The notes beneath the pieces are model-generated. The model saw only the letters and a list, made by a program, of their open reading frames with translations. It searched no databases and had not been told where the DNA came from. This document shows positions 1-27,150 of a stretch of DNA of 27,150 nucleotides, in pieces. Source of the DNA: a virus; IMG/VR virus record IMGVR_UViG_3300047469_000106, positions 1 to 27,150 of that record; one strand, given 5' to 3'. Numbering within the stretch: position 1 is the stretch's first letter; every line of letters starts with the position of its first letter. A program made the translations under genes and the position numbers.

Positions 1-681
1 GCCGGTTATCTGATCTCCGACTTTGCCCGAAACGCCACCGGTAAGTTTGCCGGCATGGCCTACACCGTCAGTGAGCGCCCCGTCACCGTGGCACCGCAGA
101 CGGCTGAACCGGCGACGGCTGAACCGGCGCCGGCTGAACCGGCGCCGGCTAATCCCCCACTAATAAAGAATGATTTTAAGCAACTGCCTGAAGAAGCAGT
201 AAAGACTGAGCTTAAAGTTACCGAGGTGCCGCCGGCTGCGCCGCCAACACTCGGGACGATACCGCTTCTGGCCATTCCGACGACCGAGGACGGACCGAAA
301 GACCCGACCTGCAAAACCTTCATGGCGTGGCGTAGCTACTCGGCGGCCTACCTGGAGCGCTACGGCACCAGACCGGTGTGGAATGCCCGCGTTGCCGGAC
401 AGTTCGCCAGTCTGGTGAAGCGCCTGGGCATCGAGGTCGCGCACCACGTCGCGGCCTACTACGTGAACATCAACGACATGGGCCTGATCAAGGACAGCCA
501 CTCGATTAACCGGTTGCTGGCCGGTGCCGAGGGCTACCACACGCAATGGAAGACCAACCGCCAAGTCAACGGCACGATCGCGCTGCAACTGGAGCGCAAG
601 CAAGCCAACATCAGCGCTGCGCAAGACGCCGCCGCGCAGATCATGGCGCGGACAGGGGGCCAGCAGAATGAATTTTTGTGA
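1..681 (+). CDS. Phage replication initiator-like protein (5' partial)
   Basis: The reading frame is open from base 1, so the start lies outside the window; the ATG at 55 is internal. The first visible residues (GYLISDFARNATGKFAG) resemble the wing of the winged-helix DNA-binding domain found at the N-terminus of phage O-like replication initiators. A proline/alanine linker follows with three TAEPA-type repeats. The C-terminal part, from about visible residue 100, is a compact helical domain (TFMAWRSYSAAYLERYG onward) of a kind seen in Pseudomonas phage replication proteins. The 3' end overlaps the next gene by 14 bases, as expected for an initiator and loader pair. Role by inference: origin binding and recruitment of the replicative helicase. 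The missing N-terminus limits certainty. Confidence 0.75.
   Translation, partial: AGYLISDFARNATGKFAGMAYTVSERPVTVAPQTAEPATAEPAPAEPAPANPPLIKNDFKQLPEEAVKTELKVTEVPPAAPPTLGTIPLLAIPTTEDGPKDPTCKTFMAWRSYSAAYLERYGTRPVWNARVAGQFASLVKRLGIEVAHHVAAYYVNINDMGLIKDSHSINRLLAGAEGYHTQWKTNRQVNGTIALQLERKQANISAAQDAAAQIMARTGGQQNEFL
101..150 (+). repeat. 15-bp in-frame tandem repeat
   Basis: Unit CGGCTGAACCGGCG plus one base is present in three full copies (101-115, 116-130, 131-145) and one partial copy. It encodes TAEPA/PAEPA in the linker of the replication protein. Copy number could vary by slippage without breaking the frame. Confidence 0.9.
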
Positions 682-1489
682 ACGCATGGCACCGGAGCAG
701 ATCGCCCAGTTGGCACTGGCCATCTGTGCGACCGCTGACATCATGGGCGGCACCTTGACCGCTGACGCGGCGCGGATCATGGCCGACGACCTGGCCCACT
801 TCCCGCCCGACGCCGTGTCCACGGCGCTCAAAGCCTGCCGGCGCGAACTGAATGGCCGCCTGACCCTGGCCGCGATCCTTCAACGGGTACAAGCAACGGA
901 CGGGCGCCCGGCTCGGGATGAGGCGTGGTCGATCGCCTTGGCCGCGACCGACGAGTACGACACGGTGGTGATGACTGCCGAGATTCAACTGGCCTTGAAC
1001 GCGGCGCGCCCGGTGCTGGAGGCCGGCGACAAGATCGGGGCACGGATGGCGTTCATCAGCACCTATGACCGGCTGGTACTGGAGGCACGGGCCGAGGGCC
1101 GTCCGGCCAAGTGGGAGGTGTCGATTGGTTTTGATGCCGGCCGGCGCATTGCGGCCGTGAGCGAGGCTATGTATTTGCGGCGTATTTCCCGTGAAAGTGC
1201 CCAGTGGTTGCTGGCCGACCTGAGCCATGAACCGGTCACGATTGACGGGCGAGCGCTGGCCGGGTTGTTGACCGGGCCGGACGTCATGCCCGCGTCAGCG
1301 GAGGTTCACAACAAACTGGAGGCCATCAGAGCGCAGATGCAAGAAATGCGAGAGGGCAGCGAAGCCCGGCGACAGGCCATGAAGATCGCGGCCGCCAATG
1401 AGCTGGCCGAGCGCTTGGCGTTGTTGAGCCGGCAAGCGCAGAGCCAGGTTGATAGTCGTGAAACGACGTCGGAGGGGATGCCATCGTAG
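668..1489 (+). CDS. Possible helicase loader / replication protein
   Basis: The protein has 273 residues starting at ATG 668, chosen because AGGGGG lies a suitable distance upstream and the 14-base overlap with the initiator gene suggests translational coupling. The frame extends further upstream but that part is only the shadow of the previous gene. The N-terminal 75 residues are helical, with a pattern (FPPDAVSTALKACRRE then LTLAAILQRVQ) that resembles the G39P/DnaT-type helicase-loader fold. The C-terminal 60 residues are predicted coiled coil (HNKLEAIRAQMQEMREGSEA). Position directly after an initiator-like gene supports a role in loading the replicative helicase, but no catalytic motif proves it. 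Family assignment is an inference. Confidence 0.7.
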   Translation: MNFCERMAPEQIAQLALAICATADIMGGTLTADAARIMADDLAHFPPDAVSTALKACRRELNGRLTLAAILQRVQATDGRPARDEAWSIALAATDEYDTVVMTAEIQLALNAARPVLEAGDKIGARMAFISTYDRLVLEARAEGRPAKWEVSIGFDAGRRIAAVSEAMYLRRISRESAQWLLADLSHEPVTIDGRALAGLLTGPDVMPASAEVHNKLEAIRAQMQEMREGSEARRQAMKIAAANELAERLALLSRQAQSQVDSRETTSEGMPS

Positions 1490-1493
1490 CGGG

Positions 1494-1557
1494 TACGCCT
1501 TAGCGTGGCGTATACGCGATTACAGAGCGTCCCACTGGCACGGTGCCGAGTGGGACG
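1494..1557. other. Cluster of palindromes between convergent genes
   Basis: Three inverted repeats sit in the 79-base gap between the ends of the + and - genes. They are TACGCC/GGCGTA (1494-1499/1507-1512), the perfect palindrome GCGTATACGC (1508-1517), and a long stem CGTCCCACT/AGTGGGACG (1528-1536/1549-1557) with GGCA/TGCC nested inside. The last could act as a bidirectional terminator, but no U-tract follows on either strand. Confidence 0.6.
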
Positions 1558-1568
1558 ATTGCCCTGAT

Positions 1569-2012
1569 TCAAAAGCCACACCGCGCCTCAAGTGCCAGAC
1601 AATCCGCTTCGGCTTCGACGTAAGCCTCGACATACGGGTCGAGCAGGTTGGTGGCAATGGCGTGGATGGCGGTGTCGAAACCGTCAGCGGCGCCCAGCGC
1701 TTGCACGGCGAGTTGATACAGACGATCGCGCTTGAAACCCCGCTTGATGATTTCAATCAGGATCAGCTCCACGGCGTAGGTCCGGTCCTGTTGCGCGGCG
1801 AGGTGGTCAACCACGCGGCTGACAAACTCGTCGTGTGTGGCCACGACCTTCGAGCGGCCGTAGGCATTCGGGATGGTGACGTTGCCCTGGTCGAACAGCG
1901 ACTCGATGCCCGATTGCAGCCAATCGTCAACGTCGACCCGTTCCCGGAAGTCGGGCGGATCGTCGGGTAGCATGTCGTCCCAGTGCCATTGGGCGCGAGC
2001 AAAAGCGTTCAT
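1569..2012 (-). CDS. Hypothetical phage protein
   Basis: The protein has 147 residues starting at MNAFARAQWHWDD. Start 2012 is preceded on the minus strand by AAGGAGATAACC, a good ribosome site; the longer frame upstream lacks one. The N-terminus is acidic and tryptophan-rich; the remainder looks helical (FVSRVVDHLAAQQDRTYAVELILIEIIKRGF appears in two consecutive helices). No catalytic or metal-binding motif is visible. It is the last gene of a three-gene minus operon and begins two bases after the stop of the zinc-finger gene, so the two are likely co-translated. The function is not recognised. Confidence 0.8.
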   Translation of the reverse strand: MNAFARAQWHWDDMLPDDPPDFRERVDVDDWLQSGIESLFDQGNVTIPNAYGRSKVVATHDEFVSRVVDHLAAQQDRTYAVELILIEIIKRGFKRDRLYQLAVQALGAADGFDTAIHAIATNLLDPYVEAYVEAEADCLALEARCGF

Positions 2013-2014
2013 GG

Positions 2015-2509
2015 TTATCTCCTTACGATGGGGATGTTGTCGAGGTAGTCCATGCAATAGGCTTCGGCTTCCTTGCATTGCTGGGGTTCAAACAGGCCGA
2101 AATGGGTTTCGGCGGTGCTCAGGCGCATCTTGTCGGCCAGCCACTGATAGGCCTGGGTGCGGCTCATATGCTTGTCGCGCCAGATCGCTTCAAACGTGCG
2201 TTTGCAGGTGTTGCGCGCCTCACGCGTGCGCTTGTCGGCCAGCGTGCCAAGGGGCAGGTCGGTTTGAGGATGCAGACCGACGTAGGCATGGCAGCCACCG
2301 CAGAAGTACGCATAGGGCCAGTCGCCGTAGGTGCGGCCGTTGTAGATCGCGCTGTTTTCCACCAGCTCCACGACACCCGCGCAAAAGCGGCAGGTGGTCG
2401 GGATCGGCAGGGGATGGGCCACGCGAGCCAAGGCGCGACGGCTGACGTGCGGCAGCGGGAACGGCGGCGTGAGTTTGTCCAGGCTGTTGACGCGGGGATC
2501 GGTGCTCAT
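2015..2509 (-). CDS. Zinc-finger-containing protein (DUF3268-like)
   Basis: The protein has 164 residues. A four-cysteine zinc site is visible as CRFC at residues 40-43 and CGGC at 70-73, separated by the aromatic stretch YNGRTYGDWPYAYF. This spacing and the following GLHPQTDLPLGTLADK match the phage zinc-finger family DUF3268. The C-terminal half is helical and charged. Start 2509 is taken because GAGGT lies just upstream; a longer frame to 2593 has no ribosome site. Members of this family are common in phages of pseudomonads, but their role is unknown; nucleic-acid binding is the usual guess. It sits between a small membrane protein and an unknown protein in the same operon. Confidence 0.88.
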   Translation of the reverse strand: MSTDPRVNSLDKLTPPFPLPHVSRRALARVAHPLPIPTTCRFCAGVVELVENSAIYNGRTYGDWPYAYFCGGCHAYVGLHPQTDLPLGTLADKRTREARNTCKRTFEAIWRDKHMSRTQAYQWLADKMRLSTAETHFGLFEPQQCKEAEAYCMDYLDNIPIVRR

Positions 2510-2580
2510 GGGATACCTCAGTTGTGGGGGTTTCAGGAAAGCGCTTTCGCGGGAAAGCGCAGACCTCAAACGCCTGAATA

Positions 2581-2778
2581 TCAAACAAGCCACAGCGCGG
2601 CCAAACTGATCACTCCGGCGACGATCGCCAATCTACGCAGCGTGCGTTGACGTCGACGCGGGGGCATCAAGGCACTGCACGGGATGTCGTCCGTGCGCCC
2701 GATGCGGTAGCCGTGGCGGCGCCAGTAGTTGAGCCAATGCACTTCCAGGGTCGAGCACTTCATTGCTTGAGTTTTCAT
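2581..2778 (-). CDS. Small membrane protein
   Basis: The protein has 65 residues with a basic N-terminal half (RRHGYRIGR, PPRRRQRTLRR) followed by one C-terminal hydrophobic segment (LAIVAGVISLAALWLV, about residues 50-65). It is therefore probably a single-span protein with its basic tail in the cytoplasm. The ribosome site GAGAGG lies eight bases before the ATG. It is the first gene after the minus promoter at 2805-2840. No family is recognised; a role in superinfection exclusion or membrane anchoring is possible but unsupported. Confidence 0.75.
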   Translation of the reverse strand: MKTQAMKCSTLEVHWLNYWRRHGYRIGRTDDIPCSALMPPRRRQRTLRRLAIVAGVISLAALWLV

Positions 2779-2804
2779 ACCGGATGCCTCTCTTTTGTGG
2801 GTGG

Positions 2805-2840
2805 TGGTTCTACTTTAGAACCATAATGGCGCTGATTCAA
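2805..2840 (-). promoter_or_regulatory. Minus-strand promoter with palindromic -10 region
   Basis: On the minus strand TTGAAT (2835-2840) and TAAAGT (2812-2817) are 17 bases apart, fitting a sigma70 promoter for the 2778-1569 operon. The -10 lies inside the 8-3-8 inverted repeat TGGTTCTA-CTT-TAGAACCA (2805-2823). The inner 17 bases match elements at 13304, 15786 and 16294. Confidence 0.65.
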
Positions 2841-2900
2841 TATCATAACCACAAAAAACACGAAATAAAGCAATGAATAGGCGAATGGCATACAAGCAAA

Positions 2901-3002
2901 GGCGAAATTATGTTAGGGTGCGTTCTGTTTTAGGCAGTCAGTATTGGCAGTCCGTCGACCGCCAAGTTGGTTGGCCGTGCAATGGCGAAATGGTGCTAGG
3001 GT
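2901..3002 (+). promoter_or_regulatory. Two direct repeats upstream of the early operon
   Basis: GGCGAAATnnTGYTAGGGT occurs at 2901-2919 and 2984-3002, 83 bases apart, in the noncoding gap before the first plus-strand early gene. TGYTAGGGT could be an extended -10, but no good -35 is seen at normal spacing. The rest of the 274-base gap (2779-3052) holds the minus promoter and a small CAGGC/GCCTG hairpin near 3014-3028. Confidence 0.45.
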
Positions 3003-3052
3003 TTGCAGTGTCTCAGGCATTCCGCCTGGGCTTCTGAACGTGAGGGAATACC

Positions 3053-3505
3053 ATGGGTCTTTGGGGCGCATTGTTGGGCAATAGCTTCAAGAAAAAATCC
3101 GCCGAAGTTCAGGCTGAAATGGCCAAGAAGGTGAACCGCGATCTTGTTCAAGCGGGCATCTACGGCTGTTTCTACGTGGCGTCGGCTGACGGCGAGTTGG
3201 AAGAGTCAGAAATCAAGAAAACCCAAAAGCTGATCAGCAATGAGCCGCTGATGAAGGGCTTTGGCGCTGAAGTCGGGCAACTGATCACTGAGGCCGAAGG
3301 CTCCTACGTCGACGGCGGTGCGCGCATCATCCAGCGCCGGGCAAAGAAAGAGCTGTCAGACTTGGCGCACGATCCCGAGCAGGCCGACATCGTGATGACC
3401 ATTATCTGCACCGTGGCAGACGAGGGCGGCATCGGTGACGCCGAGCGTCAAGCGCTGACCAACTGCGCCGAATGGATGAACCTGAGCGTCAAGGATTACA
3501 TCTGA
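3053..3505 (+). CDS. TerB-like protein
   Basis: The protein has 150 residues. A TerB-type helical domain with an acidic metal-binding-like loop is visible at residues 45-53 (ADGELEESE) and a second, DEGGIGDAE, near 123-131. The two loops, about 80 residues apart, are the signature of TerB/DjlA-N-like proteins. TerB proteins occur in tellurite and stress-response clusters and also, singly, in many phages, where their role is unknown. The N-terminus (MGLWGALLGNSFKKKS) is a short amphipathic or membrane-associating segment before the domain. The ribosome site is GAGGGAA. It is the first gene of the long early plus operon and directly precedes a 49-residue membrane protein whose ATG starts one base after this stop. 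Confidence 0.88.
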   Translation: MGLWGALLGNSFKKKSAEVQAEMAKKVNRDLVQAGIYGCFYVASADGELEESEIKKTQKLISNEPLMKGFGAEVGQLITEAEGSYVDGGARIIQRRAKKELSDLAHDPEQADIVMTIICTVADEGGIGDAERQALTNCAEWMNLSVKDYI

Positions 3506-3655
3506 ATGCGCGACAAGGTTCGCCAAGTCGCCGCCTTCGGCTTTGCCGGGGGCGTGGTGCTGGTCGACTCGGCCAGTCGCCTGTTGTCGATGTGCTTTGA
3601 CCTGGTACTGGTCGTCCTGCTGTTGATAGTCTTGTTGTACCGCCGTAAACGCTGA
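3506..3655 (+). CDS. Small membrane protein, 49 residues
   Basis: An ATG follows immediately after the TGA of the TerB-like gene and opens a 49-codon frame. The product has a weakly hydrophobic N-terminal stretch (VAAFGFAGGVVLV) and a strong C-terminal membrane segment (FDLVLVVLLLIVLLY) ending in the basic tail RRKR. Tight coupling to the TerB-like gene suggests the two products act together at the membrane. No family is recognised. There is no separate ribosome site, consistent with translational coupling. Confidence 0.7.
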   Translation: MRDKVRQVAAFGFAGGVVLVDSASRLLSMCFDLVLVVLLLIVLLYRRKR

Positions 3656-3808
3656 TCCCGCCCAGTGCCCGCCCGTGCGGGAAACCCTTATGAGTTAGGT
3701 ATGCCACTAGTACAATGGATGGCTGAGCAATGGGCGTTGCTCATTGAGCACGGCCTGATCAAACCTGAACACCGACCTGTAAACAAATCATTGAGAGGCA
3801 ATCCGGTA

Positions 3809-4369
3809 ATGAATGAACCGTGGAATAACGACGTGACGAGCTATAGGGCTCGCCTGATGGAAATGGTGCCGAGCGATCAAGCCCCGTTCGCCGAGTTTGA
3901 ATTGAGGATGTTGCTGACGACCCTCGAAACCGACCACCTGCGCGACATCCACACCAACTGGCGGCCGATCGCCGACGAGCGCAACAAGCTGCGCGCCGAG
4001 CTGATCGCGCTGGCAAATCCGGCACCGACACCAGCGGCTGAACCGGCCGAAAGCCGCCGAGGCGCACGCACCAAGGCGGAATTGCTGCAAAAGCAACTGG
4101 ACGAGCTACAGAAGAAGTACGAGGAACTTGAAAAGGCGCCGGTCAAGAGTGGGAACGAAGACGACAGCCCGCGTTTCAAAGCGCTGAGTCTTGAATACAA
4201 GAGCTTGGAGCGTAAGCACGCGGGCCTGCGCGAGCGCTACGACGTGGTAGTGGAAGAAAAAACCGACGTGCAATCGGAACTGGCCGTGCTTCAGTTGGCC
4301 CATAAAAAACTGCAAGCGGACTGTGACGACCTGTTGAATGACAGCCGCCCGGTACGGGAGCGCGCATGA
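3809..4369 (+). CDS. Coiled-coil early protein
   Basis: The protein has 186 residues from ATG 3809, chosen because GAGAGGCAATCCGGTA precedes it, nearly identical to the leader of the gene starting at 2778. An in-frame ATG at 3701 would add 36 residues (MPLVQWMAEQW...) and cannot be excluded. The N-terminal half is helical (YRARLMEMVPSDQAPFAEFELRMLL). After a proline/alanine linker, roughly residues 85-180 form long charged heptads (AELLQKQLDELQKKYEELE and later) typical of coiled coil. It has no enzymatic motif. Its stop overlaps the ATG of the methyltransferase-like gene (ATGA), so the two are coupled. A scaffold or partner role is a guess. Confidence 0.8.
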   Translation: MNEPWNNDVTSYRARLMEMVPSDQAPFAEFELRMLLTTLETDHLRDIHTNWRPIADERNKLRAELIALANPAPTPAAEPAESRRGARTKAELLQKQLDELQKKYEELEKAPVKSGNEDDSPRFKALSLEYKSLERKHAGLRERYDVVVEEKTDVQSELAVLQLAHKKLQADCDDLLNDSRPVRERA

Positions 4370-5049
4370 ACGGCGCCTCTATCGTAAAGCTTGACCCGCA
4401 CGTACAAGCGCGCCTCGATGCGTTTTGCTTGGACAATGGCGTGCTGCAAGTGGTCCACGCGGACTTCTATCGGCAGTTCGACCAGGAACAACTGTCCGTG
4501 TTTGGCCACCGGCACGCAGCCTACGTGCTGCCGACCTGGGAACTGATCACCAAGTTGGACGAGCTGATCAAAGAAGTCAGCCCGAGCCGGTCGGCTATCG
4601 AAATCGGCGCCGGTAACGGCCTGCTGGGCATGGCGCTGGGCATTCCTTGCACGGACAACCGCATGCAGGAACGCCCCGAAATCATCGACATCTACGCGAC
4701 CACGGGCCAGCCGACCATCACCTACGGCGAAAACGTACAGAAGCTGGACGCGCTGGAAGCGGTGAAGCACTGGCGGCCCGAGGTGGTCGTCGCGGCGTGG
4801 GTCACGCACCTGTACAACCCAAACGAATCGCACCGTGGCGGCAATATGTTTGGCGTCGATGAAGTGCTCCTGCTGAGCAAGATCAAGCGCTACATATTCG
4901 TCGGCAATGTTGGCCCTCACCACCTTAAACCCCTGTTCGATCAGTGCCAGAAGTTCACCACCATCGAGCCGCTAGGCCTGTTTTCCCGAGCGCGCAACCC
5001 GGACAGCAACGTCATTTGGGTGTGGGACAACCCGGACTACGCGCCATGA
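4366..5049 (+). CDS. SAM-dependent methyltransferase-like protein
   Basis: The protein has 227 residues. The glycine-rich motif EIGAGNG at residues 79-85 follows a hydrophobic strand (SAIEIGAG) and is followed by GMALGIPCTDNRM, as in motif I of class I methyltransferases. Later strands VVVAAWVTH (about 144) and IKRYIFVGNVG (about 178) would complete the Rossmann sheet. No DPPY/NPPY motif is present, so an N6-adenine or N4-cytosine DNA methylase is unlikely; the substrate is unknown. The gene lies in a run of ATGA-overlapping early genes beside a membrane protein and an acetyltransferase-like protein. Host or phage protein modification, or evasion of host defence, are possibilities but not shown. 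Confidence 0.8.
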   Translation: MNGASIVKLDPHVQARLDAFCLDNGVLQVVHADFYRQFDQEQLSVFGHRHAAYVLPTWELITKLDELIKEVSPSRSAIEIGAGNGLLGMALGIPCTDNRMQERPEIIDIYATTGQPTITYGENVQKLDALEAVKHWRPEVVVAAWVTHLYNPNESHRGGNMFGVDEVLLLSKIKRYIFVGNVGPHHLKPLFDQCQKFTTIEPLGLFSRARNPDSNVIWVWDNPDYAP

Positions 5050-5339
5050 ACCTCGCCAAGTACGTGAGCTGGGACACGCTTATTTCAACCGCTGGGGGCT
5101 TGGTGGCGGGTATCTCTATTGGTGCTGGATACGGCTGGCTAGGTGGCTGCTGGGCGTTTACGGGGGGGCAGTACCTGATCCACAACTTCCTGGTCCTGAA
5201 CCGGATTGAGCGCAATCAACAGGAACTGCTGCTGCGCCTGAAAATACACGACAGCTTGGACACCCTGGTGAACAAGCTGGAAGCCCTACGCAAAGAGGCC
5301 GAGCTGAACAATGAGCATCAACATAAGCCTGATCGTTGA
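5046..5339 (+). CDS. Small membrane protein with cytoplasmic coiled coil
   Basis: The protein has 97 residues starting at ATG 5046, whose ATGA overlaps the stop of the methyltransferase-like gene. Residues 10-45 contain one or two glycine-rich membrane segments (ISTAGGLVAGISIGAGYGWLG and WAFTGGQYLIHNFLVL). Residues 55-90 are charged heptads (RNQQELLLRLKIHDS, LVNKLEALRKEAEL). This is the general plan of phage holin-like or membrane-anchor proteins, but its place among early genes argues against lysis. The last 29 bases overlap the following acetyltransferase-like gene. No family is recognised. Confidence 0.78.
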   Translation: MNLAKYVSWDTLISTAGGLVAGISIGAGYGWLGGCWAFTGGQYLIHNFLVLNRIERNQQELLLRLKIHDSLDTLVNKLEALRKEAELNNEHQHKPDR

Positions 5340-5691
5340 ACAGCTTCACGCGCTGGCCTCGGACCACAAGCACGGCGAGCTGGTGCGCAAACACTTGTAC
5401 GCGCCGGACATCCACCTGTACGTGCGCCTCAGTCCGCGCTATTGCGGCGAGGGCAAGCGCTTGGAGTGCCTGGTGCTGGCCGACATCACCATCGCCGGCC
5501 CGAAACAACGGCAAGGCCTGTTCACCCGCTTGCTGCGCCGGCTGGAGCACGAAGTCCCGGCACTCGGCTTGCAGGCACTGGTGGTCGAGAACATCGGCAA
5601 CGAGCACCTGCGCGCTTACCTGGAACGCATCGGCTACCAGTCGACCGGCTGGGGCGAGCAAACCGTCTACAAGGAGAGCCCTTATGAATGA
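5311..5691 (+). CDS. GNAT-like N-acetyltransferase
   Basis: The protein has 126 residues. The order of elements fits a small GNAT fold: strand LECLVLADITIA (51-62), an acetyl-CoA-binding turn close to the Q/RxxGxG/A consensus (KQRQGLF, 65-71), helix TRLLRRLEHEV, strand LQALVVENI, and the closing NEHLRAYLERIGYQ motif typical of GNAT C-termini. It should transfer an acetyl group from acetyl-CoA to an amine; the substrate is unknown. The G-x-G/A position is replaced by G-L-F, so activity is not assured. It overlaps the upstream membrane-protein gene by 29 bases and sits two genes from a methyltransferase-like protein. Confidence 0.82.
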   Translation: MSINISLIVEQLHALASDHKHGELVRKHLYAPDIHLYVRLSPRYCGEGKRLECLVLADITIAGPKQRQGLFTRLLRRLEHEVPALGLQALVVENIGNEHLRAYLERIGYQSTGWGEQTVYKESPYE

Positions 5692-6043
5692 GCTACCGGA
5701 AGCGTGGAAGCCGCGCTATTGGATGCTGGACGGGCACACGCCTGTCGGCACGCAAGACCTGTATGCGTGGGGTGAGTTCATGCAAGGCGGAAAAAGGGCG
5801 GTGGGTAAGGCCCACGACCCCGAGCGCGAAATCCTTGTGTCCACCATCTTCCTTGGCCTCGATCACGGCTATGACGGTGGCCCGCCAGTGCTGTTTGAAA
5901 CCATGATCTTCGGCGGCCCGCACGACGACTATCAGAAACGCTATTGCACCTGGGATGAAGCCGAGCGTGGCCACCAACTGGCGTGCGAACTGGCGGGAGT
6001 CACCCCCTTCAACGAGAGCAACAAGGAGAATTCGTATGGATGA
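5684..6043 (+). CDS. Conserved phage hypothetical protein
   Basis: The protein has 119 residues from ATG 5684, preceded by AAGGAGAG. The pattern WMLDGHTPV, then LVSTIFLGLDHGY, then PPVLFETMIFGG and a late RYCTWDEAERGH belongs to a small protein family widespread in tailed phages of proteobacteria. The histidine, aspartate and glutamate in conserved positions could bind a ligand or metal, but no activity is known. It overlaps the previous gene by eight bases and the next by eight, so it is part of the same translationally coupled operon. Confidence 0.85.
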   Translation: MNELPEAWKPRYWMLDGHTPVGTQDLYAWGEFMQGGKRAVGKAHDPEREILVSTIFLGLDHGYDGGPPVLFETMIFGGPHDDYQKRYCTWDEAERGHQLACELAGVTPFNESNKENSYG

Positions 6044-6260
6044 GCGCACTTATGCCGCAATGGAGCAAGAGCGCAACGACTTGCGACTTGAAGTCGAGGA
6101 ATGCACGGCGCTGAACGACAAACTGGCCGGTCTTCTGCGTGAGGTGGCCTTTGAGCTGAAAGGCGCACCAGGGCCACTGAGCCGTCACAGCTTCCATGAC
6201 CTGCCTGAGCTGGTGGCCGCGCTCAAGCGGGAGAACTACGAGCTGCGCACCCGTGACTAA
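6036..6260 (+). CDS. Small coiled-coil protein
   Basis: The protein has 74 residues from ATG 6036, with AAGGAG upstream. Heptad-rich helices flank a short middle segment (MEQERNDLRLEVEECTALNDKLAGLL and LVAALKRENYELRTRD). Such short coiled-coil proteins with NDRL/REN motifs are common filler genes in phage early operons, and their role is unknown. The start overlaps the upstream stop by eight bases. The next gene begins inside its last codons. Confidence 0.78.
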   Translation: MDERTYAAMEQERNDLRLEVEECTALNDKLAGLLREVAFELKGAPGPLSRHSFHDLPELVAALKRENYELRTRD

Positions 6261-6597
6261 GCGCGATCCCTACATCGAGGCGGCGCTGAGCGATCCCGAC
6301 AACCGCTTTATGGCGTGGCGGCAACTGGACGACGGCACCTACATCGCTTTGACACGCCTGATCACCACCATCGGCCTGTGCATCGACGTTGACCGCACGG
6401 GTTACGCCCAGCGCTATTGCTTCAAAGACCCGACCACAGCCTTCGGCGAATACATGGACCTGAAAACCCGCGACGACGTGCCGAGCGGCTGGGTGGCCCG
6501 TAGGCCGGAACTACCGGAAGACATCGAAGCCAAGTCAAAGCCGGGCTATGACCCGAGCCAATTTTGGCCAAAGGAGACAGACGATGACGCAGTATGA
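6253..6597 (+). CDS. Conserved phage hypothetical protein
   Basis: The protein has 114 residues from GTG 6253, the only plausible start between the end of the previous gene and the conserved region; no strong ribosome site is visible, so coupling is likely. The pattern is FMAWRQLDDGTYIALTRL, then LCIDVDRTGYAQRYCF, then DDVPSGWVARRPELPE. It is a short mixed alpha/beta protein that resembles conserved phage early proteins without known function. No catalytic motif is recognised. Confidence 0.75.
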   Translation: MTKRDPYIEAALSDPDNRFMAWRQLDDGTYIALTRLITTIGLCIDVDRTGYAQRYCFKDPTTAFGEYMDLKTRDDVPSGWVARRPELPEDIEAKSKPGYDPSQFWPKETDDDAV

Positions 6598-6799
6598 CCG
6601 CACGACCGCCATCAGCATCAGCATGGCCAAGAACGACGACACGCTGTTTGAAGACACGTTCAACACGCTCTACGAAGCCAACCTGGAAAATGCCAGCCGG
6701 CAGGAGTTGTGCCTTGTGCTGGGCATGGCAGTCGGTACTATGGTCCGTCTACGTGCGCGGATTAAGGAACTGGAGCAGCAACTGAATGGCCAACCATGA
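6584..6799 (+). CDS. Small hypothetical protein
   Basis: The protein has 71 residues from ATG 6584, with a strong ribosome site AAGGAGACAG. It is largely helical, ending in the heptad-like segment VRLRARIKELEQQLNGQP. It overlaps its neighbours on both sides (14 bases each). No family is recognised; it probably multimerises through the C-terminal helix. Confidence 0.75.
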   Translation: MTQYDRTTAISISMAKNDDTLFEDTFNTLYEANLENASRQELCLVLGMAVGTMVRLRARIKELEQQLNGQP

Positions 6800-7013
6800 C
6801 CCGCTGATTATGTGGACGGTCTACCACTTGCGCACCACGGGGAAGTACGTCGCGAGGCGCTGGGCTGTGACGGGAGCGTCGGAGCCGGTGCTGACCGGGG
6901 ATGCGTACATGGCCGATACGCTCGAAGCGATCAGGGCCAGGCTCCCACAGGGTTTGTTTTGCCAGCCACGCTACGAGCACGACGACCCGAGCATTGTCGA
7001 GACGTGGTTCTAA
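6786..7013 (+). CDS. Small hypothetical protein
   Basis: The protein has 75 residues. It is mixed strand and helix with aromatic residues (WTVYHLRTTGKYVARRW, TLEAIRARLP). The start overlaps the previous gene by 14 bases. The stop codon TAA merges with the first copy of the AATCGTAATTACG repeat. No function is recognised. Confidence 0.72.
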   Translation: MANHDPLIMWTVYHLRTTGKYVARRWAVTGASEPVLTGDAYMADTLEAIRARLPQGLFCQPRYEHDDPSIVETWF

Positions 7014-7047
7014 TCGTAATTACGATTTACTAATTAATAATTAATAG
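7012..7047. repeat. AT-rich palindromic repeat, copy 1
   Basis: A perfect 16-base palindrome AATCGTAATTACGATT (7012-7027) starts inside the stop codon of the upstream gene. It is followed by TTTACTAATTAATAATTAATAG. The block is strikingly AT-rich in a GC-rich phage and recurs at 7495-7537. It may be an operator, promoter region or recombination remnant. Confidence 0.75.
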
Positions 7048-7060
7048 AGAGGCGACGGGA

Positions 7061-7495
7061 ATGCCAGACATCAAAAGCACCCTGATCATCGGCGCCAAGC
7101 CATCGGATAAAACGCTGTTGAAAGCGCAGAAAGCGTTGGGACTGGCACCCGATCAGTCAATGGAGTTCATGGTGTTTGAGGTCGAATACGACCACGACAC
7201 CTATTACTGCTGCTGGTCGGGTGGCTATCTGGAAAAAGGCGAGCCGTACATGACCCCTATTGGTCAGGCCGCCTTTGAAGCCTTGGCCGACCTCCCGATG
7301 GGCGTCCAGAAGAAGGTAATCATTCAGGAGCTTCGCCTGGGCGAAACGCCACTGGAAGACAAGATCAAGTTCGCACTGACCCGAGCCCCGGTCGGCTCCA
7401 AGATTTGTTTCTTCGGTGACATGGCCGGCGAGCTGGACGGGCATATGTCGCCCATCTTCAACCTGCAACCGAAGCCGAAGAACATTGCGCATTAA
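7061..7495 (+). CDS. Hypothetical protein in a repeat-flanked cassette
   Basis: The protein has 144 residues with ribosome site AGAGG. It opens with a strand-rich stretch (STLIIGAKPSDKTLLKAQKALGL), then an aromatic acidic block (EFMVFEVEYDHDTYYCCWSG), and ends with KICFFGDMAGELDGHMSPIFN. No known family is recognised. Codon use is less GC-rich than in its neighbours. Both edges carry the same AT-rich element (7012-7047 and 7495-7537), each starting at a stop codon, so the gene may have been gained as a unit or the repeats may serve as promoters for this gene and the next. Confidence 0.8.
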   Translation: MPDIKSTLIIGAKPSDKTLLKAQKALGLAPDQSMEFMVFEVEYDHDTYYCCWSGGYLEKGEPYMTPIGQAAFEALADLPMGVQKKVIIQELRLGETPLEDKIKFALTRAPVGSKICFFGDMAGELDGHMSPIFNLQPKPKNIAH

Positions 7496-7537
7496 ATCGT
7501 AATTACGTTTTACTATTTACCAATTATTAAATAATAG
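7495..7537. repeat. AT-rich palindromic repeat, copy 2
   Basis: AATCGTAATTACG (7495-7507) contains the 10-base palindrome CGTAATTACG and is followed by TTTTACTATTTACC and an AT-rich tail ending in AATAATAG. It aligns with copy 1 over almost its whole length and likewise begins within the upstream stop codon. Confidence 0.75.
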
Positions 7538-7550
7538 CAGTGAGCCATCC

Positions 7551-7943
7551 ATGTACGAGCAACCCCAGCACGACGACCCTGTAGCCCGCGAAAAACTGCT
7601 GCGCGCCCGTGGCGAGATAGCGGAAATCATCAAGCGCTACGACATTGCGGCTTTTGTCGTCATGCACGCCGCCCCGCATGCCAGCGAAGTCATGATTGAA
7701 CTGAGCCCGAGCTATTCCGTGGTCACGTTGAAAGAGGGAGTGGCGCGCATCATATCGAAGCTGGCCGATTACAACGGCGACAAGGATGCGCAGCGGTATG
7801 ACATGGCCGCCAGTGCCAATATGGCCAGCTCGATGTTTGAGCTGATGGCACACACGACGATGCTCCTGGGCGATCTGGCGCAGCGGCTGGACGAGATAAC
7901 CGGCTCGACGCACACCGAAATGACGCACATCAAACCGAACTGA
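7551..7943 (+). CDS. Conserved phage hypothetical protein
   Basis: The protein has 130 residues. Helical N-terminus (AREKLLRARGEIAEIIKRYDI), then AAFVVMHAAPHASEVMIELSPSYSVV and a long helical C-terminus ending RLDEITGSTHTEMTH. This arrangement is seen in a small family of phage early proteins of unknown function. Only a weak ribosome site (GTGAG) precedes the ATG. It follows AT-rich repeat copy 2, which may supply its promoter. Confidence 0.78.
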   Translation: MYEQPQHDDPVAREKLLRARGEIAEIIKRYDIAAFVVMHAAPHASEVMIELSPSYSVVTLKEGVARIISKLADYNGDKDAQRYDMAASANMASSMFELMAHTTMLLGDLAQRLDEITGSTHTEMTHIKPN

Positions 7944-7955
7944 GCAAGGACTGCC

Positions 7956-8342
7956 ATGCAACTGACCCGCAACCAGCGCCGGCAGATGGAGAAGAACAAC
8001 GCCGAGTGGCCGCTGTTCTTGCAGAAGGTGCCGCCCGAGCTGTGGCCCAAGAGCCAGCATCAACCGCTGGAAGTCTGGCGATCGCGGGGCTTTCTGGTAC
8101 AGGTCTGCGCCGAGCCGAACGGCTATGAGCGCATGAGCGTGTGCCGGACCACGCACGCCGGCCCGAGCTGGGACGAGCTGATCACCTGGGAAGAGCTGAT
8201 GGTGCTCAAGCGCGAATGCGGCCGGGGCGACAAAGACGCGCTGGAGGTGTACCCGGCTGACCAGGACATCGTGAACGTGTCGAACATGCGCCACCTGTTC
8301 TTTCCGCCCGAACCCGTCAGCTTCAAGTGGAGCCGCACATGA
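7956..8342 (+). CDS. Conserved phage protein (DUF7694-like)
   Basis: The protein has 128 residues from ATG 7956, with AAGGA upstream. The features VWRSRGFLVQVC, a central SWDELITWEELMVLKRECG and the closing EVYPADQDIVNVSNMRHLFF are characteristic of a widespread phage family in which a short beta domain precedes a conserved YPxDxDxVNVxNMRHL motif. The biochemical role is unknown. Its stop overlaps the start of the ribbon-helix-helix gene (ATGA). Confidence 0.82.
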   Translation: MQLTRNQRRQMEKNNAEWPLFLQKVPPELWPKSQHQPLEVWRSRGFLVQVCAEPNGYERMSVCRTTHAGPSWDELITWEELMVLKRECGRGDKDALEVYPADQDIVNVSNMRHLFFPPEPVSFKWSRT

Positions 8343-8569
8343 TCATCAAGACCGATTCGCGCACAGCGGACAAGTTCGTTATTCGCCTGCCCAACGGCAT
8401 GCGCGACAAAGTAGATTACGCATCGTGGAATGCGTACATGAGCATGAACTCATTTATCGTGACGGCCATTGCCGAGAAGCTGGACCGCGATCAGCAGCAG
8501 CAAATTTTGCTCGCCGTGCTCGTTGAAGCGGCGAAGAAGGCAACCCTTGAGGAAAAAGCCGATGGCTAA
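8339..8569 (+). CDS. Arc-like ribbon-helix-helix DNA-binding protein
   Basis: The protein has 76 residues from ATG 8339, overlapping the upstream stop. Residues 10-50 match the Arc/MetJ fold: strand DKFVIRLP, helix NGMRDKVDYASWNA, helix MSMNSFIVTAIAEKLD. These proteins bind DNA as dimers through the paired strand, usually as repressors. A C-terminal helix (QQQQILLAVLVEAAKKA) probably mediates oligomer contacts. It is the best candidate in the early operon for a transcriptional regulator, and palindromic operator-like sites elsewhere in the window could be its targets; that link is untested. Confidence 0.85.
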   Translation: MIIKTDSRTADKFVIRLPNGMRDKVDYASWNAYMSMNSFIVTAIAEKLDRDQQQQILLAVLVEAAKKATLEEKADG

Positions 8570-8741
8570 GCCAGTCAAGCCACCACCCGAAAAGCCGTTT
8601 GAGTGGCGGCGTAGCGATCCGGCCGAGCTGGCCAAGTTCGACCCGGACAGCAAGACCTGCACCATGAATTGCGGCAAGCACGGCAAAGACCCGCGCAGCT
8701 ACGCCGAGCTGAAGTTCCAGTGCGACGACTGTTATGAGTGA
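8562..8741 (+). CDS. Small zinc-binding protein
   Basis: The protein has 59 residues. The cysteines at 33, 37, 54 and 57 with histidine 40 (CTMNCGKH then CDDC) form a likely single zinc site at the C-terminus. The N-terminal half is proline- and charge-rich (KPVKPPPEKPFEWRR). Overlaps on both sides (eight bases each) place it in the coupled operon. No family name is assigned; a nucleic-acid or protein adaptor role is possible. Confidence 0.75.
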   Translation: MAKPVKPPPEKPFEWRRSDPAELAKFDPDSKTCTMNCGKHGKDPRSYAELKFQCDDCYE

Positions 8742-9192
8742 CGCGCCCATCGATCCAGTGGGCTACACGTATGGCGTGCAAGTCGTTCAGATCGAAGACC
8801 TACGAGTAGCCAGGGGGTTGACGCGCCGCCCCGCGTCCTCCTGCCGGCACAAATCGTTGGTTTATGACGACAAGGAACGGCGCGTGTGGTGTCGTGACTG
8901 TGAAGTTGAAGTTGAGCCCTTCGATGCCTTCAAAGGGCTCGTTGAAGTGTTTGCCGCTGGCATGAGCCGGATCAACCGCCGCGAAGCCGAACTGGCCGAG
9001 GCCGCGCAGTTCCAGATTCGCAGTCGAGCGGCGAAGGTGATGGACGAAGCATGGCGCAGAACGACGATGGCCCCGCTTTGCCCGCATTGCTCGCATGCGA
9101 TCCTGCCTGAAGACGTTGTAGGGGGGGTGGGGTGTGCGCCCAAGGAGCTGATATTGGCAGCGCGCAAACGGGATCGCGACAAGCCCCGTTGA
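8734..9192 (+). CDS. Zinc-ribbon-like conserved phage protein
   Basis: The protein has 152 residues. Two metal-binding patches are visible: CRH at 37-39 with CRDC at 53-56, and CPHC at 116-119 with C134. Between them is a helical arm (REAELAEAAQFQIRSRAA). The preceding IEDLRVARGLTRR and following DAFKGLVEVF are conserved in a family of phage early proteins of unknown role. It is the last gene before the strong terminator at 9270-9304. Confidence 0.83.
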   Translation: MSDAPIDPVGYTYGVQVVQIEDLRVARGLTRRPASSCRHKSLVYDDKERRVWCRDCEVEVEPFDAFKGLVEVFAAGMSRINRREAELAEAAQFQIRSRAAKVMDEAWRRTTMAPLCPHCSHAILPEDVVGGVGCAPKELILAARKRDRDKPR

Positions 9193-9269
9193 CGCCACAC
9201 GCGAATGCTCTAAGCTCTGCATGGGCTTCCAACCTGCTGCAAAGGACGTTGGTGCGTCCTCCCCCCCCC

Positions 9270-9304
9270 AAAAACCCCCGGCATTCACAGTGCCGGGGGT
9301 TTTT
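9270..9304. terminator. Strong bidirectional rho-independent terminator
   Basis: Stem AAAAACCCCCGGCA / TGCCGGGGGTTTTT (14 base pairs, 9270-9283 and 9291-9304) with a seven-base loop. U-tracts follow on both strands. It closes the 3053-9192 early operon. Confidence 0.93.
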
Positions 9305-9322
9305 CTTTGCCTGCAATTCGCC

Positions 9323-9354
9323 ACAACCATTAAATCCGCTGATTTAGTGGTTGT
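9323..9354. repeat. 14-base inverted repeat
   Basis: ACAACCATTAAATC (9323-9336), spacer CGCT, then GATTTAGTGGTTGT (9341-9354); 13 of 14 positions pair. It lies between the terminator and the next operon and is AT-richer than its surroundings. It lacks a U-tract, so an operator or recombination site is more likely than a terminator. Confidence 0.75.
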
Positions 9355-9378
9355 CGCCATAGCTCACCAGGGCAACCC

Positions 9379-9462
9379 ATGAACAAACCTTTTTTTGGTC
9401 CGCTGGGGTTTTCCTTTGCCCGCGTTCCGGCTACGTTTAGAAGGTACGTGACGACAATATGA
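9379..9462 (+). CDS. Possible 27-residue leader peptide
   Basis: An ATG preceded by AGGG opens a 27-codon frame (MNKPFFGPLGFSFARVPATF and on), rich in phenylalanine and ending just before the next gene. Codon choice differs from neighbouring genes (runs of TTT, one AGA, one AGG), so this may be chance. If real it would be a leader for the 9481 operon. Confidence 0.25.
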   Translation: MNKPFFGPLGFSFARVPATFRRYVTTI

Positions 9463-9480
9463 ACAACAGAGGGACAGGTT

Positions 9481-9711
9481 GTGACCGAGAGAATCGACGA
9501 ATCGACACGGGAACTGGCCGAGTTCAAGCACTACATGGCCAACCACCCCATGGCCACCTACTGGAGCACTTGGGAGGCACGGGCCAACCTCGACACCCAA
9601 TACAAAGATTCAAACGAACTGAGCCCGGCGTACCTGGCCCTCGCGAACGAGAACGATCGCCTGCGCCGGCTGCTGGCCGATTGCGGCATCGAGCACCAGG
9701 TGACGCTATGA
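9481..9711 (+). CDS. Small hypothetical protein
   Basis: The protein has 76 residues from GTG 9481 with AGAGGG eight bases upstream. It starts with a helix (ESTRELAEFKHYMANHP) and ends with a short heptad segment typical of small phage proteins (LALANENDRLRRLLADCGIE). It is the first gene of a three-gene operon and overlaps the next start (ATGA). The function is not recognised. Confidence 0.75.
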   Translation: MTERIDESTRELAEFKHYMANHPMATYWSTWEARANLDTQYKDSNELSPAYLALANENDRLRRLLADCGIEHQVTL

Positions 9712-10265
9712 ACGATTCCAGACTGAGGCGACTACTGGAGGGGCAAAGTGCCACGGCCCGCAAATTGTACGAGTTCGTGCCGTATCGCGAAGCCTGGGTT
9801 GAGGGCGACATCGCCAAAGCCGCGCACAACGGCCATGTACGTGTCGGTCTGCACGTCATTCGCAAATGCCTGCTGGACATGAAAGACGCCGGCCTGATCA
9901 AAGAGACGCAGCGGCACTATTACCAGCGTGTGTCCGTGACTAAGGCCAAGAAGCAACCAACCCATACCAACGAACCATCCGCCAATGAGGCCATCATGTC
10001 GAAACCAACCGCGCCCGCAGTGCCCCCAACCCTCATCCGTAACGAAGTATCCGCAGCACCCGTAGTCGATTCGATGGACCTGCTGGCCGGTGTCAGCACA
10101 GAGCTGACCAAGCTGGGGGTTGAGTTCATCGGTCGCATCAAAGCGCTGGCCGGTCGCGTGGATGAGGTCGCGCTACAGGTTGAAGCGCAGCGCGAGGCCG
10201 ACATTGCCAAAATGGCCAAGGTCAACCAGTTGCAAGCCTTGATGAAAGACCTGGGTGGCCAATGA
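9708..10265 (+). CDS. Winged-helix-like protein with C-terminal coiled coil
   Basis: The protein has 185 residues from ATG 9708. Residues 10-80 look like a winged helix: LYEFVPYREAWVEGDIAKAA, then a recognition-like helix LHVIRKCLLDMKDAGLI, then a wing ETQRHYYQRVSV. A polar proline-rich linker follows. Residues 125-185 are heptad-rich (STELTKLGVEFIGRIKALAG, then a second helix), so the protein probably oligomerises. It could bind DNA, but the target is unknown. The gene overlaps both neighbours by four bases. Confidence 0.75.
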   Translation: MNDSRLRRLLEGQSATARKLYEFVPYREAWVEGDIAKAAHNGHVRVGLHVIRKCLLDMKDAGLIKETQRHYYQRVSVTKAKKQPTHTNEPSANEAIMSKPTAPAVPPTLIRNEVSAAPVVDSMDLLAGVSTELTKLGVEFIGRIKALAGRVDEVALQVEAQREADIAKMAKVNQLQALMKDLGGQ

Positions 10266-10447
10266 ACGAGCCCCGGCAACTGGCGACGATCGCCGTGCGC
10301 GTGGCTGAAGGCTTCCAGGTCGTGGGGCAAGATCGCGATGGCACGGTACGCCTGAGCAAGGGCGCCGATTCGCGCTTGGTGTTTGCTGACGGCACTGAGA
10401 AGCGTGGCGGCCACTACTTTGTGGTAAACAGGGGAATGGTTCGCTAA
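10262..10447 (+). CDS. Small beta-rich hypothetical protein
   Basis: The protein has 61 residues starting in the ATGA overlap with the previous stop. Alternating hydrophobic residues (LATIAVRVAEGFQVVGQDRDG, then SRLVFADGTEKRGGHYFVV) suggest a small beta barrel or sheet. No family is recognised. It ends the operon; the next 396 bases contain no convincing gene. Confidence 0.7.
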   Translation: MNEPRQLATIAVRVAEGFQVVGQDRDGTVRLSKGADSRLVFADGTEKRGGHYFVVNRGMVR

Positions 10448-10790
10448 GCTAACCAAGCCAACTGCAAACACAGACGCAACTACCTCCTTCGGTTGCCAGC
10501 CCGCACACGCGGAACCATCGTCTTCATCGGAAAGCTCAATGAACCTCAGTTGATCGCGAGGAATTGACGGGATGGGTAGCAGCGCCTCCGCAAGAGGCAT
10601 GTCCATACGTCCAGGTTTGTCCCTGATTGAGCTTTACCGATGCAGATGAATGCGCAGGCTGATGCGCTTTGGACGGCACGCCCTTAATGAGGTCCGCGCC
10701 ATCCATGGAATAGAGACTTGGGCTATAGCAAGCCATGGAAAGCCGGGGATCAGCGCCGGCCATCCGCATCAAAGCAGCTAAACAGGCATT
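10448..10790. other. Structured stretch without a convincing gene; possible RNA gene or decayed ORF
   Basis: No plus-strand gene with a ribosome site is present. Small hairpins are visible: GCCTC/GAGGC at 10584-10598 and GCCGG/CCGGC at 10742-10760. A terminator follows at 10791. On the minus strand two overlapping frames (10772-10536 and 10606 leftward, e.g. MDMPLAEALLPIPSIPRDQ) read like protein, but neither has a good start signal and one runs into a real plus-strand gene. This could be a small RNA locus or a decayed gene. No tRNA cloverleaf was found. Confidence 0.35.
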
Positions 10791-10826
10791 CGCCCCAACC
10801 CCTAAGCAAGGTCGGGGCGTTTTTTT
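10791..10826 (+). terminator. Rho-independent terminator
   Basis: CGCCCC (10791-10796) pairs with GGGGCG (10814-10819) across a 17-base loop, followed by seven T residues. It ends transcription from the 9481 operon or from an RNA in the preceding gap, just before the gene at 10844. Confidence 0.75.
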
Positions 10827-10843
10827 GTACTCAGGAGAGGCAT

Positions 10844-11230
10844 ATGTTTGTAGGTAATGACCGCAGAATCACGATGAACCGCGATGTTCTTCTTCAGAAG
10901 TTGAAAGAGAACCTGGACACGCACCAGACCGAATACGCCACCGCCTTGAAGGAATGGAAGGACGCCGCCAGTGCCTTCGCCGTGGACCTTCTGGAGCGTA
11001 TGAACCAAGCGGACTTCACTGACCTCAGTTTCATGATTTCGCGCCCGCAGGACAGCAGCAACGAAATCAACCGCGCCATTGAAATGGTTGAATACTCGAC
11101 TGAGCTGGAAATCGTGCTGGACGAGAACACGTTCCGCCAGTGGGTGTCGGGCGAGTGGTCATTCCGCAACCGCTTGCAGGAGTCGATGTTTGCCTCAAGC
11201 GCCTACGTCGGCGGCCTACGCAAGAAGTAA
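10844..11230 (+). CDS. Hypothetical protein
   Basis: The protein has 128 residues from ATG 10844, preceded by AGGAGAGG; the in-frame extension upstream crosses the terminator and is not used. The sequence is helical (VLLQKLKENLDTHQTEYATA, then WKDAASAFAVDLLERMNQADF) followed by a small strand pair near TELEIVLDENTFRQWVSGEW. It resembles small phage or host cytosolic proteins with no assigned role. It lies alone between two terminators, so it is probably an independently transcribed single gene; no clear promoter could be picked out between the terminator and its ribosome site. Confidence 0.83.
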   Translation: MFVGNDRRITMNRDVLLQKLKENLDTHQTEYATALKEWKDAASAFAVDLLERMNQADFTDLSFMISRPQDSSNEINRAIEMVEYSTELEIVLDENTFRQWVSGEWSFRNRLQESMFASSAYVGGLRKK

Positions 11231-11235
11231 CGACT

Positions 11236-11260
11236 AAGCCCCGCCATCACAGCGGGGCTT
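11236..11260. terminator. Bidirectional terminator between convergent genes
   Basis: AAGCCCCGC (11236-11244) and GCGGGGCTT (11252-11260) form a nine-pair stem with a seven-base loop, followed by TTTT on the plus strand and preceded by bases giving a weaker U-tract on the minus strand. It serves the genes ending at 11230 (+) and 11263 (-). Confidence 0.9.
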
Positions 11261-11262
11261 TT

Positions 11263-11463
11263 TTAGCGTGCCAAGCATTCCAGCGCGAACTGCACCATGT
11301 ACGGCGCCGCCCGGTGTTTGTCACCATCGGCCAAGTAGTAACGCATCATGCGAGCCGACACGCCGATCCGCTCAGCGGCCTGTACCTGTGTGAGCCCCGC
11401 TTGATCCAGCAGGCCGCGCAGGTAAGCGGGGCAGGGGTTATGCAGGGCAATGTCTGGTTTCAT
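11263..11463 (-). CDS. Small helix-turn-helix (XRE-type) DNA-binding protein
   Basis: The protein has 66 residues. A Cro/CI-type helix-turn-helix is visible at about residues 15-50: LRGLLDQAGLTQVQAAERIG then VSARMMRYYLADGDKHRAA. The LTQxQAAxxIGVSxRMxRYY pattern is typical of phage and plasmid regulators. It is the last gene of the minus operon and overlaps the upstream stop by four bases. By inference it could bind one of the palindromes in this window, for instance the operator at 13233-13251 in its own promoter, giving autoregulation. There is no protease or dimerisation domain, so it is Cro-like rather than CI-like. Confidence 0.87.
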   Translation of the reverse strand: MKPDIALHNPCPAYLRGLLDQAGLTQVQAAERIGVSARMMRYYLADGDKHRAAPYMVQFALECLAR

Positions 11464-11957
11464 GCGAGGTTATCCCACAGCAGGATTTCGACGTCGCCAG
11501 CCGCGATGCCCAAGACATGCACATCCTCGATGGCAAAGCCCCATTCGGCCGCGCAGTCCGCACGCGCTACGTCGATAGCCGCATCGCCGTCCATGGCTTT
11601 GACGGTAGAAACCCATATCGTGCCTTTGCCGTTGGTTTGCTGGCAGAACGCCGTGTACGTGCGCAATTGGTAATTATTAATTGGTAATTCGGAATCTTCG
11701 AGGAATACCGGATTTTCAATCGCCTTGCGCGTCCGTTCGCCCTCGCCATCCCAACCGCCTTCTTCATCAATGAAGGCCGAATGGTCGAACTGGTAGGCAT
11801 CATCAACATTGAACGTGCCGTTAATTTCCAATGGGCAGCACACCAGATAGTCATCCAGTAAGAGCGCCACGTTGCCCTCGCCAATGACCAGGGCTTTGCC
11901 GGGGTTCTGTTTAAGTAGGCGCTCGTAAGCGGCCAGCACTTCTTTGTAAGTCAGCAT
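11460..11957 (-). CDS. Hypothetical protein
   Basis: The protein has 165 residues. N-terminal helix (YKEVLAAYERLLKQNPG), then a strand-rich acidic middle (LLLDDYLVCCPLEING, FIDEEGGWDGEGERTRKAIE), and a C-terminal region with TIWVSTVKAMDGDAAIDVAR and DVHVLGIAAGDVEILLW. The last part resembles the small alpha/beta domain seen in several phage proteins that end in a conserved VLGIAxGDVEILLW-like strand. An AT-rich direct repeat (AATTGGTAATT at 11665-11675 and 11679-11689, plus strand) lies inside the gene and codes for part of INNYQL. The ribosome site is weak. The function is unknown. Confidence 0.8.
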   Translation of the reverse strand: MLTYKEVLAAYERLLKQNPGKALVIGEGNVALLLDDYLVCCPLEINGTFNVDDAYQFDHSAFIDEEGGWDGEGERTRKAIENPVFLEDSELPINNYQLRTYTAFCQQTNGKGTIWVSTVKAMDGDAAIDVARADCAAEWGFAIEDVHVLGIAAGDVEILLWDNLA

Positions 11958-11959
11958 GG

Positions 11960-12163
11960 TCAGTTACTCGGTTCAATGGTGAGTTGGCCACAACGGTTGC
12001 CGTTCATGTCTTTGATAGGAAAGCCGTCGCCGTCGTTGCCACGGTAGCCCGCGTCGAGTCGGTCAGCAGTCCAGCGCAGGATGCGAGCAAACTCGGCCGC
12101 CGCGTCATCTTCAAAGGCCGCGTTGTCGTTGCTGCTGAACTCGATGGTGATTTTGTCGCTCAT
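11960..12163 (-). CDS. Small acidic hypothetical protein
   Basis: The protein has 67 residues with ACGGAG upstream of the start at 12163. Pattern: KITIEFSSNDNAAFEDD, then EFARILRWTADRLDAGYRG, then FPIKDMNGNRCGQLTIE, which is beta-alpha-beta. Similar small phage proteins with an ILRxxADRLxxG helix and a closing DxNGNxxGxxxIE strand are known without function. It begins within the overlap with the upstream gene and ends two bases before the next start. Confidence 0.8.
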   Translation of the reverse strand: MSDKITIEFSSNDNAAFEDDAAAEFARILRWTADRLDAGYRGNDGDGFPIKDMNGNRCGQLTIEPSN

Positions 12164-12381
12164 GATGGCAACTCCGTGGAGGCGTGTTCCAGCAACGCGG
12201 CCAGTTGCCCGGCCGGCATGGTGGAGAGCGCGGTGCGCGTGCGGTAGCCGGCGTTGCCCTCAAACTCAACCACGCTGATATACGAGGGATCAACGCTACG
12301 GTGTGCCTGGTAATCACCAACACTGGTGACGTACTCAGGGTTAACCCATAGGGTGGAGCCGGGAATGTTGATCAGTCTCAT
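12160..12381 (-). CDS. Small hypothetical protein
   Basis: The protein has 73 residues. The minus-strand leader AGAGGCATCATC precedes the ATG and is nearly the same as those before 2778 and 13178. Its first half is strand-rich (RLINIPGSTLWVNPEYVTSV, ISVVEFEG) and it ends in a helix (AGQLAALLEHASTELPS). This layout resembles small phage or host regulatory-site-binding proteins, but no function is recognised. The 64-base gap upstream (12382-12445) contains only an AGCGCC/GGCGCT hairpin at 12416-12437. Confidence 0.78.
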   Translation of the reverse strand: MRLINIPGSTLWVNPEYVTSVGDYQAHRSVDPSYISVVEFEGNAGYRTRTALSTMPAGQLAALLEHASTELPS

Positions 12382-12445
12382 GATGATGCCTCTCTTGTGG
12401 GGGGTGATTCAGCACAGCGCCCGCAACCGCAGGCGCTCGACTTAA

Positions 12446-12727
12446 TCATCCGCGACTGTTGCCGATATGGCCCACGCAGACGTTGCACACACAGTCAGCC
12501 GGGGCAAACTCGCGATGTTCAGCGTTCACCTTCAAGCCAACGATTTCATAGGCCATGCACACAGCGTCATCGGCGTCGGCAGTGCGGTAATCGGCCTCGA
12601 TGGCCCACGATGGCCAAACGTGCCATTCATTTGTTGCGTGTATCCAGGCTACGCACACAAACAAGCCATAAGGTGCGCCCGCAGGGTAGACGAAAAAGCG
12701 GTTCCATTTGGATTTGACGAGTTTCAT
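12446..12727 (-). CDS. Hypothetical protein with possible metal site
   Basis: The protein has 93 residues starting at MKLVKSKWNRF; GGAG lies nine bases upstream, while a longer start at 12742 lacks a site. Aromatic strand-rich N-terminal half (FFVYPAGAPYGLFVCVAW), then DYRTADADDAVCMAYEIVG and a CVCNVC cluster near the end. The three cysteines could bind metal together with nearby histidines. No family is recognised. The first codons share a 17-base DNA stretch with the next gene upstream (start of both proteins reads MKLVK). Confidence 0.75.
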   Translation of the reverse strand: MKLVKSKWNRFFVYPAGAPYGLFVCVAWIHATNEWHVWPSWAIEADYRTADADDAVCMAYEIVGLKVNAEHREFAPADCVCNVCVGHIGNSRG

Positions 12728-12885
12728 GGTTGCGCACTCCACAGGACACGGGCAGTCATGACAGCGGTGAGCAGGACGGACAGCAACATCCGGCCAGCCG
12801 ATTCAGGGTTTTGCAGGATCGACATCGAGGCGATGGTGCAAATGGTGATGAACAGCAGGACAAAGGCGAATTTGACGAGTTTCAT
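12724..12885 (-). CDS. Small two-span membrane protein, 53 residues
   Basis: The frame from ATG 12885 to TGA 12724 encodes a 53-residue protein: MKLVK, then a hydrophobic segment (FAFVLLFITICTIASMSIL), a short polar turn (QNPESAGR) and a second hydrophobic segment (MLLSVLLTAVMTARVLW). Two short spans with the turn outside fit a hairpin membrane protein. GAGGA lies upstream, and both ends overlap or nearly touch the neighbouring genes, which supports expression. A holin-like plan is possible, but its place in a regulatory operon makes lysis unlikely. Confidence 0.72.
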   Translation of the reverse strand: MKLVKFAFVLLFITICTIASMSILQNPESAGRMLLSVLLTAVMTARVLWSAQP

Positions 12886-12896
12886 GGCGGTCATCC

Positions 12897-13178
12897 TCAC
12901 TCAGCCAGTTCGCGGTAATAGGCGTGCGCGTCGTGGAAGTCAGCGGTAGACCAAGTGCCCTCATAACCCCCGGCATCATAGGCCGCCATGATGGTTTTCT
13001 GATCGAATGAGCCCCAAGCGGTGGCACGGCCGTATATGCCCCGGTCCAGATCGGCGAAGGCAAAGCGGTAGCTTGGCATGTGTTCATCGGCATCGATGCT
13101 CAGCAGCTTGGCGACGATACGCTGGCCTTCACGGGAGTAGCCACGGCCGGTGTTGAAAGCGATTGCTTGGATGGTCAT
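12897..13178 (-). CDS. Hypothetical protein, first gene of minus operon
   Basis: The protein has 93 residues with AGAGGCATC before the start. Pattern: TIQAIAFNTGRGYSREGQRI, SYRFAFADLDRGIYG, then TIMAAYDAGGYEG and a final helix DFHDAHAYYRELAE. The YxxxGQRI ... F.D.DRGIxG ... MxAYDxGxY motifs recur in small phage proteins of unknown role, probably a small alpha/beta fold. It is transcribed from the operator-containing promoter at 13227-13255, with a CCCCTC/GAGGGG hairpin in the leader. Confidence 0.8.
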   Translation of the reverse strand: MTIQAIAFNTGRGYSREGQRIVAKLLSIDADEHMPSYRFAFADLDRGIYGRATAWGSFDQKTIMAAYDAGGYEGTWSTADFHDAHAYYRELAE

Positions 13179-13226
13179 TTTTGATGCCTCTGTAGCCTTG
13201 CCCCTCGGAATGAGGGGGGAGTTGTC

Positions 13227-13255
13227 AATATACTAGGCAATGATTGCCTAGACAA
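13227..13255 (-). promoter_or_regulatory. Minus promoter with perfect operator in the spacer
   Basis: On the minus strand TTGTCT (13250-13255) and TATATT (13227-13232) are 17 bases apart. Overlapping the spacer and the edge of the -35 is the 8-3-8 inverted repeat CTAGGCAA-TGA-TTGCCTAG (13233-13251). A repressor there would block polymerase. It drives the operon 13178 to 11263. Confidence 0.8.
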
Positions 13256-13284
13256 GACAAAAACAGGTCCGTTTGTCTCTCGTG

Positions 13285-13320
13285 TTGCGATTAGCTGATG
13301 TATGGTTTGATAATAGAACC
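13285..13320 (+). promoter_or_regulatory. Plus promoter for the packaging genes, with 17-base element
   Basis: TTGCGA (13285-13290), 18 bases, then GATAAT (13309-13314) gives a plausible sigma70 promoter before the small terminase. The -10 sits in GGTTTGATAATAGAACC (13304-13320), one of four copies of this element. Confidence 0.7.
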
Positions 13321-13349
13321 TACCGTTATGCACTCGCACCGAGGCCGCC

Positions 13350-13892
13350 ATGACCACGAAGACCGCGACCAAGGCCAAACCCAAGGCCAAGGCACCAAGG
13401 AAGCCTAAAGCCACGCCCAGCGTCATGGGGCGCCCAACCAAGTACACACCCGAACTTTGCGACCTCATCTGTACCCAACTGGCTGCCGGCATGTCGTTGC
13501 GTACCGTGTGCGAACCGAAAAGCATGCCATCGGCGGTGTCGGTCTTTGCCTGGATGCGCAAGTATCCCGACTTTCTTAAGCAGTACGCGCGCGCGAAGGT
13601 TGAGAGCGCCGATGCCCTGGTTGAAGAGATGCTGGACATTGCCGACGACGGCCGCAATGACTGGATGGAAGTGTTCGACAAGGAAGGCGAATGCGTGGGT
13701 TACAAGGTCAACGGCGAGCACGTTCAGCGCTCAAAGCTGCGTGTCGATACGCGCAAATGGGCGGCCTCGAAGCTGTCACCGAAGAAGTACGGCGACAAGC
13801 TGGACTTGAACCACGACGTGAAGGAAGGCGGCGTGTTGCACGAATTGTTTGCCCAACTGTGCCCCAAAACCTTTGGACCGGTGCTGGAATGA
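13350..13892 (+). CDS. terS: Terminase small subunit, Sf6-type
   Basis: The protein has 180 residues. After a lysine/alanine-rich N-terminal tail (TKAKPKAKAPRKPKATPS), residues 27-75 carry the DNA-recognition helices seen in Sf6 gp1-like subunits (GRPTKYTPELCDLICTQLAA, then SVFAWMRKYPDFLKQYARA). Residues 80-150 (ALVEEMLDIADDGRNDWMEV through WAASKLSPKKYGDKLDLNHD) form the oligomer ring and central domain. The subunit recognises the packaging site and controls the large subunit. The start has GAGG upstream. Its stop overlaps the start of a 23-residue leader ORF that precedes the large subunit. Confidence 0.9.
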   Translation: MTTKTATKAKPKAKAPRKPKATPSVMGRPTKYTPELCDLICTQLAAGMSLRTVCEPKSMPSAVSVFAWMRKYPDFLKQYARAKVESADALVEEMLDIADDGRNDWMEVFDKEGECVGYKVNGEHVQRSKLRVDTRKWAASKLSPKKYGDKLDLNHDVKEGGVLHELFAQLCPKTFGPVLE

Positions 13893-13960
13893 GCGCCTAC
13901 GCGAAATCTGAGCAAGTGGCTGGGTGGTTGCCCGCCACTTTTCACGTAGGAGCGCGCTAA
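13889..13960 (+). CDS. 23-residue leader peptide between terminase genes
   Basis: ATG 13889 overlaps the small-terminase stop (ATGA) and opens 23 codons (MSAYAKSEQVAGWLPATF and five more) ending in TAA directly followed by the large-terminase ATG. Almost the whole frame lies inside the hairpin at 13893-13955. Ribosomes translating it would melt the stem and free the next ribosome site. It may instead be a by-product of the stem. Confidence 0.5.
   Translation: MSAYAKSEQVAGWLPATFHVGAR
13893..13955 (+). promoter_or_regulatory. Long hairpin covering the large-terminase ribosome site
   Basis: Inner stem AAGTGGC(T)GGG / CCCGCCACTT (13914-13924 and 13931-13940) with a six-base loop is extended by GCGCCTACG.GA (13893-13904) pairing with TC.CGTAGG..GCGC (13942-13955), with small bulges and one eight-base internal loop. 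The AGGAG ribosome site of terL (13948-13952) is inside the outer stem. It could be a translational switch, a packaging site, or a degraded REP-like element. Confidence 0.7.
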
Positions 13961-15541
13961 ATGGCCGCTGTCATGGCGTTCAAGGCCATCGAGGACATGA
14001 ACATTGACGAGTTCGCGCAGGCGCTGGCCGACCCGCATTGGCGCATGTCGAACCTGTATTACATCCGCACCAAGGACGCCGCGGCTGACGACGACGAGGA
14101 CGAGGACGCCCAAGGCGTGGTGGTGAAGTTCAAGCCGAACCGGGCGCAGAAGGCGTTGATGAGTCGCTTGTGGTATCGCAACCTGATCCTCAAAGCGCGT
14201 CAGTTGGGCTTCACGACCTGGATTCAAATCTACTTTCTCGACGTCGCGCTGTTCACCCCGAACCTCAACCTTGGCGTGCTGGCCCACACGGAGGACGCGG
14301 CCAAGAAGATCTTCAAAAAGATTAAGTTCGCCTACGACCGCTTGCCCCCGGCACTGCGCAAGGCGATGCCATTGACCACCTGCAGCGTGATGGAAATGAC
14401 GCTGGCCAACGGCTCAACCATCCAGGTCGGCACATCGATGCGCGGCGACACCATCCATTATCTGCACGTCAGCGAGTACGGCAAAATCTGTGCGATGTAC
14501 CCGCTACGCGCCGAGGAAATCGTCACGGGTACGTTCCCGGCCGTGCCGGACACCGGGATTATCTTCATTGAGTCGACCGCCGAAGGCCGTGGCGGGGACT
14601 TTCACGACAAGGCCAACCGCGCCGAGGCGTTGCAGGAGCTGGGCGCACCCCTTCGGCCTAAGCAGTTCCGCTTTCACTTCTTTCCGTGGCACGACGAGGC
14701 CGGTTATCAGTGCGACCCGGCCGGCGTGATCATCAGCAAGAAGGAGCACGAATACTTCGACGAGCTGGAGAGCAAGCTGGGCAAGGTCATCAGACTGGAG
14801 CAGCGCGCATGGTGGATCGTCACCCGCGACGAGCTGTTCAGCGGCCAAGATGAACGGATGTGGCAGGAATACCCGTCGACATCCAAAGAAGCCTTCCAGC
14901 AGTCAGCCGAAGGCACCTACTACAAGATGCAATTGGTGGCCGCCCGCAAGCAGAAGCGCATCACCACCGTGCCGTATCACCCCGGCCTGCCGGTCAATAC
15001 GTTCTGGGACATCGGCCACAGCGACGGCTGCGCCATCTGGCTACACCAGCGCGTGGGCCAGCGCGACAACTTCATTGGCTTCATTGAGGGATGGGTTGAG
15101 CCGTACAGCTACTTTGTCGCGGAGCTTCAGAGGACCGGCTACGTGTGGGGCACGCATTACCTACCGCACGACGGCAATCACATCAGGCAGGGCGAGGACG
15201 TCAACAAGAGCCCCAAGCAGATGCTCGAAGACCTGGGCCTACGCCACGTCGAAGTGGTCCCCCGTGTCAGCGAACTACAGCACGGCATTCAGGCCACGCG
15301 GGATGCGTTCAGCAGCTACTGGTTTGACGAGGTGGCGTGCAAAGAAGGCCTGCAACACATCGAGTTGTATCGCAAAGCCTGGAGCGTGCAGACGCAGACA
15401 TGGACCGATCGCCCGTTGAAGGACGGCCACACCGAAGCCGCCGATGCCCTACGGCAACACGCGCAGGGCTACGTCGATCATGGCCCGCAGAAGTCAGCCG
15501 CCAGTGTGCGCGGCACCCGCAAGAGCTGGAGAGTGTCATGA
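13961..15541 (+). CDS. terL: Terminase large subunit
   Basis: The protein has 526 residues: the ATPase and nuclease of the DNA packaging motor at the portal. A non-classical Walker A lies at 78-86 (KARQLGFTT), with the lysine ahead of the loop as in many phage terminases. A Walker B-like strand ends in HVSEYG (169-174) with glutamate 172 as likely catalytic residue, and the coupling motif ESTAEG is at 204-209. The RNase H-like nuclease domain shows D350 (TFWDIGHSDG), D404 (LPHDG) and D495 (EAADAL). Length fits the family. ATG 13961 follows the leader-peptide stop without a gap; the ribosome site AGGAG is about ten bases upstream, inside a hairpin. The stop overlaps the next gene (ATGA). Confidence 0.96.
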   Translation: MAAVMAFKAIEDMNIDEFAQALADPHWRMSNLYYIRTKDAAADDDEDEDAQGVVVKFKPNRAQKALMSRLWYRNLILKARQLGFTTWIQIYFLDVALFTPNLNLGVLAHTEDAAKKIFKKIKFAYDRLPPALRKAMPLTTCSVMEMTLANGSTIQVGTSMRGDTIHYLHVSEYGKICAMYPLRAEEIVTGTFPAVPDTGIIFIESTAEGRGGDFHDKANRAEALQELGAPLRPKQFRFHFFPWHDEAGYQCDPAGVIISKKEHEYFDELESKLGKVIRLEQRAWWIVTRDELFSGQDERMWQEYPSTSKEAFQQSAEGTYYKMQLVAARKQKRITTVPYHPGLPVNTFWDIGHSDGCAIWLHQRVGQRDNFIGFIEGWVEPYSYFVAELQRTGYVWGTHYLPHDGNHIRQGEDVNKSPKQMLEDLGLRHVEVVPRVSELQHGIQATRDAFSSYWFDEVACKEGLQHIELYRKAWSVQTQTWTDRPLKDGHTEAADALRQHAQGYVDHGPQKSAASVRGTRKSWRVS

Positions 15542-15762
15542 CCGCAGAGCAGTTTGTGTATTGGTTGCAGGGGTTCGCCGAGTTGAACGGCGAGCGACCC
15601 ACGCCGGAGCAGTGGAAAGCCATCAACGAGCACCTGCAAACCGTGTTCGTGAAGACGACGCCGGCCTATACGCCGTTTCCTGGCCCCGGCATCCGCACGC
15701 TGGGGTTGCGCCCGAGTTACTGGTTGCCCAACGACCCATCCAGCCCTGTCATTACCTGCTGA
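15538..15762 (+). CDS. Conserved small phage protein
   Basis: The protein has 74 residues starting in the ATGA overlap with the large terminase. The N-terminus EQFVYWLQGFAELNGERPT then PEQWKAINEHLQTVFVK is a short conserved helical pair found in many tailed phages, often near replication or packaging genes; its role is unknown. The C-terminal tail is proline-rich. Its stop codon lies within the stem of the terminator at 15745-15766. Confidence 0.83.
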   Translation: MTAEQFVYWLQGFAELNGERPTPEQWKAINEHLQTVFVKTTPAYTPFPGPGIRTLGLRPSYWLPNDPSSPVITC

Positions 15763-15774
15763 CAGGCCTTTTTG
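15745..15774 (+). terminator. Rho-independent terminator
   Basis: CCTGTCA (15745-15751) and TGACAGG (15760-15766) form a seven-pair stem with an eight-base loop, followed by CCTTTTTG. The stop codon of the upstream gene is part of the right arm. It ends the terminase transcript. Confidence 0.85.
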
Positions 15775-15785
15775 CCGTCACTTGT

Positions 15786-15802
15786 GGTTAGATAATAGAA
15801 CT
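15786..15802 (+). promoter_or_regulatory. 17-base promoter/operator element
   Basis: GGTTAGATAATAGAACT, with GTCACTT-GT immediately upstream, the same arrangement as at 16294. GATAAT would serve as -10, but no -35 is seen at 16-18 bases, suggesting an activator or a different polymerase contact. It lies just after a terminator and before the gene at 15848. Confidence 0.6.
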
Positions 15803-15847
15803 GAGATAGGATTAAGAGCACCACACACAACCTGCTAGAGGTTTTCT

Positions 15848-16255
15848 ATGCCGCTCAGTTACGCATTGCCGACTCAAATCGTCACCGCATGGCCGCAGGA
15901 GCAGGACGGCGAGCCAGGGTATGCCGTGCTGGACATCAACGGCACGAAGAGCTGGAGCCCCAAGGAGGTAGTCGACAAGACGTGGTTGCCCCTCGGTTAC
16001 ATCGATCATCTGGCCCCGCATGAACAACGATTGGTCGCGCACGTCGAGCAGATGGTGCAACGCACGGAGCAACTTGAAGGCTACATGGAGACGCAGCGCT
16101 TCGCCGATCTAGTCGAGGACGACCAAGACCTGATCCACGCGCAGTTCGACATTATGAACGTGTACCTCGGCGTGTTGCGTGAGCGCATCGAGCAGTCGCC
16201 CATCAACGAGAAGGAAGACCAGGACGACGACGATTCGCCCTACGAAGAGGAATGA
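15848..16255 (+). CDS. Paralogue A, crAss001_48-related-like protein
   Basis: The protein has 135 residues with ribosome site AGAGG. N-terminal block: IVTAWPQEQDGEPGYAVLD then SWSPKEVVDKTWLPLG. C-terminal helices: LAPHEQRLVAHVEQMVQR then LEGYMETQ..., IMNVYLGVLRERIE, resembling the small helical crAss001_48-related phage family. It ends in an acidic tail. It is 500 bases upstream of a clear paralogue and has its own terminator and 17-base element, so it may be a moron. The SWSPK block also occurs in other phage proteins. The function is unknown; anti-defence is a speculation. Confidence 0.8.
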   Translation: MPLSYALPTQIVTAWPQEQDGEPGYAVLDINGTKSWSPKEVVDKTWLPLGYIDHLAPHEQRLVAHVEQMVQRTEQLEGYMETQRFADLVEDDQDLIHAQFDIMNVYLGVLRERIEQSPINEKEDQDDDDSPYEEE

Positions 16256-16260
16256 TCCAC

Positions 16261-16284
16261 AAGGCGCCCGTGCGCCTTTTTTTT
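16261..16284 (+). terminator. Rho-independent terminator
   Basis: AGGCGC (16262-16267), loop CCGT, GCGCCT (16272-16277), then a run of eight T residues. It closes the single-gene unit 15848-16255. Confidence 0.92.
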
Positions 16285-16293
16285 GTCACCAGT

Positions 16294-16310
16294 GGTTCGA
16301 TTACAGAACT
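16294..16310 (+). promoter_or_regulatory. 17-base promoter/operator element
   Basis: GGTTCGATTACAGAACT, preceded by GTCACCAGT as at 15786 (GTCACTTGT). It lies ten bases after the terminator T-run and before the gene at 16368. No consensus -35 is present. Confidence 0.58.
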
Positions 16311-16367
16311 ACCAGTGTGGAATATAGCACCATTCGACGCCAGTTCAACCCATACGGAGTCAGACGA

Positions 16368-16736
16368 ATGATCCAGTACGTCACCAGCAACATCGTCAGC
16401 GCATGGCCCGAGGCCCGGCAGGACAGGCCCGGCTACGGCATTCAGCACGCCGATGGCTACCGCAGTTGGTGCCCGAAGGAGCCCTTCGAGGCCTCATCGA
16501 TCGTGCTGGGCAACATCGACGACCTCAAGCCGCACCAGCAGCGGATGTCCGCCGAACTGCAACAACTGGATCAGCGCATCGACGCCTTGGCCGACTTTCT
16601 CATTAGCGACGACGCCGTGGCCAAAGCGGGCGTGAAAGAAGTCGAGCTGATGAGGCTTCAGCTTTACGCCATGGAGCTGTATTTCGCGCACCTGTACCAG
16701 CGTGTCGGCCTGTTCATGGACGACCCCGATGAATAA
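16368..16736 (+). CDS. Paralogue B of the gene at 15848
   Basis: The protein has 122 residues with ribosome site GGAG. It aligns along its whole length with the protein at 15848: IVSAWPEARQDRPGYGIQHA and SWCPKEPFEASS against IVTAWPQEQDGEPGYAVLD and SWSPKEVVDKTW, then LGNIDDLKPHQQRM against LGYIDHLAPHEQRL, then a shared heptad helix and YFAHLYQRVGLF. The two copies are now quite diverged, so the duplication is old or the second copy was gained separately. Its end overlaps the next gene by eight bases, so unlike copy A it runs into the structural operon. Confidence 0.8.
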   Translation: MIQYVTSNIVSAWPEARQDRPGYGIQHADGYRSWCPKEPFEASSIVLGNIDDLKPHQQRMSAELQQLDQRIDALADFLISDDAVAKAGVKEVELMRLQLYAMELYFAHLYQRVGLFMDDPDE

Positions 16737-17160
16737 GCCGGTGCTCGACCTGACCAACCGCCACTTCACCCGCGTGCTGGGCGACATCACGTTGATTGGC
16801 ACCTGGTACGGCGAAGACATCGACGAGTCGGAACCGGTGCTGTGCCTTGTGCCGACGTTCCGTGTGCTGTTCGACGGCGTGGCCCTGCGCAGCAAACCGT
16901 GTTGCGTGTCCCTGTCGGCCGCCTACCTGTACGACGACCCCCGCTACCTACTCGCCAGAGCCATGGAGTTCGCCCAGTTGCTGGGTTTCGAGGACTCGAT
17001 GCAACGCACCCACAAGATCGCCGAAGCCATTCACGGCTCCCTACTCGACCTGATCGCCATGCCCCCGCGCCCGGTGCTGGGTTCGTTTGCCGGTGCCGAC
17101 GCGACTGTCACGGACGAATCAGGCCGGCAGACGACCGTTGCCCTGCACACACACTATTAA
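16729..17160 (+). CDS. Conserved phage protein upstream of portal
   Basis: The protein has 143 residues from ATG 16729. Pattern: FTRVLGDITLIGTWYGEDID, then LCLVPTFRVLFDGVALRSKPCCVSLS, then MEFAQLLGFEDSMQRTHKIAEAIHGSLLDLIAMPPRP. A protein with this order (GTW near the start, PCVV/CCVS-type strand, AxxLGF helix, MPPRP) is usually encoded next to the portal in podovirus-like phages. The role is not established. A good ribosome site for the portal follows after the stop. Confidence 0.82.
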   Translation: MNKPVLDLTNRHFTRVLGDITLIGTWYGEDIDESEPVLCLVPTFRVLFDGVALRSKPCCVSLSAAYLYDDPRYLLARAMEFAQLLGFEDSMQRTHKIAEAIHGSLLDLIAMPPRPVLGSFAGADATVTDESGRQTTVALHTHY

Positions 17161-17172
17161 GGAGTAAGGCCC

Positions 17173-19464
17173 GTGTTCGACTTGGCAAGCGAAGACCACA
17201 CCCGCAAACAGAATGGCTTGGCTTCGCGCATTGCCGATGAAGAGGCCGTGTATGGCGACGACGCTGAAGTAGAGCGGGCCATTGACCCGTTCGACACCGA
17301 GGAAAACGTCGACCTTCACGGGCGCCTGCTGGGTTACTACCAGCGTGAACTGGACCGGCAGAACGACAACCGCCTGCAACAAGCGATCGATGAGGATTAC
17401 TACGACAACGATCAATGGAGCGAGGCCGACGCCGAGCAACTGAAGGAACGGGGCCAAGCGGCTATTTGCTACAACGTCATCACGCAGAGCATCAACTGGG
17501 TGATTGGCAGCGAGAAGCGCGGACGCAGCGACTTCAAGGTGTTGCCACGCGGGAAGGAGGACGCCAAGCCCGCGCAGAAGAAGACCCAGCTACTCAAGTA
17601 CCTGTCGGACGTCAACCACACGCCGTTCAACCGCAGCCGCTCGTTTGAAGACGCCGTGAAGGTGGGAGTGGGCTGGATTGAGTCCGGTGTGACCGACCGC
17701 GACGACGGCGAGCCGATCTACAACCGCTACGAGTCGTGGCGCAACATCTTGTGGGACAGCGCCTCGACCGAGTTCGACCTGTCAGACGCCCGCTACGTCA
17801 TCCGCGTGAAGTGGATCGACCTCGACGTCATCACCGCCATGTTCCCCAACCGGGCACGCATGCTGGAGCGCTCAGCCAGTACGAGCGAACGCTTCGGCAC
17901 GGACCTCGCGAACGGCGATGAAGTCATGGACTGGGCAGAGGACGAGCGCGAAACGCTGGCCCGTGGCGTGTCTGACCATTCTGTCGATCGTCAGCGCGTG
18001 CGCGTGATCGAAGTCTGGTTTCGCAAGCCCGAGCGCGTGCAGAAGATCATCGCCGGCAAGCGCCGTGGCGAAGAGTTCGACCCCGAAGACCAAACCCATG
18101 TCGCCCTGGTGCAAGGCAGCGAGTCGGTGGTAGCCGAACGCATGGCCATGACCATGAACCTGTGCGTCATGACCACGACCGGCATCTGCTACATCGGCCG
18201 TTCCCCGTACAAGCACAACAAGTTCCCGTTCATTCCCGTGTGGGGCTACCGCCGAGGCCGCGACAACTTGCCCTACGGCATGATCCGGTCCATGCGCGAC
18301 ATCCAGGACGACATCAACAAGCGCGCATCCAAAGCCCTGTTCATCCTGTCGACCAACAAAACCATCATGGATCGCGGCGCCGTCGACAACCTGGCCGAGT
18401 TCATGGAGGAAGTCAGCCGGCCGGACGGCGTGATCATCAAGAACCCCGGCAAACAGCTTGAGCTGAACGTCGACCGTGACCTAGCCCCGGCGCACATGGA
18501 GTTCATGAGCCAGTCGATTGGCATGATTCAGTCGATTTCAGGCGTCACCGACGAGCTGATGGGCAAGACCACCAACGCCAAGTCAGGCGTGGCCATCCAA
18601 GCCCGGCAAGATCAGGGCAGCAAGTCCACCTCGAAGCTGTTCGACAACCTTCGCTTCGCCTTCCAAATCGACGGCGAGGTCACGCTCTCCCTGTGCGAGC
18701 AGTACATGGGCGACGAGAAGCAGTTCCGCATCACCAACGAGCGCGGCACGCCCGAGTTCGTGGACATCAACACCGGCCTGCCGGAAGACGACATCACCAA
18801 GACCAAAGCCGACTTCATCATTTCCGACAGCGAATGGCGTGCGTCCCTGCGTCAGGCCCAGGCCGAACAACTCACGCAGATGATGCCGACCCTGCCGCCC
18901 GAAGTGCAGATGGTCCTGCTTGACCTCCTGATTGAAGAGCTGGACTTGCCGAACGGCGAGGAAATGGTGAAGCGCATTCGCCAAATCACCGGCATGCGCG
19001 ACCCGGACGCCACCGAGTTGACCCCGGAAGAGCAGCAGGCCCAGCAGGCCGCCGCCGAAGCCGCGCAATACCAGAAGCAGATGGCCGATGCGCAACTGCG
19101 CAACCTCAACGCCAAGACCGCCAAGGAAGAAGCCGCCGCGCAGAAAACGATGGTCGACACCGTGGTCGGCAACGTCGGTGCGCAGCAGAAGGCCGTCGAG
19201 ACGGCACAGGTCGCCACGCTCAACCCCGCCATCTTGCCCGTCGCCGATGCCCTGTTGCACGAAGCCGGCTACGTCTCGAAATCCGAAGAAGAAGCCCAGC
19301 AGGTCATGGCGCAAGAGCAGCAGGCCCAGCAGCAGGCCATGCAGGAGCAACAGGCCATGCAAGAGCAGGCCATGCAAGAGCAGCAGGCCCAACAACAACC
19401 CCAAGTCCCAGGCGCAGCCGAGCAAATGCAGCAAGGCATCCCCGTGCCCGGCGCCCCGCAATGA
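17173..19464 (+). CDS. Portal protein, P22-type
   Basis: The protein has 763 residues from GTG 17173 with GGAGTAA upstream. It forms the dodecameric ring at one head vertex through which DNA is packaged and ejected. Family features: N-terminal DLHGRLLGYYQRELDRQNDN, QSINWVIGSEKRGRSDFKVL, later FIPVWGYRRGRDNLPYGMIR and the conserved ITGMRDPDATELTPEEQQAQ towards the C-terminus. Length is close to P22 gp1 (725) plus a long glutamine/alanine-rich tail of repeated QQAMQEQ units (about 700-745), the equivalent of the portal barrel or an extra extension. It follows the conserved small gene and precedes the scaffold gene. Confidence 0.95.
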   Translation: MFDLASEDHTRKQNGLASRIADEEAVYGDDAEVERAIDPFDTEENVDLHGRLLGYYQRELDRQNDNRLQQAIDEDYYDNDQWSEADAEQLKERGQAAICYNVITQSINWVIGSEKRGRSDFKVLPRGKEDAKPAQKKTQLLKYLSDVNHTPFNRSRSFEDAVKVGVGWIESGVTDRDDGEPIYNRYESWRNILWDSASTEFDLSDARYVIRVKWIDLDVITAMFPNRARMLERSASTSERFGTDLANGDEVMDWAEDERETLARGVSDHSVDRQRVRVIEVWFRKPERVQKIIAGKRRGEEFDPEDQTHVALVQGSESVVAERMAMTMNLCVMTTTGICYIGRSPYKHNKFPFIPVWGYRRGRDNLPYGMIRSMRDIQDDINKRASKALFILSTNKTIMDRGAVDNLAEFMEEVSRPDGVIIKNPGKQLELNVDRDLAPAHMEFMSQSIGMIQSISGVTDELMGKTTNAKSGVAIQARQDQGSKSTSKLFDNLRFAFQIDGEVTLSLCEQYMGDEKQFRITNERGTPEFVDINTGLPEDDITKTKADFIISDSEWRASLRQAQAEQLTQMMPTLPPEVQMVLLDLLIEELDLPNGEEMVKRIRQITGMRDPDATELTPEEQQAQQAAAEAAQYQKQMADAQLRNLNAKTAKEEAAAQKTMVDTVVGNVGAQQKAVETAQVATLNPAILPVADALLHEAGYVSKSEEEAQQVMAQEQQAQQQAMQEQQAMQEQAMQEQQAQQQPQVPGAAEQMQQGIPVPGAPQ

Positions 19465-19495
19465 GCACCGCTACCCACTGAACTGAGGTATTGAA

Positions 19496-20371
19496 ATGTC
19501 GACTGAAAATGCAGGTATGACCGAAGCGGAACTGGCCGCCATGGACGAGCTGAACGAGCAGATCGAGAGCGCCAGTGACGACGACCCGGTGTTTAACGCC
19601 GATGAAGCCGTGCGCAGCAAGCAGACGGCCGAAGACGCGGGCACGCTGATCGACAAGAGCGAGCCACGCACCGAGCCGGAAGTTGAGGCGAAGGTTGAGG
19701 CTGACCCGGCCAAGGCAGAGCCGGCGCCTGTCGAAGCCGTGACGCATCAGCCGTTGTTCGTGTCGCAAGTCCCCGAAGGCGCGACCGAACGCCTGACCAA
19801 GATCGTCGATGAGAAGGTCGCACTGACCGCCCTGTTCGACGACGGCGAGCTGACCGGCACTGAGCTGAATACCGCCCTGGACAAGCTCAACGATGAAGCG
19901 CTTGAGATCAAGATGGCCGTGGCCGAGGCGCGCATTGCCGAAAAGATGGAGGTCCAGCGCATCACCAACGAGCGCACGCTGGAAATCACCACGTTCCTGA
20001 AGGACGTGCAGATTCCCAACGACCCCAAGAACCTACGCTTTCAGACGCTGAACCAAGCCGTCATCGCCGTGGCCAGTGATCCAGTCAACGCCGAGTTGGG
20101 CGCGACGGAAATCATGCAGAAGGCCCACGACCTGTGCGTCAAGGAAGGCGTGTTGCCGGCGAAGTCAGGCAGCAAGGTCGAGCCGAAGAAGGCCGCACCG
20201 AAGGCGATCAACGCACCGCCAACGCTGGCCAGCCTGCCGGCCTCGGACATTTCGGAAACGGACGAGAACCGCTTTGCGCACCTCAACCGCATGGGACCGG
20301 ACGCCCGCGAGAAGGCCTTTGCCAAGATGAGCGAGGCTGACCAGTACGCTTACCTGTCCGCAGGAGCCTAA
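19496..20371 (+). CDS. Capsid scaffolding-like protein
   Basis: The protein has 291 residues, with GAGG in the ribosome site. The acidic N-terminus (ELAAMDELNEQIESASDDDP), a proline/alanine linker, a helical middle (LTALFDDGELTGTELNTALD, EALEIKMAVAEARIAEKME) and a C-terminal segment with MGPDAREKAFAKMSEADQ fit a podovirus scaffolding protein placed between portal and capsid genes. It should direct capsid assembly and leave the head before or during packaging. A head-completion role is the alternative. It is followed four bases later by a CsrA-like gene. Confidence 0.85.
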   Translation: MSTENAGMTEAELAAMDELNEQIESASDDDPVFNADEAVRSKQTAEDAGTLIDKSEPRTEPEVEAKVEADPAKAEPAPVEAVTHQPLFVSQVPEGATERLTKIVDEKVALTALFDDGELTGTELNTALDKLNDEALEIKMAVAEARIAEKMEVQRITNERTLEITTFLKDVQIPNDPKNLRFQTLNQAVIAVASDPVNAELGATEIMQKAHDLCVKEGVLPAKSGSKVEPKKAAPKAINAPPTLASLPASDISETDENRFAHLNRMGPDAREKAFAKMSEADQYAYLSAGA

Positions 20372-20375
20372 CACC

Positions 20376-20573
20376 ATGCTGCGACTCGACCTCAAACCCG
20401 GCGAAAGCGTGCGAATCGGCGAAGGCCCGAACGCTGTGGTCATGACCCTTGAAGACAAATCAGGCCGCAACGCCCGTGTCGCCTTTGATGCCGATCGCAG
20501 CGTGAAAATCACCCGTGTCAGTGAGGATGCTAGCCCGGCGCAGTTCATGCGCCAGGGGCTGATAGGGGCTTAA
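20376..20573 (+). CDS. CsrA/RsmA-like small protein
   Basis: The protein has 65 residues with AGGAG upstream. Its first fifteen residues (MLRLDLKPGESVRIG) align with the first strand and turn of CsrA (MLILTRRVGETLMIG), and the remainder (AVVMTLEDKSGRNARVAFDA then DRSVKITRV) follows the CsrA strand order. CsrA proteins bind GGA motifs in mRNA leaders to control translation. The two RNA-contacting arginines of strand 1 are replaced by Leu-Lys and the last-strand arginine is shifted, so RNA binding may be altered. It lies directly before the capsid gene, whose leader has GGA hairpins. Family assignment is moderately sure; function is inferred. Confidence 0.7.
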   Translation: MLRLDLKPGESVRIGEGPNAVVMTLEDKSGRNARVAFDADRSVKITRVSEDASPAQFMRQGLIGA

Positions 20574-20584
20574 AACACTGGCGG

Positions 20585-20613
20585 TTGCAAAAGCTAACCA
20601 CCAGATCGATAAT
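20585..20613 (+). promoter_or_regulatory. Promoter before the major capsid gene
   Basis: TTGCAA (20585-20590), 17 bases, GATAAT (20608-20613): a good sigma70 match placed just after the CsrA-like gene. It would give extra capsid mRNA with a leader of about 60 bases. Confidence 0.7.
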
Positions 20614-20629
20614 CAGACCAACGTAGAGC

Positions 20630-20679
20630 GCAGGAGCTGCCTATGTGACTGAGTTATTCATTCACACGAGGATAGTCCT
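20630..20679 (+). promoter_or_regulatory. Capsid gene leader with two GGA hairpins and a start-stop ORF
   Basis: GCAG-GAG-CTGC (20630-20640) and AGGA-TAG-TCCT (20669-20679) are small hairpins each containing GGA; the second directly precedes the capsid ATG and includes its ribosome site. Between them AGGAG is followed by ATG-TGA (20643-20648), a minimal start-stop ORF. Confidence 0.6.
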
Positions 20680-21777
20680 ATGGGCTCTACAGTCATTGCT
20701 TGGGGTGATCCCAAAGCGCAGAAAGCATGGTCGACCGGTCTCGCCGTCGATCAAATCAAAAAAGCGTACTTCGAGAAGAAGTTCGTCGGCACTGACGAAA
20801 ACAGCATCATCCAGCGCAAGACCGAACTCGAAAGCGATGCGGGCGACCGCGTGTCCTTCGACCTGTCGGTACAACTGCGCGGCGAAGCCACTGAAGGCGA
20901 TGCACGCCTTGAAGGCAAGGAAGAGAGCCAGAAGTATTACACCGATGAAGTAGCCATTGACCAGGTGCGGCACGCCGTATCGGCCGGTGGTGCCATGACC
21001 CGCAAGCGCACCAACCTCAATCTGCGTGGCAACGCCCGTCGTCTGCTGTCGGATTACTGGTCCCGTTTCTACGACGAGATGATGTTCATCTACCTGTCGG
21101 GCGCACGCGGGATCAACAAAGACTTCCTGTTTGCCCTCGACTGGCAAGGCCGCGCAAGCAACGCGATCCAGCCACCGGACGCCGGCCACCTGCTGTACGG
21201 CGGTGTCGCGACCTCGAAGCTGTCACTGACCGCAGCCGACAAGATGTCGACCCTGCTGGTGGAGAAAGCACAGGTCAAGTCGACCATGCTTCAGGCGCAA
21301 GACCCGGAAGCCGCGAACATGGTCCCCGTGTCCATCGACGGCGAAGAGCATTACGTCCTGGTCATGAACCCCTTCCAGGCCCACGACCTGCGCACCGCTG
21401 CTGGTGGCCAGTGGCTGGACATCCAGAAGGCCGCAGCCGCCGCCGAAGGTCGCAACAACCCGATCTTCAAAGGCGGGTTGGGGATGATCAAGAACGTCGT
21501 CCTTCACGAACACCGCAACGCCATTCGTTTCGACGACTACGGCGCGGGCTCCAACGTGCAAGCCGGTCGCGCCCTGTTCCTGGGCCGTCAGGCGGGTGTG
21601 GTGGCCTTCGGCACCGCTGGTGGCATGCGCTGGAGCTGGAAGGAAGAGATGAAAGACTACGACAACGAGCCAACGGTCGCGGCGGGCGCCATCTTCGGTA
21701 TGAAGAAGGCGCGCTTCAACTCCCGCGACTTCGGTGTGCTGTCCCTCGACACCGCTTGCGTCGACCCTAACGCCTAA
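20680..21777 (+). CDS. Major capsid protein, N4_gp56 family
   Basis: The protein has 365 residues and builds the icosahedral head with an HK97-like fold. Family features: VIQ/STVIAWGDPKAQKAWS at the start, the extended arm FEKKFVGTDENSIIQRKTEL, DRVSFDLSVQLRGEAT and then GDARLEGKEE with QVRHAVSAGGAMTRKR, and the later YVLVMNPFQAHDLRTA and IKNVVLHEHRNA strands. This N4_gp56-type capsid is found in podoviruses and some siphoviruses. The ribosome site GAGGA is inside a short hairpin. High expression is supported by the dedicated promoter at 20585-20613. It precedes a small capsid accessory gene. Confidence 0.93.
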   Translation: MGSTVIAWGDPKAQKAWSTGLAVDQIKKAYFEKKFVGTDENSIIQRKTELESDAGDRVSFDLSVQLRGEATEGDARLEGKEESQKYYTDEVAIDQVRHAVSAGGAMTRKRTNLNLRGNARRLLSDYWSRFYDEMMFIYLSGARGINKDFLFALDWQGRASNAIQPPDAGHLLYGGVATSKLSLTAADKMSTLLVEKAQVKSTMLQAQDPEAANMVPVSIDGEEHYVLVMNPFQAHDLRTAAGGQWLDIQKAAAAAEGRNNPIFKGGLGMIKNVVLHEHRNAIRFDDYGAGSNVQAGRALFLGRQAGVVAFGTAGGMRWSWKEEMKDYDNEPTVAAGAIFGMKKARFNSRDFGVLSLDTACVDPNA

Positions 21778-21792
21778 GAAGAGGATTTACCC

Positions 21793-22227
21793 ATGGCTAT
21801 TGTTCTTTCCGATTGGGCCATCGGTCGCAAGCAGGCTCCGGTTTCTGAGGAAGCAGGCGGCGTCGTGGCTGAAAAGTACACGTTCAAAGTCACCAAGGAC
21901 GTGGCGGCCAACGACATCATCGAGCTGGCGATCCTGCCGGCGTACCACACCATCGTCGATGCAATCCTGATCGTCGATGAAGTGGGCGCCGCGACGTTCA
22001 ACGTCGGGATCATGTCCGGCACCGTAGGCAGCACCGACCCGGCGCGTACTTCGGGCACTGAGCTGTTCATCGCCGCAACTGACAACGCGGTTCAACGCAT
22101 CGTCAACCCAGCGGGCTTTCGCGTGCTGCCGATCGCGGCTGATCGCGGCATCGGCGTGAAGGTGTTGGGGGCTGGCATTGCGCAGACGGGCCAGGTGATC
22201 GAGCTGATTCTGTTCACCAAGCAGTAA
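21793..22227 (+). CDS. Capsid accessory / decoration-like protein
   Basis: The protein has 144 residues with AGAGG in the ribosome site. It is strand-rich (KYTFKVTKDVAANDIIELAI, AATFNVGIMSGTVGS, GVKVLGAGIAQTGQVIELIL), which fits a small beta protein lying on the head. It is directly after the capsid gene and before a terminator, the usual place for a decoration or head fibre-like protein in N4_gp56 phages. Exact function is inferred from position. Confidence 0.82.
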   Translation: MAIVLSDWAIGRKQAPVSEEAGGVVAEKYTFKVTKDVAANDIIELAILPAYHTIVDAILIVDEVGAATFNVGIMSGTVGSTDPARTSGTELFIAATDNAVQRIVNPAGFRVLPIAADRGIGVKVLGAGIAQTGQVIELILFTKQ

Positions 22228-22243
22228 CCAGCAAGGCCAGAGA

Positions 22244-22269
22244 GGGCCGGTCTAGGCCGGTCCTTTTTT
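22244..22269 (+). terminator. Rho-independent terminator
   Basis: GGGCCGG (22244-22250) pairs with CCGGTCC (22257-22263, one G-U pair) with a six-base loop, then six T residues. It would limit read-through from the highly expressed capsid genes into the tail genes. Confidence 0.85.
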
Positions 22270-22295
22270 GTACCCACCTGTTTAGGGCTACCCAC

Positions 22296-22958
22296 ATGAA
22301 AATCGAGAGCATCCTACGTCGCAAGCCACCGACCAAAGTGATTTTGGGTGAAACCACCTACGAATTTGAAGTTGATGCCCAAGGCCGCCATGTCTGCGAG
22401 GTCACAGACGAAGCGCACTTGGCCCGCCTGTTGAGCATCAGCGAAGCCTACCGCCTGCCGGGCAACAAGCCGGTGCCGGAAGCGCTCAAGCCGGTCATTG
22501 CCGAACTCCTGTTACCGCCGACCGTGCCGAGTCTGGCCCCGGTGGATGAAGACGTGATTCGTGGCAGCACCGTACACCCGGCCAGCGTCGAAGTGGGCGG
22601 CCGCCGTATCGAAATCGGTGATGCCGTGTTCCACGCCCTGGAGCTGTCGGGCCTGACCACCCGCGAGTGGAATCAGTTGCAGGCCGAAGACCGCAACACC
22701 TTCATCGACATCGCCCTCGACGACCTGGACGAGAGCGACGTGGACGGCGAAGAACCGGAAGCAAAGCCGACCCCCGAGACAGCGCCCGTTTCGGACGCTG
22801 GGAACTTGAGCGGCGCCGAAACGAACTCCGCCCCGGACGTTACGGCCGCTGACGAGCTGGCCGACCTGCAAGCGCAGTACCTCGCCAAGTTTGGCAAGAA
22901 ACCCAACGGCAAAGCCGGCGTGCCACGCCTGCGTGAACTGCTGGCCGAAGGGGAATAG
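22296..22958 (+). CDS. Structural protein with C-terminal HeH/LEM-like motif
   Basis: The protein has 220 residues. The N-terminal KVILGETTYEFEVDAQGRHV and HLARLLSISEAYRLP are typical of small head or capsid-associated proteins. The middle is acidic and proline-rich. The last 35 residues (LADLQAQYLAKFGKKPNGKA then GVPRLRELLAEGE) resemble a HeH/LEM-like helix-extended loop-helix DNA-binding element. It could line the head interior or help bring DNA to the portal. Its position between capsid and adaptor genes supports a virion role. Confidence 0.78.
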   Translation: MKIESILRRKPPTKVILGETTYEFEVDAQGRHVCEVTDEAHLARLLSISEAYRLPGNKPVPEALKPVIAELLLPPTVPSLAPVDEDVIRGSTVHPASVEVGGRRIEIGDAVFHALELSGLTTREWNQLQAEDRNTFIDIALDDLDESDVDGEEPEAKPTPETAPVSDAGNLSGAETNSAPDVTAADELADLQAQYLAKFGKKPNGKAGVPRLRELLAEGE

Positions 22959-22960
22959 CC

Positions 22961-23605
22961 ATGCCCATTCTGGTCGGCGACATCCTGAAAGCCGCGTCAA
23001 TCACCCTGCTGGATGAGTCGTTCGTGCGCTGGACCAAGGCCGAACTGATTGAGTGGGTGAACGAAGGCGCGGCTGACTTGGTGATTCGCCGTCCGGCTGC
23101 GCGGGCGGTCCACCTGACCTTTGAACTGGTTGAAGGCACCTATCAGGTGCTGCCGGATGACACGGTGATGCTGCTCGATGTCGTGCGCAACGTGAAGCCG
23201 GACGGCAAGTTTGGCGTACCGGTACGGCGCATCGATCGCAACCTGCTGGACGATCAAAGCCCCGGATGGCACGGCGCCAAGTCGTCAATCACGATCAAGC
23301 ACTTCATGTTCGATGAGGCCACGCCGCGTCAGTTCTACGTGTGGCCACCGGCCAAGGCCGGCACGCTGGTTGACCTGTTGCATTCGCAAATGCCGCCCGT
23401 GGTCGGGGATGAGGTCGACGAGCTGGGGTTTGGCCGCGAGTACCTGAGCGTGATGGTTTATTACCTGTGCTACCGGGCCTTTTCCAAAGACAGCGAGTAC
23501 GCGAACGCGGGCATGGCGACCAACTTCTTCGCTGCTTACAAGGAAGCCATCGACACCGCCAACGGCATTACCGAGGCGGCATCGCCTAACGTGAGGTCCG
23601 CATGA
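22961..23605 (+). CDS. Head-tail adaptor protein, DUF6682-like
   Basis: The protein has 214 residues. Family features: helical N-terminus (ILKAASITLLDESFVRWTKA, LIEWVNEGAADLVIRR), a beta middle (YQVLPDDTVMLLDVVRNV), and the C-terminal EYLSVMVYYLCYRAFSKDSE helix, all matching phage adaptor proteins (DUF6682) that ring the portal and connect it to the tail. Length fits the family. The stop overlaps the next gene (ATGA). Confidence 0.88.
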   Translation: MPILVGDILKAASITLLDESFVRWTKAELIEWVNEGAADLVIRRPAARAVHLTFELVEGTYQVLPDDTVMLLDVVRNVKPDGKFGVPVRRIDRNLLDDQSPGWHGAKSSITIKHFMFDEATPRQFYVWPPAKAGTLVDLLHSQMPPVVGDEVDELGFGREYLSVMVYYLCYRAFSKDSEYANAGMATNFFAAYKEAIDTANGITEAASPNVRSA

Positions 23606-24219
23606 TCGAACTCAGTACGTTCCTCACGAAGATCATGCCGCAAGCGCCAGGGTGCCCTGAACCGGTAGCGCTGGCCGCCATCATTGTCGCTGCCCAGCGC
23701 TTTTGTGAGCGCACGCGGCTGTGGCGTGATTGCGACACCTTCACCGTGACCCCGGACAGTTGCGACGTGGTGTGCGTGCCGGTTGACGCGGTGCTGTTTG
23801 AGATCGAAAGCGCCCGCTTCAACGACTCGAAGATCGACCCGGTATCGCTCGACTGGCTGGAAACCCGTGAGCCGAACTGGAGGCTGCGTGAGGGTGACAC
23901 CGCACGCTGGATTACCCAGTTGGCCACCGGCACCGTGCGCGTGATTCCGCTCTGTACCGGCACGCTGTCGCTGTCGACGGTGTTACGCCCGGCCGACGAG
24001 GCGCAATTGCTCCCGGACTTTCTCGGTGCCCTGTACAGCACGGCCATCGCTGACGGCGCGCTGGCTGAAATCCTCATGACGCCGGCCAAGCTGTTCACCG
24101 ACGTCAACCGCGCCACCTATTACGCGGCGCGTTTCGACCAGCGCATCGAGGAGCTGACCGGGATCAACGTGAAAGGCCAGCACAACGCCCCTTACCGCAC
24201 CAAGGCTCAATTTTTCTAA
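23602..24219 (+). CDS. Second adaptor / tail accessory protein
   Basis: The protein has 205 residues starting in the ATGA overlap. Helix PVALAAIIVAAQRFCERTRLW, a strand block VCVPVDAVLFEIESARFND, and C-terminal FLGALYSTAIADGALAEILM and DVNRATYYAARFDQRIEELT resemble the gp4/gp10-type adaptor proteins encoded after the first adaptor in podovirus-like phages. It may form the next ring below the portal. The assignment is based on shape and position. Confidence 0.78.
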   Translation: MIELSTFLTKIMPQAPGCPEPVALAAIIVAAQRFCERTRLWRDCDTFTVTPDSCDVVCVPVDAVLFEIESARFNDSKIDPVSLDWLETREPNWRLREGDTARWITQLATGTVRVIPLCTGTLSLSTVLRPADEAQLLPDFLGALYSTAIADGALAEILMTPAKLFTDVNRATYYAARFDQRIEELTGINVKGQHNAPYRTKAQFF

Positions 24220-24230
24220 GGAGTGCCGCC

Positions 24231-24653
24231 ATGTCCGCAGCAACCGATTACCTGGAAAACAAGCTGTTTGACCACGTTTACCGGAACACGGCCTTTGTCT
24301 CGCCGCCGAAGACCTACATCGCCCTGCATACCGCTGACCCCGGCGAAACCGGCGCGCTGAATGAAGTGGCCACCGCTGTGTGGTCGACCTATGCCCGGCA
24401 AGACGCCTCGAAAGGGGGGGCGCAGAACACCGCATGGACCGCACCGGCCAACGGCGTGGGCAAGAACGCCTTTCAACTGCTGTACGCCATGTACAACGGC
24501 GCAGCCGCACTGACCGTGACCCACTTCAGCATCTGGGATGCGGCCGTGGCCGGCAATGCCCTGGTCTATGCCCCCTTGGCGTCGGCACGCACGATCAACC
24601 CCGGCGATGTGTTCGTGGTCGACGTGCAGAAACTGACGGGCCAGGTGCTCTAA
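24231..24653 (+). CDS. Tail structural protein
   Basis: The protein has 140 residues with GGAG upstream. The start DYLENKLFDHVYRNTAFVSP then PKTYIALHTADPGETGA and later YARQDASKG and VTHFSIWDAAVAGNALVY match a family of small phage tail proteins that begin with LENKLLDHVLRNTxY and a VYVALxTxDP strand. It is probably part of the tail tip or fibre attachment. The next gene starts immediately after its stop. Confidence 0.85.
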   Translation: MSAATDYLENKLFDHVYRNTAFVSPPKTYIALHTADPGETGALNEVATAVWSTYARQDASKGGAQNTAWTAPANGVGKNAFQLLYAMYNGAAALTVTHFSIWDAAVAGNALVYAPLASARTINPGDVFVVDVQKLTGQVL

Positions 24654-25508
24654 GTGAACCGCTTTGCCCTCGATGGCGGCGAGCTGAATGGTGATCCTCT
24701 CGTTCTGATGAACGATGAGGTGGTTGCGTTCGCCCTCGGGCTGGACGGCAGCATCGCCAACGGCATCGTGGGGCAAGGCACGTTCCCATTGCACCTGGAC
24801 ACCCTCGGCGAGCTGTCGATGGTGGCCGCGCTGGAAGGTACAGCGACGATCGACACCACGGCCGATGGCGTGCTGATGATCGGCGTGACGCTGATCGGCG
24901 ACTCGGGCACGGTATTGGCGCTGCAAGGCGACCTGATTCGCTGGGGCATGATCGTCGGCCAAGCCGATGTCGTGGTGGGGCTGGACGGCGACATCGTGGC
25001 GGTGCCGGCGATCAGTGCCTCTTTCACCATGCAACTGGAAGGCGTGCTGGACCTGCATATCGCGGCCGGCGTGCAGATCATTGGCACGCTGCCGGTGGTG
25101 TTCGATGGCGAGCTTGAAGGCTGGATTGGCCATGGCGTGGAAATCGACAGTCCACCGGGCAACATCCAGATCGAGGTCGGGCAGTGGGGCGAAGCGAACC
25201 TGTTGGCCCAGTTGGCACCGGCTGAGTTTGCCACGGTGCTCAGGCTCGACGGTGACGGCCGACTCGGCGCGCATCCTGAGCTGGCCGGCTATCTACCGCT
25301 GTCGAACCACGTTCAGTGCGAGCTGGAGGTGTGGCACTACGTCTACGCGAGTGGCGAGCTGTCGATTCAGCTCAAGCTGGTCGACAACCCTTACGGGCGG
25401 CCGCCGTTACCCCCGGATCATTACATCGAGGCGCCAATCGGCCGTGTCTTGCGCGTAGGCGCTGAACACCGGGGCTTCTTGGTGCCGCCAGACAGGAGAG
25501 CGCTGTGA
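24654..25508 (+). CDS. Tail protein with ten-residue glycine repeats
   Basis: The protein has 284 residues from GTG 24654, placed directly after the upstream stop. It begins MNRFALDGGELNG, as in a family of phage tail proteins. From residue 32 to 112 glycine occurs at every tenth position (32, 42, 52, ... 112) with alternating hydrophobic residues between, and again at 152, which fits a beta-solenoid or beta-spiral shaft. The C-terminus (VLRVGAEHRGFLVPPDRRAL) is more basic. Nearby genes place it in the tail; the repeat fold is an inference. Confidence 0.8.
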   Translation: MNRFALDGGELNGDPLVLMNDEVVAFALGLDGSIANGIVGQGTFPLHLDTLGELSMVAALEGTATIDTTADGVLMIGVTLIGDSGTVLALQGDLIRWGMIVGQADVVVGLDGDIVAVPAISASFTMQLEGVLDLHIAAGVQIIGTLPVVFDGELEGWIGHGVEIDSPPGNIQIEVGQWGEANLLAQLAPAEFATVLRLDGDGRLGAHPELAGYLPLSNHVQCELEVWHYVYASGELSIQLKLVDNPYGRPPLPPDHYIEAPIGRVLRVGAEHRGFLVPPDRRAL

Positions 25509-25783
25509 TGCTGGGATCAGTACGCCAACGCGACGACGACCGCCTCGACTACGACGTCGACTTTATCAAGTGGCTGTACGACGACGACCACATTACCGCT
25601 GCCACGGCTGTCGCTGACTCGCCCGACATCCTGGTGGAAGGCGTCGAAATCTACGACAAGATCGTCAAGGTGTGGCTGTCAGGCGGTGTGGTGGGTAACT
25701 CCTATTCGATCAACGTGACCGCCACCACCGATGTCGGGCGCGTCAAGGAAGTCTCTTTCAACTTGCGTGTCACGGAGTGCTGA
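25508..25783 (+). CDS. Fibre-tail adaptor-like protein
   Basis: The protein has 91 residues from ATG 25508, overlapping the previous stop (TGATG); a GTG three bases earlier is in the same frame and is also possible. AGGAGAG lies upstream. LDYDVDFIKWLYDDDHITAA, then IYDKIVKVWLSGGVVGNSYS and TATTDVGRVKEVSFNLRVTE match the small immunoglobulin-like fibre-tail adaptor family, in which DYxxDFxxWL and KVWLSGGxxGxxYxINVTxTT are conserved. It should link the tail fibre to the tail. Confidence 0.87.
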   Translation: MLGSVRQRDDDRLDYDVDFIKWLYDDDHITAATAVADSPDILVEGVEIYDKIVKVWLSGGVVGNSYSINVTATTDVGRVKEVSFNLRVTEC

Positions 25784-25784
25784 T

Positions 25785-26942
25785 ATGCCAGTCTTACTAA
25801 CGAACAACGCGAACACGGTACTGGCCTCATCGCTGGCCATTGGTGCCACAACGCTGTCGGTCACGGCCGGCACGGGCGGGAAATTCCCCGTTCCTGTCAA
25901 TGGCGTGAGCTGGTTCCCGGTTACGGTGGTCAAGGCATCCGGCGCGCTGGAAATCATGCGCTGCGTGGGGCGTGCGGGTGACGTGCTGAGCGTACAGCGG
26001 GCAATGGAAGGCACGACCGCCCAAGCGTTTAACGCCGGGGATCGCGTCGAGCTGCGCCTGACCAATCAGGCACTGTCGGAATTTGGCCAACTGGGCAACA
26101 ACCAAACCTGGAGCGGCGCTAACGGCTTTGCCCAGTTGATATCCTTAAGTGGCGGCGCCAATTCAGCCGGCAGCGTCACTTTAATAAACGGGGTTCCTGA
26201 GTCGCCCCGGTTGGTATTTGCCAACTCTGCCCGCTCGATCAACATCGACCTGTCGACGCACGCATTGCGGATTTTTTCGGAAAACGCGGGCGTCACCATG
26301 ATTCTCGCGGCCAACATGGCCGATGAATCCTTTGTGGTATTTGGCAAGCAAGTTTGGCACACCGGCAACTTGAACCCGGCCGCGTACCTGCCGGTCGGGG
26401 GAACGGCGGCCAACGCCGAGCTGCTGGATGGCCGGGATAGCACGGGGTTTGTCATCAGACGGTTGATGAACGACGGATGCGAAGGAACGGTGATGAGTTC
26501 CGGTTCACCTCCCGCCATTGCTTCGGCCGCTATGGGCACGACACCACTGGAGATTCAAAACTCTAGTAATCCCGCCGCTTCGGCGATTATTCAGTTTCAC
26601 CGTGGCGGATCGCATGCGCTCTTCTTTGGTCTTGATACTGACAATCAGGTCAAGATCGGTGGTGCCTCCTTGGGCGCGAACGCCTATGTGGTCTGGCACG
26701 ACCAGAACGCAAATTTGCGGGTGTTTAACGCGATTGCTGGTGCTGCGGTTGGTGGCATTGGCTCCTATGCCTTCGCCCGCAACCTGTGGGGCGCCACTGT
26801 TGGCGGTGGTGCCGTGATTGCGGGAACTTCACTTGCTTATAGCGATTCCGGTAACGCGGGCGGTATCACGCTACCGGGTTCGTGGCGCTGCCTGGGTGAA
26901 TGCCGCTCTGGCTACAGCTCGCTTTTTCTTCGCTACGCATAA
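25785..26942 (+). CDS. Tail fibre protein
   Basis: The protein has 385 residues from ATG 25785 with GGAG upstream. The N-terminal domain (NNANTVLASSLAIGATTLSV, EIMRCVGRAGDVLSVQRAME) is the virion-attachment part. The middle has the VWHTGNLNPAAYLPVGG and LLDGRDSTGFVIRR motifs common in phage fibres, and the C-terminal 60 residues, glycine- and alanine-rich and ending GGITLPGSWRCLGECRSG, form the receptor-binding tip. The last residues (SLFLRYA) are typical of fibre ends. It binds the host surface. The downstream partial gene probably encodes a fibre-assembly or related protein. Confidence 0.9.
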   Translation: MPVLLTNNANTVLASSLAIGATTLSVTAGTGGKFPVPVNGVSWFPVTVVKASGALEIMRCVGRAGDVLSVQRAMEGTTAQAFNAGDRVELRLTNQALSEFGQLGNNQTWSGANGFAQLISLSGGANSAGSVTLINGVPESPRLVFANSARSINIDLSTHALRIFSENAGVTMILAANMADESFVVFGKQVWHTGNLNPAAYLPVGGTAANAELLDGRDSTGFVIRRLMNDGCEGTVMSSGSPPAIASAAMGTTPLEIQNSSNPAASAIIQFHRGGSHALFFGLDTDNQVKIGGASLGANAYVVWHDQNANLRVFNAIAGAAVGGIGSYAFARNLWGATVGGGAVIAGTSLAYSDSGNAGGITLPGSWRCLGECRSGYSSLFLRYA

Positions 26943-26952
26943 GGGGTGAATG

Positions 26953-27150
26953 ATGGCTGATGAAGAAGTAGTGGACGTGATCGAACCGCCGATGGGCAAT
27001 GATTACGTCGAGCCGCTGCCGGTGCGTGAGGTGCGCAACCCGACCTACAACCCCGTTGGCAGCATCGATTGCGAAATCCTGCACGAGGAATTGGGCTGGA
27101 TTCCGTTCGCTGCCAGCGCTGAGGACGTCGAGGAATACGGCCGTGTGCTG
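26953..27150 (+). CDS. Conserved phage protein after the tail fibre (3' partial)
   Basis: The frame runs to the window edge: 66 codons from ATG 26953 (an in-frame ATG three bases earlier is possible). MADEEVVDVIEPP, then NPTYNPVGSIDCEILHEELG and WIPFAASAEDVEEYG match a phage family placed immediately after fibre genes, whose NPxYNxxGxIDCxxxHxxxGWIPFxASxxDVE motif is well conserved. Its role, possibly fibre assembly, is not proved. The 3' end is missing. Confidence 0.82.
   Translation, partial: MADEEVVDVIEPPMGNDYVEPLPVREVRNPTYNPVGSIDCEILHEELGWIPFAASAEDVEEYGRVL

Follow-up and report, generated by a model that had tools for sequence, protein, structure and literature searches.

Phage lambda carries 17-bp palindromic operators in tandem that overlap its promoter hexamers, and these operators are shared by CI and Cro. 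Other repressors work through sites scattered over the phage genome. For P1 C1, 22 such operators of 17 bp have been reported (PMC8546580), and L5-type repressors have more than 20 sites genome-wide in promoters and short gaps; these sites are 13 bp long and asymmetric, bind a monomer and depend on orientation (PMC9283540). The Bcep22-like podophages differ in their lysogeny: JC1 forms stable lysogens in its host, which resist superinfection (PMC9144972), whereas others form unstable lysogens or none (PMC9144972, PMC10269572). The repressor proposed here is the CI-like protein of this Bcep22-like/Lessievirus group (BcepIL02 gp08, DC1 gp8, JC1 gp7). The papers on JC1 and CSP3 do not mention operators or promoters; the founding Bcep22/BcepIL02 paper may hold an earlier description.

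A palindrome repeated in gaps and promoters of the window

The DNA analysed here, referred to as the window, is a viral genome fragment of 27,150 nucleotides (positions 1-27,150 of IMGVR_UViG_3300047469_000106). It contains repeated copies of a 17-bp palindrome with the symmetric consensus GGTTCGATnATCGAACC. A first-pass annotation had listed four copies (2806-2822, 13304-13320, 15786-15802 and 16294-16310); all are real and correctly placed, but the list was incomplete, missing 10438-10454 and the pair 20583-20599/20603-20619 (Table 1). With up to three mismatches, the originally described pattern matched the window 8 times, some single palindromes being counted on both strands, versus 0.40 expected from dinucleotide shuffles, none of which reached 8. 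Likewise, a matrix trained on relatives with the window excluded gave seven sites of ≥ 12 bits where 0.38 were expected. The pattern is not equally frequent in genes and gaps: six of the eight sites at ≥ 10 bits lie in gaps, which make up only 9.3% of the window (P = 1.5e-5). The six best window positions according to a matrix built from Burkholderia phages only were the four original copies together with 10438 and 20583; weaker partner sites were found at 2834 and 16315. Searches of the window for tRNAs and Rfam families gave no matches. When the pattern was searched across the collection, the matches listed were mostly unrelated contigs, with the close relative G001 among them.

Table 1. Candidate operators, promoter elements and neighbouring genes in the window
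Feature	Position	Strand	Details
Candidate operator GGTTCTAAAGTAGAACC	2806..2822	-	17.5 bits; covers -10 TAAAGT; counterpart in G001 at 58347
Weaker partner palindrome, with -35 TTGAAT	2834..2850	-	10.8 bits; aligned to G001 GGTTCAATAGTAGAACC
Additional candidate operator GGTTCGCTAAGCTAACC	10438..10454	.	17.5 bits; third-best position (Burkholderia-only matrix); palindromic counterpart in G001
terS promoter TTGCGA-18-GATAAT	13285..13314	+	
Candidate operator GGTTTGATAATAGAACC over terS -10	13304..13320	+	22.0 bits, highest in window; G001 equivalent GGTTCGATAATCAAACC
Terminase small subunit gene, presumed target	13350..13892	+	PHROG 1482, E 1.7e-45
Terminator-like hairpin, immediately 5' of 15786	15745..15766	+	
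Candidate operator GGTTAGATAATAGAACT, -10-like GATAAT, no -35	15786..15802	+	17.0 bits; counterpart in G001
Small cargo-like gene, paralogue of 16368-16736	15848..16255	+	
Intrinsic terminator-like hairpin AAGGCGCCCGTGCGCCTT then TTTTTT, immediately 5' of 16294	16261..16278	+	
Candidate operator GGTTCGATTACAGAACT	16294..16310	+	16.7 bits; weak partner 16315-16331, 21 bp on
Second cargo-like gene	16368..16736	+	32% identity to paralogue 15848-16255 (tblastn)
Upstream capsid-promoter candidate operator GGTTGCAAAAGCTAACC, contains -35 TTGCAA	20583..20599	+	14.6 bits
Downstream capsid-promoter candidate operator AGATCGATAATCAGACC, contains -10 GATAAT	20603..20619	+	20 bp from upstream copy
Major capsid protein gene, presumed target	20680..21777	+	PHROG 334, E 4.4e-120

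In the capsid promoter (TTGCAA-17-GATAAT, 20585-20613) the spacer is correct and each hexamer lies inside one of two tandem copies; this arrangement is kept in the CI-carrying relatives. The promoter at 2806 (-35 TTGAAT, 17-bp spacer, -10 TAAAGT) serves the minus-strand genes 2778->1569, and at the 2834 position the G001 copy is stronger than that of the window. The copy at 10438-10454 overlaps the end of ORF 10262-10447.

All four original copies had been described as lying at transcription-start positions with an internal -10-like hexamer, two of them with a credible -35. Both -35 hexamers (TTGAAT, and TTGCGA with an 18-bp spacer) are present, and the two copies between terL and portal, 15786 and 16294, indeed have none. 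The internal hexamer is good at 13304 and 15786 (GATAAT) and fair at 2806 on the minus strand, but poor at 16294 (GATTAC, plus strand), whose G001 counterpart has GATAAT. A location at transcription starts fits 13304, 2806 and 20583/20603, but is only plausible for 15786 and 16294 because no -35 is visible there. The window does contain the sequence GTCACnnGT noted upstream of both terL-portal copies, but G001 has GTAAC at the second; since both precede paralogous genes, shared descent can explain the common sequence. An operator-headed arrangement of the 15848-16255 type was found in the window and G001 only. Each of these two copies, following a terminator and heading a small cargo-like gene, may be part of a self-contained cassette.

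Occurrence in related phages and covariation with a CI-like repressor

The ~61-kb Bcep22/Lessievirus-like podophages carry about 10-20 sites each, the majority in gene gaps and on promoters; in most of these matrix counts the scored genome was also part of the training set, the exceptions being the window, L286 and the P-type phages. In BcepIL02, 16 of 20 sites are in gaps, which account for 5.1% of the DNA (P 8e-18), and the site-bearing modules include integrase, recE, pagP, terS, capsid, darB-like and holin genes. The relatives contain 34 tandem pairs spaced by 19-21 bp, compared with 0 at those spacings in the reversed-sequence null. At low scores this null is unreliable in Pseudomonas-type phages, since matches to the reversed motif arise there from coding-like sequence; the statistics relied on are the dinucleotide shuffles, the tests for location in gaps and the matrix built from Burkholderia phages alone.

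The element was found in 13 phages of the same class as the window, and all 13 site-rich IMG/VR records have a CI homologue. Site enrichment was seen only in phages with a CI-like gene or, in LASTA, its remnant; Skulduggery, PBC5, G007 and G009 showed neither a CI homologue nor enrichment. The CI-less relatives retain the capsid -10 but not the palindromic arms. G012 has few sites despite its HSQ-type CI. Sites also adjoin the CI gene itself, at 461-477 in G001 (before CI), 6790 and 6094 in BcepIL02, and 9904 and 10590 in a Caballeronia prophage.

Moreover, the second base of the palindrome follows the repressor. All 13 phages whose CI has an HSQ helix carry G there, and six with the other helix type carry T, so that G -> T accompanies His -> Pro at the first residue of the predicted recognition helix; Itty13 and Parlo have a P-type CI. 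In the CI tree the switch falls on one branch only, and the covariation counts as one event. The Caballeronia prophage, which was outside the training set, combines an HSQ helix with GGTT arms and has sites flanking its CI gene. The predicted CI structure consists of an HTH domain and a beta-rich C-terminal domain, and its best matches are lambda repressor structures.

A search of the 27-kb window found no CI gene, and one is present in G001. The factor acting on the window sites is likely to be encoded outside this fragment, and from G001 we would expect the window phage itself to encode a CI repressor, with a predicted HSQ helix. Circular closure of G001 gave no support for a position of CI immediately left of the window: its ends lack an overlap, and the reading frame does not continue across them.

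On this comparative evidence, the palindrome is very probably the operator of the CI-like repressor, with copies genome-wide, because the sites are numerous and concentrated in gaps in relatives and window alike, occur as regularly spaced tandem pairs, enclose both capsid promoter hexamers, co-occur with CI while the arms are absent from CI-less phages, covary with the recognition helix in a manner that the Caballeronia prophage fits, take the top six ranks with the Burkholderia-only matrix, and are accompanied by a repressor whose predicted fold best matches that of lambda. The original proposal of a single phage factor acting at every copy is strongly supported; of the two modes then left open, repression is favoured over activation, since the palindromes sit over the -10, in many cases over the -35 too, and show enrichment only alongside the repressor or its remnant. 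A repressor dimer on one copy would cover the -10 hexamer of a host sigma-70 promoter, and another copy, which many promoters have at a distance of 19-21 bp (roughly two helical turns, on the same face), would do so for the -35, so that RNA polymerase binding would be blocked. In the prophage, packaging, capsid, lysis, recombination and cargo genes would then be silenced directly, beyond the early promoters alone. A broader proposal, to which we give even chances, is that CI governs a regulon spanning the whole genome in this large podophage group, that its key promoters, including that of the capsid gene, consist of a tandem operator pair, one with the -35 and the other with the -10, that one His -> Pro helix change was matched genome-wide in the operators, and that two predicted immunity classes (GGTT and GTTT arms) exist independently of host genus.

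Other modes of action and other binders

At 15786 and 16294 only, bound CI could instead form a stoperator-like roadblock to elongating polymerase, with no promoter action. L5-type repressors do so (PMC9283540), and the two sites have no -35 and each lies in a gap among the late genes, immediately 3' of a terminator-like hairpin. We consider this possible but doubtful, as each site heads its own gene, GATAAT is internal to 15786 and both G001 copies, and its palindromic symmetry sets the site apart from L5 stoperators, which lack symmetry and depend on orientation (PMC9283540).

It is very improbable that a phage activator binds the sites and turns on late genes whose promoters lack a good -35. 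The -35-less copies with their common upstream GTCACnnGT in the window would suit an activator, as would the late functions of terS and capsid; however, a palindrome on the -10, and often on the -35, is unusually placed for one, the terS and capsid promoters possess both hexamers, integrase and recE carry sites too, GTCAC is not kept in G001, and CI-less phages retain the capsid -10 without the arms.

A different phage regulator is also very improbable as the main binder. The RsaL-like gp09, divergent from CI, adjoins it, and Cro shares operators with CI in lambda; yet Skulduggery has a gp09 homologue and no sites, so gp09 was rejected as sole binder, and no homologue was found in the site-bearing G001, G002, G004 and G006. 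The XRE-type (11263-11463) and Arc-like (8339-8569) proteins of the window, suggested earlier as binders, belong to DNA-binding families, but among 24 other phage genomes both have homologues only in G001, while the operator occurs in 13 phages, and they were likewise rejected. A second, Cro-like protein may bind these sites as well. Finally, a merely recurrent host promoter sequence, or chance, can be dismissed as exceedingly improbable: sigma-70 hexamers do lie inside the element and several copies are ordinary promoters, but shuffles yield about 0.4 sites, the conserved letters include arms beyond the hexamers that are missing where CI is missing, and the second base tracks the repressor helix, with Pseudomonas phage Itty13 in the T class.

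Points counted against CI operators were the lack of a CI gene in the window, the single covariation event, G012, and the -35-less copies.

Comparison with dispersed-operator and lambda-type repressors

For the lysogeny control of Bcep22-like podophages, the analysis supplies a probable operator, regulon and binder, and co-immune phages should be predictable from sequence. The group also offers a natural record of a repressor whose specificity changed along with that of its many sites, and of phages that keep the promoter but have neither repressor nor operators.

The proposed CI resembles the lambda repressor in its predicted HTH and beta-rich C-terminal domains, and its sites resemble lambda-type operators: a palindrome of ~17 bp lies over promoter hexamers, in tandem, with sites beside the repressor gene that co-occur with it and track its helix. 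In contrast to lambda repressor, which acts at two early control regions, 10-20 sites are found here, including packaging, capsid and lysis promoters. This scatter of 17-bp operators for a single phage repressor is shared with P1 C1, a likeness that concerns operator features; P1 operators are, however, asymmetric (ATTGCTCTAATAAATTT), whereas those described here are palindromic, often doubled at 20 bp, and have the hexamers inside. Similarly, L5 sites are numerous and spread genome-wide over promoters and gaps, but they measure 13 bp and are asymmetric, unlike the 17-bp palindromes. By analogy, the system would work like the dispersed-operator systems of P1 C1 and L5, with sites in multiple modules but without an asymmetric operator, and would be a member of neither.

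A recurrent palindrome in the window and its relatives

The first-pass annotation had described four copies of a 17-bp element lying in gaps before genes; all four were present in the sequence at the positions given there, and the observation was confirmed and extended. Allowing ≤ 3 mismatches, its pattern had eight matches in the window versus 0.40 in shuffles, and a symmetrised matrix trained on seven relatives, with the window left out, gave seven sites of ≥ 12 bits (0.38 expected). With an independent matrix from five Burkholderia phages only, the window's top six positions (the four annotated copies, 10438 and 20583) scored 14.2–20.9 and the next position 9.1; the seventh position, 16315, is the partner of copy 16294, 21 bp apart. 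The preference for gaps also held, as six of the eight window sites of ≥ 10 bits fell within the 9.3% of gap DNA (P = 1.5e-5).

The terL–portal region of the window matches ∼61-kb Bcep22-type podophages, including BcepIL02, DC1, Parlo, Itty13 and Skulduggery. In the closest relative found, a 61,279-bp IMG/VR contig whose TerL is 95% identical (L127, hereafter G001), all six strong window loci had a counterpart at the orthologous place with differing letters, e.g. at site 10438 the window has GGTTCGCTAAGCTAACC where G001, read in the same direction, has GGTTAGCTAGTCTAACC. The pattern was enriched in 13 IMG/VR records of the group (including BcepIL02 and DC1) compared with 0–2 per strand in a backward control. 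Several of the site counts in this analysis include genomes used for matrix training. The annotated BcepIL02 genome has 20 sites, 16 of them within the 5.1% of non-coding DNA (P = 8e-18); downstream genes include integrase, recE, gp09 (a divergent regulator), pagP, terS, capsid, acetyltransferase, a darB-like gene and holin.

The consensus, GGTTCGATnATCGAACC, is palindromic, and its positions 6–11 form a −10 hexamer. Over the scanned genomes 34 tandem pairs were spaced at 19–21 bp, versus none in reversed sequence. At the capsid promoter, the −35 TTGCAA lies inside the upstream copy (GGTTGCAA...) and GATAAT inside the downstream copy, so that the 20-bp repeat creates exactly a 17-bp σ70 spacer. 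Among oriented sites that have a −10, 24% show TTG at the right distance, against 2–13% at wrong distances; the terS promoter is TTGCGA-18-GATAAT.

A CI-like repressor as candidate binder

A gene for a CI-like protein (BcepIL02 gp08) was found in 13 of 13 site-rich records. It was not found in Skulduggery, PBC5 and the IMG/VR relatives G007 and G009, where site enrichment was likewise absent, nor within the 27,150-bp window itself. The protein is annotated 'repressor' in DC1 (gp8) and JC1 (gp7); its model combines an N-terminal helical HTH domain with a C-terminal beta domain, its best solved-structure matches being lambda repressor structures. Predicted operators flank the gene in G001, BcepIL02 and a Caballeronia prophage. 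Other candidates were set aside: the window's XRE-type and Arc-like proteins, proposed in the first-pass annotation, have homologues only in G001 among the 24 other phage genomes searched, and the gp09 type (RsaL-like) occurs in Skulduggery without sites.

Two CI classes differ in the first residue of the predicted recognition helix (31–38 of the DC1 model), His or Pro. When positions 2 and 16 were masked in the matrix and their bases counted, G dominated in all 13 phages whose predicted helix starts H-S-Q-L-S (272 G vs 38 T half-sites), and T dominated in six that belong to the other class, Itty13, Parlo, PEp14, Stean, ZX1 and LASTA (39 G vs 114 T). As the T class holds both the Pseudomonas aeruginosa phage Itty13 and the enterobacterial phages, class is not set by host genus. 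The G/T split is a single branch of the CI tree, and the predicted helix/operator change counts as a single event. In the Caballeronia prophage, which took no part in training, the helix is of the H-S-Q type and the arms read GGTT, with 12 G against 1 T. The relative G012 has an H-S-Q-type CI yet few sites, one in its capsid promoter.

JC1 lysogens are stable and resist superinfection (PMC9144972), and no lysogens were obtained with CSP3, which carries CI and sites (PMC10269572). Operators and promoters go unmentioned in both papers; the novelty of the predicted operator is provisional, the founding Bcep22/BcepIL02 paper being outside the literature compared. In a by-eye reading of alignment A1 with the G001 CI (L184:501–1061), the apparent lambda CI cleavage-dyad positions vary (Ser/Thr; Lys/Arg/Ser), and RecA-dependent self-cleavage may thus have been lost in many of these repressors.

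Capsid promoters with and without CI

In an alignment of 24 capsid promoters, phages with H-S-Q or P-type CI kept palindromic arms of the matching class, whereas CI-less Skulduggery, G007 and G009 retained a −10-like hexamer (AATAAT, ACAATC region, ATATAAT) without arms; in PBC5 the palindrome was absent altogether. Because the hexamer persists without arms, the predicted operator is distinct and separable from the promoter, the CI-less phages being in effect a natural knock-out. In LASTA (NC_054965.1), the CI gene is reduced to a 43-residue C-terminal piece (50073–50201) and the operators are ZX1-like; its capsid promoter sequence equals that of ZX1, as expected from a recent repressor loss.

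A separate element in the capsid 5′ leader is conserved in relatives with and without CI. It could form a 4-pair hairpin with a GA-containing loop, in which no compensatory changes were seen, and is a possible CsrA/RsmA target.

Further features of the window and known systems

Features of the window
Feature	Position	Setting
Arc-like gene	8339–8569	
Conserved non-coding stretch	10455–10517	directly after operator 10438
XRE-type gene	11263–11463	last in operon 13178→11263
Second perfect palindrome	13233–13251	CTAGGCAATGATTGCCTAG
Minus-strand promoter	13255–13227	TTGTCT-17-TATATT; promoter of operon 13178→11263
Terminator-like hairpin	15745–15766	directly before copy 15786
Terminator-like hairpin	16261–16278	directly before copy 16294
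Phage csrA gene	20376–20573	adjoins leader element
Capsid leader element	20626–20642	GCGCAnGAnnTGC

Copies 15786 and 16294 each head one of two paralogous small genes, an arrangement found only in the window and G001; each unit resembles a cargo cassette that brings its own terminator and operator. As for the internal −10 hexamer ascribed to every copy, in the window 15786 has a good one and 16294 a poor one, with GATAAT at the latter place in G001. Having no −35, both copies may be weak promoters or roadblocks, with promoters favoured roughly two to one.

The second palindrome, whose arms are identical and centre different in G001, sits on the minus-strand promoter and is probably that operon's own operator. 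The non-coding stretch of ∼60 bases is near-identical in G001 amid diverged sequence and includes ACCTCCTT, resembling the 16S anti-Shine-Dalgarno end; it had no Rfam or tRNA match, and a short part recurs in the relatives G002, G004, G006 and G011.

The 17-bp element most likely represents a dispersed-operator repressor regulon, a mode of action that it would share with P1 C1 and L5. Unlike those systems, the predicted regulon has a lambda-type repressor, and its operators are palindromic, tandem and promoter-embedding.

Follow-up and report, generated by a model that had tools for sequence, protein, structure and literature searches.

A dispersed gammaproteobacterial palindrome, probably mobile or recombination-associated, at the terS-terL junction of a phage clade

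Introduction

The small and large terminase genes of the viral DNA analysed here (27,150 nucleotides, hereafter the window) are separated by a short segment that folds on itself and at the same time encodes a small open reading frame (Table 1). This arrangement raises the question of whether the junction carries a regulatory leader built for the terminase genes or a sequence that reached it from elsewhere. An initial annotation, made from the sequence of the window, favoured a coupling device in which translation of the leader opens the stem so that terL is made only after terS, and named a packaging site and a degraded REP-like element as alternatives.

Results and Discussion

Anatomy and fold of the junction

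The structural elements on which the initial annotation was based are present. The leader ATG overlaps the terS stop codon and the leader TAA directly adjoins the terL ATG at 13961, which confirms the 23-codon frame between the two genes. The 63-base self-folding region was recovered at the place noted, in the form of inverted repeats at 13893-13906/13940-13953 (14 nt, 86%) and 13914-13923/13931-13940 (10 nt, 90%), with 15 of 20 arm pairs standard, and the ribosome site said to lie within the stem was found there as TAGGAG in the right arm.

Table 1. Coordinates of the terminase genes and of the parts of the intervening element in the window.
Feature	Position	Strand	Evidence or remark
terS, small terminase subunit, 180 aa	13350-13892	+	ORF; PHROG 1482 terminase small subunit, E 1.7e-45
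23-codon leader ORF, ATG..TAA, encoding MSAYAKSEQVAGWLPATFHVGAR	13889-13960	+	Peptide not conserved
Imperfect palindrome of a dispersed family, 63 nt here, ~65 nt family-wide	13893-13955	+	R2 match; fold z -2.4
Palindrome left arm GCGCCTACGCGAAATCTG (family consensus GCGCnCCTACGTGAAATCTGA)	13893-13910	+	Repeat search, alignments, R2
Inner hairpin AAGTGGC.GGG / CCC.GCCACTT	13914-13940	+	Fold, inverted repeat, alignments
Palindrome right arm TTTCACGTAGGAGCGC	13940-13955	+	Inverted repeat, R2, alignments
TAGGAG, probable terL Shine-Dalgarno, inside right arm, 8 nt 5' of terL ATG	13947-13952	+	
terL, large terminase subunit, 526 aa	13961-15541	+	PHROG 2 terminase large subunit, E 1.2e-26

Positions 13889-13960 fold at -30.8 kcal/mol (z -2.42) into two stems with an asymmetric internal loop, an energy that 4 of 200 shuffled sequences equal. 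When the longer segment 13880-13975 is folded, the hairpin remains lower in energy than the shuffled average (z -2.01), but the outer GCGC pairs upstream instead of with the partner that had been claimed for it. Ranked among 72-nt segments of this GC-rich sequence, the hairpin is 108th of 4,513, and about 3% of random segments reach such a z. More stable 72-nt segments, of -39 to -41 kcal/mol, lie at 24949, 79, 26743 and 3511. By energy alone the hairpin is a mild to moderate outlier and is not remarkable.

A dispersed palindrome family

The hairpin is a member of a family of palindromes that extends well outside this phage. When the phage consensus was used in a blast search, plasmids and further phages were hit as well, and scans for the left-arm pattern recovered copies in Pseudomonas and other gammaproteobacteria, many of which carry, at the same distance, a complementary right arm that had not been selected for. 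Because many members were first found through this pattern, the conservation of the left arm is partly ascertained. Two covariance models were built, R1 from 14 copies and R2 from 18 non-phage (bacterial or plasmid) palindromes only; three of the 18 R2 rows are not named chromosomes and derive from a prophage-like contig (L135), a metagenome bin (L149) and a plasmid. The arms of the family approximate GCGCnCCTACGTGAAATCTGA and TCAGATTTCACGTAGGnGCGC around a variable loop, and in the alignments the inner hairpin AAGTGGC.GGG is typical of a phage and plasmid subgroup and variable in the remaining members. Among the non-phage copies (set A2) the covariation score is 0.216 against 0.170 when shuffled, with 0 of 500 shuffles reaching the observed value and slid controls at or below 0.127; as the sequences are related, this covariation is supportive only.

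Across the 27,150 bases of the window R2 matches a single place, 13891/13893-13955, with E values of 2e-10 on the minus strand and 1.3e-9 on the plus strand. It is this homology, and not the folding energy, that makes the hairpin noteworthy. A chance hairpin in GC-rich sequence would be in keeping with a z of only -2.4 and with the 107 other segments of the 4,513 that fold equally well or better, but it is extremely improbable given that the place is the only one found by an independent family model (E 2e-10) and that the same sequence occurs in 12 related loci.

At an R2 threshold of E 1e-4, homologues are present in 66 of 149 Pseudomonas genomes, in 17 of 99 genomes from the family to which G009, the Pantoea genome with locus L157, belongs, and in 6 of 200 Pseudomonadota genomes, two of the six being G009 itself and an already-counted Pseudomonas. 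Copies per genome are few (1-14 matches, both strands counted). No match was obtained by blastn in E. coli genomes, no Rfam family was matched at the gathering or at a permissive threshold by the window, the element or the pQBR57 copy, and a tRNA search returned none.

The element in terminase relatives

The relatives considered here are 33 loci from TerL searches of IMG/VR, and in 12 related loci R2 matches on the 3' side of terS or after the gene that follows it. More specifically, the same element lies immediately 5' of terL in L078 (95% TerL identity) and L082 (77%); directly 3' of terS, before other genes, in L079, L080, L081, L083, L084, L086, L091, L101 and L103 (82-86%); and in Pseudomonas phage Itty13 (59%) between a GIY-YIG gene following terS and a small gene preceding terL. 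Every relative with a TerL identity of 77% or more and an available upstream region has it in the same position. Among the TerL relatives L085, L087-L090 and L093-L110 there was no R2 match, the element-bearing L091, L101 and L103 excepted; relatives at 65-68% TerL identity (L085, L087, L088, L106) are without the element, and the junctions of six annotated relatives (Skulduggery, phiC725A, BcepMigl, PEp14, LASTA and Parlo) hold no convincing match, the best being that of Skulduggery at 13 bits. Below 77% TerL identity the relatives, except Itty13, do not have it, and there terS often overlaps the next start directly.

The empty junctions are revealing of what may have preceded the element. 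In L087, L088 and L106 the stop codon of terS and the start codon of terL share an ATGA, and in L088 and L106 the overlap reads ATGAGC, the same letters with which the leader of the window begins. A leader start that kept ATGAGC is the remnant to be expected if an insertion came just behind the old overlap.

While the place of the element is fixed, the cargo 3' of it changes. There is none in the window, L078 and L082, a small gene and an RNase H-like gene in the L079 group, a GIY-YIG protein in L086, and a small gene in Itty13, where the GIY-YIG gene is on the other side. A GIY-YIG gene flanks the element on one side in one phage and on the other side in another (L114:2488-3000 and L086:2252-2980); the junction between terS and terL appears to be a hot spot for homing or insertion. 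L079, L081 and L101 (~2280-3004) encode two proteins between terS and terL, one small, variable and of CxxC type, the other RNase H-like (PHROG 2259 in L101), and the CxxC protein begins with the translated palindrome.

The leader reading frame and terminase coupling

Conservation of the 23 codons, a check proposed with the coupling device, was not found. The window and L078, whose TerL proteins are 95% identical, differ in the leader at 4/7/4 sites by codon position, an even spread over the three positions, with eight of the nine changed codons nonsynonymous and one synonymous; against L082 the differences are 7/7/8, and in Itty13 the element is read in another frame (LREIWPPAWG). The reading frame has 47 codons in L082, continues into a protein of 76-103 residues in the L079 group, and continues into a GIY-YIG, NUMOD3-bearing protein in L086. 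Judged from these alignments, the item that is constant across relatives is the DNA palindrome and not the peptide. In a thermodynamic model, the terL Shine-Dalgarno is predicted to be unpaired at 0.41 when the element is free and 0.34 when the leader side is melted in the window, with corresponding values of 0.09 and 0.21 in L078 and of 0.15 and 0.03 in L082.

These results bear directly on a dedicated translational coupling, according to which ribosomes leaving terS re-initiate at the 23-codon leader, open the hairpin and free the terL Shine-Dalgarno. The anatomy fits, as the annotation had it: there is an ATGA overlap, the Shine-Dalgarno lies in the right arm, the leader ends at the terL ATG, and start-stop overlaps are also seen in L078, L079, L081, L082, L083 and Itty13. 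The predictions of conserved codons and position that are specific to such a device nevertheless fail, since neither the leader codons nor the frame is conserved and the element is away from the terL start in most relatives, where another gene opens with it. As to Shine-Dalgarno exposure, melting of the leader in silico does not raise accessibility in the window or in L082 and raises it slightly in L078, so that the calculation lends the coupling model no support. The palindrome moreover recurs in bacterial chromosomes and plasmids without connection to terminase genes. Dedicated coupling from terS to terL is not supported and appears unlikely, and the palindrome does not look like a purpose-built terminase coupling device; passive start-stop coupling at terS-terL is possible.

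T7 and other phage groups

R2 matches the genome of T7 (V01146) at a single place, 36878-36942 (L258:599-663; 65 nt, 35.5 bits; E 1.1e-10 with respect to this genome). The match lies between the small terminase gene (gene 18) and gene 18.5, the start of which is inside the loop. As the T7-like phages were noticed via the left arm, the E value has to be judged against the whole set of phages searched; on a rough calibration, scaling it to 2.3 billion bases gives ~6e-6. Once R2 had matched over its full length, chance was dropped as an explanation of the T7-like match. Przondovirus (L116) and Kayfunavirus NS1 (L256) match R2 at the same place. The T7 gene 18-18.5 region thus resembles the window in having the palindrome just after the small terminase gene and differs from it in that the loop carries the start of gene 18.5 (Rz) and not of terL. 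Conservation of the left arm extends across the T7-like phages, and the arm may for that reason serve a separate function.

In Gajwadongvirus relatives, partial copies follow the RNA polymerase gene; PP99 and VL73 carry a further one at another location, within a long non-coding stretch. The left arm and inner hairpin were seen in the non-coding region 3' of the RNA polymerase gene in L252 (PP99), L115 (Roth32), L254 and L257; other strong hairpins adjoin in this Gajwadongvirus region, along with repeated CTAGTATACTAG and TACTAGTTGGCTAGTA motifs.

The occurrence of the palindrome beside terS in two unrelated phage groups is what a DNA packaging (pac or cos) site would lead one to expect, as the initial annotation had allowed. 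However, the palindrome is abundant in bacterial chromosomes and plasmids, many TerL relatives lack it between terS and terL, and the genome ends of T7 lie elsewhere than the palindrome. A packaging role is accordingly very improbable.

MITE-like repeats and tyrosine recombinases

Many Pseudomonas copies form the core of a repeat of ~160 bp with the termini AGGCTGTGTRAAAACG and CGTTTTYACACAGCCT, and in nearly all of these the palindrome is 41 nt from the right terminus. The same arrangement is also found in enterobacterial genomes, and the MITE-like repeat was seen in L185-L203, L232-L251, L270, L272 and L274. Membership of the window copy in the AGGCTGTG MITE-like repeat was not found, positions 13893-13955 being without such flanking termini. 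Several MITE-like copies have sequences such as CGGCC or CGACCC on both flanks, a possible target duplication of 5-6 bp. At L269 (G450:C22:298725, 300615, 302738) three copies in direct orientation are ~2 kb apart, a cassette-boundary-like spacing, and two of them have matching flanks.

Copies of the palindrome are also found close to tyrosine recombinase genes. Within eight genomes, 10 of 36 copies are at most 1 kb from a PF00589 domain against 0.25 expected (binomial P ~5e-14), a P value that is overstated because the genomes, which were already under study and some of which were chosen for neighbours seen, are not an unbiased sample and because some copies are paralogues; the size of the enrichment is hard to explain away. 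Standalone copies adjoin integrase genes of the DUF6538 type (L184) and of other phage-integrase types (L198, L144). In L157 and L201 the element is ~30 nt upstream of the start of a Cre-like recombinase gene, and L271 is a third Cre-like case, with the element at or upstream of the 5' end. Across L157, L201 and L271, which belong to Pantoea and relatives, the palindrome upstream of the Cre-like genes occurs in both orientations.

Integron attC sites are imperfect palindromes of similar size with a variable loop and outer RYYYAAC/GTTRRRY boxes. The present family is like them in its imperfect symmetry, size and variable loop and in the tyrosine recombinases nearby. It is unlike them in its outer arms, which in the alignments read GCGCnCCTACG / CGTAGGnGCGC with no GTTRRRY/RYYYAAC boxes, and in its neighbouring recombinases, which are Cre-like or phage-integrase-like. 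The palindrome might conceivably be a hairpin recombination site of attC-like architecture and unrelated sequence, used by gammaproteobacterial tyrosine recombinases, and its presence next to phage terS, in this phage and in T7-like phages, would then mark a hot spot of cargo exchange; we regard this more specific proposal as rather doubtful.

Comparison with known repeats

Rickettsia palindromic elements are read through in frame and can form part of proteins. The element resembles them in its in-frame read-through into proteins in the L079 group and L086, and differs in sequence, in host and in being mostly intergenic. In-frame palindromes are also mentioned in a treatment of GTAG-type REPs, which are hairpins of 20-40 nt with an unpaired GTAG at one end and a RAYT system (PMC3733652). 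Like these, the present element is a dispersed gammaproteobacterial palindrome with a GTAG, here in the right arm; unlike these, it measures 65 nt instead of 20-40. Identity with GTAG REPs was rejected on structure, as the GTAG of the window is paired within a stem of 63 nt. The suggestion of a degraded REP-like element was correct as to a dispersed palindrome and incorrect as to the GTAG type, and came nearer the truth than coupling.

In being short, non-coding, dispersed and bounded by inverted repeats, the family is like the MITE-like repeats of Pseudomonas (SBW25 families as described, PMC2718517; MITEPsy1/2, PMC3189936; TIMEs, PMC4133298). Its termini AGGCTGTGTRAAAACG differ from those printed for MITEPsy1/2 (PMC3189936), and the named P. 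syringae MITEs were rejected since their termini are not those seen here. Literature searches returned no description of the element. Repeat families of Pseudomonas have been catalogued, and the MITE form seen in chromosomes may have been named there already; its occurrence in phages and its association with recombinases seem to be new.

Origin and role of the junction palindrome

We consider it probable, with moderate confidence, that the hairpin is the copy, carried by a phage, of a gammaproteobacterial palindrome of ~65 nt that is dispersed and probably mobile or recombination-associated, and that this copy settled at the terS-terL junction and now supplies the terL Shine-Dalgarno. The palindrome would have arrived as a mobile or recombination-associated element and become resident at the terS-terL overlap in a phage clade. 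Such an arrival is suggested because copies are strongly over-represented next to genes of tyrosine recombinases, while further copies make up the core of a MITE-like repeat. The insertion would have separated terL from the old ATGA overlap, so that the old terL start would now open a short read-through frame and the right arm would give terL its new Shine-Dalgarno; if the hairpin controls terL at all, this would be a side effect of the insertion. On the other side, mobility is not seen within the clade, each genome examined having one clear copy at a fixed place, and a target-site duplication was not demonstrated for the phage copies.

The orientation and mismatches of the phage copies also sit uneasily with an inert insertion. 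The arms of the phage set are 74% paired against 27-58% when slid, the element is oriented with transcription in all phages inspected, and among non-Watson-Crick arm pairs G-T exceeds A-C by 41 to 19 in one set and by 24 to 8 in another. The sense orientation and the excess of G-T over A-C suggest selection on RNA or on a single DNA strand. Both features argue for a cis-acting RNA hairpin that serves in mRNA processing or stability, for example as a substrate of RNase III, and separates terS expression from the downstream genes, and the same location behind the small terminase in T7-like phages and the two stems with an asymmetric internal loop are in agreement with it. Such a hairpin is a tentative possibility, as many chromosomal copies lie within MITE-like repeats, no Rfam family matches, and RNase III needs no such sequence conservation. 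It is compatible with an origin from the dispersed palindrome, and the molecular role of the element, as recombinase site or as RNA hairpin, is one that we infer.

Under the origin favoured here, from a dispersed and probably mobile or recombination-associated palindrome, the locus gains significance beyond one phage. The palindrome occurs in the chromosomes of hosts, on plasmids, in MITE-like repeats and in two or more unrelated groups of phages, T7 included, and it is enriched beside tyrosine recombinases, which points to one recognition system across replicons. Because T7 and Itty13 are cultured, the role of the palindrome is testable. The locus also carries a warning, in that a hairpin with a small reading frame between two genes can reflect an insertion that is read through and not a regulatory leader.
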